Of a stretch of DNA of 64,000 bases, positions 1 to 64,000 are shown piece by piece (position 1 is the stretch's first letter; every line of letters starts with the position of its first letter). This DNA is from Caenorhabditis elegans. Taxonomy: Eukaryota; Nematoda; Chromadorea; Rhabditida; Rhabditidae. The stretch spans positions 1-64,000 of the forward strand of contig NC_003284.9 of NCBI RefSeq assembly GCF_000002985.6, given 5' to 3'. The position numbers were made by a program, and so were the translations under genes. Under the pieces are notes generated by a model. That model was not told the origin of the DNA, made no database searches, and was given only the letters and a program-made list of their open reading frames with translations.

Positions 1-262
1 CTAAGCCTAAGCCTAAGCCTAAGCCTAAGCCTAAGCCTAAGCCTAAGCCTAAGCCTAAGCCTAAGCCTAAGCCTAAGCCTAAGCCTAAGCCTAAGCCTAA
101 GCCTAAGCCTAAGCCTAAGCCTAAGCCTAAGCCTAAGCCTAAGCCTAAGCCTAAGCCTAAGCCTAAGCCTAAGCCTAAGCCTAAGCCTAAGCCTAAGCCT
201 AAGCCTAAGCCTAAGCCTAAGCCTAAGCCTAAGCCTAAGCCTAAGCCTAAGCCTAAGCCTAA
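1..262. repeat. Telomere, (GCCTAA)n, chromosome left end
   Basis: About 44 uninterrupted copies of the nematode telomere hexamer TTAGGC (as GCCTAA on the plus strand) start at base 1. The C-rich strand reads 5'->3' inward, as expected for a left chromosome end. The last four telomeric bases, CTAA (259-262), are also present at the matching place in the internal copy of the adjoining DNA (TTAG at 20381-20384), so the telomere was probably added at a four-base match. Confidence 0.98.
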
Positions 263-3200
263 TCTGTGCTCCAAAGCCTTCGAACTGACGGACTTGTGTC
301 CCGAAGTCGAACTCTTGAAGTTGTCACCGAGTTGGCTAATAAGAAAGACGCTACGTTGTCTTTTTAGTAAGTTTTCGTCGAAATTCTGGAAAAAAAATCT
401 GAAAAAAATGAGAAAAATTGAAGTTTCTTGTGAAAACGTGCAGCAGCCGACAACTAACGGGACTGGGAAAATTGAAATTTTTAACACAGTTAAAATGCGA
501 TGTGCGCATAGTGGGTGAAAGGCCATAATGCGCGCACCGCGTGTGGCGACCACCTATTATGCACCTATCGCGAACGGTTCGCGATGGGTCCATAATGTAT
601 CCATGATGCTTCCACTCACGAAACAAACAATTCGAAATATATATTGTTTTTCCGCCTATTTTTTTAACATTTTATTGCAATTTTTATTGAATTTTTGATT
701 TTCACTGGTTTTTTTTCTTGAAATTTTGTTTCGTATGTGGTATTTTGTAATAATCATAATATTTTTTTCTAAATTGTGTGTCTTTTAGAGAAAACACTGC
801 TCTAACCAGTTGAGGCATTTAAAAACATCATTTAAACAACATGGCAAGCATTATTTCGTTCCTAATAAATGGAAGCATAGTCAGGATTACTGTAGTTTCA
901 CATGTATTTAGCCATTAAAATTGTAATCTGAGTTTTCATCGGTATTTGCGCATACTCAGAAAATTTTGTTAAATATCTTGTCTGTTCCTGTATTTTCAAG
1001 AGCGAAATATCGTCAAAATCAGATTATTTCGTTGAATCTGGAAATGCCCACTGTTCTTCATGCCTACTCGTGTCTATTTCTCATCAGCGTTATAACTCAC
1101 CTTTTAAATAATATTGTAGAAACAAATTTTTTGCAGCTTCTCTTCGAGCAGCAGACTTCACAAAAACTTCATCAACAAGAAAAAACGTGAAAATCTTCAA
1201 CATCGGAATGTCTAGGTGAAGGATGTCGGAACGGGCAAGGTTTGGAGCACGGCTCAGCTTTTTTAGATTTTAGATTTTAATTTAGAAACACACCACCGAA
1301 GAGGAGGAGATAAAGATGGCTCGGCTCCAGAATGCATTGAAAGTTGTTGGATGGTCGAATGGATTGAAAGCAATTGTAAAGAAGGAGTTACCCGGAAGCC
1401 CTGCCAAAAAGCAAAAACCGGCATCGGTTGCGCCGAAAATTTTGGACTCCTCGATCGGAAGAGTGAGTTTGCTGATTTTCAAAAAATAGGATGAAAGGCT
1501 GAATAATTTGAGCTCTCAATTGCTAAAAATATACGGATGGACAAAACTACGATCATCATTGGTCACAAAGTTGCAGCTCCGAAAAGAGAATTCGTCTGGA
1601 ATTCTGGAAGTTCACAAGAATGGTGAGTACTTACCTTTCAAGTGAAAATTGAGGAAAAATTGAGAAAGAAATGTGTTGAAAGATGCAAAAAAATGACAAA
1701 AATTCAGCTTATCCTGCTAAAATTACGCGTGAAAAAGCATATTTTGTGCTTGAAAATCGCAAAAAAAATGCATTAGAAAAACCGATTTTATTTAGTCCTC
1801 CTAACAAATCGATTTTTGTAGACCTGGAGTCATCCTAGCAAACGAGGCAACACTGGAAGAGGACGAAAAACGTTAAGATTCCGTATGAAGATGTCAGAAA
1901 ACCGAGTTAGGAGGAACTTGGAATTAAATTTTTGAGTTTTCTTTTTTCTATAATTTTTTAAGCTCACTTTTTATTCTTTTTGTTGTTCTCCCACTTAGGC
2001 CATGTTAATAAATGTGTTTTTGTTAAGAAAACTGTCTTAAATGCTCAGGATCAGGTTTTATTATTAAAAAAACAAACCCACAAAGCGCACATAATTTATG
2101 TTCGCGATGCTCGCAAAATGCATCTCAAGTTCGCGATGGACGCACAATGCGCGCGCAATGGGCATCATTTCCGGTTCCTTTTTAACACACGCGCGATCCA
2201 CTCCGAAAGCACTATGCGCACATCGCATTTTAACTGTGAATGAAAATTTGAAAAAAAAAACTAAATTTGAGAATTTTTGAGTTAAAAAATTCCAAATTGC
2301 AGAGAAATAAAAAATAAAATTTTTAGAGAATATATCGAAAGAAATTCAAATTTTTAAGAAAAAATCCCAAAAATAAATCATTTTTCTAGAAAAAAAAAGC
2401 AAAAAGTTCCCATTTTGCGATAAAAATCGAAAAAATCCCGATTTTTTTACAATTTTCTAAAAAAAAACTGAAAAAAATCCACATTTTTCAGAAAAAAACG
2501 CTAAAATTTTAATTTTTTCTAGAAAAAAACAAAATTTTCAATAAAAAATCCAAAAATAAAACCAAAATTAAAAAATTATAATAATTACGGGTAAAATCGT
2601 ATGAAATCCCGTTTTTTTTTTAATCGTAATTATTTTCAATTTTTTGGTTTTCTCCTCAAAAAAAATTGTTTTTTTTCCCATTTTTCTTTAAAAATTGAAA
2701 GTTTTCCAATTTTTCTCGAAATATTGACTCAAAATTAGCTTTTTCTTCGAATTTTTAATAAAAATTTTCACTTTCGCGACCCGTTAGTTGTCGGCTGCAC
2801 GGTTTTCTGAAAATTGAGAAATAAAATTAGAAAAGTTGCAAAATTGAAAAAAAAAACCGCAAAAAACTGAAATTTTCTAGGCAAAAAAAAATAAAAGAAA
2901 TCCACAAATTTTTCGATAAAAATTGAAAAAATCCAAATTTTCCTGAAAAAAATCCCAAAAATCCAATTTTTCTACAAAAAAAACCCAAAAATCCACTCCT
3001 TTTCGATAAAAATTTGAAAAAATTTCGATTTTTCAAGAGAAAATTCCGATTTTCTAGAAAAAAAACCCCAAAAAACTATAATTTTCCTTTAAAAAAAACC
3101 CCAAAAATCCAAATTTTTGTACAAAAAATACCAAAAAATCCACATTTTTCAATAAAAATTAGAAAAAAAAAACAATTTTTGCTGAAAAAAAACTCAAAAA

Positions 3201-3429
3201 TCCAATTTTTCTACAAAAAATACAAAAAAAATCACGATTTTCCTGAAAAAAACCCAAGAAACTATAATTTTCCTGAAAAAAAAATCCAAAAAAAAACCGG
3301 GAAAAAAACAAAAGAAATCCAAATTTTTCGATAAAAAAATTGAAAAAATTCCGATTTTTCAGGAATAAATTCGGGAAAAAATTCAATTTTTCTAGTAAAA
3401 AACCCAAAAAAAACCCAATTTTTTTGCAG

Positions 3430-4100
3430 TTTCCGTCACTTCTTCTACCACCGTTTCCACAGTAATCTCATCGAAGGCTCAGGTCGCCTACTCGACAAAA
3501 TTAATGATACTACTGCTGCCCAACAACAACTACAAACTACAAACGAACTCGACGGCGATGGCCCAGAAATTGCAATCGCCGCGGCCAAAGCATTCCATCC
3601 GACTGAAAAATTCGATTTGGAAATGAATGTGGACGACGATGAAATTCTGAAAGTATTTGATATACAAGAACAAGAGCAAATTGTGATGAAAAAAATCCGA
3701 CATTTGGAGAATTCTGACTTACATTTCGAGCGAATTCATGTGAATTTGGCGAAAAAAGAGCGATTTTTTGACGACGTTCAGAGCTCGGAAAATGACTCAA
3801 GCGACGAAAAACTCGCCGAAATTTGCGATTTTTTGAGCCAAAATTGCCGGGAAATCTCGAATGCTGCGAAGCCTCCTCGAGCAACACTTGACGAATGGAT
3901 TCAGACTGGAAAATTCGAAATACAACGTCGTCGAGAGATCCGGGCGGTTTGCCACGTCATCAAGGCCATCGGTCAGATGGGAATTACACTTGGCGAGCTG
4001 TGTGGAAAATTGAAAATTGCCATAGAGCAAATTGCCGGAATTTTGGCCGATTTGAGCGGAGACAAGAAATGGTGTCCGAGACCTTGGATTGCGCCGGAAG
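3430..4100 (+). CDS. tftc-1: Large open exon of the tftc-1-like gene (duplicated at 17213-16543)
   Basis: This 671-base exon lies between TTTTTGCAG and the donor GTTTTC. It stays open in one frame and encodes an N-terminal HFFYHRFHSNLIEGSGRLLD segment, a Gln/Thr-rich patch, an acidic central part (NVDDDEILKVFD; SSENDSSDEK) and a helical C-terminal part (RREIRAVCHVIKAIGQMG, LGELCGKLKI) resembling a winged-helix fold. It joins in frame to 6349. The mirror copy is identical in translation but has no downstream exon. No strong outside match is recalled; its assignment rests on its place in the gene. Confidence 0.7.
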
Positions 4101-4189
4101 GTTTTCTTTTTTTTTTAAGGGATTTTTGGGGCGAAAAATTTGGATTTGGCTCACCACGCGCGAGCTTTGATTTAAAGGTGTTTTCGCGG

Positions 4190-6290
4190 TGAGACCCGGA
4201 AATTTTATTTTTCCTAAATCTCTCTGAACCCGGTCATGATTATACTTAAATGAAAGCTCACGGCGAGCTGAATTCGAATACTAAGTGTATGGTTGTTTAG
4301 CTACAGTAACCTGACACTGAATTTCGCGGCGAGACCCGAAAATCCCCAAAAACTCTCAAAAACCGTCTTAGAATCGATCAAAATATGTCAAGATTATACT
4401 TAAAGGAGGACTAACGGTTCGGACGATTTTGAACGTATAGACCAAAAATAAGCTCAAATGAACGAAATTCGTAATGAAACTGCTCAAAAATTTTTCAAAA
4501 ATTTTTTATGGCGGTTCAAAATTTTGAAAAAAATTACACTGATTTTGGCTAAAATCACGATTTTTTCTCATTTTTCCGTGTCACATTTGTCCGAAGTTGG
4601 TTTTTTTAGAATTATCGTCCTTTATTACATATTTTGGTAATAAATCTCATTTAATTTCGTCGATTAAAGTGCATTTAAAGCCGATAAATAACCAGTTTCG
4701 ATGATTTTTGGTTACCTATCGGCTTTAAATGTACCTTAATCGATGAAATTAAATGAGATAATCTACCAATATATGTAATAAAGGACGATACTTCCAAAAA
4801 AGCCAACTTCGGTCAGATGTGACACGGAAAAATGGGAAAAATTCGTGATTTTAGCCAAAATCAGTGTAATTTTTTTCAAAATTTTGAACCGCCATAAAAG
4901 ATTTTTGAAAAATTTTTGAGCAGTTTCATTACGAAATTCATTTAAGTATAATCATGAGCGGGTTCAGAGAGATTTAGGAAAAATAAAATTTCCGGGTCTC
5001 ACCGCGAAAACTACAGTAACCCTGGAGTTTTCGTGGTGGGACCCGGAAATTTCAATATTTTTCAAACTTCTCAGAACCTGGTCAAGATTATACTTAAATC
5101 AAACCCTTCCTTCTTGGCAGATTTTGATTGTTTTTGATGGTTTTTCGCAATTTTTGGGTCTCACCGCGAAATTCAGCGTCAGGTTACTGTAGCTAAACAA
5201 CCATACACTTAGTATTCGAATTCAGCTCGTCGAGAGCTTTCATTTAAGTATAATCATGCCTTAGTTTGCTTGATTTTGACGAATTTTAGAAATTTTAGGG
5301 TCTCGCCACGAAAAAGTACAGTAACCACACACTGGAAACTGAATATTTTGAATTTTCAGTGGCATCTTTGAGTTTGCCTCGTCGAGAGCTTTTATTTTAG
5401 TATAAACATGACTAGGTTCTGACGATTCTGAAGAATTTTGGAAGTTTTAGGGTCTCGCCGCGAAATTCAGCGTCAGGTTACTGTAGCTAAACAACCATAC
5501 ACTTAGTCTTCGAATTCAGCTCGCCGTGAGCTGAGCTTTCATTTAAGTATAATCATGACCGGGTTCAGAGAGATTTAGAAAAATTAAAATTTCCGGGTCT
5601 CACCGCGAAAACTACAGTAACCCTTTCGAAAAAAACTTAATTTTTGCAGGTCTTTCTTGTATAAATTGTATTTTTCTTCTTTCCTTAAAGTTTGAGCAAG
5701 AAATTGGAACAAATAAAGTCCTGCCGCGAATGCTTCAAGGTTACTGTAGTTTTTGGTGGTGAGACCCGGAAATTTCTTTATTTTTCAAAAATTTCAGAAC
5801 CCGGTCATGATTATACTTAAATGAAAGCCCTTGATGAGCTGACTTTGAAAATGTTCATTAAAATTTTTAAAATGCTAAGCCCCGCCCACTTCTTGGTGGG
5901 TCCCGTCACGAATTTTTGGAAATTATAGTAAAACGCCAATTTCATACTGATTTTGATGAATTTTAACAATAAATTAGCAGTATTTTAAGATTCTGAAATT
6001 AATTTTTTACTGAAATTGGCGAAAAATTGCAGATTTTTACGGGCATCTACAGTAACCTAGGTGGTTTTCGTGGCGGGACCCGGAAATTTCTGAATTTACG
6101 CAAACCTGGTCATGATTATACTTAAATGAAAGCTCCTAGCGAGCTGAAATCGAATATCTATTTCAAATTCGTGTCCCGTCACGAAAACCTACAGTAACCT
6201 GGGCGGTTTTCGTGGCGGGACCCATAAATTCAAATTCTACGGAACCTAGTCATGTTTATACTTAAATCAAAGCTCCTGGCGAGCTGAATT
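4190..6290. repeat. Cluster of a dispersed repeat with core AAGTATAATCATGA
   Basis: At least ten copies, in both orientations, of a unit of roughly 100 bp: AATTCAGCTCG, GAGAGCTTTCATTTAAGTA, TAATCATGAC, GGGTCTCGCCGCGAAA and CTACAGTAACC. More copies lie at 13815-14250, 15120-15720 and 20590-21500. All sit in introns of the tftc-1-like gene. A pair of inverted copies forms the junction between C and A'. Confidence 0.85.
4401..4960. repeat. Fold-back (palindromic) element in the tftc-1-like intron
   Basis: The two halves are inverted around about 4690: ATGAACGAAATTCGTAATGA on the left returns inverted near 4940, and GCCGATAAATAACC is inverted at the centre. The full mirror copy is at about 15683-16242. 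It is a non-coding MITE-like element, and the short reading frame at 4458-4640 is internal to it. Confidence 0.8.
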
Positions 6291-7581
6291 TGAATTTTTC
6301 GGTTTTTTTTTACCACGAAAAATCCATTCAAATAATTTTCTCTTACAGGTTGCATCTCCCTGCCGGTAGTTCGTTGGATGGCTGAAAGTGTTCTGGTTTT
6401 AATTGTTTCAAAGCTTGGAATTCAACTGAAAGACGTCATCACAACATACGAATTCGCTGTTCAACCGATTGCTATTCGAGAAATTGTACGGAAGGAAAAA
6501 AGTGCCAAAAAATCCAAAAATTTGCTCTGAAAACTTGCAAAATCGGAAAAAAAAATGAATTTTTGTGCTAAAATTCACCCTCAAACTTTGAATTTTTACA
6601 TAGCAAGCTCCTGAACCTGTAATAATGTTTTTTTTTTAATTTGGAGTTAAAAAAGCTTTTAAAAAATCGAATTTCTGCTGAAAAATGTTCAAAAACTTAT
6701 TTTTTCCGTTCAAAGACCAGTAAAATACATATTTAACAGTGAAAAACTTGAAAATAAAACTCAAAAATTTTGAAAATGTCTAAAAATCTTAATTTCACAA
6801 TTGAAAAAATTCAAAAATCTCGAATTTTCACCCAAAAAAAATCGTTTTAAAATGTCCAAAAATCGCAATTTTGGCATTTTTTCAAATTTTTTTGGAAGTT
6901 TTCCAAAAAATCTCTGTTTTTCCCGCCGCTCAAAACCCTCAATTTTTCAGATTTCCCTGCTGGAAATGCTCGATTGCATTGAATTTATCACTGAAGAATT
7001 CAAATCTCCAAAAATGACGTCTCCATTCTCATCGCCATCTACCCGACAATCAATCACTTATATTCAAGCGAAAATCGACGGAATTGACAAATTTTCGCGA
7101 ATTTTCCATTCGATTCCACTTTTGAGCACAATGTCATCGAAACCACTCTCTTAAAACTGCAAATTTCTGGATTTTCGACCTTAAAATTTTTAAAAATTCC
7201 CAAAAAATCAAATTTCTGTCAAAATTTCAAGATTTTCCACCCAAAAAAGCTCTGAAAATGCAATTTTTTCAGGCAAAAGTTGCCGAAAAAACCAGATTTA
7301 CTCTTAAAAGGACACACAATATAAAAATTTCGAATTTTTTCAAAAAAAAAAATTAAATTCATATTTTTGGAAATTTTTATTTGAAAAATTCGAATTTTTT
7401 GGAAAAAAATCGGAAAATTTCAAATATTCAATTTTTTTGGGAAAAAATTCCGAAAATTCCAATTTTTAATTAAAAAAAACCGATTTTTCAACATTTTAAC
7501 TGCATTTTAGGACACTTTTCACAATAAAAATGATAAAATTTTCAAAAAAAAAAAGGATTTTGTAGTGTATTCCGAAATAAA

Positions 7582-9323
7582 TCACATAAAATTGAGTTCA
7601 GAAATGAGCTCATCAAGATCATCCAACTTTCTTGGGTTATGAGTCTCAACGTATCCACGTGCATGACGGAAGAATTGGCTCAAATGCTCGCGAAGCTGCT
7701 CGGCAGACGTGTAAACGTCCAAAACTTGCTCAATATCCGGCAGAGAGTGATTCTCGTGTTGAGCGTTACGTGTCGAACCGGGAATTTGTTGCAGGGTCTT
7801 GTAGAGTCGAGGATTGGCACGTTCGATCGAGTTGAACAGCTCCAGCACTTCCTGAAAAATTGGAAAAATTGATTTTCTGGAAAAATTCACAAATTTTTAG
7901 GTGAAAAATTGAAAATTTGGGCATAGCTTCCGCATCTCCAGTGACAAATGTGCTCTATTGCACAAATTGTTGGTTGGAATACGGTATTTATTGCATATTT
8001 CAGCCGAGAATACCACTATTCAAACCATCAATTCGGATAGAGAAACACACAAGTCACAGACAGTATTGGGAAATTCAGTTGCCAAGTTGCCGTATAATTT
8101 TGACCTACTTTGCGCAATGTCTAAAAAGTTGGGTTTCGTCACGAAAACCTGTGGGTTACTGTAGGTTTTTGTGGCGAGACCTAGTTTTTTTCAAAGTTGC
8201 GCAAACTACGGAAAAATTGATTTTCTGGACAAATTGAATGAAAATTCACAAGTTTTTGCTCAAAAAAACGAACATTTGGGAAAACATATTTTCGAGAAAT
8301 TGTCTAAATTTTATTTCTAATTTTAGACGAATCTTCCAAAATCCAAACATTTTCAATTTTTTCCGGAAATAAAGTCGAAAAATCTATTTTTTGTCAATTT
8401 CTTCCGTAACAAATCAGTTTTTTTTCCAATTTTTCTCTGAAAAAAAGGTGAGAAAACAAAGGGTGAGAAAAAAAAATTGTTTAATTTTTCCGGAAAAAAA
8501 CTGAAAAATCCAAAATTTTTGAATTTTCTTCATAAAAAGTCGGGAAAACCCAGAAATTTTCCAATTTTTTCCGGAAAAAAAAAATGGAAAGAACTAAAAA
8601 TTGACTTTTTTCGGAAAAAAAAAGTCTAAAATCCTATATTTTCCGTTTTTTCCTTTGTTTTTCCAAAATCCAAAAAATTTCCAATTTTTCGTAAAACAGT
8701 TAGAAAACCCAAAAATTGACATTTTTTTCCGGAAAAGAAAATTGGAAAGAACCAAAAATTGTTCAATTTTTTTTCGGAAAAAAGTCGAAAATTCTATATT
8801 TTCTGTTTTTTCCTTTGTTTTTCTGAAATCCATAATTTTTCCAATTTTTTTGGGAAAAAATCCAGTAAAAGCCAGTTTTTCGCAAATTTCCATCCAATTT
8901 TCACCCTTAACGGCACAACAACGGACTTGTGCCTCTTCGGCGGTGGCGGGGCAGGCGTCTGCCTCAAAACTCCTTCAAATTCAAGCACATCTCGCATTGC
9001 AGCGTTGGCCTTTCGTTTAGCAGATCTTCCTCGAGTCTCTTCTTCAACAATATCCTCCTCATCCTCGTCAGATTCACTTCCATGATCTTCTTCATCCCCT
9101 CCACCTTCCTTTTGTCGAAGCTCCTTAGCTTCCGACAGTTGCCTTCTACGATCTTCCTTAGTACACTTTGCACACCACCATCCCTCCTTGAAGCCTTCCT
9201 CTTCGAAAAGAGCTCGACTGATCGTTGGACGATGACAAGCTAGAAGCATGTGAAGACACGATGGATTTGAAGCTTCCTGTACACGACGGCAGAAACGTGG
9301 CATTTTTAGATGGGAGAAGCACT
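7582..9323 (-). pseudogene. Unknown gene, 3' two exons (Cys-rich then acidic protein)
   Basis: Exons on the minus strand at 9323-8905 and 7850-7582 (stop TGA) join in phase. The first encodes a Cys/His-rich segment (CFSHLKMPRFC, then ASNPSCLHMLLACHRP, then GWWCAKCTKEDRRR), a long acidic run (GGGDEEDHGSESDEDEED) and a basic patch (RGRSAKRK, PPPPKRHK). The second is a helical C-terminus (LDVYTSAEQLREHLSQFF ending ELNFM). The CxxC plus acidic/basic layout suggests a nuclear zinc-binding protein; the C-terminal helix only vaguely recalls a bromodomain. I do not recognise it. No 5' exons are seen upstream, where SNF exons begin, so it is probably truncated. Confidence 0.5.
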
Positions 9324-9738
9324 CTGGAAAATGCAAAAAGAGTTAAATTTTGACTGAAAATCTAGTTATTTTCCGAATTTTCTGCTAATTTTCGCCTAAT
9401 TTGACATATTTTCATCAAAAAAAAGTCTGGAGATTGAGAAAATTTTAAATTTGGACAGTTTTCAGCCTATTCACATTTTCAGCCAATTTATGACTGAAAA
9501 TGTGAATAAATACAGTTTTTATTCCAGAAATCTGCGTAGGAGCACATAAGTCACTCTGAAAGAGAATGTTCATGTAATTTTGCGATATAAAATTTCCTTT
9601 TTATTTTTTTTTTTCAAATCTAGAAGATTTAATAGTGAGGATTCCTGAGGAAAGTGCAAATTTTCAAAAAAATATTTTTTTGGCGAAAATTGTTTTTTCT
9701 CTTCGAATTCAAATTTTTCACAATTTGCAGAATTTTCC

Positions 9739-9751
9739 ACCCCCCCCCCCC
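9739..9751. repeat. C12 homopolymer (G-tract on the minus strand)
   Basis: A run of about twelve C lies just upstream of the SNF-like exon. Long G-tracts are deletion-prone in C. elegans lacking the FANCJ-like helicase DOG-1 (established knowledge). Confidence 0.8.
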
Positions 9752-9828
9752 TCTCCATTTTTTCAGCTTCCGGGTAATTTCCACCCAAAAAATTCAAATT
9801 CCCCACTTAAAACCCGCCAAATTCTCAC

Positions 9829-11734
9829 CTTAAACAACGGAACCACCTTCCAAACACTAATCGCAGCCGACGAGGAGAACTGTCCAAGTACCATTTCCAT
9901 AAAGAACATTGGTAGTGAGGCGAGGCAGAACATACATAAATATGGTACAAGGAATGCTGCACCGCCATGTTGGAATACTAGAAATGGGAATTTCCAGAAA
10001 CTTCCTGCAAAACGAAGAAAATTGTAAAAATTTTCCAACAAAAAAAATTTTTTTTTCAAGATTTTCCAGAAATTTTCGCGATTTTTCACTGGGAAATTCA
10101 AATTTTTCGTTAAAATCTTACTAAAAAATTCCTAATTGAAAAAATCAGTCACCGAAGTGAATATTTGCGGGGAATTTGAATTTTGGCATGAAAATGCTGG
10201 AAAAATAAATTGAAAGTTGGAAATTTTAATTTTTTGTTGATAAATTTTTTTTCCGAATTTTCCAGGAATTTTCACATTGAAATTCGAATTCTCCGGTTCA
10301 TTTTGCCGCTATTGGACTTTTTTCCCAGAAGCCAGCTTGAAATTTGAATTTCGAGGAGTACGGTAGCCCCAAAAGTACGCAAACACCTGCTAGGCACCGA
10401 ACCTTACGACAATTAGTCCAAATTGACTGAAAATCGGGTTACGGGGGGTGAAAAGTGATGGAGAAGTCGAATTTCGTAATGAAAAACTGTGAAAACCACT
10501 GGAAAAAGTTGAAAATCATGAGTTTTCGGGAAAATTGAAAATTTGGGCATAGCTTCCGCATCTCCGAGTGACAAATGTGCTCTATTGTCAAATTTTTGGC
10601 AGAAATACGGTATTTATTCACATTTTCAGTCCAATTTAAGGCGGAAAATGTGAATAAATACAGTTTTTATGTCATGAATACGAGTAGAAGCACATAAATC
10701 ACGAAAATATCGATTTTTAGAAGATTTTAGGGATTTAAACCGAAATTTTTGTGATTTTCCAGTTAAAAATGTTTTTGTTTTCATTATTTGAACCAAAAAC
10801 TCCAAAAAAAATCGATAAAAATGGCTAGGAACCATCATTTTCAGATTGGTGGCCTAGAACCCCCAAAAGTTAGGCCACCAATCTATTTTGTTCGAAAAAA
10901 CCAATTTCTATGGTAAAAATGAGTGGAAAACTCAATTTACAACTGAAAATTTGAAAAAATTACTAGAAATGGGAGATTTTCGCTTTTAAAATCATTTAGA
11001 CCCAATAAATGACAAAAAAAATGAAAATGTTGAATTTAAACTTTTTTTCCAAAATTTTGGTGTTGAAGTTCGTTTTTAGAAGAAAAAACTATAAAAAATC
11101 AATAGAAAAGTTATTTTTTCGGAAAAAATAAAACAAGTGCGCTCTATTGAGAAAGTACTGAAAATTCGATTTTTTCACTGATTTTGTCTGGTTTCAACGT
11201 GAAAAATAGGTTGAAAAATTGAAATTTCGAGTATTTTTTGCAGAAAAATCGATATTTTATCCATTTTTCCACTGAAAATCCCAAAAATATCCAATGTTTC
11301 ACCAAAAAAAACCCCAAAACAAGAGATGTTAGAACTTTAGAACACACACTCTCTTATCAATTTATAATCTTATCAATTTCTCGCACGTACTCATTTCGTA
11401 TGGTCAGATTATTATCTGTTGATATCGTGGACTTTGGCCCCTGTTTTCGCCGAAAAATCGTAAAAATTCCGGATTTCTGGCCTAAAAATTAGAGAAAGTT
11501 GGTTTTTTCCATGAAAAAGCAGTTAAAAATTGCTATTTTCATCAATTTAATGCGACAAAACTTCAAAAAGCCCCCAAAAATTAACGTTTTTACAAAAAAC
11601 AACGACACTCCGCTAGTACACCAACGCGTGTTGTTTAGCGGTTTGGCGGGAATTCAAATTTCTCGCTTTCTTACCAACTCCCGCTGTGAAACCAATTACT
11701 GCTAGCAGATAATCCGACTTGTTACTCCAATTTC
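9829..11734 (-). pseudogene. SLC6/SNF sodium:neurotransmitter symporter, two N-terminal exons only
   Basis: The exon 11734-11675 encodes NWSNKSDYLLAVIGFTAGVG and the exon 10004-9829 continues in phase with SFWKFPFLVFQHGGAAFLVP and then FFMEMVLGQFSSSAAISVWK. Together these are TM1 and TM2 of the SLC6 family, with the hallmark W(K/R)FPF motif and the GQF-ISVWK segment. SLC6 proteins have about 12 membrane helices; nothing after TM2 is present downstream, where a different gene's exons follow, and no start codon exon is clear upstream. It is therefore a gene fragment. Family assignment is firm; the paralog is not determined. Confidence 0.85.
10130..11600. other. Intron or intergenic DNA without a convincing gene
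   Basis: AT-rich sequence between the two SNF-like exons. It contains a dispersed repeat (GGGCATAGCTTCCGCATCTC at about 10547, CTCTATTG, ACGGTATTTATT) also found at 7918-8000 and 52238-52490, and a small inverted repeat around 9465-9500 and 10618-10665 (CACATTTTCAG / AAAATGTGAATAAATACAG). Confidence 0.6.
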
Positions 11735-11759
11735 CTGAAAAAAAATTTTTTTCACAAAA

Positions 11760-13250
11760 TTTTTTTTTGGTATTTAAGGATTTCTCAATAAAAATTTTGG
11801 TTTTCATAGTTTTTTCACTTAAATTCGTGTTTTTCACGTCTCCAGCTTCAAAATGACCCCCATCATGCCCTGTTTCCGTGCAATTTGAAAAATTCGGGTC
11901 TCGCCACGCGTTTTTTTTTGCAATTTTCGAACGAACTGTTTTACCAAAAAAACATCAAATTTCTAATTTTTACGCTTTTAAACTTTCAAAAATCTAAAAT
12001 CTAAAATCTCAGCCTCCAAAATCTTTGAGGCCGATTATCTCTATGAATTTTTGGTCAAATTTGAAAAAAAAAAGTTTTTTCACTTCCCACAGTCTTCAGC
12101 TTTCAGAATTTATCCTTTGAATCCAGTCTATCTCTAAAACTAACCGAGATCCATGCGATATAGTGAACGCCGCGACGAAGAAAAACCATAAAAACAAAAC
12201 CACTCGTCTTCTGCCTCGATTTTCAAAATGAAAAATGAATTTTTTTAGAATGAAACTTATATTTTCCAGTAGCCACTGACTTCAGCTACGCAGCGGTTTT
12301 TGAATTACTCAAAAATATTGAAAAGCCACCGATAGAGAGGATTTAGTGTGAAAAAAAAGGGGTGAAAAAACACCGGAATTGGGAGAGATATAGGACACGT
12401 CCATATCTCGTTAAGGAGAGCACTTTTTTGCCGCTACAGTATATGCAGGCATGGTAGAGCAAAACTGTTATGAAATTCGGATTCTACGTAAAATTTTGAA
12501 CCGATACACAGCTCCCGCGCCTTTTCGTCTGCGTTGAATAGGTTTTTTGGGCGTTTGAAAATTTTGCCAAATTTCATTTAAATTATCATAACTTTGTTGA
12601 AAATGTAGGTAATTGCAAAAACTAAAGAAATTGAACAATCCCGCTTATGGGAGCATCATAATATCAACAGTGCGTATCATCTCGAGCAAACGTGTGCAAA
12701 AAAAGCGACGTGACACGCGGTTTTTCGTGTTTTTTCGTGTTCCAGCAATCATAAGATTTTTCAGAAATTTTACCATAACATAAAAATACATGTAGAAGAA
12801 AGAGAAAATATTTCTGTATAACAGTGTGTAATTTCAAAAAAATCGGACGCACACACGCTGACTTGTGAGGCTTCAAAAAAAAAGTTGAAATAGTCAAAAA
12901 AAAAATCCATCATTTTTCTGCCCAAAAATTGAAAAAACGGGCACCTATGCACATTCAGGATTTAGGGCGGAAGAATGCAGAAGGCGATAGCTTTGTTGCG
13001 CGTTAAGTTTGAACGATTTAATGTTGAAAATATGAAAATGTGATAGAGTGAATCATTGCGATTCCAATGAGGTAAAAAACTTGGCAAAATTCGACAAAAA
13101 TTTCATTTTGACACTAAACACTTTATTCAAAACACTAATTTATAGTTTTCTGAGCATTCAAAATCAATTTCTAACCTATTTCTCAAAAAAGATTATCTTA
13201 AAATGTTGAAAATGATTATCTTAAAGATTATCTTAAAATGTTGAAAAAAA
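11760..13250. other. Distal part of segment B, no convincing gene
   Basis: AT-rich. One weak possible exon lies on the minus strand near 12210-12140 (hydrophobic, VVLFLWFFFVAAFTISHGSR) but has no supporting neighbours. The right end, a run of A at about 13243-13253, is the junction to segment C. Confidence 0.5.
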
Positions 13251-15416
13251 AAACACCGACTACCGTAACCCAGAACACCGGATTTTACGCAATTTTGAGC
13301 TAAAGCTTTGAAGTTTAAGGGTTAGGCGTGAAAAATCGAGTAGAATTCGAGTTTGTTAATAAAAATTTGCTGAAAATTATGGAATTTCTGGAAATTTTGA
13401 ACTTTTAAATCAATTTTTGTTACTTTCAGACTCCTCGAATCCCAAAAAAGCGAAAATTGGATAGTGTGGATATTGTCAGCTCATCGGCCCGTGTCAGTGT
13501 CCGCTGCCGTTTTACACCCAAGGAACGCGACCAGCTAATCATGATTCGATTTTGGCCGTCGGCTTCTTCTTGAATCCGGTCTATCGTTTCTGGTTGGATC
13601 CAACAGTTCTTCGTGATTTGATGCATGAATTCGTACCGGAAAGCCGAAATAAGACGGTCCAAAGCCTGATGGCTTGTGGAGTTCGTGAGCTTGTTCGGGA
13701 CAATCGTCTGGCCTATTTGCAGCGGGTTGTCCGGAATTTGTCCACTTTTCCGGTGGGTTTTTGGGCCTTTTTCGGTGAATTCGAGTTTTCTGTGAAAAAA
13801 ATTAATAAATTTGAACTTAGCTGACCGAGAGCTTTCATTTAAGTATAATCATGACTAGATTCCGTTAATTTTAAAGTTTTTTTTTTGGTCCCGCCACGAG
13901 ATTACTGTAGTTTCGCGGCGAGACCCGAAAAATTTCAAAATTAACGGAACCTAGTCATGATTATACCTAAATGAAAGCTCAGCTCTCGGCGAGCTGAATT
14001 CGAATTTCTTTAAATTTAGCGAAAATTTTGAAAAAAGTCTGAAAATGTTGGGTCCCGAAGCGACATTTGTTCGAAAACTTTTTTTCTGGCAAAATAAGCT
14101 TTATAATTCAAAAAAGCATAGTAATAGTTAAGTTTTGAAAAAAAATTGGAAAAAAAAATCCCCCGGGTTACTGTAGTTTTTCGCGGTGGGACCCAAAAAT
14201 TTGCAATTTTCTCAGAACCCGGTCATGATTATACTTGAATGAAAGCTCTCGGCAAGCCGAATTCAAAAACATCATTGAATTTTGTGCGAAATCTCTAAAA
14301 TTTTGTGTTTTTCCAGGAAATGCGCCGCCTCCGATCGGAACTCTGCGGCACCAGTATCCCCAACACATTCAAAAACGGAATTTTTCAAAGACGCTTTCAG
14401 AACCGCAATGGTTCTTCTTTTTGTGTAGGAATTTCGATAAAAAAATTTGAATTTTTCGCTAGTTTTCCGGAAAATTTTTTTTTCCCTATTTTTCAATTTT
14501 TTCCCAAAAAAAAATCGGAAATTTCAAATTTCAACTAATTTTCTCAAAAAATGTGTGTTTTTTTTTTGGAAAAATTTAAATATTTCGCTAGTTTTCTCGA
14601 AAAAATGAATTATTTTCTAATTTTTTGGAAAAAATTAAAAGATTTTTTCGCAAATTTTGCCAACAAATATAATTTTTTCCGAAAAATTCCGATTTTTCGC
14701 TATTTGTTTCAAAAATTTCCGAAAATTTTGGAATTTTCCATAATTTTCTTGTAAAATTCGCAATTTTTGGCGAAAAATTTGGTTTTTTTTCAAAAAATTT
14801 ACTAGTTTTCTCAATTTTTCTTTAAAATTCTAAAATTCCACACTGATTTTCGCCCCATTTTTCAGCGACAACAACCGTACTACAATGACCGATGCGAGGT
14901 TCCGTTCGTTTTTGAACGCTGGAAATGTGTCTGTAACTAAAGAGATTACGGTATCCAACTCGGTTCCCCATCGATCACAGAAGCCTGTCACCTATGGACA
15001 TATTCAACATTGTGTGGCGGCTAATATATTGATTGTACGGGGTTTTTTGGCGCGAAAATTTGATCTAAATTGGATTTTTTACTCGAAATTTCAAAAATTA
15101 TTGATTTTTCTTCAAAAATATTAGATTATTCGAATTCAGATCATCGAGAGCTTTCATTTAAGTATAATCATGACCACGTTCCGCTGATTTTGAAATTTTT
15201 TGTAAAATTTTTCAAATTTAACGGAACCTGGCCATGTTTATACTAAAATAAAAGCTCTCGACGAGGCAAACTCAAAGATGCCACTGAAAATTCAAAATAT
15301 TCAGTTCCCAGTGTGTGGTTACTGTACTTTTTCATGGCGAGACCCTAAAATTTCTAAAATTCGTCAAAATCAAGCAAACTAAGGCATGGTTATACTTAAA
15401 TGAAAGCTCTCGACGA
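13251..15416 (+). repeat. Arm C of the 2.2 kb inverted duplication
   Basis: Position x matches the reverse complement of 36885 minus x (partner 21469-23634). One difference seen is a serine codon (TCG) near 15083 against tryptophan (TGG) in the partner. Homology stops sharply at 13251: left of it is an A-run, while the partner continues with GTTTGCGTAC at 23631-23640. The arm contains three exons of the tftc-1-like gene in sense orientation and is joined at its right end to A' in the opposite orientation. Confidence 0.94.
13430..15034 (+). pseudogene. tftc-1: TFIIIC subunit 1-like gene, internal three-exon fragment
   Basis: Exons at 13430-13752, 14317 to about 14425 and 14866-15034 duplicate those at 23455-21851. 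The first reads TPRIPKKRKLDSVDIVSS, then RFTPKERDQLIMI, then in a different frame AVGFFLNPVYRFWLDPTVL and PESRNKTVQSLMACGVREL. The frame changes between 13541 and 13556. The same shift is present in the partner copy, so it predates the duplication or is a shared assembly feature. The fragment has no exons on either side in the same orientation. Confidence 0.7.
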
Positions 15417-18400
15417 GCTGAATTCGAATACTAAGTGTATGGTTGTTTAGCTACAGTAACCTGACGCTGAATTTCGCGGTGAGACCCAAAAATTGCGAAA
15501 AACCATCAAAAACAATCAAAATCTGCCAAGAAGGAAGGGTTTGATTTAAGTATAATCTTGACCAGGTTCTGAGAAGTTTGAAAAATATTGAAATTTCCGG
15601 GTCCCACCACGAAAACTCCAGGGTTACTGTAGTTTTCGCGGTGAGACCCGGAAATTTTATTTTTCCTAAATCTCTCTGAACCCGCTCATGATTATACTTA
15701 AATGAATTTCGTAATGAAACTGCTCAAAAATTTTTCAAAAATCTTTTATGGCGGTTCAAAATTTTGAAAAAAATTACACTGATTTTGGCTAAAATCACGA
15801 ATTTTTCCCATTTTTCCGTGTCACATCTGACCGAAGTTGGCTTTTTTGGAAGTATCGTCCTTTATTACATATATTGGTAGATTATCTCATTTAATTTCAT
15901 CGATTAAGGTACATTTAAAGCCGATAGGTAACCAAAAATCATCGAAACTGGTTATTTATCGGCTTTAAATGCACTTTAATCGACGAAATTAAATGAGATT
16001 TATTACCAAAATATGTAATAAAGGACGATAATTCTAAAAAAACCAACTTCGGACAAATGTGACACGGAAAAATGAGAAAAAATCGTGATTTTAGCCAAAA
16101 TCAGTGTAATTTTTTTCAAAATTTTGAACCGCCATAAAAAATTTTTGAAAAATTTTTGAGCAGTTTCATTACGAATTTCGTTCATTTGAGCTTATTTTTG
16201 GTCTATACGTTCAAAATCGTCCGAACCGTTAGTCCTCCTTTAAGTATAATCTTGACATATTTTGATCGATTCTAAGACGGTTTTTGAGAGTTTTTGGGGA
16301 TTTTCGGGTCTCGCCGCGAAATTCAGTGTCAGGTTACTGTAGCTAAACAACCATACACTTAGTATTCGAATTCAGCTCGCCGTGAGCTTTCATTTAAGTA
16401 TAATCATGACCGGGTTCAGAGAGATTTAGGAAAAATAAAATTTCCGGGTCTCACCGCGAAAACACCTTTAAATCAAAGCTCGCGCGTGGTGAGCCAAATC
16501 CAAATTTTTCGCCCCAAAAATCCCTTAAAAAAAAAAGAAAACCTTCCGGCGCAATCCAAGGTCTCGGACACCATTTCTTGTCTCCGCTCAAATCGGCCAA
16601 AATTCCGGCAATTTGCTCTATGGCAATTTTCAATTTTCCACACAGCTCGCCAAGTGTAATTCCCATCTGACCGATGGCCTTGATGACGTGGCAAACCGCC
16701 CGGATCTCTCGACGACGTTGTATTTCGAATTTTCCAGTCTGAATCCATTCGTCAAGTGTTGCTCGAGGAGGCTTCGCAGCATTCGAGATTTCCCGGCAAT
16801 TTTGGCTCAAAAAATCGCAAATTTCGGCGAGTTTTTCGTCGCTTGAGTCATTTTCCGAGCTCTGAACGTCGTCAAAAAATCGCTCTTTTTTCGCCAAATT
16901 CACATGAATTCGCTCGAAATGTAAGTCAGAATTCTCCAAATGTCGGATTTTTTTCATCACAATTTGCTCTTGTTCTTGTATATCAAATACTTTCAGAATT
17001 TCATCGTCGTCCACATTCATTTCCAAATCGAATTTTTCAGTCGGATGGAATGCTTTGGCCGCGGCGATTGCAATTTCTGGGCCATCGCCGTCGAGTTCGT
17101 TTGTAGTTTGTAGTTGTTGTTGGGCAGCAGTAGTATCATTAATTTTGTCGAGTAGGCGACCTGAGCCTTCGATGAGATTACTGTGGAAACGGTGGTAGAA
17201 GAAGTGACGGAAACTGCAAAAAAATTGGGTTTTTTTTGGGTTTTTTACTAGAAAAATTGAATTTTTTCCCGAATTTATTCCTGAAAAATCGGAATTTTTT
17301 CAATTTTTTTATCGAAAAATTTGGATTTCTTTTGTTTTTTTCCCGGTTTTTTTTTGGATTTTTTTTTCAGGAAAATTATAGTTTCTTGGGTTTTTTTCAG
17401 GAAAATCGTGATTTTTTTTGTATTTTTTGTAGAAAAATTGGATTTTTGAGTTTTTTTTCAGCAAAAATTGTTTTTTTTTTCTAATTTTTATTGAAAAATG
17501 TGGATTTTTTGGTATTTTTTGTACAAAAATTTGGATTTTTGGGGTTTTTTTTAAAGGAAAATTATAGTTTTTTGGGGTTTTTTTTCTAGAAAATCGGAAT
17601 TTTCTCTTGAAAAATCGAAATTTTTTCAAATTTTTATCGAAAAGGAGTGGATTTTTGGGTTTTTTTTGTAGAAAAATTGGATTTTTGGGATTTTTTTCAG
17701 GAAAATTTGGATTTTTTCAATTTTTATCGAAAAATTTGTGGATTTCTTTTATTTTTTTTTGCCTAGAAAATTTCAGTTTTTTGCGGTTTTTTTTTTCAAT
17801 TTTGCAACTTTTCTAATTTTATTTCTCAATTTTCAGAAAACCGTGCAGCCGACAACTAACGGGTCGCGAAAGTGAAAATTTTTATTAAAAATTCGAAGAA
17901 AAAGCTAATTTTGAGTCAATATTTCGAGAAAAATTGGAAAACTTTCAATTTTTAAAGAAAAATGGGAAAAAAAACAATTTTTTTTGAGGAGAAAACCAAA
18001 AAATTGGAAATAATTACGATTAAAAAAAAAACGGGATTTCATACGATTTTACCCGTAATTATTATAATTTTTTAATTTTGGTTTTATTTTTGGATTTTTT
18101 ATTGAAAATTTTGTTTTTTTCTAGAAAAAATTAAAATTTTAGCGTTTTTTTCTGAAAAATGTGGATTTTTTTCAGTTTTTTTTTAGAAAATTGTAAAAAA
18201 ATCGGGATTTTTTCGATTTTTATCGCAAAATGGGAACTTTTTGCTTTTTTTTTCTAGAAAAATGATTTATTTTTGGGATTTTTTCTTAAAAATTTGAATT
18301 TCTTTCGATATATTCTCTAAAAATTTTATTTTTTATTTCTCTGCAATTTGGAATTTTTTAACTCAAAAATTCTCAAATTTAGTTTTTTTTTTCAAATTTT

Positions 18401-20384
18401 CATTCACAGTTAAAATGCGATGTGCGCATAGTGCTTTCGGAGTGGATCGCGCGTGTGTTAAAAAGGAACCGGAAATGATGCCCATTGCGCGCGCATTGTG
18501 CGTCCATCGCGAACTTGAGATGCATTTTGCGAGCATCGCGAACATAAATTATGTGCGCTTTGTGGGTTTGTTTTTTTAATAATAAAACCTGATCCTGAGC
18601 ATTTAAGACAGTTTTCTTAACAAAAACACATTTATTAACATGGCCTAAGTGGGAGAACAACAAAAAGAATAAAAAGTGAGCTTAAAAAATTATAGAAAAA
18701 AGAAAACTCAAAAATTTAATTCCAAGTTCCTCCTAACTCGGTTTTCTGACATCTTCATACGGAATCTTAACGTTTTTCGTCCTCTTCCAGTGTTGCCTCG
18801 TTTGCTAGGATGACTCCAGGTCTACAAAAATCGATTTGTTAGGAGGACTAAATAAAATCGGTTTTTCTAATGCATTTTTTTTGCGATTTTCAAGCACAAA
18901 ATATGCTTTTTCACGCGTAATTTTAGCAGGATAAGCTGAATTTTTGTCATTTTTTTGCATCTTTCAACACATTTCTTTCTCAATTTTTCCTCAATTTTCA
19001 CTTGAAAGGTAAGTACTCACCATTCTTGTGAACTTCCAGAATTCCAGACGAATTCTCTTTTCGGAGCTGCAACTTTGTGACCAATGATGATCGTAGTTTT
19101 GTCCATCCGTATATTTTTAGCAATTGAGAGCTCAAATTATTCAGCCTTTCATCCTATTTTTTGAAAATCAGCAAACTCACTCTTCCGATCGAGGAGTCCA
19201 AAATTTTCGGCGCAACCGATGCCGGTTTTTGCTTTTTGGCAGGGCTTCCGGGTAACTCCTTCTTTACAATTGCTTTCAATCCATTCGACCATCCAACAAC
19301 TTTCAATGCATTCTGGAGCCGAGCCATCTTTATCTCCTCCTCTTCGGTGGTGTGTTTCTAAATTAAAATCTAAAATCTAAAAAAGCTGAGCCGTGCTCCA
19401 AACCTTGCCCGTTCCGACATCCTTCACCTAGACATTCCGATGTTGAAGATTTTCACGTTTTTTCTTGTTGATGAAGTTTTTGTGAAGTCTGCTGCTCGAA
19501 GAGAAGCTGCAAAAAATTTGTTTCTACAATATTATTTAAAAGGTGAGTTATAACGCTGATGAGAAATAGACACGAGTAGGCATGAAGAACAGTGGGCATT
19601 TCCAGATTCAACGAAATAATCTGATTTTGACGATATTTCGCTCTTGAAAATACAGGAACAGACAAGATATTTAACAAAATTTTCTGAGTATGCGCAAATA
19701 CCGATGAAAACTCAGATTACAATTTTAATGGCTAAATACATGTGAAACTACAGTAATCCTGACTATGCTTCCATTTATTAGGAACGAAATAATGCTTGCC
19801 ATGTTGTTTAAATGATGTTTTTAAATGCCTCAACTGGTTAGAGCAGTGTTTTCTCTAAAAGACACACAATTTAGAAAAAAATATTATGATTATTACAAAA
19901 TACCACATACGAAACAAAATTTCAAGAAAAAAAACCAGTGAAAATCAAAAATTCAATAAAAATTGCAATAAAATGTTAAAAAAATAGGCGGAAAAACAAT
20001 ATATATTTCGAATTGTTTGTTTCGTGAGTGGAAGCATCATGGATACATTATGGACCCATCGCGAACCGTTCGCGATAGGTGCATAATAGGTGGTCGCCAC
20101 ACGCGGTGCGCGCATTATGGCCTTTCACCCACTATGCGCACATCGCATTTTAACTGTGTTAAAAATTTCAATTTTCCCAGTCCCGTTAGTTGTCGGCTGC
20201 TGCACGTTTTCACAAGAAACTTCAATTTTTCTCATTTTTTTCAGATTTTTTTTCCAGAATTTCGACGAAAACTTACTAAAAAGACAACGTAGCGTCTTTC
20301 TTATTAGCCAACTCGGTGACAACTTCAAGAGTTCGACTTCGGGACACAAGTCCGTCAGTTCGAAGGCTTTGGAGCACAGATTAG
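15390..20384 (-). repeat. Arm A' of the 5 kb inverted duplication
   Basis: This is the inverted partner of 259-5253. It is the ancestral-position copy, because it is continuous with D (20385-21468), C' and the upstream exons of the tftc-1-like gene. Its left end (15390-15416) lies in a 27-base tract identical in A and C', where the sequence switches to segment C. Confidence 0.94.
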
Positions 20385-21468
20385 AGCACGGCAGGCGGAA
20401 TTTGATCCAAAATCTTCTCGGGTTGTCCAGCATTCATTTGATGGACCAAGACGCTCTGAAAAATGAAAGTTTTAGATTTTTCCACGGGAAAAATAGTGCA
20501 GAATTTGAGTTTTTTCTCGAAAAAAATGCAAAAAACTGGAAAATTCGGCTTTTACCACAAAATTCTACACAATTTTGATGTAACATTTGAATTCAGCTCG
20601 TCGAGAGCTTTCAATTAAGTATAATCATGACTAGGTTCTGAGAAATTTGAAAAAAGTTGGGTCCCGCCGCGAAGATTACTGTAGTTTTGCAGTTTTCGCG
20701 GCGAGACCCAAATTTTCTCATAGTAAACAGAATCTAGTCATGATTATACTTAAATGAAAGCTCTCGGTGAGCTGAAGTCGAATTTAATGTTAATTTTCTG
20801 AAAATAGAAAAATTTCGGGAAATTTTGGGTCTCGTAGCGAAAACATCAATTTTTTCAAACTTTTATAACTTTTGTAAGGATTTTTCCTTTGGCGTCAGTT
20901 TGCATGTGGTTATGACAATGGTTTGAAAATTTTTGAAAAAATTCGGGTCCTGCGACGAAACCCTACAGTACCCCTGGAATTTCGTGGCGGGACCCAAAAT
21001 TCACAGACCCTTGTCATGATTATACTTAAAAGAAAGCTCACTATATTCCGGAAAATTTCAAAAATTCCGGACTTTCGTGGCAGGACCCAAAGTAGGCGGA
21101 GCCAAATTCGATTTTTGCTACATTTTTCGAGGAAATTTGAATTCAGCTTATCGAGAGCTTTCAATTAAGTATAATCATGACTAGGTTCCGGTAATTTCGG
21201 AAAATATTGGGTCCCGAAGCGAAATTCCCCGGGTTACTGTAGGCCTTCGCGGCGAGACCCAAAAATTTTCGAAATTGACGGAATCTGGTCGTTTTTATAC
21301 TCAAATTGAAGCTGAGAACGAGCTGAGTTGAAACTTCATAACATTTTTCATATTTTTTTTCAGTGAAAATTGAAAAAGTTCTAGATTTTCTGCAAAAAAT
21401 CGATTCGGACCTAAAATTTCGCGAGAAATTCAATTTTCAAGCGAAAAATTTTAATGTCCGAACGCAGA
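20385..21468 (-). other. tftc-1: Segment D, single-copy link between A' and C'
   Basis: It contains the 5' part of the 20455-20277 exon (SVLVHQMNAGQPEKILDQIP) and repeat-rich intron with five or six copies of the AAGTATAATCATGA family. D is absent from the telomere-side copy, so it marks the ancestral orientation. Confidence 0.8.
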
Positions 21469-23634
21469 TCGTCGAGAGCTTTCATTTAAGTATAACCATG
21501 CCTTAGTTTGCTTGATTTTGACGAATTTTAGAAATTTTAGGGTCTCGCCATGAAAAAGTACAGTAACCACACACTGGGAACTGAATATTTTGAATTTTCA
21601 GTGGCATCTTTGAGTTTGCCTCGTCGAGAGCTTTTATTTTAGTATAAACATGGCCAGGTTCCGTTAAATTTGAAAAATTTTACAAAAAATTTCAAAATCA
21701 GCGGAACGTGGTCATGATTATACTTAAATGAAAGCTCTCGATGATCTGAATTCGAATAATCTAATATTTTTGAAGAAAAATCAATAATTTTTGAAATTTC
21801 CAGTAAAAAATCCAATTTAGATCAAATTTTCGCGCCAAAAAACCCCGTACAATCAATATATTAGCCGCCACACAATGTTGAATATGTCCATAGGTGACAG
21901 GCTTCTGTGATCGATGGGGAACCGAGTTGGATACCGTAATCTCTTTAGTTACAGACACATTTCCAGCGTTCAAAAACGAACGGAACCTCGCATCGGTCAT
22001 TGTAGTACGGTTGTTGTCGCTGAAAAATGGGGCGAAAATCAGTGTGGAATTTTAGAATTTTAAAGAAAAATTGAGAAAACTAGTAAATTTTTTGAAAAAA
22101 AACCAAATTTTTCGCCAAAAATTGCGAATTTTACAAGAAAATTATGGAAAATTCCAAAATTTTCGGAAATTTTTGAAACAAATAGCGAAAAATCGGAATT
22201 TTTCGGAAAAAATTATATTTGTTGGCAAAATTTGCGAAAAAATCTTTTAATTTTTTCCAAAAAATTAGAAAATAATTCATTTTTTCGAGAAAACTAGCGA
22301 AATATTTAAATTTTTCCAAAAAAAAAACACACATTTTTTGAGAAAATTAGTTGAAATTTGAAATTTCCGATTTTTTTTTGGGAAAAAATTGAAAAATAGG
22401 GAAAAAAAAATTTTCCGGAAAACTAGCGAAAAATTCAAATTTTTTTATCGAAATTCCTACACAAAAAGAAGAACCATTGCGGTTCTGAAAGCGTCTTTGA
22501 AAAATTCCGTTTTTGAATGTGTTGGGGATACTGGTGCCGCAGAGTTCCGATCGGAGGCGGCGCATTTCCTGGAAAAACACAAAATTTTAGAGATTTCGCA
22601 CAAAATTCAATGATGTTTTTGAATTCGGCTTGCCGAGAGCTTTCATTCAAGTATAATCATGACCGGGTTCTGAGAAAATTGCAAATTTTTGGGTCCCACC
22701 GCGAAAAACTACAGTAACCCGGGGGATTTTTTTTTCCAATTTTTTTTCAAAACTTAACTATTACTATGCTTTTTTGAATTATAAAGCTTATTTTGCCAGA
22801 AAAAAAGTTTTCGAACAAATGTCGCTTCGGGACCCAACATTTTCAGACTTTTTTCAAAATTTTCGCTAAATTTAAAGAAATTCGAATTCAGCTCGCCGAG
22901 AGCTGAGCTTTCATTTAGGTATAATCATGACTAGGTTCCGTTAATTTTGAAATTTTTCGGGTCTCGCCGCGAAACTACAGTAATCTCGTGGCGGGACCAA
23001 AAAAAAAACTTTAAAATTAACGGAATCTAGTCATGATTATACTTAAATGAAAGCTCTCGGTCAGCTAAGTTCAAATTTATTAATTTTTTTCACAGAAAAC
23101 TCGAATTCACCGAAAAAGGCCCAAAAACCCACCGGAAAAGTGGACAAATTCCGGACAACCCGCTGCAAATAGGCCAGACGATTGTCCCGAACAAGCTCAC
23201 GAACTCCACAAGCCATCAGGCTTTGGACCGTCTTATTTCGGCTTTCCGGTACGAATTCATGCATCAAATCACGAAGAACTGTTGGATCCAACCAGAAACG
23301 ATAGACCGGATTCAAGAAGAAGCCGACGGCCAAAATCGAATCATGATTAGCTGGTCGCGTTCCTTGGGTGTAAAACGGCAGCGGACACTGACACGGGCCG
23401 ATGAGCTGACAATATCCACACTATCCAATTTTCGCTTTTTTGGGATTCGAGGAGTCTGAAAGTAACAAAAATTGATTTAAAAGTTCAAAATTTCCAGAAA
23501 TTCCATAATTTTCAGCAAATTTTTATTAACAAACTCGAATTCTACTCGATTTTTCACGCCTAACCCTTAAACTTCAAAGCTTTAGCTCAAAATTGCGTAA
23601 AATCCGGTGTTCTGGGTTACGGTAGTCGGTGTTT
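21469..23634 (-). repeat. Arm C' of the 2.2 kb inverted duplication
   Basis: This is the inverted partner of 13251-15416. It is continuous with the rest of the tftc-1-like gene at 23635 and beyond, so it is the ancestral-position copy. Confidence 0.94.
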
Positions 23635-26540
23635 GCGTACTTCTGGGGCTACAGTAACCCAAAATATCTAAAAATTGAGCTACAGCAATGAAATTTTAGT
23701 GCCAAGGACGAAAAATTACGAGGAATTCGAATATGATACTAAAATTTACCCGAACAAAAGTTAGAACATCTGAAAATTAGCAAAAATTGGAAAGTTCCAA
23801 AATTTCTATAATTTTCAGCAAATTTTTATTAACAAATTCGAATTCTACGCCATTTTCCACACATAACCCTGAAATTTTAGAGCTCTAGCTCAAAATCGCG
23901 TGAAAGCCGGTGTTTCGGGGTTACGGTAGCTGGTGTTTGCGTATTTTTGGGGCTACCGTAACCCGAAATGTTCAAAATTTCGCCGCGCCGGGGGTGAAAA
24001 ATGACGGAAAAATTGAATTTCGCACTACTTTTTGCGTATTTCGATTGGATTTCGGCGCATTGGTGCCGCCAAACTTCTTAATTGGCGGATATTCGACTTT
24101 GAGCGGATTTGAGGTTCTAACAATATCAGAGTCGGCGAGCGACAGCCGCGAGAAGTTGTTCCAGTCTTTGTGCACAGATTTTACTCTGAAAATTGAGTTT
24201 TTTTTTCAGAAAATTTCTGCCAGAAAGTGGAAAAATGTGGAAAATTTCAGAATTTTCAGCTTACTTTTCAAGTAAAAACCTGAAATTTCCGAATTTTTCA
24301 ATGAAAAAGTGCTTAAAAAATCTATTTTTCAGTAGAAATTCTGAAATTTCACGATTTTTTCCAGCAAAAATCTCGGAAAATGAAGGCTTTTCGTGGGTTA
24401 AAATTATGCATTTTTTCCGATTTTAAACCCAAAAAAACCTGAGATTTTCCAGTTTTCCACTCAAAAAAAAGTCGAAAATTTCTCGCTTTTCGGTCATTTA
24501 CCCTCACCTTTGCTCAACAATTCGCTTGCAATCGGTCGAACATTTCCTGAATCTCTGTATAAACCATGAAACTGTTCCATGTGGTACTGTAATTAGATCC
24601 CAATGACGTTTCAAATGCACAAAGAGCCCAGCATCGAATCCGGCGACTCCATCCGCCGCAACTTTCGGGTAGAGCTCTTCGATTCCGGTAATGTAGTCGA
24701 CTTCGACGAGTTTCTGCAAAAATTTTCACGGGATTTTCATGGGGAAATTTGAATTCTCCGATGTTTTTCACCCTTAAAATGAAATTTATAGAGTTCTAGC
24801 TCAAAATTGCGTAAAATCTGGTGTTTTGGGTTACTGTAGTCGGTGTTTGCGTACTTTTGGGGCTACAGTAACCCTTAAAATTTGAAAATCTCCGCTAGAG
24901 ACCCGGTAAAAAGACGTTCTAATGTGAAATTTGGAGAGGAATTCGAATTTCATATTAAAATATGTTAACATCAACTAGGCAACCGTGAAATTTGCAATTT
25001 TTTAGGATTTGAGAATTATAATTATTTTTGCAAAATTTCATTAACAAATTCGAATTCCCTGTCATTTTCTACCCCTAGACATTAATTTTCAGAATTCTAG
25101 CTCAAAATTGCGTAAAATTCGGTGTTTTTGGGCTACGGTAGTTGTGGTGTTTGCGTACTTATGGGGCTACCGTAACCCAAAATTCTTGAAAATCGAGCTA
25201 AAAACCTGAGAATTCAGTGAAAAGAGTAGAAAATGATGGGAAACTCGATTTTTTAATCTAAAACTCTGAAAAATTAAATTTTACACAAAGAACATTTTTG
25301 AAAATTCACGTTTTCAATACTTTAAAATATTTTTCCAGTAATTTTATTCATCAAATTCGGTTTTCCCGTCATTTTTCACCCCGAACCCTCGATTTCCAGG
25401 GTTTTATCTCAAAATTGCGTAAAATCCAGTGTTTTGGGTTACGGTAGTTGGTGTTTGCGTACTTCTGGGGCTACCGTAACCCGAAATTCACAAAAATCAA
25501 GCGAAAAGCCTGAAAATTTAGTGAAAAAAGTAGAAAATTATGTGGAATTCGAATTTCGCATTGTATTGCTCAAATTCCGGCGATTTTTTGTTCGAAATTA
25601 GCGGAAAAATTGGAAATTTTCCAATTTTCAACGCAAAATTTGAAAATTTTATGGATTTTAAGCGTTTTTGTACTTTTTATAAGGATTTTCCAGAAATTTC
25701 GCACATTTTTCATAACTTTCAGACCCTTTTGAGAAGTCTTAGGGTTTTTCATGTGGTTTTAAGGAATTTTAGGACAAAATTTGCTATTTTTCATCATTTT
25801 CCCGCGATTTTTGCCCATTTTTCTGTAGTTTTTCCATATTTTTTCACGATAATTTCGAGTTTTGTAGAAGAAAAATAATTTTCCAGTAGGTTTTACCTAT
25901 TTCTGCAGTTTTTGAAGATAAAAATAAAAAAAAGCGCATTTTCAGACGTTTCAGCGGATTTTTTTGCGAATTCTACTCTCTTTTCAGTGTTTTCCGCCGA
26001 TTCCACCAATTTTTACCATTAAAACCTTTTTTTTGGGTTTCTAACAATTTTTCATTAAAAAACCCCAAAAATCAGATTTTTCTGATATTTTTTGTCAAAA
26101 TTTCGAATTTTTATTATTAAATTCGAATTTTCCTCTAATTTTTTCCATTGAAAACCTTTTTTCTGGGTTTCTAACTCAAAATTTGAAATTCGCGGGTTAC
26201 GGTAGCTCCAAAAGTACGCAAACACCGAGGAAATTACGACAAAATGCAGAAATCGCCCGTTTTCTGCAAAAAAATGCTATGTGGGGTGAAAAATGGCGAG
26301 AGATTTGAATTTTTGAATAAAATATCCAAAAAAAGCTTAGAAAAATGGAAAAACACCCCAATTTTTCCAGATTTTGACGGAATTTTCGAAGAAAATTGGA
26401 TTTTCACTAAAATTTCAGGAAAAAACATGGAAAATTTGAGTTTTCAAGCGAATTTCCTTTTTTTTCGGAAATTTCGGCCAATATTCAACTAATTTCTCCG
26501 ATTTTTGGGGTACGGTGGCGCCAAAAGTACGCAAACACCG
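23560..26540. repeat. Cluster of dispersed repeat with core GTTTGCGTACTT..GGCTACAGTAACCC
   Basis: Several copies near 23580, 23900, 24790, 25080, 25390, 26190 and 26510 share AAATTCGAATTC, TCATTTTCTACCCC, CTCAAAATTGCGTAAAATC, GGTGTTTGCGTACTT and GGGGCTACAGTAACCC. They sit in tftc-1-like introns. The same family recurs at 36250-37290 and 39870-40030. Confidence 0.85.
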
Positions 26541-27010
26541 AGAAGCCTACGACAAAATGCAGAATTTGCATAAATTTTGCAAAAAAAGGCTTTTTAGGGT
26601 CAAATTTTCTCCATTTTTTCGGGGTTTTTTCTTAGTTTTCGAAAAAATTTCTGCCAACAACAAACCCGATGTCTCTGCGTAAACTTTCGATCACCAATAT
26701 CATCGATACGATATGTAAGTGGTGTAGATTGGACAATAGCTCTCAAATGATGCCAATACATAACTATATCCTGTCGTGTTGCCAATTCATATTCATATTT
26801 CACATATTCACCCTCTCCAATTGATGGATTCACACATGCGTATCCCTTTGCACTTGTACTCGTGTCGTATAGGTGCACTCTGCAGCAAAAAATTGGGCGT
26901 TTTTAGGGGGAAAATTCAAAAAAAAAAAGAGATTTTTTGATAGTAAAAACTATTGGAGTACTTTTTTTCCGGAAATTTGTATTTTTTTGTAGCACGTGTG
27001 CACAGTGATT

Positions 27011-27668
27011 AAAGGGGGAGTAGAGTTTGTGGGTATTTTGTTGAAATACACTAAAAATGGTCCAAAACCACCAAATTTCATAATGAGACTTCACGAAAAA
27101 TTTCCAAAATTTTTTTAAGGCCGTTCAAAATTTCGAAAAAAAGAGCCAAATTTTGCTAAAACCTGAAATTTCGCACACTTTTCTTTGTGACAGCTGCTGG
27201 ATTTTAGTTTTTCTGAAATTATCACCCTTTTAATCCTTATTCTGGTAATTTATCTCGCGGAAATTCGTTGATTGAGACAGCTTTTAGGCCGATAGGCATC
27301 CAAAAATGATCAAAATTTTTAGGCCGATAGGCATCCAAAGCTTTTAGGCCGATAGGCATCCAAAAATGATCAAAATTGGATGCCTATCGGCCTAAAAATT
27401 GCCTCAATCAACGAATTTCCGCGAGATAAATTACCAGAAAAAGGATTAAAAGGGTGATAATTTCAGAAAAACTAAAATCCAGCAGCTGTCACAAAGAAAA
27501 GTGTGCGAAATTTCAGATTTTAGCAAAATTAGGCTCTTTTTTTCGAAATTTTGAACGGCCTTAAAAAATTTTTGGAAATTTTTCGTGAAGTCTCATTATG
27601 AAATTTGGTGGTTTTGGACCATTTTTAGTGTATTTCAACAAAATACCCACAAACTCTACTCCACCTTT
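27011..27668. repeat. Fold-back element, 658 bp, within a tftc-1-like intron
   Basis: Bases 27011 onward (AAAGGGGGAGTAGAGTTTGT) are inverted at 27668 backward (rc AAAGGTGGAGTAGAGTTTGT). The centre near 27340 has three copies of AGGCCGATAGGCATCCAAA. It belongs to a group of fold-backs sharing AAAGGTGGAGTA ends. Confidence 0.9.
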
Positions 27669-27975
27669 AGAAAGATTTCTACGGAATTTTACTGTATTAT
27701 TTTTGTTTTTTTTTTCCAGAGAAATCTCTGAGATTCTCACATCAATAGTATTTGGCACATAATTGGTGAGCACAAAAACCGATAGCGGCAACGCGGCAAG
27801 TAGATCCAATGTCATAAACCATCCCCGATCAACTCCATCATATTGTGGTTGTGGTGGCATAAAACGATATGGAGATTCTTCTTCTAAATATACATATGCA
27901 TTTGAATCATCACGTACTTCCCATGAATGATTTGGTTGAGTTGGTGGGAATCTGGAAAATAGGAGGAATTTTTAC

Positions 27976-28266
27976 ACTGCAACTTTTTCCTCACGAGGGA
28001 CGAGGAAAAGTGGTTTCTAGGCCATGGCCGAGGGGCCGACAAGTTTCAGCGGCCATTTATCTTGCTTTGTTTTCTGCGTGTTTTCTTTCGTTTTTCACAG
28101 CTTTTTCCCGTTTTTTCTTATTAAAACTGATAAATAAATATTTTTTGCAGATGCTAAAACAATTTCCAAGTAAAAAAATTATGTATTCAGTGGGCAAGTA
28201 GCGGTGAAAGTGGGCAATGTAAAATGATGGATTACGGGAATACAAAACCTAAACTTTTTCTGAAAC
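27976..28266 (+). repeat. Dispersed 290-bp repeat, copy 1
   Basis: Nearly identical in the same orientation to 57884-58170. It starts CACTGCAACTTTTTCCTCAC, includes GGCCATGGCCGAGGGGCCGA and TTCAGTGGGCAAGTAGCGG, and ends CTTTTTCTGAAACAT. No terminal inverted repeats were seen, and no coding frame is shared convincingly. Confidence 0.85.
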
Positions 28267-28399
28267 ATCAATTTACTATATATAAAGCGCGTGTCCTTCC
28301 GTCCGTTTGTAGTTTGTAGTTTGATCTTTGATCTTTCAACTCTCTTTTCTGTAGTTGGAAGAGGTATTGGGTTGGGAGTTGGTAAGGGATAATGTCAAG

Positions 28400-28441
28400 G
28401 TACTGTAGTAGTACTGTAGTAGTACTGTAGTAGTACTGTAG
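28400..28441. repeat. Short tandem repeat (GTACTGTAGTA)n
   Basis: About four copies of an 11-base unit GTACTGTAGTA, followed by related TACTGTAG words up to 28560. Confidence 0.85.
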
Positions 28442-28599
28442 GTATACGGTAGGGTTACTGTAGTTTAGGAAAAATTGAGTTTTTGTCTACAGAAGAGGTA
28501 TTGGGTTAGGAGTCGGTAGGGAATAGTGTCAAGGTACTGTAGTGGTACTGTTGGGGTGCTGTAGGATTATTGTAGGATTATTGGAGTTTGGTGGAAAAT

Positions 28600-29320
28600 T
28601 GCGTTTTAAGTTTTTGAAAATGTATTGGCTTGGGAATCAGGGGTGAGCGGCAATCGGCGATCGGCGATCGGCGATTTTCAAAATGTCGTAACTTGGTAGA
28701 ACCTGCTCTGAAGCAGCTAAATGTTTTGGAGTGATCATCTGTAACTATTCTCTATCGAATGTATATAATGGCGTAACGAAGTCCGATAACGAGTTCAGAG
28801 CCTTCCCTTGTAAAATTCAATAAAATTGTGGAAATTTCGTGCTAAAATTCAATTTTTAACATATTTTTTTCCGATAACGAGTGCAGAGCCTTTCCTTGTT
28901 AGGAGGAAAAATCAGATTTTTAAGTGGAAATTTGACAGAAAAACGGAGTTTTCAGCAAGAAATTTAGATTTTTTTTGGTTAAAAAAAGATACAAAATGAG
29001 GTTTTTTCGAATGTAATCATGTAAAAATTGGGTTTTATGTGAAAATTTTGAATTTTTACATGTTTTCCAGAAGGAAATTGGTAGAAAAAAGGAATTTGCA
29101 ATCAGAAATTTAGAATTTCCGGTTAAAAAAGTCCAAAATTGGGTTTTTTCCGGAAGAAAATATGCTAAAAATGGAATTTTAACACGAAATTTCCACAATT
29201 TTATTGGATTTTAGTGGGGAAAATCAGTTTTTTTAGGTGAAAAATGGCTGAAAAATTGATTTTTCTGTACTAAAATATGCGAAAATTGCAATTTCCAGCA
29301 GTATTTTCAATGTTTTTTCT
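28600..29320. other. Intronic AT-rich DNA, no gene seen
   Basis: Lies between tftc-1-like exons. It contains two copies of TTCCGATAACGAG..CAGAGCC (about 28780 and 28870) and GGCGATCGGCGATC triplets near 28655; otherwise nothing supported. Confidence 0.5.
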
Positions 29321-30040
29321 GCAAAAACTGTACCTGATGATTGATATTATCAGATCTAACAGTTGTATCAAAAAGTCGTACGAATCCTTTCGTTTGGAGT
29401 GCCAAAAGGCATTTCATCACCGATTTTTTGTCGATCTGGAATGGAAAATTGGGATTTTTAGTGGAAATTTTGGGAAAAATCTGCAAATTTTGATAATTTT
29501 TCACTGAAAACTTGAAATTATCGAATTTTGGGCATTTTTAAGCGAAAAATGAGCAGTTTTTGTCTGATTTTTCTCGTTTTTTGACATTTTTTCGTTGAAA
29601 AAACGTTAAAATTAACAATTTTCGACCCATTTTAATGGAAAATAGGCAGTTTTTGCTCTTTTTTCCTCAATTTTCAGCTCAATTAACCTGAAATTTATAT
29701 CCATCAGCCATTTCCTGCTCGCATATCGTTTTTATAAGTCGACTAATTGTCACAATAACTCTGAATCGGTTAACCAATGCAATAATTCGATTGAATCGCT
29801 TCAAAGTGACGTCACTGACGCGTAGAGTGTCTGAAAATTGACATTTTTAGCTGATTTCAGTGGGAAAAAATGTGTGAAATTTTGAATTTTAGGGTTAAAA
29901 TTCGAATTATTGGGGGAAAATGTGAGTTTTTCGCTGAAAAAAATGTCTAAAAATGCAGAAAATTAGCCAGAAAATTGAATTTTTAGCTGATTTTATTAGG
30001 AAAAATGTGTGACATTTTGAATTTTAGGGTTAAAATTCGA

Positions 30041-31628
30041 CTAGCGGGCCCTGCGGGCCCGCCAGTTATAGGGGGTGTAGGGCGAGTCCCCTTGCCGGGC
30101 GTAGGTTCTCGGCTTCGCCTCGAACCTGTTCGAGGGTTCGTGCAAATTGCAGTGGGTCAAGGGAGTCTTCTTGATTTTTGAGTTCGGTTTGACCAAAAAC
30201 AGAAGCACCCGTTGAATAAGTTAAAGCTCAGTTATGATTGATTGAAGTTTAAAGAGGTTGTATATCGGGGGAGACGAACCCATGTTTTGCACAAAATCGA
30301 GTATTTCTATTCGAATCCCGATTACTCACAAAAAACAAAAAAGTTTGTCAGTTGGTAGAATTGAACCAACTACCAAAATCCCCGCAGACATACGCACTAA
30401 CCACTCGGCTTTGCGGAAGATGCCCGACGCGGAGATGTAGGGAAGCTAAATTTCTGGAGGGAGGTCTTCTTTCGATTCCGCTTTCTTCAGTAATGACAAT
30501 TTGGGGAAAGACGTTCGAAAACCGTTTATTACTGATAAGTCAGCGGGAAAACGAATTTTTGAAAATTTTATTACAGGATTGTACTCATTATTGATTTCCC
30601 AAAAAGGAGACGTACAGTTGAGGGCTATATCTTGTACACAGACAGATGTATAGAAAAAAACAAGTTTTGGCCTGAAAATTTTAAACAAATAATATCTTTT
30701 GGCCGAACACTGCTAATGCGACGAAACTTCATCTTCCATTAAATAAAATCAAAAACTATGAATCAAAAATACATTCCGCAAAACTTTAGTGGAAAAAATG
30801 TTCAGGAGACCCAGGAAACCACTCCCCCCAGTACTAAATTTTTGAATTATTTTTTTCTTGAAAAATTTTCCCACTGAACTTTTTACAAATTTTATATGTC
30901 TCGATGCGTCTTGATGAGACCTACACGTCAATTTTTGGAAAACTAAGAAAACTTGAAAACTGACCGAGTTATGATTGAAAAAGTAGATTCGCGAAAATGG
31001 GAAAGTGTGCAAAATTTGGCACTTATTCGTCTTGCTCGGCCGACTCATAGAACTTTTCTCAATTCTGAGTTAAAAATCGTGTTCAGCGTACTTTTTTACG
31101 TGGGGTAGAAAAAAAAGTATCGAAAAAGATGAAGTAGAACTTGAGATAAAGACGAAAAACTACTTTTTCGGAAAAAAATTTTTTTTTGGCAAAATGGCAT
31201 TTTTTGGCCTTTTGTTTTATCACAACTTTTTTTCTTTTGCACTTATGAACTCAATCTTTTTTTCAAAAAATTCACCTCTCTGAGTAGTATCTTGCACAGA
31301 AATTTGGAACAAAACCGAGCAAAACCCGAATTTTAATTCAATTAAAACATGGTTTTTTGGGGGTAAAAAGAGCAACAAAAAATTTTTTCAAACTGGGGAA
31401 AGCCGCCCTGAGCTCAGTTTTGCTCCAAACTTTGTGCCGTTTTCTGCTCCACCGTGGGGCAAAATATTTCTAGTAAGCTGCCAAATATTATAAAATTCAG
31501 TCAAACGGCTCTGGAGTTATTAATGAAAACGTAGTGTGACATTTTTTCGCAAGCCAAAAAAACGCGAAAAAACGCGAAAAAGGGGCGGAGTCTGTACACT
31601 CGGCATTTATTAGAGGCTGCTTGGCAGA
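30041..31628 (-). mobile_element. Non-autonomous Helitron
   Basis: Read on the minus strand the element begins with TC (TCTGCCAAGCAGC at 31628) and ends with a GC hairpin (GCGGGCCC, GCA, GGGCCCGC) followed by CTAG at 30041, the hallmarks of Helitron termini. There is no target-site duplication: joining 30040 to 31629 restores the 135-bp host unit exactly, giving a within-sequence empty-site proof. The target is TT. No Rep/helicase frame is present, so it depends on an autonomous partner. It carries tRNA-like Pol III box motifs at 30255-30420. Confidence 0.88.
30340..30418 (-). other. tRNA-derived sequence with A-box and B-box inside the Helitron
   Basis: On the minus strand, GAGTGGTTAGTGCG fits a tRNA D-arm/A-box, and GTTGGTTCAATTCTACCAAC fits a T-arm with B-box GGTTCAATTCT, spaced roughly as in a tRNA. 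The acceptor stem does not pair well, so this is more likely a decayed or captured tRNA than a working gene. Two more B-box-like words occur nearby on the same strand (GGGTTCGTCTCC near 30276 and GGGATTCGAATAG near 30315). Confidence 0.5.
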
Positions 31629-33029
31629 ATTATTGAAGGAAAATGTGAGTTTTTCGCTGAAAACAATGTCTGAAAATGCAGAAAATTAGCCAGAAAATTG
31701 AATTTTTAGCTGATTTTATTAGGAAAAATGTGTGAAATTTTGAATTTTAGGGTTAAAATTCGAATTATTGGGGGAAAATGTGAGTTTTTCGCTGAAAAAA
31801 ATGTCTAAAAATGCAGAAAATTAGCCAGAAAATTGAATTTTTAGCTGATTTTATTAGGAAAAATGTGTGAAATTTTGAATTTTAGGGTTAAAATTCGAAT
31901 TATTGGGGGAAAATGTGAGTTTTTCGCTGAAAAAAATGTCTAAAAATGCAGAAAATTAGCCAGAAAATTGAATTTTTAGCTGATTTTATTAGGAAAAATG
32001 TGTGACATTTTGAATTTTAGGGTTAAAATTCGAATTATTGGGGGAAAATGTGAGTTTTTCGCAGGAAAAAAGGTCTAAAAATGCAGAAGTGAAAATTATG
32101 TCTGAAAACTCAAAATTTTTCAGTTAAAATCGACATTTTTGGGTGCGAAAGTGCGAGTTTATGGAGAAAAATGTCTTAAAATTCAAATTTCAACGAATTT
32201 TAGTTAAAAATGGCTGAAAAAATCGAGATTTAGCTTTAGAAGAATGCTTTTCGTAAAATAAATTCAAATTTTGAGAGAATTTTCATGGTTTAAACTGAAA
32301 AGTTCCGAAATTTTCAACTTTTTACATCAATTTTGGCGTATTTTTTAAGTTTTTCCATTAGTTTCAGCTGAAATTTCGGATTTTCCATGGAAAAACTTAA
32401 TTTTTCGCCATTTTTTCCACATTTTCAGCAGTATTTCACCGAAAACTTACTCAATTTCTTCCCAGGAAACTATATAACTTCTCCTATTTTAAATGGGCAT
32501 TGGCATGCGGTTAATTGCTGAAATTCTTCGAAAAGCTTCTCAAAACGCTCCGGTTGCTCGTTTTGTTTCCAGAAATATCTGCAAAATACGGGAATATTTA
32601 CGATATTCTTTGGATTTTATGGATTTTTTCAATTTTTTGACGAAAAAATTGCAGTTTTTCACTATTTTTCCAAAGAAAACACGTATTTTTTTAAGCCAAA
32701 ATGCTCCAATTTCGAACCTAATAGTGCGAACTTTTCCGTTCATCTTCTGAAATTGTCCAATATGATCGGGATGCTCCGTTGTGCATTTTACAATCCAATC
32801 AGATACCCGACGGCCGCCGGATTTGCTCGTAGAATCGTCACCGACCGTTTTTCCCAGCTGAAAATTGAAAATTCGAGGTTTTTAGCTTTAAAAAAACCAG
32901 ATTTTTGGCCCAATTTTCGAATTTCTCGATTTTTCAGCCATTTTTAACTGAAATTCGGCAAAAATTGAATAAAAACTCATATTTTCTCATGTCACTTTAA
33001 CGCTAAAAATCAAAATTTCATTTTTTCCA

Positions 33030-33215
33030 CTAAAATCAGCTAAAAATGTGAATTTTAATTGAAAAATTCAAGATTTCAGGCATTTTTTCCACTAAAATCG
33101 TCTAAAAATGTGAATTTTAATTGAAAAATTCAAGATTTCAGGCATTTTTTCCACTAAAATCGTCTAAAAATGTGAATTTTAATTGAAAAAAAAATCAAAA
33201 TTTCAGGCATAATTT
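33030..33215. repeat. Tandem repeat, about 61-bp unit
   Basis: Three copies of CCACTAAAATC(A/G) with CTAAAAATGTGAATTTTAAT and CAAGATTTCAGGCATTTTTT. Intronic. Confidence 0.8.
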
Positions 33216-34439
33216 CCACTAAAATCAGCTGAAAATTCAATTTTCTAGCTATTTTTTGAATTTCCAGACACTTTTTTCCTGCAAAAAACTCGAATATTCC
33301 CCCAAAAATGTCAATTTTAACTGTTAAAAATTTCGGAATTTTTCCGCTTAAACTATGAAAATTCACTCAAAATTCGAATTTCTTTTACAAAATACATGTT
33401 TTCAAAGCTAAATCTCGATATTTTTTCAGCCATTTTTAACTGAAATTCGTTGAAATTTGAATTTTCAGACATTTTTTCCCCTAAAAATCTGAAATTAGAA
33501 TTTTTTTTTGTCCCAAAAATGTAAATTTTGACGTTAAAATTACATAATTTCCACCGAAATTCCATGGATTTTCGATTTTTTTCCGCGAAAAAAGTCAATT
33601 TTCAGGCTAAATGCTAAATTTTTCAGTCAAAATATGGCAAAAATCAAATAAAAACTCATATTTTCGCACCAAAAATGTCAATTTTAACGTTAAAATTTGA
33701 GTTTTCAGACATTTTTTCCCAATAAAATCAGCTAAAAAATTAAATTTTCCGGCTAATTTTTGAATTTTCAGGCACTTTTTTCAGCGAAAAACTTGAATAT
33801 TCTCACAAAAATGTCACTTTAAACCCTAAAATTCACAATTTCAGACATTTTCCCCTTTAAAAATCTGCTGAAAATTCGAATTTCCCTACAACTTTTTCGC
33901 ATTTTTACCTCTGCTCTGCCCAATCCTTCGGTGCCGCCCGTCCGAATAGTGTTTAAAATCACGTCTGTCGGAATTCGGTACGTATTTTACACTGACCAAA
34001 CTTTCGGCACGTATGGCAAGAAACTACTCGCTGAAATATATCGATTTTTGATCAATTTTTCCGAATAAAAATCGATAATCCACGTACTAATATCGTTTTT
34101 GAAGTGAAATGGGCTGAAAGTGTCGACTGGGCCGCCTTGAGCCGCCCGTTTTCTGCTTTTCGGCGTAGGTTTCGTCGAATTCAGCTCCTCGATCTCTTCT
34201 TGCATCTCACTGCAGCTGGGGATGTGGTCCTGGAAGCAATTTTAATTGGTTTTCAGGTGAAAATCGATTGAAAAAAACCTCTACGGAGCTTTCCTCGCCT
34301 GGAGAAATCTCAGAAGTCTCATAGTCACTTGATTGGTGCCCTGGAAATTATAGAAATACGTAGAAAACCTTGAAACTTGCTGGAAATTACTTTTTCTCTC
34401 TTTCCTCGGTGATTCGCCTGCTTCAGATGATGATTCCAT

Positions 34440-34797
34440 CTGGAAATTGTTGTAATAATTCAAAATAAATTATCTTTTATCAATTATGACGGAAAAAATT
34501 AGAAAAAAGTTGAAAAATTGAGGTTTTTCAGTCAAAAATAAATAAAATAAAAATTCAAAAAACGAGAAACGCGCCAACGCACGAGAAATGCGCCAGCAAA
34601 GTCTACTGGCGCGTTTCTTGATGCGCAGTGTATTTTTTAATATTTATTTTTTTAAATAATTGTTTTCTGCAAAAAACTCTTAAAACAATTTAAAGAAATT
34701 ATTCAAAAAACTATTAAAAAATCCTATAAATTAAGTTATTCACCAGAAAAATCCCACAAAAACCCCATAAAATCACATGACGCAATTTTTTTCCAGA
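34440..34797. promoter_or_regulatory. Divergent promoter region, tftc-1-like (minus) and spg-7-like (plus)
   Basis: 358 bases separate the two start codons. It contains GAGAAACGCGCCA at about 34563, GAGAAATGCGCCA at about 34582 and the inverted TGGCGCGTTTCTTG at about 34607; the last two form a hairpin. The GGCGCG core resembles E2F sites, which is inference. An inverted A/T-rich stretch lies further right. Confidence 0.5.
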
Positions 34798-35509
34798 ATG
34801 CTTCTACACCGCTCCACACATCGTCTTGGACTGCTTTTTCATCAAAATCCACTATTTTCCGGCACAATAAATCGATTTTCAACAGTTCTACCGCATATTT
34901 TGAGTGGTAAGTAGCGATTTTCAATAGAATAACTAATTTTTGAAAGTTTTCAGCTCGCAGATTTCCACAAAGGAGGCCTCGCCCGAAGGAAGAAAGTTCA
35001 GAAGCAGAGAAAAGTGAGAATTTATTTTTTATAAAATCAAAAAAAATTTGCCTTTAAAAAATCGGTAAATCAACGGTTTTCAGCGGAATTTTCTCGATTT
35101 TTCTACACAGTTTTCAGTTAAAAATTCCAATTTTCAGGTCCACCAAAACGCTGGGAATTCGAGATAAGCTGGAGCTCCAAAGGCCACCGAGAAACAAAAT
35201 CCGACGCAAATTCAGCGTCAGAAGGCAATGAAAACAGGGGAAATAAGGGCGATGGCGATGACCCTCGCAAGCAATTAATGGAAAAAATGAAGCGATGGCT
35301 TGCAATTTCACTTTTTGCCTACGGAATTCTATTTATTTTATCTCCAAAAGGCCAAGGAGCTGCTGCTGTCACAGCTGATAAAATTTCATGGAGTGAATTT
35401 ATAAATGAACTATTGCCAACTGGACAAGTTTATCGAAATATTATTCTACCGTAAAAGGATGTCGCAAATCTTTATTGCTATGATACTGGAGCTAAAAATT
35501 CGAGGTGTG

Positions 35510-36250
35510 AAAAATGCTGAAAAACAAGCCAAAAATCGTGAAAATTGACCCAAAATTACCCAAAAAATCGGGGAAAAAAGCTTAAAATAGCGAAAAAACA
35601 TTGAAATTTTAATTTAAAAATATATTTTTCCGACACCTAAAAATTAAGAATATTTCGTTAAAACTAAAAAATTTATTTTTGAAAATCACTGAAATTTTCC
35701 AATTCTCCAGTAGAAATTACTGTAAAATTGTGAAAATTTACCTAAAAATTCTGAGTTTTCAGTTAAAAGCTGCAAAATTCCTAGAATTCGAGGTGAAAAA
35801 TTGAGCCAAAAATCGTGAAAAATAGCGAAAATTGATTTAAAAATCCCGGAAAAACATTGAAGTTTTATTTTAAAAATATCCGACACCTGAAAATTAGAAA
35901 TATTTCGTTAAACTGCAAATTTTCTGTGAAAATTTAAATTTTTGTTCAAAACACTCAATGAAAACTGCAAAATTTACGAATTTTCTAGTAAAAATTAACG
36001 GAAAAATGGCTGCATTTTTTCGCATTTTTAGAAAAAATTACTATAAAATTCAGTGAAAACTTTGCAAATTATATAAAAATCCTGTATAAAAATCCTGTTG
36101 ATTTTTAAAAAGAAAAATAGTCTGAAAATCGCTGAAAATTCAAGTTTTTTGGGTTTTTGGAGCTGAAAATTGTCAGAAAACCCGTGTTTTTTATTGGAAA
36201 AACCGAAAAGCAGAAATTGCTGGGTTTCAAATTGATTTTCAGCGACATTC
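35510..36250. other. AT-rich filler where the AAA module should be
   Basis: No ATPase motif in any frame. It consists of repeated AAAATTTGAAAATTxx-like sequence with two partial near-copies (about 35510-35640 and 35750-35930: AACATTGAA, AAATATCCGACACC). Confidence 0.5.
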
Positions 36251-36370
36251 ATTATCAAATTCGAATTTCTCGTCGTTTTCTACCCCTAACCCTGCATTTT
36301 CAGAATTCTAGCTCGAAATCCCGTAAAATCTGGTGTATTGGGTTACGGTAGTCGGTGTTTGCGTATTTTT

Positions 36371-37040
36371 GAAGCTACAGTAACCCAAAAATTATAAAAA
36401 TTGAGCTAGAGCTCTGAAAATTACGTTTTAGGCCTAAAACTGGCAATAAATTCGAATTTGATAATAAATTTCCGCAAAAAAGCCCGAATCGTCGCAAAAA
36501 TTGAGTTTCTGACTCTCAAAATATTTTTTTCAATAAATTTCATTATTAAATTCGAATTCTCCGTCATTTTCTACCCCAGCGACTGAATTTTCTAAGTTCT
36601 AACTCAAAATTCCGTAAAATCTGGTGTATTGGCTTACTGTAGTCGGTGTTTGCGTATTTTTGAAGCTACAGTAACCCAAAAATTATAAAAATTGAGCTAG
36701 AGCTCTGAAAATTACGTTTTAGGCCTAAAACTGGCAATAAATTCGAATTTGATAATAAATTTCCGCAAAAAAGCCCGAATCGTCGCAAAAATTGAGTTTC
36801 TGACTCTCAAAATATTTTTTTCAATAAATTTCATTATTAAATTCGAATTCTCCGTCATTTTCTACCCCAGCGACTGAATTTTCTAAGTTCTAACTCAAAA
36901 TTCCGTAAAATCTGGTGTATTGGCTTACTGTAGTCGGTGTTTGCGTATTTTTGAAGCTACAGTAACCCAAAAATTATAAAAATTGAGCTAGAGCTCTGAA
37001 AATTACGTTTTAGGCCTAAAACTGGCAATAAATTCGAATT
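36371..37040. repeat. Tandem 291-bp repeat made of the GTTTGCGTA family
   Basis: GAAGCTACAGTAACCC recurs at 36371, 36662 and 36953, a period of exactly 291, with essentially identical units containing GAGCTAGAGCTCTGAAAATT and GTTTTAGGCCTAAAACTGG (both partly palindromic). A diverged unit lies on each side. Confidence 0.92.
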
Positions 37041-37477
37041 TGTTAATAGATTTGCTCAGAAAACTTTCGAATCTGCCCAAAAATTGAGAGTTTCTGACTC
37101 TCAAAACATTTTTCTAAAAATTTCATCCAGAAATTCAGATTCTCCGTCATTTTCTACCCCTCACCCAGCAGTTTCAGAGCTCTAGCTCAAAATTACGTGA
37201 AATCCGGTGTTTCTGGGTTACGGTAGCCGCCGGTGTTTGCGTACTTTTGGGGCTACAGTAACCCAAAAATTCTAAAAATTGAGCTGCCGAGCTAGAAAAA
37301 AACGTGGCGGGAGTGGAAAATTACGACGAATTCCAATTTCTGAATTAGATTTATCGATTAAAAAAAAACTGGAAATTTTGAATTTTATAAAAATTTGAAA
37401 AAAAAAAATTTCAAAAAATTTTTTTTTTTTCAAATTTTTCAAACTGCTCCCAAACTTTCATAAAACCCCATTTTTAG

Positions 37478-39440
<1,963 letters not shown>

Positions 39441-40109
39441 GTCTTTTCCCCAGGTAACAATCATCCCCCAAACGTCTGCAGCTCTCGGATTTGCTCAATA
39501 TTCTCCACGTGATGACAAACATCTCTACTCAAAAGATGAGCTTTTCGATCGAATGTGCATGATGCTCGGTGGCCGATGTGCTGAGAACCTGAAATTCGGC
39601 CGAATCACGTCAGGAGCACAAGATGACCTGCAAAAAGTGACAAAATCGGCGTATGCTCAAGTGAAATTGTATGGAATGAGCTCGATTGTTGGGCCGCTAT
39701 CGTTTCCGAATACTGAAGGATTTCAAATTAAACCGTATTCGAAAAAATTCGCGTCAACTTTTGATCAAGAAGCCACGCTGATTGTGGCAAAAGCCAACGA
39801 GGCGACAACTGATTTGATCAAAAATAATATGGATAAACTTGAAACGGTACAATTTTCAAGAAATTTCATTATTAAATTCGAATTCCCCGTCATTTTCTGC
39901 CCCTAACCCTGAATTTTCAAAGTTCTAGCTCAAAATTACGTGAAATTCGGTGTTTTTAGGTTACGGTAGTCGGTGTTTGCGTACTTCTGGCGCTACAGTA
40001 ACCCGAAAATCTCGAAATTAACGCTAGAGATCCCAACTTTTCTGCAATTGGGATAAAAATATGTGGGGATCTCGAATTTAATACTGAAATTTTGCTTAGA
40101 AACTTCAAA

Positions 40110-41883
40110 ACTGCTAAAAAAAATGAGACTGGAAATTCGGATAAAGATACTGCTGGAATTATTTCAGTGGAGGGAAGAACACATCCAGTTGCAGTACATC
40201 ATACAAAAACGTTAGTGGATGTGGAAAAAATTTGCAAAAAAAAAAAATTTTTCGAAAAATTTTTAATTTTTTCAAAAAAAAAAATTTTCAATTCAAAATT
40301 TTATTGAAAACTATGTAGAAATTCGATCCGCCGCGTTTTTAGCTTCAAATTGACCCCCAACATGCCCTATTTCCGGCAATATTGAGTTTTTGATGTTTCG
40401 ACACAGTTGAAACTGGTGATACAGTATCCCGCGTGGCGAGACCCGAAATTTTCAAATTGCACGGAACCTAGGCATGTTGGGCGTCATTTAACAGCTGGAG
40501 ACTTGGAGAACACGAATATCCAGTTTTCCATGTAAAATTTCGGGAAATAAAATTTTTGGAATAAAAAACAATTTTAATTCAATAAATCATATTCTCTACG
40601 TCATCAGCTTCAAAATGAACCCCAAAATGCCTGGTGTCCGTGCAATTTGACAACCGAAACAGCTGAAACTGGTGCTACAGTACCCCGCGTGGCGAGACCC
40701 AAAGTTTTCAAAATCGTCGGAACCTAGGCATGTTGGGGGTCATTTTGAAGCTACTAAGCTCAGAATTACAAATTTGAGCAAATTTTGAACGTAAATTTCA
40801 AATAATTTCATTTTTTCCAGGTCTGTGCCAGATTACTGTCAATCGGCGGTGAATACTGTAATAAATATTCACAAACACGAGAATCCTGGCGATATTCTGG
40901 TATTCTTGACAGGACAAGACGAGGTGGAAGACGTTTGTGAGAAGCTCCGCGAGCTGGGAGAGCTTCCCCTTCAATATGTACAAAGGATCGTCGATTATGT
41001 TCAAGAAAGACTATCCGAAATGGTATTAAAAGAAAATTTGAGAAAAAATTGGATTTTTTTGAAAAATTAAAAAATCAAAAAATTTCCAAAAAAAATTTTT
41101 TTTCGGAATTTTTTTTTATTTTTCAAAAAATCCTAAATTTAAGCTAAAATTCATATTTCCACGTTTTCAGCTTCATTTTGACCCCCAACATGACCACATT
41201 CCATTCAATTTGAATTTTGGAAGTTTTGACACAGCTGAAATCGGTGCTACAGTACCCCGCGTGGAGAGACCCGAATTTTTAAAAATGGGCGGATTATAGG
41301 CAATGTGGGGGTCAATTTGAAGCTGAAAATGAGGAGAAATCGAATATGCTATCAAATTTGCAGAAATAAACATTTTAAAGAAAAAATTCCGAAAAAAATA
41401 TTTTTTCGAATTTTTTTCAAAAGTTTTTTTCAGAAAAAAATTGTATTTTTCGAAATTTCTAGATTTTTAGTTGAAATTCGAGTTCTCCATGATCTCAGCT
41501 TCACAATGACCCCCATCTTGCCTCGATTCCGCACTTTTCCCAATTTTGGGTCTCGCCACGCGGGTTACTGTAGCACCGATTTCAGCTGTGTCGGTTGTAA
41601 AGTTGAACGGAATATTGGCATGTTGGGGGTCAAATTGAAGCTGGGAGCGTGGAAAATTCAAATTTTTGATTAAAAATTCATTTTTCGATGAAAAAAAAAA
41701 CGTTTTTTTTTCAGGGTAATCTTCACCGAAGTGATGCAGGATTCGATCCGTGACGTCACAGTTATTGAGCCTGAATGGCTTTACGAATTGGCTCCACACT
41801 ATTACGAATTTGGCACCGAAGGAGAGCTCGCCGAGAAGAGAATGAGGGGTCCTGCCACCTCAGCCGCTGACGATGATTATTAA
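40110..41883 (+). pseudogene. DEAH-box RNA helicase (DHX35-like), C-terminal fragments
   Basis: Exons at about 40110-40210 (GIISVEGRTHPVAVHHTKT), 40821-41022 (SVPDYCQSAVNTVINIHK, GDILVFLTGQDEVE) and 41715-41883 (VIFTEVMQDSIRDVTVIEPE, WLYELAPHYYEFG, stop TAA). The phases of the first two join. SVEGRTHPV and DILVFLTGQDE are conserved motifs of the second RecA domain of DEAH helicases, and the RDVT.IE..WL.ELAPH.Y tail is the OB-fold end. Motifs I and II (DEAH) are absent and the stretch after LRELGE does not match the family, so there are internal deletions. Confidence 0.8.
40342..41645. repeat. Four fold-back elements with AGCTTCA..TTGACCCCCA ends
   Basis: Units at about 40342-40498, 40608-40752, 41168-41323 and 41497-41643 each begin AGCTTCAAAATGACCCCCA-like, end with the inverse, and carry CTACAGTACCCCGCGTGGCGAGACCC in the middle. 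The last is inverted relative to the others. A half copy is at about 11846-11910. They lie in introns of the helicase fragment. Confidence 0.85.
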
Positions 41884-42329
41884 TTCGAATTTTTTTATTT
41901 TATTTATTATTGATTTTTTAAGTGTGTGTTGTTGGTTGAAATATTAATGAAAAACTGAAAAAACTAAAAAAATTTCCGAAAAAATCAATATTTTTGCAGA
42001 AAAAACCAAAAAAAAATTTTTTTTTTTCGAAATTTTTCTGAAAAATTCGAATTTTCAGGTTACTGTAGCCCCCCAAAAGTCTGAAAAAATGAGAAATTAT
42101 CGATTCCGGTAATAAAATCGATTTTTTCCGAAATTATCGATTTTTTGCACCAGAAAAATCGATTTTCCAGTGAAAATTTCAAATTTTTCACTTAAAAATC
42201 ACTTTATTCACACATTACATAGAGGAAAAATGCGGAAAAATCGGGAAAAAACCCCTAAAATTTTTTCCAATAAAAAAAAATCTACTGCTTTTAGTTTTTC
42301 TGGTGTTTTTTTGATTTTCGGCTGCCGTC

Positions 42330-45300
42330 TCAGCGTCTCCGGACTACTGGAATCCACCATTTGGTGGATTCGTGGACGGGCGGTGCGTGTCTGTTCATTT
42401 GCAACGACTGAAAGGCTGCTTTCCCATCCCAAATTATCGACATTCATTGTTCAATAATGTGTGTGCAGTAGGCAATTGAGAAAAGTCAGAAATAATTCAA
42501 TTTTTCGCAATTTTTCGTAAAATCGATTTTTTGGTTTTTTTGTTTTGCCTCGTTTTGCCACGCGTTGAGGCTATTTTCCTAGTGCTAGCGGGGGGGTCCG
42601 TTTTTTCAAAAATTTGAAAATTTTCTCAAAATTTTGAATTCAGTTTTTATTCCCCAACAAAAAAAAAGAAGAAACACTTGGTGCGATTATCATAAAAGCG
42701 TAACGCTAGAGATACCGGGGGGGGGGGGGAAGAAAAAAAACTAGAAGAAAAAGTGAAGGATTACTGTAGGCGGTGTGTGGGCGTTGTGGGGAGGAGGGGT
42801 ACTGTACTACGAATTCAATAAATTGCGGTGGAGGGGGGGAATAAAAAGAAAAAAGAAATGAAAGTTTAGTGGTGATAAATAGAGATCTTTTAAAAAAGGC
42901 ACGAATCGAGATAGAAAGAGATATGGGACAATTAATTAAAATTAAAATAAATTTCAGAGATTCCTTGCTAATTCCAACGGGTTGAACGACGGCTTCGTCT
43001 CGAGTTTGTTTCAGCTGAAAAAAATTGAGGGTTTTTAAGGAGATTTTTGAGCGGGAAAACAGAGATCAAAAATGGGCGTTTCGATTGAGGCCACGCCTAT
43101 TTTTCTGTGCCCCAAGTTTTGCTGATGCTGCAGAATTTTGAATTCGCGTTATTTCCGGAGCTTCGTTGTCTCGTTTGAACTCGAAATTTTGCAGCAGCAA
43201 AAATCTTGGGGCACGGAAAAATAGGTGTGGTTTCGATTGAGGCCACGCCTATTTTTCTGTGCCGCATGGAAAAATTGCTTCTTCAAAAAACTCACCACTC
43301 GCTGGTGGTGGTGGTGGTGGAGCATCAACTGTCGATCCGAACATTGTAAGAACACGGCCCTGAAGCGACATACTGTGCTCAGCTGGAGCATCGTCGACAC
43401 TTTGGCTAGCGGCTCCGCGAGTTCGAGAACGTGTGCTCGGAGATTTGACGACGACGCTTGTGGGTTTTGGAGCACCACCGACGGATGGAGCAATTGTCGT
43501 GGTGGGGGCCGTGTTGGATGATGAGAGATGATCGTCGAGTGGGATGACAGAGAGCTGGAAAAGAAATCTATGAAATTAAATTTTGAAAAATTAAACAAAT
43601 TAAAAGGGGCGGGGCGTCGAATTGCAAACCTGCCGCGCGGTTCTCTTTTTTTTTTTGGTTTTTTTTAAAGTGTTTTTTGAGAAATTCGAAAATTTTCGTT
43701 TTTTGGTCCATTTTTTGGCTCTCATGTCGATTTACGCAGAACTACTCAGGATTCTGCACGATTTTCCTCATTTTGTACTGCATTTCTCATTTAAAATACC
43801 CTTTTTCAAGTAATTTTGGAGTTTTTCAATGATTTTTTGGTGGAAAACTTGATAATTACAGAGAAACTACTAGAAATTAGTAATTCTCAATGGAAAATGC
43901 AGTAAAAATTGAGGAAAATCCTGCAGAATTCTGAGTAGTTCACCGTAATTCGACATAAATGCTGAAAACAATTTTTTAATGCTCTCATGTCGATTTACGC
44001 AGAACTACTCAGGATTTTGCACGATTTTCCTCATTTTTAATGAATTTTCCATTTAAAATACCCTTTTTCGAGTAATTTTTGGGGGTTTTCAACCAAAATC
44101 GATGAATTTTTTGTTTATTTTAAAAGGAAAATGCAGAAAATGAGGAAAATCGTGCAGAATCCTGCGTAGTTCACCGTAAATCGACATTTTCATACTTCCA
44201 AGCTCCAAATCTCCAAAAAAAATTCCGTCCGCACCTCAACATTCTCCAAATCCTCGCCTTCCGTACTCGGAATAAATCCACGTCGAGTCACTGCGGGTGG
44301 TGTCGAGCACTCGCCAGCTTTACGCTTCCGTGAACTACGACTATTGTACTCGACAAACGCGATCTTCTTCGGATTCTTCTTCTCGGGCGCCACCGACGAC
44401 TTTTTCGACGATGATTCAGACGCTTCTCGCTCGATTCCATCAACTTCTTCGGTTTTTTTGAGCGGCGGCTTTTGAGCAGTAGGCTTTGCAGGCGGCTTTT
44501 GCGGAGATTTCGGCTTCTTTTCCACTTTTTCTTCAGCCTTTTCCACAGCCTTTTCAGACTTCGGCGCTGGGCCAGACTCGTTGGGCTTCCTCTGCTCCTT
44601 CTTCTCCTTTTCCTTCACCTTCTCCACCGCCTTCTTCTTCGCCTCCGTTGCTCGCACACGTTTCGCCGATAAAACTGGCTCGGATTTCGGTGGAACGACG
44701 CGTCGCTCTGAAAAAATTCAAAAATTAGATGAATTTTTATTAGAAATCGAAAAATCCCTCACTTCTCTGATTTTTCGCCGGAGGCTCCGTAGGCGTCGCA
44801 AAGCTTGAAGTGCTCGGCTGAGTTGTTCGGCTCACAGATCGACGTGAAGCCGGTGGTGATGGTGCTGGTGCAGGAATCGATGCTTCTGGAGCATCTTCTC
44901 GAGCCGCTGTGGCGTTGGCGGCCGGCGAGTTTCGTGGAAGTTGCCCGCGCATTGGTAGACCATTTCCAAAATCGTTCATGACGCGATATTGCGGACCATC
45001 TCGGACGACGCTGAAAATTCAGATTTTTAGTGTTTTCTAGTGTTTTTTAGTGTTTCTTAAAGGCTTTTTCGGGCTTTTAAAGGTGGAGTAGCGCCAGTGC
45101 GGAAATTGCTTTAAAACACGCCTTTGGTATCACAATGACCGAATATCATGATAAAAAATTCAAAAAATGTTCTAGATTTTATATGATTTTTTGAAAATTG
45201 GAAAAATCACAGTTTTCACCTAATTATTTTTAAATTTCCGCCAATTGGATTTGTTCGGTGGAGCGCGCTTGCACGTTTTTAAATTTATTTATTTTAAAAT

Positions 45301-46872
45301 TTTTGTTATTTTCCACCGATTTTTAATGTTTTCGGTGTATTTTTGCTCGAATTTTAGAGAAAAAGCCAAGATAAATGCAAATTTTCGATTAAAAAGCACG
45401 CTTACAGACGTAAAAATGAAAAAGTAACGCTTTTAAACGATTTCAAACCTGAATTAACTAATTTCACTCTAATTTCAGGCGTAAATCAGTGAAATTAATT
45501 AATTCAGGTTTGAAATCGTTTAAAAGCGTTACTTTTTCATTTTTACGCCTGTAAGCGTGTTTTTTTAATCGAAAATTTGCATTTCTCTTGGCTTTTTCTC
45601 TAAAATTCAAGCAAAAATACAACGAAAACATTAAAAATCGGTGGAAAATAACAAAAAATAAAATGAACAAAAATAAAAACGTGCAAGCGCGCTCCATCGA
45701 ACAAATTCAATTGGCGGAATTTCAAATAGGAATTAGGGGAAAACTGAGATTTTTTCAATTTTCAAAAAATCATTTAAAATCTAGAAAATTTTTTGAATTT
45801 TTTTTATCAAGATATTCGGTCATTGTGACCACATAGGCATGTTTTAAAGCAATTTCCCCACAGGGTGTAGTCCTTTTTCAGGCCTTTTCGGGCTTTTTCA
45901 GACTTCTAGGCCTTCCATACCCTCTCTGCTGCATTCTCGAATCCATTCCACCAATTCCACCATACTCCACTTGATTTCCACCGATCGAGAAAGGCTGCGC
46001 AGCAACCATCGGCCGATTTTGAATATTATGGCGCACGGGAAGCTGTTGCTGCTGGGGAGCCACTGACGTTGATGGAAGACCACCGCCCGTCTGCTGGTTT
46101 CGTCGGTACTGTGTTCCTGGAGATCCGGGACCGACGGCGTCTTCGGGCATCCATTGCTTGACAATGTTGCAGTCTTCGTCCAGGCCGGCGATACATGGGA
46201 ACGGGCCTTCTGTCGGGAGAATGATTCGGTCCGCGGGATCCGGCGGATCGTAGTTGTGATCCTGAAATATACAGAAAATTAAGTTTTGCATTGCAAATAT
46301 CGATTTAAAACTGGAAAATAGCCTCTAAAATCGACATTTTCCCTTACACTATACGGCAACCAGAAGTTTGCCCTCAAAATCGCCTCTTCCACATCAGTAT
46401 CATCATCAGAATCGATCCAAGCTGTGTCTGCAGTCGGTCCCTCGGCTGCCAACTGTTCTTCTTCTGTCAATGGACGAGCATCTGCTGCTGCTGGTTCACC
46501 GAAATTATTCGCTCTCTGCTGTGGAGCAACGTAGTTTGATGGATTGTAGGCCGCCGGTTGAAAGACAGAAATCTGAGGAATCTGCTGCGGCTCGGGGATT
46601 TGCGGTTCTTGGTAGAATTCCTGATTCTCCATTTGATGGTCAACTGGGTAATTGTCTGGAGCCTCGTGTGTCGCTTCAGAAGCTTGTGGATCCTCTGAGA
46701 CTCCTTGAATGGGCTCTGAAAATTTTTTAAACTTAGATTTCGGGCCATTACACAGCAAAATCCTACCTTGAGCCATAACAATTGGCTCGGCGATCTCTGG
46801 TTGTTGTTGCTGTGGTGGTGGTTGCTCGAAGAGCTCCTCGTCGGCTGGAAGCGTATGCTCTCCGTCTGCCAT
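42330..46872 (-). CDS. Unrecognised Pro/Gln- and Lys-rich protein gene, seven exons
   Basis: Exons by eye: 46872 to about 46769 (MADGEHTLPADEELFEQPPP), about 46715-46346, 46262 to about 45907, 45012 to about 44765, 44706-44222, 43554-43297 and a last exon near 42405-42330 (SLQMNRHAPPVHESTKWW to a stop). Features in order: Gln/Pro-rich N-terminus; acidic DTAWIDSDDDTDVEE; a conserved-looking DRIILPTEGPFPCIAGLDED; Gln-rich and Gly/Arg-rich parts; a long Lys/Glu helix (KKKAVEKVKEKEKKEQRK); basic RSSRKRKAGE; and a Pro-rich end. All exons are open and spliced sites look normal, unlike the neighbours. The composition suggests a nuclear, disordered protein. Intron 3 contains a fold-back element. An AATAAA signal lies at about 42205 (minus strand). 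Confidence 0.6.
42717..42729. repeat. G13 homopolymer
   Basis: Thirteen G in a row, with further G-rich runs at 42588-42598 and 42780-42840. Candidate quadruplex region downstream of the 42330-46872 gene. Confidence 0.85.
43715..44190. repeat. Repeated and inverted CTCATGTCGATTTACGCAGA units
   Basis: CTCATGTCGATTTACGCAGA occurs at 43721 and 43982; the inverse (GTAGTTCACCGTAA, TCGACAT) occurs at about 43936-43960 and 44165-44188. Two neighbouring small fold-backs inside the intron between exons 44706-44222 and 43554-43297. Confidence 0.8.
45080..45878. repeat. Fold-back element, about 800 bp
   Basis: The halves are inverted around 45479 (position sum 90958): GGAAATTGCTTTAAAAC at 45101 pairs with GTTTTAAAGCAATTTCC at 45841. 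It starts AAAGGTGGAGTAGCGCCAGT. Flanking host sequence is similar on both sides (GGCTTTTTCGGGCTTTT and GGCCTTTTCGGGCTTTTT), possibly a long target duplication. Confidence 0.9.
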
Positions 46873-46929
46873 TTTTCCTTGTCTAGCGACGACGACTTTC
46901 TGGCATGCAATACTTGACGAACCTGAAAA

Positions 46930-47997
46930 TTGGCGAAATTAAAGTGAGAACAATCGATAAAATTAGAAAAACTATCGAATACGCCAGAAAAAAAAATTGA
47001 GAGACATGAAAAACCAAAGAAAACGCAGGGAAAAATATCAAAAATCAATAATTTTCGCATGATCAGAAATTTAGCTGAAAAACCATCAAAATTGGCCAAT
47101 TTCAAGCGAAAAAAAGCGAGAAATTTATCGAAAAATCACTGAAATTCAGCTAAAAACCCTCAAATTCCGTGGGTTTTCAGCAAATTTCAGCGAAAAATTA
47201 CCTAAAAATCGGCGGAAAATTGCTAAAAACAACACAAAAAAGTCGTTAAAAATCCAAAAAATTTCGATTTTTATCCGAAATTTAGCTGAAAAACCATCAA
47301 AATTGGCCAATTTTCAGCGAGGAACCGCTTAAACAAGAATTTAGCGTTAAAATCAAATTTTCTAGGAATTTTTCTCGATTTCAGGGGTAAATACACCTAA
47401 TTTTACGGGTTTTGGGGTGATTTAAAGCCGAAAAAACGTCTAAAATCTCATAAAAACACGAAAAACCGAAGAAATTCACAAAAATCCGCCAGAAATGTTT
47501 CAATTCTTCTCAAAAACCGAATGGCGCCGATTCAAAAATAGGCCTACAGTGCTTTTGAATGTTTTCGTGGCGAGACCCGCAGTGTTAAATTTTATTTTAC
47601 ACATTTCTGCCGCATTTTTCTGAAGTTTTCCTGCAGAATCATTATTACGACAATTATATTAGTTAGCTTGTAAAAAATCAGATTTATTAAAAGTCTAGAA
47701 ATTGCTGAAAACAGGTCCCGAAAACCTCGCGGAATACGGTAACACTCGTTTCAGCTGTGCGATTTAATTTCGAGATATTTACGCGCTGTCGAAAGGGTAT
47801 TTTCTGTTGACTTTCGCGGCGAAAACTCGAAAAAATCGGCAATTTCTATTGATTTTTGTCGATTTTTGCATAATTGATCGAATTTCGTGTTAAAAATCAC
47901 ATTAAGATTTCAAAAAACCATGCAAAACCACGGTGGAAATGATGAGATTATCGAATTTTTCGATTAAAACCCCGAAATTTCAATTTTTCAAGATATA
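46930..47997. other. Intergenic region between two divergent genes
   Basis: AT-rich with repeated GCTGAAAAACCATCAAAATT at about 47070 and 47287. It separates the minus-strand gene start (46872) from the plus-strand start at 47998. No clear promoter element. Confidence 0.5.
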
Positions 47998-48790
47998 ATG
48001 GCTATCCGCCGCCAGAAAGGGTTAGTTTTCACGGGAAATTCAATGAAAATAATCATTTTTTATTCCAGAGATTTTACGACACGGAGAAAAAGGACGAGCG
48101 TTGGCGAGAGGAACGGCGAAGCGAGTCTTGGCGGGAAAATCCCCAATTTCCACGGCGAGAAGAAGCCTGACGACCGATTCCACCACAATTTCAGCTTGGA
48201 AGAGGTATTTTAAGCTTGAAAATCCTGGAAAACCAGGAAAAAAACGGAAAAAACCAGAAAAATTCCAGATCGAGCTCCAATGCCGGTCGACGACACATTT
48301 TTGTGAGATATGGCGCGAAACGGTGAGTTTCTGGCCGAAATCCCGAGCTAAAAATGATTTTTCAGGCTTAACAACGGAAATTTAGTGGATCGAGACGGTT
48401 ATACACTCAAAATCCGCGATCCAGACTGCCGAGCGGTAGGTTTTCGCGGAACATCACTGAAAAACCCCGATTTTTTCAGCCTTCGCCTCCAAAATATAAC
48501 CCGGGACGCGAGTAACGCAGATATCCAGACGATTTAGGCCGAAGATCGGTGAATTTTTGAATAAAACAGGAAAAATGAGCCAAAAATGACCGGATTTGTG
48601 CAGTTTTTGCCCAAAAACCGCCATTTTCTCGATATTTTCTTGTTTTTTTGGGCGATTTTTGCCCTAATTCTTGAATATTTTATTGGTTTTCAGCGCTCGC
48701 CACCACGATATCACTCAGGACCGCGTGAAGATCGATTTTCAGACAGAAATCCGCCTCGTGGAGTGAGTTTCAGCGAATTTTTGGAGAAAA
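47998..48790 (+). CDS. Unrecognised Arg/Glu-rich gene, 5' exons
   Basis: Start codon at 47998 with a 23-base first exon (MAIRRQKG) and donor GTTAGT, then an exon after TTCCAG (about 48070-48205). Two frames of that exon look protein-like: the in-phase one (DFTTRRKRTSVGERN) stays open, the other (FYDTEKKDERWREERRSES) stops. Later short exons are possible near 48384-48431, 48480-48530 (PSPPKYNPGRE) and 48692-48760 (RSPPRYHSGPREDRFSDRNP). The repeating R(S/P)PxYxxG..EDRF pattern suggests an RNA-associated RS-rich protein. No clear ending; it may be partial or decayed. Confidence 0.35.
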
Positions 48791-50433
48791 ATCGCTGGAA
48801 AATCGATTTTTTCGCAAAAAAATGAGCTCCGGGAGAGAAATCAGCAGTAAAAATGGATTTTAACGCTGAAAAACCGGATTTTCACCGAAAAAGTCTGAAA
48901 TTTCGCGTTTTGCAGTTAAATTTTCAGCATTTTCAGCGAATTTCTGACTGAAAAAATCGTTTTTTTGTGAAAAACTCAATTTTTCTCGTAAAAATAGCCA
49001 GAAAACCAAATTTTAACGCTGAAAACCCTAATTTTTCCCCGAAAAAACCTGAAAATACACGTTTTTCAGTCAAAATTTAGCATTTTTAGCTGATTTCTGT
49101 GGAAAAATGGCTGGAAAATCGATTTTTTCGTGAAAAACTTTAATTTTTCTTGTAAAAATAGCCAGAAACCCAAATTTTAACGCTGAAAATGCGATTTTTC
49201 ACCGGAAAAGCCTGAAATTTCGCGTTTTTCAGTCAAAATTTAGCATTTTTAGCGAATTTCTGAAGAATATTGGCTGAAAAAATCCAAGGAAAAAACGTCA
49301 AAAATCAGGGATTTTGAACTAAAATAGAGCTTATTCAGAGATTTTCAACTGAAAATTTGAATTTTAATGCTATTTAAAGTAGTTTGTAGATCAAACTCGG
49401 TTTTTCTCAGCGATTTCCAGCGAAGTCTGCAAAAAATTCTATAAATTTTAGGCTTTTTTTGGGAGAAATTGGGGATTTTTTGAAGATTTTTTAGCTTTTT
49501 TAGTTTTTTTTCTCGGCGTTTTTTGCTCAATTTTCGATGAAAATTAGGGAGTTTTTAGGCTTAAAGTTGAAAAATTGGACTATTTTGTGGAAAAAATGGG
49601 AGTTTTCGGATGATTTTGACTTAAAATTGGGCTTTTCGTGAAATTTTTTAGCCTTTTCTGGAAAAATGGACGTTTTGAGCACTTTTTTGAAGATTTTCAG
49701 CTCAAAATCAACAATTTTGACAAGATTTCAGTCATTTTTCGGCGTTTTTTGCTCAGTTTTCGATAAAAATTAGGGAGTTTTTAGGTTAAAAGTTGAAAAT
49801 TTGGAGCATTTTGTCGAAAAAATGGGATTTTTTGAAATATTTTGACCTAAAATTGATTAGAAAAATGCATTTTTTTAACTTGAAAAACCCTCTAATCATT
49901 TTTCGGTGAAAAATCGGATTTTCAGCGTTAAAATCCGGTTTTCTAGCTATTTTCGCTATTTTTTTCAGGGAAAATTCGATTTTCCAGCCATTTTTCTTCA
50001 AAAATTTGGCTGGAAAATGATTGAAATTGGCCGAAATTTTGTGAAAATCGTCGAAAAATGACGGAAAATTGCCAAGAAAACTCACGGAATTTGAGGGTTT
50101 TTAGCTGAATTTCAGTAATTTCCCGGGCTTTTTCAGCTAAATTTTTGTCAAAAATCGGAATTTTAGCGACTTTTTTCCAATTTTATGGCGATTTCTGGCG
50201 ATTTTATGATGGAAAAAAACTGAATTTTTGCAATTTTTGCTAGAAAATTTCGAAAAAATTGGCGATTTTCCACCGGATTTTCGTCAAAATTGGCTGAAAA
50301 TTCACGAATTTGGGGATTTTCCAGCTGAATTTCAGGCAAAAATCGAAATTTCGTCAATTTTTTTAATTTTTGAGCGAAAATTGGCTGAAAATTCACGAGT
50401 TTTGGGCCGATTTTAGTGATTTTCAGTGATTTT

Positions 50434-50575
50434 TCACGAGTTTTTCGTCGATTTTCTTCGATTTCGCGATGAAATTGTCGATTTTTGCCCGTTTTTTGTG
50501 ATTTTCGGGCGATTTCCACGAATTTTCGGCACTTTGAATCGATCTTCCCGGGATATATGCAGGAGAACGCTGAAA
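50434..50575 (-). pseudogene. Inverted copy of an RSPxYxPGREDRF-type exon
   Basis: On the minus strand, RSPAYIPGREDRFKVPKIRG matches in pattern the plus-strand exon at 48692-48760. It is preceded by an acceptor-like TTTTCAGCG. This suggests local inverted duplication of an exon. Confidence 0.4.
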
Positions 50576-51423
50576 ATATGAATTTTCACTGAAAAATGCC
50601 AAAAATAACCCAAATTTCCTGATTTTTCCACTAAAAACTTCAATTTTTAATAACTTTACCATTAAAAATTACAAAAAAATTCCGATTTTCCTTCTATTTT
50701 CACCGGAAATCCTCAATTTTTCAGGCTTTTCCCGGCAAAAATCGCCGAAAATTCGGAATTTTTCACTAAAAAGTCCATTTTTTCAGCTTTTCCCCGTCAA
50801 AAACCCCCAAAATTCTCTTTTTTATCCTCTAAAACCTCTCAATTAACTGGAAATAATGAAAATCCGGCAAAAACGGTAGAAAATTGACTAAAAAAGCCAA
50901 AAAAATCGGACGACAATGTCAAAAATTCACTGAAAATGGCCGGAAAAACTGAAAAAATCGATGAAAAATGATTGAAAATGTCAAAAAATCCGGCAAAAAT
51001 GGTAGAAAATGGTCGAAAAACCGAAAAAATCACTAGACAATTGGTGAAACTTTCAAAATTTCACTGAAAATGGCCGAAAATAGCCTGAAAATTCAATTTG
51101 CTACATGAAATATCAGATTTTTAACTGAAAAACAGGCAATTTTTTGAATTTTTTTCACTAAAAAATGCGGAAAAATTGCATATTTTCGCCAAAAACTTCA
51201 ATTTTTAATGACTTTTCCATTAAAAATTACCAAAAATTCCGATTTTCCCTCTATTTTCTCAGAAACTATCAATTTTCTGGCAAAAAAATCACTAAATTTG
51301 CTGAAAAATCGCCTAAAAACCTCGAATTTTCCTATATTTTCACGAAAAAAGCGGAATTTTTCACTAAAAACTCAATTTTTTCAGCTTTTCCCCGTCAAAA
51401 ACCACAAATTTCGCCTATTTTCT

Positions 51424-51999
51424 CCTAAATCTCTAGCAACATCTTCTTTTCTGATAGTTTGCCCGTTTATGGAGTACGTAAAGTCCTTTTTGTTGGTACC
51501 TAGTGTCATGTGTACCGTTTTACTGTTGTTCAGGTCAAGTTTTGACAATTTAGACCACTCACTAACCAAGTTAATTGCCAGTTGCAATTTATTCTCGTTT
51601 TCCTTTTTTGGAGTCTTAACATATAATTTTGTGTCATCCGCAAATTGCTGACATTGCACATTACCAGGTAGTATTGATGATATTTCATTCACGAAAATTC
51701 CGAAAAGTACAGGCGAGAGAACTGCCCCCTGAGGCACTCCGCAGATGGCCTGCTTTACACTGGAGAGGGTATTTCCTATTTTTACTCTAAATGTTCTATT
51801 TGCTAGAAATTGCTTAATCCAAATTAAAAGGTTCTTGTTCAGGCCTATTTTTACTAATTTTTCTAAGAGAAGATCATGGGCTATTCTATCGAATGCTTTG
51901 GAGTAATCCAAATAAATAATATCTACTTGAGCACCTTCGTCAATACTTTGAGTCCAATAGTTAATGCTATCTAGCAGATTCGTAATTGTTGATTGTTGA
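51424..51999 (-). mobile_element. Non-LTR retrotransposon reverse transcriptase fragment
   Basis: An open frame of about 190 codons with RT motifs in order: IIYLDYSKAFDRI (motif A, catalytic D), GVPQGAVLSPVLFGIFVNEI (motif B), QQFADDTKLYV (motif C, FADD) and TVHMTLGTN (motif D/E). It starts near TITNLLDSINYW and stops at VARDLG, where the family would continue. Both ends are lost; no endonuclease and no tail. The style is CR1/jockey-like. Confidence 0.9.
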
Positions 52000-52239
52000 T
52001 AATTTTCAATTTTTTCAACAAAAAACTTGTGAAAATGGATTTTGTGGAAACTTTAAAAAAAAAGGTTGAAAATCACAGGAAAAACGTACAATTTTTGAAA
52101 AAAAAATCCTGAATTAAAAAATCCACGCCCAATTATTGGCAGTTCGGGAAAAACTTGAAATATCCCCAACAAAAAACTAGTTTTTGTTAGTTTTTCGGAC
52201 AAAATGCCTCTCTTTAGCCGAAATAACGGATCCTGAAAA

Positions 52240-52490
52240 ACTTCAATTTTAGTGGAAATGCGCTCTATTGCGAATAAGAGGTACGAATTCCGCTATTTCC
52301 CCCACTTTGTAATTGTTTCTGAAAAAGCCATCGACTTTAAAGGGACATGATCTACCCCCATGTCCCTTTAAAATAGGTGAGCCCCAGCACAAATACATTG
52401 TGGAAAACGCATGAAATTGTACCTACTATTCTCAATGGAGCGCATTTGCCACCGGGGATGCGGAAGCTATGCCCAAATTTCCCATTTTCG
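52240..52490. repeat. Inverted repeat with CGCTCTATTG / CAATGGAGCG arms
   Basis: ATGCGCTCTATTGCG at 52258 and TCTCAATGGAGCGCAT at about 52432 are inverted, followed by GATGCGGAAGCTATGCCC, which recurs at 7918 and 10547. Fold-back family member; the centre contains TTAAAGGGACATG and its inverse. Confidence 0.7.
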
Positions 52491-53229
52491 AGAAAATTGT
52501 AAAACTGAACAATTGAACCGAGAAATGGGCGGAGCTTAATTAAGAACTAGGTTTTAAACAATAAGAAAACTCCCCTACAATGGTTTTTTGTTGCATGGAA
52601 TCGATTAAATTCCGATTTCTAACCAAGCTTTCTTTTCGGTTTTTTTTTAAATTCAATTTATTCCAAAAGCTTTGAAACATGAAAAATAATATTTCTCAAT
52701 TCTTTTCAAACATTTTTTTAATAATTTGGAAAAAAGTTATTTAAATTTAACAAAAAATCGATAATTTTGCCTATTTTTTCCAGTGGCTACAAAGCGGATA
52801 TGTGGAGTGCAGGTGTCACCCTTTACAACCTGGTTTCTGGAAAATATCCATTCGAAAAGCCTGTTCTATTGAAATTGTATGAATGTATTGAAACTGAGCC
52901 ACTACAAATGCCAACTAATGTTCAATTGACAAAGGATCTACAGGAGTTTGTTTTTTTTTCAGAAAAAAAGAAACATCAAATATTAGAATTGCAGAAAAAT
53001 AGAAAATTTCACTCAAAATGGATAAAATCTCTCTTAAAATATTTATGTAAATACATGATTGTAAGAATCATAATTATTCATATTTTGAAGTTATCAAAAA
53101 ATTTATAGAATTGTTAAGTTTGCATTAATTAGATTTTTCCAGTTTGCAAAAAAAAAAGAATAATTATTTTCGAATTCCCGCGCAAACGAGTGACGCAGTT
53201 AAAAACAACTGCCGGAAAACAAAGAAATA

Positions 53230-54471
53230 TCAGGTTGTCCCATAAGTTTTTGTACTTTTTTTCAAATATTTTTCCAAAACTTCTAGAAAGTTTTAAAATT
53301 TTTTCATCGTAGGTCGTGTCAAGGTCGGGTCGTCCCCTTTCAGAAAAGATTCATTTCATCCATTTCTACTTTGCCACGATGACAATCATCAAACTTGAAC
53401 GTCGAGACGTTAGATTGCTTCTTCTTTATGAATTTCGTCTTGGTCATTCAGCAATGGAAGCGGAACGAAACATATGCGGTGCGATGGGTGAGGGAGCACT
53501 CTCTTATAATACAGCAAAGAGTTGGTTTCAAAAGTTCAAGAACGGCGACTTCAGTCTCGAAGAAATAGAACGTTCTGGGCGACCGGTAGAGTTAAATGAA
53601 GAAGACCTAGTGAAGCTGGTGGAGGAAGAGCCTCGTCTTAGTCTTCGTGAAATGGAAGAGAAGCTTGAGTGTTGTCATAGCACAATTGCACGTCACTTGG
53701 GTCGCCTTGGTTTTACTTCAAAACTTGGAACTTGGGTGCCTCATGAACTTTCGGCATCACAGAAGCTCACTCGGGTCAACGTTTGTACTCAACTTCTAAC
53801 TTTTCGTCGAAAGTTCGATTGGCTGAACAATCTGGTTACTGGAGATGAGAAGTGGGTGCTCTATGTTAACCATTCCAGAAAACGTCAATGGCTTCCGATC
53901 GGTGAGAAAGGAATACCGACGCCAAAGCCTGATCTTCACCCAAAAAAGATTATGATCTGTGTCTGGTGGGGTGTTCAAGGACCCGTGCACTGGGAATTGT
54001 TGCCAACTAATAAAACTATCACTGCTGATTACTATTGTGCCCAATTGGACCGAGTTGCAGAAAAGACCAACGGAAAATATGAAAAACTATATTTTCTTCA
54101 CGATAATGCTAGGCCTCATGTCGCCAAGAAGACTTTCCAAAAGCTGCAAGATCTTGGTTGGACTGTTTTACCGCATCCACCATATTCTCCAGATCTTGCA
54201 CCAACCGACTACCATTTGTTCTTGTCTCTCAGTGACTACATGCGCGACAAGCAATTCGACGACGAAGAGCATCTCAAAACTGAACTCTCCACTTTCTTCT
54301 CATCGCGTTCGCCGGATTTCTTCTCCCGTGGCATCATGATGTTACCTAGTAAATGGCAACAAGTGGTGGACACTAATGGTGAATACTTGTGTGAATAGTA
54401 CTACTTGTCGCTTGAGAGAAATAAATTTTTTTCAAAAAAAAAATAGTACAAAAACTTATGGGACAACCTGA
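53230..54471 (+). mobile_element. Intact mariner transposon with TA duplication
   Basis: 1242 bases with 27-base perfect terminal inverted repeats (TCAGGTTGTCCCATAAGTTT...), flanked by TA at 53228-53229 and 54472-54473. It contains one uninterrupted transposase gene. Perfect termini and an open frame suggest recent insertion. Confidence 0.95.
53379..54398 (+). CDS. Mariner transposase (D,D34D)
   Basis: 339 residues from MTIIKLERRDVRLLLLYEFR; an upstream in-frame start at 53316 would add 21 residues, but the 53379 start matches the usual length near 340-350. It cuts and pastes the element by a DDD catalytic triad. Domains: an N-terminal HTH (YNTAKSWFQKFKNGDFSLEE, SGRP), a second HTH (SLREMEEKLECCHSTIARHL), then catalytic motifs VTGDEKWVLYVN, FLHDNARPHVA and YSPDLAPTDYHLF. 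The spacing between the second and third Asp fits 34 residues. No stops or shifts, so it may be active. Confidence 0.95.
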   Translation: MTIIKLERRDVRLLLLYEFRLGHSAMEAERNICGAMGEGALSYNTAKSWFQKFKNGDFSLEEIERSGRPVELNEEDLVKLVEEEPRLSLREMEEKLECCHSTIARHLGRLGFTSKLGTWVPHELSASQKLTRVNVCTQLLTFRRKFDWLNNLVTGDEKWVLYVNHSRKRQWLPIGEKGIPTPKPDLHPKKIMICVWWGVQGPVHWELLPTNKTITADYYCAQLDRVAEKTNGKYEKLYFLHDNARPHVAKKTFQKLQDLGWTVLPHPPYSPDLAPTDYHLFLSLSDYMRDKQFDDEEHLKTELSTFFSSRSPDFFSRGIMMLPSKWQQVVDTNGEYLCE

Positions 54472-54978
54472 TAATTAGGCTTTTTTTTTGCAAAATTGAA
54501 AAAATCTAATTAATATAAATAGAAAAGTACTATAAATTTTTTAAAAATGGTTTTCAAATAACAAAACTGTCGGAAAACGCAAAAAATGTCGAAAGTGACG
54601 TCACTCGTTTGCGCGGTAATTCGAAAAAAAATCTGCCCTTTTTAAATGTGCTTTTTTTGTTGCAAAATTTGAGAAAAATCATTTAAAACAATTTAAAAAA
54701 TTCTATAAAGTTTCTAACAGTTATGTTTGATATACTGCAACTGTATTCTGTCATTTATGGGGTTATGGGGTTATTCAAGTAATGTTGCAAAATTTATTTA
54801 AATACATTTATGACGTCTGTATAACGTAATTGTTTTTTAAAATGTGGGTTGATACAGTTGTGAAGTCATTTCTTTGAACATATCTTAGTTTTCCGACACC
54901 ACTTAAATAACCCCATTATTCAAGTAGTGTCGGTAAATTAAAATGTGTTTTAAAAATGCGTCACAACTGTATTAAATT

Positions 54979-55215
54979 AAAGGTGGGGTACCGAAATTTG
55001 AGAGTTTGCTTTTTTAGACCCAAAATGGTTCAAAACTACTGAATTTCGTAATGAGACGTTCTGAAAATTTTTCAAAAAAAAAAGTTATGTCCGCTCAAAG
55101 TTTTTTGGAAAAAATGGTCAATTTTTAGTTAAAATCACAAATTTTGGAAACTTATCGGTGTCGCAGCGGTTGGAACTTAATTTTTATTTATTCATCATTT
55201 TTTAATTTTTTGGTC
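54979..55215. repeat. Half of a fold-back element
   Basis: AAAGGTGGGGTACCGAAATTT at 54979 and the following sequence match 57108-57355 (GGAGTACCGAAATTTGAG, TTCGTAATGAGAC, TCGGTGTCGCA, GGTCTTTGAxTGGGCG). Only one half is present here. Confidence 0.8.
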
Positions 55216-55748
55216 TTTGATTGGGCGTAAAATTTTTTTCGAAATTGGAAACCTAACGATGTCGGTTTTTCGATTTTCCGAAAAATATGTTTACAAAAAA
55301 CATAAGAAAACATATAAATTTGACATATACATATATATACCTATAGACTACCGTATTTCTTCTATTAATATGGCTGCAATACTATTTTTCGATGTTCTTC
55401 CCGCTTGCAATACTAATAGGGAGTGCAATACTAATTTTCAGAACATTTTCTGACTTTGAGCTTACTAGTTTTTTCCTGAAAAAAACTCGAATCATATGTA
55501 AAAATTCAGAAAATTTGATTTTCATATAAGTTCAAAAACTTCAATCTCGTAGAAATGATGTGAAAACTGTTGCAAAATAGGCAAAAAATGTTGTTGAAAT
55601 TCTGAAATTAGCGAGACGGGTTTGCAATACAAAAAAGCTAACGCAAGACTATTAGAGAGTGCAACACTAATAGAGAGTGCTATACTAATTTTCGGAAGGT
55701 CTCCGAGGGGCAATACTAATAGGGAGGCCATATTAATAGAAGATATAC

Positions 55749-55790
<42 letters not shown>
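55749..55790. repeat. (TA)n microsatellite
   Basis: About 18-20 TA dinucleotides immediately left of a mariner-like terminal inverted repeat. A shorter TA run is also on its right (56739-56752). Confidence 0.95.
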
Positions 55791-55792
<2 letters not shown>

Positions 55793-56738
55793 CAGGGTGG
55801 GCCAAAAGTATGGTAACACATGAAGCGCTCTTTTACATGAGCTTTTCGCGCGACTGCCACGTCAAACGTACATTCTTTTATCGAATACTGATAGCTGAAT
55901 AAATTTCCTTCAATTTGACTCAAATTTGTAATGTTTCCCAATAAGGTGCGATATTAATCACCTCGACAATTTGGCGAACCCTTTCGAAAAAACGGTAATT
56001 TGGCACGCGGCACTTCCCACGCAAACGCACCTCCCATGCACGCCAATAATTTTCAGATGTATGATTTTTATGTTAAATCGAAAGTTGAAGAAATGAAGAA
56101 GCGTTTTTGATTGTTTTTGTAGCATATAAAAATTTTCTGTGTCGGCACTGGCGCCTAGCAATAACCTTTGAATATTTCATGAATTCAACTTTCCGAAATT
56201 TACTCAGTTTTTTTGGTTTCACAAGGCGTAACGACCCACAAAATCATCCGAGCTAAATTTTTTATAAAAATTCTGAAAAGTCAGGTCAAAACGTGCCAAA
56301 AAGTACTAAAATGAATTTTTCTTCATACTGCTGCCGCCGCTCACATCCATGTTTCTGGCGACTGAGTCATTCAAGACTTAAACTACTGCCACAGTCCATG
56401 ACAGAAATACCACGACAGAAATTTTTTGGATTTTTGTTTGAAAAGAATCTCCAGACCAAGAGCATTCTTTGAACTATAAAAACTTGTAAGATACTTGATG
56501 GATTCCTCGAGAAAAATGTCGAAATCCCGCAGAATGCCGACTTGCGTGCCATAAAGATCGTGATCTCAAAAGTTCTGAAGGCCTGTAGCGATGCGGATGG
56601 GGAAATTTTGAAAATTCAAAACGTTAATCTGGTCAGTATTTTATGGAGAACAAAACTTGTAAAAATTGATGTAATAACTCTCTCCACACGTGAAGTTATA
56701 GAGCTGCAAACGTGTTACCATACTTTTGGCCCACCCTG
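55793..56738 (+). mobile_element. Decayed mariner/Tc-like element
   Basis: Terminal inverted repeats CAGGGTGGGCCAAAAGTATG (27 bases identical on both ends) are flanked by TA. The 946-base interior is too short for a full transposase; near 56560-56620 a frame reads IVISKVLKACSDADGEIL, like the C-terminal end of mariner-type transposases. Non-autonomous and internally deleted. Confidence 0.85.
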
Positions 56739-57107
56739 TATATATATATATAAATAAATAATGCTATATATATAATGCTCAAAATTTCAGTTATTCATAA
56801 AAAAAATTTTACCTTTAAAAACTCAGAACTTTTCGAAATTTTCCTCAAAACCTGCCAAAATTTACAAATTTCCATTAAAAAAATTGGGTCTGCTAATTAT
56901 CTCTTTGTAGTTTGTAGTCCAGCAGACCCAAGTCTATAAGGGGGATTTAATGGTTATAGTTTAAAAATCACTGGAAACGACATTTTTTCTCTAGTTTAAC
57001 CAAAATTCCATATTTTCACCATCTAAATTTCCTGTTAAAATTGTGGTAGAAAATGTTTGATTTTTCGGAAAACCTATTATAATTTCGTGATCTCCTAATA
57101 ACTATTT

Positions 57108-57660
57108 CAACATGGAGTACCGAAATTTGAGTCTTTGCTTTTTTTAGACCCAAATTGTGGTCCAAAACTACCGAATTTCGTAATGAGACATTCTGAAAAT
57201 TTCTCAAAAAAAAGTTATGGCCGTTCAAAGTTCGGAAAAATAAGGCCCATTTTCAGCTAAAATCAAAATTTTTTCGAACTTCTCGGTGTCGCAACATCTA
57301 GAACCTAATTTTTATTTAATTATCACTTTTTAATAAATATTGTGGTCTTTGAGTGGGCGTTTATTCGTTGATTTAAGTACATTTATAGGTCAGTGGGGCA
57401 CAAATAAAAGTTACATTTTGTGCCCAAAAGATCATAAATGTACTTAAATCAAAGAATAAACGCCCACTCAGAGACCACAATATTTATTAAAAAGTGATGA
57501 ATAAATAAAAATTATATTCCAGACTTTGCGACACCGAGAAGTTGGAAACAATTTTGATTTTAGCTGAAAACGGGCCTTATTTTCTCAAATTTTTAACCGC
57601 CATAACTTTTTTTTGAGTAATTTTCAGAACGTCTCATTACGAAATTTTTAAATAATTTTC
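57108..57660. repeat. Fold-back element in the kinase-like intron
   Basis: The halves are inverted around about 57409: TTCGTAATGAGACATTCTGA near 57176 pairs with AGAACGTCTCATTACGAA near 57642; GGGCGTTTATTCGTTGATTT is inverted near the centre. It is related to the half copy at 54979-55215. Confidence 0.88.
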
Positions 57661-57883
57661 AGACTTCAATAATTATGATATTTTGAAGTTTTTTAATTCA
57701 TACTGCTGAAAATTTCAAATTTTCGAAGTTTAGTCTAAATTTATTAATTTTCCTTCTCTTTTTTACAGTTTGCTCACAAAACTTCTGGAAAAAGACTTTA
57801 ACGAGCGTCCAACGTGTCTCGAAACAATGATTCATCCATGGTTTCTGTCAACTTTCCCAGAGGTAACGAGAAAAAATCTCACT

Positions 57884-58170
57884 GCAACTTTTTCCTCACG
57901 AGGGACGAGGAAAAGTGGTTTCTAGGCCATGGCCGAGGGGCCGACAAATTTCAGCGGCCATTTATCTTGCTTTGTTTTCCGCCTGTTTTCTTTTGTTTTT
58001 CATCGATTTTTCCCGGTTTTTCTTATTAAAACTGATAAATAAATATTTTTTGCAGATGCTAAAACAATTTCCAAGTAAAAAAATTATGTATTCAGTGGGC
58101 AAGTAGCGGTGAAAGTGGGCAATGTAAAATGATGGATTACGGGAATACAAAACCTAAACTTTTTCTGAAA
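57884..58170 (+). repeat. Dispersed 290-bp repeat, copy 2
   Basis: Same orientation and almost the same sequence as 27976-28266, placed directly after the second kinase-like exon. Differences are single bases (for example GACAAATTTC against GACAAGTTTC). Confidence 0.85.
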
Positions 58171-58245
58171 CATGATACATATGTTGCTTAGATGCTGAAA
58201 TTACCTGATTTTCATAACGAGACCGCTGAAAAAGTTTTGAGGTTT

Positions 58246-58847
58246 TCAAAATTCAACTTTTTGTGCGAAAATCTCGACTTTTTCCTGTTCTGCCAGCAAA
58301 TGCTTCATCGAATTATTGTTCGTCCTGGCCATTACTATCCGCTGGGCTATGAAGCGCATGCACCGCCCGAGATCCTTGTTTTCAGTTTCCTGGTACTCAT
58401 AATACGTCTTCAGCTCGGGATCATTGCGAATTCTCTTCAGCAGATTCAAATGAGCGTTCAGTGTTATTATGTTCGGCTCCACATTGACCCTTGTCAATTC
58501 TGAATTATCCTTGAGTAGCTGGCAACGATCGCGATAACTTGACAACTGATATGAGGAGTATCGCAAATACACAGGAAGTTCCAACTTGAAAGGAGGTGCT
58601 TTGAAAGCGAATTTTATCACACGTAACATTTCCGATGTTTTGCCAGCTGAATATTTTTTCAGCGCAAAATAAATAACATTGTTATCATGCTATCAGAAAA
58701 AATTAACATACCGTTTTCTCCTATGGATCTTTTTTTGGCCTTAGATTTTAATTTTTCGGCATCTTCAGGCATTGGAGCAGTTTTACACTCAAAATAATAA
58801 AACTGCGTGGCGTGTACTGCAGAAAACCTAATATTTAGGCCCCGCAT
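58246..58847 (-). CDS. Small unrecognised two-exon gene
   Basis: Exon 1 is 58847-58712 (MRGLNIRFSAVHATQFYYFE, a Lys-rich KLKSKAKKRS) with donor GTATGTTAA; exon 2 is 58646-58246, reached through TTTTTCAG, and continues in phase to KVEIFAQKVEF. About 178 residues, mostly helical and charged, with no signal peptide. No frame damage. The first exon lies inside one arm of an inverted repeat, so the start could be wrong or imported. Function unknown. Confidence 0.45.
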
Positions 58848-59073
58848 TTTAATCGTCCACTCACGGGGAAAACGCAAAAAGCGGTACCCCAGGCAATATC
58901 AGCCGCCGACATCATTCGAGGTCCGCGCACCACACTATTTTTCTCACTGTTGGCGTGGCGAGCTGTCCCCCCTCCCCTATTTTTGTCTTTTCCCCGTGAG
59001 TGGACGATTAAAAGGCGGGGCTAAATATTAGGTTTTCTGCAGTACACGCCACGCAGTTTTATTATTTTGAGTG
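58788..59073. repeat. Inverted repeat, about 85-bp arms
   Basis: Left arm 58788-58873 (ACACTCAAAATAATAAAACT, GTGTACTGCAGAAAACC, GTCCACTCACGGGGAAAA) is inverted at 58987-59073. The spacer is about 110 bases. MITE-like; the left arm overlaps the start of the small gene. Confidence 0.9.
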
Positions 59074-59365
59074 TAAGTCGCTGAAAATTTACATGTTGAA
59101 TATATTAAAAATTATTAAGCAAGTTCGAACGACAAAAATGTTCCAAAAAGCGTTTTCTGAGCAGAAAACTCGAAAATGTTGTTTCGTTTTCGCGAATTTT
59201 AGGACAAAAAACTCAATTTCAAACAGCGCTCGCAAAAGACACAGCATGTGCGCCCTGTCGCACATATTTCGCTACTGACTATCAAACGTTGAATACTCAG
59301 TCAACGACTTTCCTTGGCCTAAAAATCGTCACTCATTTTACTTTTGGGCCCGTCGTCCATACAAG

Positions 59366-60750
59366 ATGGTGAGTTTTTTTCTTAATTTGCATTAAACTTG
59401 TCATTTTTGTCATAGTTTTATGCAAATTTACCCATTTTTATGTTAAATTATATAATTTTCCTGTTTCAGCCTAGCAAGAAGGTTATCAAGAAGAAAGTCG
59501 CCGCTGTTCCGGCGCACATTCGTGCCCAAACTCAAGTCCAGAAGGAAGTGAAGAACCCACTTTTCGAGAAGAGAGCTCGCAACTTCAACATCGGTACGTT
59601 TCGAAACAATTCGTAGATTCTCGACATGTGACTAGCGATCCTCTTCGGGGTTGATTGTTTTTCTTAGTGGAGCATCGGGGGCTTTCTAAAAAGTTGACTC
59701 CGGTCCACCTTGTCGTATACCAACAGTCTGTGTGGCCCTCTACCGCTATTTGAGATGCCCGGGCTGGATTGCATATTCCTTATCCTTCCGTAGATCCTAT
59801 GGGTCCGTGACGGTTAGGACAAACCATGCAAATTACAAATATCCTAAAAACGCTTCAAAATTGTGTTATAATTAAATCTATTTACAGGACAAGACATCCA
59901 GCCAAAGAAGGACGTCACCCGATTCGTCAAATGGCCAAAGTACATCCGTCTCCAGCGTCAATCCGCTATTCTCCAGAAGCGCCTGAAGGTTCCACCAACC
60001 ATCAACCAGTTCAGAACCGCTCTTGACAGCCACTCCGGTTGGTATAGCTAATTTTTTATCAGAGTCATGTAGTATAAGCAAGCCTTGAGCTTTGCACTGA
60101 TGCATTTACTCTGATAGGTGAAGTAAGGCTTTTGACTTTACGATTTTATGTTTCCAGTGATAATTTTCTATTTTCAGCTAGACAAGCCTTCAAGCTCTTG
60201 GACAAGTACCGCCCAGAGTCGAGCGAGGCCAAGAAGAACCGTCTCCGTGCTCGTGCCGAAGCTCGCGCTGCTGGAAAGAAGGAGGAGGTCACCTAGAGAC
60301 CAAACACCGTTCGCCACGGAGTCAACACCATCACCAGACTCGTCGAGACCCGCAGAGCTCAATTGGTCCTCATCGCTCACGACGTCAACCCACTCGAGAT
60401 CGTGCTCCACCTTCCAGCCCTCTGCAGAAAGTACAACGTTCCATACGCCATCATCAAGGGAAAGGCTTCCCTCGCAACCGTCGTCCGCAGAAAGACTACC
60501 GCCGCTGTTGCTCTCGTCGATGTCAACCCGTAAGTTTCAGATTCTATAGTCTTGAAAAAATAATTATTTCTTTGTTTTCAGAGAAGACAAGTCTGCCCTC
60601 AACAAGCTCGTCGAGACTGTCAACAACAACTTCAGCGAGCGTCACGAGGAGATCCGCAAGCACTGGGGAGGAGGTGTCATGTCCGCCAAGTCTGATGCCA
60701 AGAAGCTCAAGATCGAGCGCGCTCGTGTCCGTGATCTTGGAAAGCTCTAA
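59366..60750 (+). pseudogene. rpl-7A: Ribosomal protein L7a (eL8) gene copy with one in-frame stop
   Basis: eL8 is a large-subunit ribosomal protein. Exons: 59366-59368 (ATG only), 59470-59593, 59888-60037, 60179-60529 and 60582-60750 (stop TAA). All phases join. Protein landmarks: [73 protein letters not shown]. The only lesion is TAG at 60294-60296 (EEVT-stop-RPNTV), where the family continues with a short Thr/Lys stretch: a small replacement with net loss of codons. Normal 3' processing signal (AATAAAA at 60765) and introns kept, so this is a DNA-level duplication, not a retrocopy. Confidence 0.93.
59594..59887 (+). ncRNA. Possible intronic snoRNA in the rpl-7A-like gene
   Basis: Ribosomal protein introns often host snoRNAs. 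This intron has an unusually GC-rich, non-repetitive core (about 59650-59825) that ends GGTTAGGACAAACC, where ACA followed by three bases would fit an H/ACA tail. No H box was confidently placed and no folding was run. Confidence 0.3.
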
Positions 60751-61164
60751 ATTGTTTTTGTTGATAATAAAAACTTGTTATTCAAAGCTTGTATCTTTTT
60801 CAATAATTGGTAGTCTTCTTCGTGGTACTCATTGGGATCGGTCTTGTTGGATATTGTTGAGAACAGTTTTCCCGAGTAGTTTTTCCCTAGTTCGTCGTTG
60901 TTTTGGAGCTTGCTGGTTGTCTGCCATATGGTTTTACTGAACAATTCTAGTTGGGTTCAATTCCGGGTGTCACAGCCACAACTGTCCTGAAACTTGCAGA
61001 GTGCGATAAGAGTTCGGCTATTTTGTGTATCTTTTGCCTTTACAGTGCTCTTTAAAATACATACGGGTTCATTAAAAGATGGATCTAATATTTAAGGGGA
61101 AATCACAACACTGATGAAATTGGGGAGAACTAGTAAGCACGACAAATACATCAATCAATACAAT

Positions 61165-62491
61165 TTAGATCTTTGCCTCGATAAGCTTCTCCAGAGTTCT
61201 GGCGTCTTTGGCAAAGTTGCGGATTCCTTCGGCGAGCTTCTCGGTGGCCATGGCGTCGTCGTTGAGAGCCCATCTGAACGCCTTCTCGTCAATGCTCACT
61301 TTCGGCAGGTCGAGTGTCTTGGCTGGAAAATAATTAACAATTGCAATTTTTAATTGATTAAATCTCCCGCTCACCATGAGAAGTGGAGAGCACAACTGGA
61401 GCAAATTCCGTCTCCGCAGCAAGTTGCTTCAGAAGAGCCGGAGAAATAGTAAGAAGATCACATCCAACAAGTCCCTTGATCTCTTCAGTATTACGGAACG
61501 AGGCAGCCATCACTTGTGTCTTATAGTCGTATTTCTTGTAATAATTAAAGATTCGAGTAACACTGACAACTCCTGGATCGTCTTTTCAAGTGTAGGCCTT
61601 CTGATTGGTATTCTTCACGAACCAATCCATGATTCTTCCGACGAATGGCGAGATTAGGGTGACTCCTGACTCGGCACACGCGACTGCTTGCTCAAAGTTG
61701 AAGAGCTGTGTCATGTTGCAGTGGATTCCGTGCTTAGATTCGAGGAATCTGAAAATTTAATTTGTTGCTGATTTTGAACTATTTCCGTTATGATTAATGC
61801 ATTAAACTCTTTTGAAAAATGTCAATTTGGGTCCAATTGATTAGATTTTCAGTAGAAAACTAATAGAAACGAGACTTTGTAGGTTTCGAAAAGGTATGTC
61901 CGTAGATTTTAGGTGATTTACAAGAAAAATCGAAGCATTTCTAGTTTTTAATTTAAAATGTGTTAATTTTTAACAATTTCATCTTGTATAATTCGTTTTT
62001 TAATTGATTTTTTCGAAACTAGTAGTGTTTTAAACCAAGAAAATCATCAAAAATGGGTAAAATTTCATCAAGCTTGACTTTTTAAAAAAGTTTTTTAACT
62101 GAAAAGTTTTCCTAAAATCTCCAATTCCGTACTTAGCAGCCTGAATTCCTTCCCAAATTGAAGCAAGTTTGATAAGAATCCGATCCTTCGAGATTCCTTC
62201 CTTCTCGTATTGAGCAATAAGTCCAAGAGCCCGATCAATCGATGCTTGAGTATCAAATGAAAGACGAGCATCAACTTCTGTGGAAACTCTTCCTGGAATA
62301 GTTTTCAGGATTTCTTATCCAAAAACTACAAAAAGTCGATCCATAGCCGCTTGGGGCACTTCTTGATGTCCACTGGCGTGCTCTTTTGCGTAGGCAACTG
62401 ATTGATCGATTAGTGCTGCGTATTGCTCCATTTTTGAGGCGACCATGATGAGCGATGGGTTGGTAGTTGCATCTGTTGGCTGGAATTCCCG
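61165..62491 (-). pseudogene. tald-1: Transaldolase gene copy with two in-frame stops and no first exon
   Basis: Transaldolase moves a three-carbon unit in the pentose phosphate pathway through a Schiff-base lysine. Exons: 62491-62133, 61748-61375 and 61322-61165 (stop TAA). Landmarks: [28 protein letters not shown], the catalytic lysine in [64 protein letters not shown] and [10 protein letters not shown]. Stops: TAA at 62315-62317 (FVVFG-stop-EILK) and TGA at 61586-61588 (AYT-stop-KDDPG). The exon with the N-terminus is missing between 62491 and the RTE element. It is transcribed toward rpl-7A. Confidence 0.93.
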
Positions 62492-62784
62492 CTGAAAAAA
62501 ATCGATTTTTTGAGAACAATTTTTGAAAAAATTACTTTTCCAACTGGAAAGTTTGAGTTTTATTTTTCGATTTTTGACTTTTTACACAAAATCGAGGAAA
62601 AAAACAAAGGTGTGCGCCTTTAAGACTTACAGTAACCCATTTCCTGATTTTTTTTTATTATTTTTTCAAGCTTTTCATTTAAATTCTTGAGAGAAAACGT
62701 TGAAAAATGAAAAAAAAAACGAAATTGAAGGAACGTCTGGGTACTGTACTTTTGAAAAGCGCAAACACATTTTTTTTCAAACTT

Positions 62785-64000
62785 ACTTACTTAGATACTT
62801 AGACGATCCGTTCTTCAGGAATTCGTGGTATTCCTGCGGATCACAGCAAGCCATTGTTTTCGGTCCTTGGCTATAGTGGACCAGGGGGTGATGACTTCTC
62901 CGTCTGCGTCACGAGTGGTGATCTCCTTTCGCAGCGAATCAGTCCATCGCATCGGCGGCCTTCCAACAGACCTTTTCCATCCATATGGGCGCCATTCTGT
63001 CATCAACGTGGTCCATCTTCCGTCTTTCCTTCTCGCAACGTGTCCAGCCCATCCTAGCTTTCTCTTTTTCACGAAATTGAGCGGATCCCTGACTAGAGAC
63101 ATCGTACGAATGTCTTCTCGATGGAGATCTCGTTCTCGTTGTTGAGTGAGTGTGATTCCCACAAGCCGTCTTTCTAGGGAGGCATGTGTGATTCGTACTC
63201 GTTCGGATAGAGCTTTGGTGAATGTCCAGGCTTCTGAACCGTAGGTGAGCGCTGGAAGGACAATTGAGTCGAACAGATTCGCACGAATCTTCTTGTCGGT
63301 GATGGAGTCGGTGGTGTTCTTGATTCCATTGAATGCAGCCCAGGCTGCTCGACGTCTTCGGTGGATTTCCGGCATCAAGTTGTTTTGGGCGTTGATTTGA
63401 CGACCGAGGTAGATGTACTCGTCGACGTCGTCGAGCTGGGTGGTGGGGGAAGGGCTACCGAAGTAGACTTTACTGGGGTCAGCGAATCGGTTTCGCAAGG
63501 CTTTCGTCTTCCCAGTATTGATCTCGAGACCTACTTCAGAGCATTTTTGTACGAGTTCTTGGAGCATTTTGCTGGCAGTATTCGGATGATTGGCGATGAG
63601 CACAATATCGTCAGCAAATCTGAGGTTCGTTAGATTTCTGCCATTCACTCTCATTCCAGGGATCGTATCGTAATCCTCAGCTTCTCCTTTCAATTCAATC
63701 CAGGAAAGCTTTCGGAAAACGTGTTCGAGGCAAGCGGAGAAGAGATTCGGAGAGATGGGATCTCCTTGTCGAACTCCTTTGGTCACAGGTACTGCGACTG
63801 GCCTGTGGAATGGGGTAAAATTTGTGGTACAATTTTTATAACACTCTTTCAGTAGATCAATATAGGCTCCATCTGCACCTTGCTCGTCGAGACTTTTCCA
63901 GATTGCCTGGTGTTCAACACTGTCAAATGCCTTCTTGAAATCTATGAAGACAAGTGTCAGTGGGATCTGGTATTCCCTGCCGACTTCAAGAAGTCTTTGG
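62785..64000 (-). mobile_element. RTE-type LINE, 3' part, continuing past the window
   Basis: The reverse-transcriptase frame is open from the window edge to the stop at 62815-62817. Motifs: FIDFKKAFDSVEH (A), TKGVRQGDPISPNLFSACLE (B), LRFADDIVLIA (C), GLEINTGKTK (D), EYIYLGRQI (E), then the long C-terminal part (LPALTYGSEAWTF, RRLVGITLTQQRERDL, LGWAGHVARR). A very short 3' tail ends in repeats of TAAG/AAGT at 62785-62798, typical of RTE elements. No stops or shifts in about 395 codons, so it may be recent. Confidence 0.93.
62815..63999 (-). CDS. RTE reverse transcriptase, C-terminal portion
   Basis: Codons from 63999 down to a stop at 62815. The endonuclease domain and RT fingers would lie beyond the window. 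The catalytic Asp of motif A and both of motif C (FADD) are present. It lies next to, and may have removed, the first exon of the transaldolase copy. Confidence 0.93.
   Translation of the reverse strand, partial: QRLLEVGREYQIPLTLVFIDFKKAFDSVEHQAIWKSLDEQGADGAYIDLLKECYKNCTTNFTPFHRPVAVPVTKGVRQGDPISPNLFSACLEHVFRKLSWIELKGEAEDYDTIPGMRVNGRNLTNLRFADDIVLIANHPNTASKMLQELVQKCSEVGLEINTGKTKALRNRFADPSKVYFGSPSPTTQLDDVDEYIYLGRQINAQNNLMPEIHRRRRAAWAAFNGIKNTTDSITDKKIRANLFDSIVLPALTYGSEAWTFTKALSERVRITHASLERRLVGITLTQQRERDLHREDIRTMSLVRDPLNFVKKRKLGWAGHVARRKDGRWTTLMTEWRPYGWKRSVGRPPMRWTDSLRKEITTRDADGEVITPWSTIAKDRKQWLAVIRRNTTNS

Follow-up and report, generated by a model that had tools for sequence, protein, structure and literature searches.

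Nested inverted duplications at the left end of Caenorhabditis elegans chromosome X, a probable scar of fold-back DNA synthesis after telomere loss

The left end of chromosome X carries two nested, near-identical inverted duplications directly inside its telomere, and these are probably the natural scar of a telomere loss that was repaired by fold-back DNA synthesis. The window analysed is the outermost 64,000 nucleotides of the contig NC_003284.9, which we take to be chromosome X of the reference strain N2, and the long-range order of its segments is taken from the reference assembly. The segments, repeats and joints are the following.

Telomere, 1–262, minus strand: 43.7 perfect units, TTAGGC on the minus strand
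Outer arm A, 259–5253, plus strand: inverted copy of 15390–20384, apparently telomere-healed at 259
Repeat L, 5227–5410, plus strand: partner of R (181/184 identical), at the A/B boundary
Segment B, 5254–13250, plus strand: mosaic of diverged copies from several chromosomes
Derived joint B/C, 13250–13251, no strand: an A-run against AAACACC
Segment C, 13251–15416, plus strand: inverted copy of 21469–23634
Derived joint C/A', 15390–15416, no strand: inside the 184-bp repeat, with the crossover in its last 27 bp
A', original copy, 15390–20384, plus strand: ancestral continuity into D
1.76-kb element, 18402–20158, plus strand: 97% like chromosome I 3,523,665–3,525,433, present also at 485–2241 in arm A
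Segment D, 20385–21468, plus strand: without a second copy in the duplicated block
C', original copy, 21469–23634, plus strand: 22859–23980 aligns unbroken to chromosome IV 2,374,745–2,373,647
Repeat R, 21469–21652, minus strand: inverted relative to the ancestral L copy, with 6,052 bp of A'-D between them

Inverted arms, joints and telomere

Arm A and its inverted copy pair at a position sum of 20643 with a single mismatch in 4,995 bases, at 2636 (site 2636/18007, T in A and C in A' on the A strand). Segment C and its copy pair at a position sum of 36885, again with one mismatch, at 15084, in 2,166 bases. Both pairs lie where the original prediction placed them, and together they differ at 2 of 7,161 bases. 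Past 5253 the inverted pairing of A runs on as far as 5410 (157 bases, 3 mismatches), since the repeat located there has a second copy in C'. C and C' are separated in the reference by 6,052 bp (15417–21468), within which D is single-copy in the block and A' was copied again as arm A by way of the second jump.

Near-identical inverted copies thus occupy the chromosome end, and the edge of the spacer shows the inverted homology that characterizes a fold-back inverted duplication: L and R agree at 181 of 184 positions (98.4%) and lie 6.05 kb apart. This divergence, 3 of 184 positions against 2 of 7,161 in the arms, shows that L was not made by the event. The junction that the two duplications had been proposed to share at 15390–15416 is present, but is refined here to the last 27 bp of this inverted repeat. 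Bare microhomology was rejected as an account of the C/A' joint since the joint sits in the 184-bp repeat; judged from the sequence, the switch was most likely guided by pairing of the pre-existing inverted repeats. Little homology is visible at the B/C joint.

CTAA at 259–262 is common to the telomere and arm A. The telomere begins after the 4-base seed TTAG at 259, so that the outer end is capped by a new telomere placed after a few telomere-like bases, as in telomerase healing. The seeds at IV-left, III-right and V-right are CT, CTT and GCTT, respectively. All four are close to TTA or CTT, at which most C. elegans telomeres start according to the available part of one report (PMC9071541).

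Ancestral order of the duplicated block

A diverged paralog on chromosome IV (2.374–2.382 Mb) keeps the order C-D-A-B. Its alignment is unbroken across 20384 (168 of 172 columns identical) and across 23634 (145 of 165), which leaves telomere/A, B/C and C/A' as the new joints. The exons of the gene originally called "tftc-1-like" are collinear on IV and X, and the exon that spans 20384 matches IV at 98% protein identity over 58 residues. The original prediction had read the order C-D-A-B from this gene; the paralog, spanning two breakpoints without a gap, agrees and supports it as the ancestral order of the block. X 4943–5416 (474 bp, against 89 bp on IV) and X 21351–22858 lack a collinear counterpart in the paralog, which consequently leaves the A/B and D/C' borders without base-level coverage and gives no view of the L/R pair before the event.

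Segment B combines diverged copies of IV 2.380–2.382 Mb (5417–7320), IV 1.328–1.325 Mb (7323–9469) and III 1.5295–1.532 Mb (9468–11910) with an 84-bp piece resembling I 12.808 Mb (11911–11994). Among the matches listed by the search, 11995–13250 had none above 73% identity, and the search returned no source for the DNA distal to 13250. The 1.76-kb element is missing from the IV paralog; its presence also in arm A places its insertion before the duplication. No significant Pfam match was obtained with the exons, no significant PDB sequence match with those in A and C (best E 0.099), and a set of 5.8 billion proteins returned a single hit to the A exon, identical and unlabelled. As these searches gave no name, "tftc-1-like" remains the label of the original prediction.

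Inverted duplications at other chromosome ends

Four of the 12 chromosome ends, X-left, IV-left, V-right and III-right, have a near-identical inverted duplication that begins at the telomere. The last three show the simple form of spacer, inverted arm and telomere. At IV-left, 149–23657 pairs with 24224–47730, giving 23.5-kb arms with 8 mismatches and 2 gap letters in 23,509 columns (0.03% divergence). At V-right, 182–1119 pairs with 2537–3475 (98.5%), and at III-right 208–346 pairs with 594–732 (98.6%), an arm divergence of 1.0–1.4%. A repeat at the fold-back is visible at X-left only; the other three ends would hide it within their arms. II-right was not counted among the four, its outer arm beginning 71 bp inside the telomere end. 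The comparison covered the outer 3 kb of II-right and III-right and 10 kb of V-right.

No such structure was found at I-left, V-left, X-right, III-left and I-right with probes of 1.5–2.1 kb and scoring of the best candidates (the best 40 of 1,104, 40 of 452 and 40 of 234 at I-left, V-left and X-right, and all 23 and 13 at III-left and I-right); these five of the 12 ends count against the fold-back reading. The probe survey could miss a short arm far inside, and self-comparison of the outer 3 kb catches short arms near the end. II-left was probed only from 523, satellite-like DNA beginning at 173, and the satellite end IV-right lay outside the survey.

Inverted pairs of at least 130 bp at 98% identity were absent from X 24000–64000 by blastn and numbered two in 105,500 internal bases, both in IV 2.365–2.391 Mb. 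An arm edge within 3 bp of the telomere would accordingly arise by chance about 5e-4 times per end, a figure from control stretches that were not random, and the rarity of pairs in this internal control excludes chance pairing.

Candidate mechanism, alternatives and meaning

On the preferred reading, an uncapped end of an ancestral chromosome ordered outside-B'-A'-D-C'-inside would have copied its own subtelomere for repair. One template switch would have taken place at the pre-existing 184-bp inverted repeat, with R at the C'/D border and L at the A'/B' border, and the other would have linked the outer end of B with the inner edge of C. Copying through A' would have halted in an exon, leaving an end reading ...CAGATTAG, to which telomerase would have added GC(TTAGGC)n. 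The joints support the two switches and the telomere addition originally proposed, with the telomere added at TTAG. The duplications, the ancestral order, the three joints, the repeat at one of them and the telomere seed are observed; we infer the loss of an end as the trigger, synthesis rather than end-joining as the source of the joints, and the order of the steps. In an order leading to the reference arrangement, L would fold back on R and C' would be copied inward, followed by a jump to B-A of the sister or homologue. In an order leading to a flipped isomer, B' would prime from its eroded outer end within C' and copy 2.2 kb outward, after which fold-back at R/L would allow A' to be copied inward, the distal DNA being kept. 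The two orders yield identical joints.

The flipped isomer competes with the reference order and not with the fold-back explanation. It is a serious possibility, if the less probable one, that the reference records one of two isomers and that the end truly runs, or first ran, Tel-A-C*-B'-A'-D-C', which preserves the ancestral order. The isomers, which differ by a flip of B-C between the A arms, share all their words at every size tried as far as 2,000 bases and differ at 4,000, the next one tried; 5-kb arms at 99.98% identity would be expected to recombine. The flipped isomer has the same joints, leaves the ancestral B'-A'-D-C' intact and requires no lost DNA; against it stands the unflipped order of the reference assembly.

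A breakage-fusion-bridge cycle is an unlikely origin, though the sequence by itself fits both dicentric breakage and break-induced replication. In this scheme, sister recombination between L and R would give a dicentric that breaks at 23634 and is ligated to the outer B of another chromatid, and a second dicentric would break at 20384 and be healed. The C/A' joint is the expected product of dicentric formation at inverted repeats, and in yeast, as described in the available part of PMC10164571, inverted repeats separated by 12 bp or by 30 kb fold back in single-stranded DNA to give dicentrics and inverted duplications; in the same system telomere addition healed 0 of 12 clones, which counts against fold-back with healing. 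The cycle, however, requires two breaks and one ligation, and the palindromes seen in C. elegans with defective telomerase (Lowden 2011) did not fit it, as the available part of PMC4981268 relates. An assembly error, in which clone rearrangement or wrong joins produced the inverted arms, is very improbable. Inverted repeats are hard to clone and the arms differ at just 2 bases, but the joints agree with an independent paralog, C/A' crosses within the repeat, the telomere joint is seeded, and the same form recurs at three other ends with arm divergence. Least probable of all is that arm DNA rich in transposons underwent an ordinary inverted-repeat duplication and merely happens to sit next to the telomere; several repetitive elements do occur within the arms, yet at 4 of the 12 ends the outer arm begins right at the telomere, far above the chance expectation given above.

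Repair by fold-back synthesis and subsequent telomere healing is already known. As far as the accessible text of PMC3907307 goes, human germline fold-back inverted duplications (Hermetz 2014) share with X-left the inverted duplication, a spacer and a hybrid repeat at the joint; their spacer is single-copy ("disomic"), repeats of ~300 bp lay at 3 of 21 sequenced joints, and the ends were capped by telomere or foreign DNA. X-left differs in its kilobase scale, in lying at a natural chromosome end in a reference genome and in a second jump within the event. The system of PMC4981268, in its available part, likewise combines end loss, fold-back at an inverted repeat and a terminal palindrome; at X-left the repeat is 184 bp, its copies are 6 kb apart and telomere repeat eventually capped the end. 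Subtelomeric DNA was also copied onto uncapped ends in telomerase-mutant C. elegans fusions with terminal duplications (Lowden 2011, as excerpted in PMC9071541), but those events end in mutant chromosome fusions and X-left in a wild-type reference telomere. TALT duplications (Seo 2015, PMC4595603, available part; DL226, PMC9066243) resemble X-left in that internal DNA was copied beside the telomere, and differ in having telomeric-repeat flanks and tandem arrays. The X-left copies are inverted, two of each, and all 42 window matches to TTAGGCTTAGGC (at most 1 mismatch) lie in 5–262; a TALT origin was rejected for want of interstitial telomere repeats at the joints.

A limited literature search found no report of fold-back with healing at wild-type C. 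elegans ends, and earlier notice elsewhere is possible. Such end repair has been described from telomere-maintenance mutants and human disease; X-left presents the same anatomy in the reference of a wild-type model animal, where the repeat that probably drove the event can still be seen at one end and a paralog supplies the ancestral order. A further warning is that wherever inverted arms are longer than the reads, the order of subtelomeric segments given in a reference is ambiguous. More broadly, and with somewhat less than even confidence, wild-type C. elegans may repeatedly replace lost telomeres in the germline in two stages: at inverted homology the end would fold back and copy as much as tens of kilobases of its subtelomere, and telomerase would then cap the product. 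The four N2 reference ends would then be scars of different age, a natural end would be a product of turnover, and the X-left arms would act as a natural flip-flop switch. The anatomy at X-left makes natural end turnover testable over sequenced wild strains, as to which ends are affected, how frequently and at which repeats.

Inverted pairs and ancestral order at the left end of X

Positions 1-262 of the window are perfect telomere repeat. The two inverted pairs of the original prediction are present as claimed: the outer arm A (259-5253) differs from its original copy A' (15390-20384) at one of 4,995 positions, and C (13251-15416) from C' (21469-23634) at one of 2,166 (genome compared: seven contigs, 100,286,401 bases). 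A ~540-bp palindromic dispersed element lies at 15701-16243 and 4400-4942 (many copies genome-wide, 83-93%). A second, ~1.6-kb dispersed element at 30039-31631 has at least dozens of copies, of 89-95% identity and on all six chromosomes, among the best 39 of 2,451 candidates.

A search of 5254-23634 against the same genome identified a diverged paralog on chromosome IV. Local alignment places C, D (X 20385-21468), A and the start of B (X 5254-13250), in that order, at IV 2,373,994-2,382,116 (pieces of 75-96% identity), which bears out the proposed original order C-D-A-B. The exon-like pieces of one gene run C, A/D border, A on the IV plus strand and the X minus strand. Inward of C' the match continues from IV 2,373,846 to 2,372,103 at 84% and is thereafter patchy to X 28.8 kb. 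Because the alignment passes unbroken over 20384 (168 identical columns of 172; end gaps of the excised segment account for two of the other four) and over 23634 (145 of 165), the A'-D and C'-inner junctions are ancestral and the telomere/A and C/B joints are new. The paralog lacks collinear counterparts of X 4943-5416 (89 bp versus 474) and X 21351-22858, so it is the flanks that back the A/B and D/C' borders.

Joints and a possible route through the flipped isomer

The C/A' switch involves a repeat pair:
5227-5410, repeat L, 181 of 184 positions identical to R
21469-21652, repeat R, 181 of 184 positions identical to L

In the ancestral order L and R are inverted with 6,052 bp between them. 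At each of the three positions where L and R differ, the C/A' joint has the R-type letter, and its shift to A' falls inside the last 27 bp. The pair is older than the event, since L and R diverge by 1.6% versus 0.03% between the copied arms; neither repeat was seen in the IV paralog, where collinear counterparts of X 4943-5416 and 21351-22858 are missing. Data given for a human fold-back series have ~300-bp repeats of this kind used at 3 of 21 sequenced joints (PMC3907307). Results described for yeast single-stranded DNA indicate that repeats behave alike whether separated by 12 bp or by 30 kb; in that inverted-repeat system telomere addition healed 0 of 12 clones (PMC10164571).

On the outward strand X-left reads ...CAGATTAG followed by GCTTAGGC, whereas the inner copy at the matching position reads ...CAGATTAG followed by AGCACGG; the telomere was therefore added after TTAG. 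The addition site lies inside an exon-like stretch whose protein is 98% identical to IV. According to statements in a review (PMC9071541), most C. elegans subtelomeres have repeats that start with TTA or CTT; TTA is also the start of the de novo telomere me8.

Flipping the block between the A arms does not alter which 2,000-base words the first 30 kb contains, and at 4,000, the next size tried, the words differ; we infer that a span of ~2.6 kb, set by base 2636, would tell the isomers apart. The flipped isomer holds B'-A'-D-C', the ancestral outside-to-inside order, intact, so an eroded B' end could have primed in C'; synthesis would then have run outward until a fold-back at R/L.

An older mosaic in segment B

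Segment B contains matches to DNA elsewhere in the genome (89-94% in the main pieces of the first three):
5417-7320, matches IV 2.380-2.382 Mb
7323-9469, matches IV 1.328-1.325 Mb
9468-11910, matches III 1.5295-1.532 Mb
84-bp piece, matches I 12.808 Mb at 98%

Across 5417-11994, diverged copies of DNA from the interior of IV and III, gene pieces included, are joined in varying orientations. This mosaic is an older round of end patching, and predates the inverted duplication because it is far more diverged. A 126-bp stretch of IV (1,325,033-1,325,158) is absent from X between 9238 and 9239; it equals 42 residues that look like a PHD-type finger in sequence, and a Pfam search of the corresponding X piece gave no PHD match. 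The absence suggests that the interior was the source and the X piece the copy. For 11995-13250, the genome search gave nothing above 73% identity among the best 40 of 77 candidates.

Other chromosome ends, ages and overall reading

Telomere-abutting inverted duplications occur at four of the 12 ends (X-left, IV-left, V-right and III-right), a count that rests on boundary comparisons at all ends but II-left (probed from 523 only) and IV-right. The pair at IV-left (149-23657 / 24224-47730, 99.957%, spacer 566 bp) begins at the telomere. Those at V-right (182-1119 / 2537-3475, 98.5%, arms 938 bp, spacer 1.4 kb) and III-right (208-346 / 594-732, 98.6%, arms 139 bp, spacer 247 bp) abut it. At these three ends the telomere starts after 2-4 telomere-like bases.

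With probes whose start lay 0-22 bp from the telomere, no near-identical inverted copy that begins at the telomere edge was listed at I-right and III-left, nor among the best 40 candidates at I-left (of 1,104), V-left (of 452) and X-right (of 234). Self-comparison of the outer 3 kb of these five ends gave no inverted pair above 85%. The 1.8-kb probe adjoining the I-right telomere has direct copies instead, its inner half at 15,063,237-15,064,163 (927 bp, 100%) and its outer half at 15,068,261-15,069,167 (94%); at I-left, 1.6 kb in, lies an inverted piece of 98% identity that belongs to a set of many dispersed copies. Control stretches, a non-random sample of paralog sources or window remainder, held two inverted pairs (at least 130 bp, at least 98%) in 105,500 internal bases.

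II-right carries a 100% inverted pair of 264 bp (263-526 / 1773-2036) starting 71 bp from the last telomere unit. At 263-560 from that tip the outer copy ends ...GGGTAG, then GCTTAGGCTTAGGCC pointing inward, as if a once-healed end had later been joined inward.

Assuming 2.7e-9 mutations per site per generation, the two mismatches in 7,161 positions of the X-left arms date them to about 5e4 generations (95% range 6e3-1.9e5); IV-left comes to about 6e4, with V-right and III-right roughly 30-50 times older. These figures would shift with gene conversion between the arms or with errors in the reference. The 38-kb inverted translocation described near a chromosome IV telomere in CB4856 (PMC12239620, G3) is compatible with strain differences at a IV end and, as described, does not show the IV-left palindrome.

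In the literature searched we found neither the wild-type setting, nor the visible repeat, nor recurrence at several ends. The inverted structure at X-left is real in the reference, and its best reading is fold-back repair, in which an end is rebuilt by copying its own subtelomere; repair of this kind is known.
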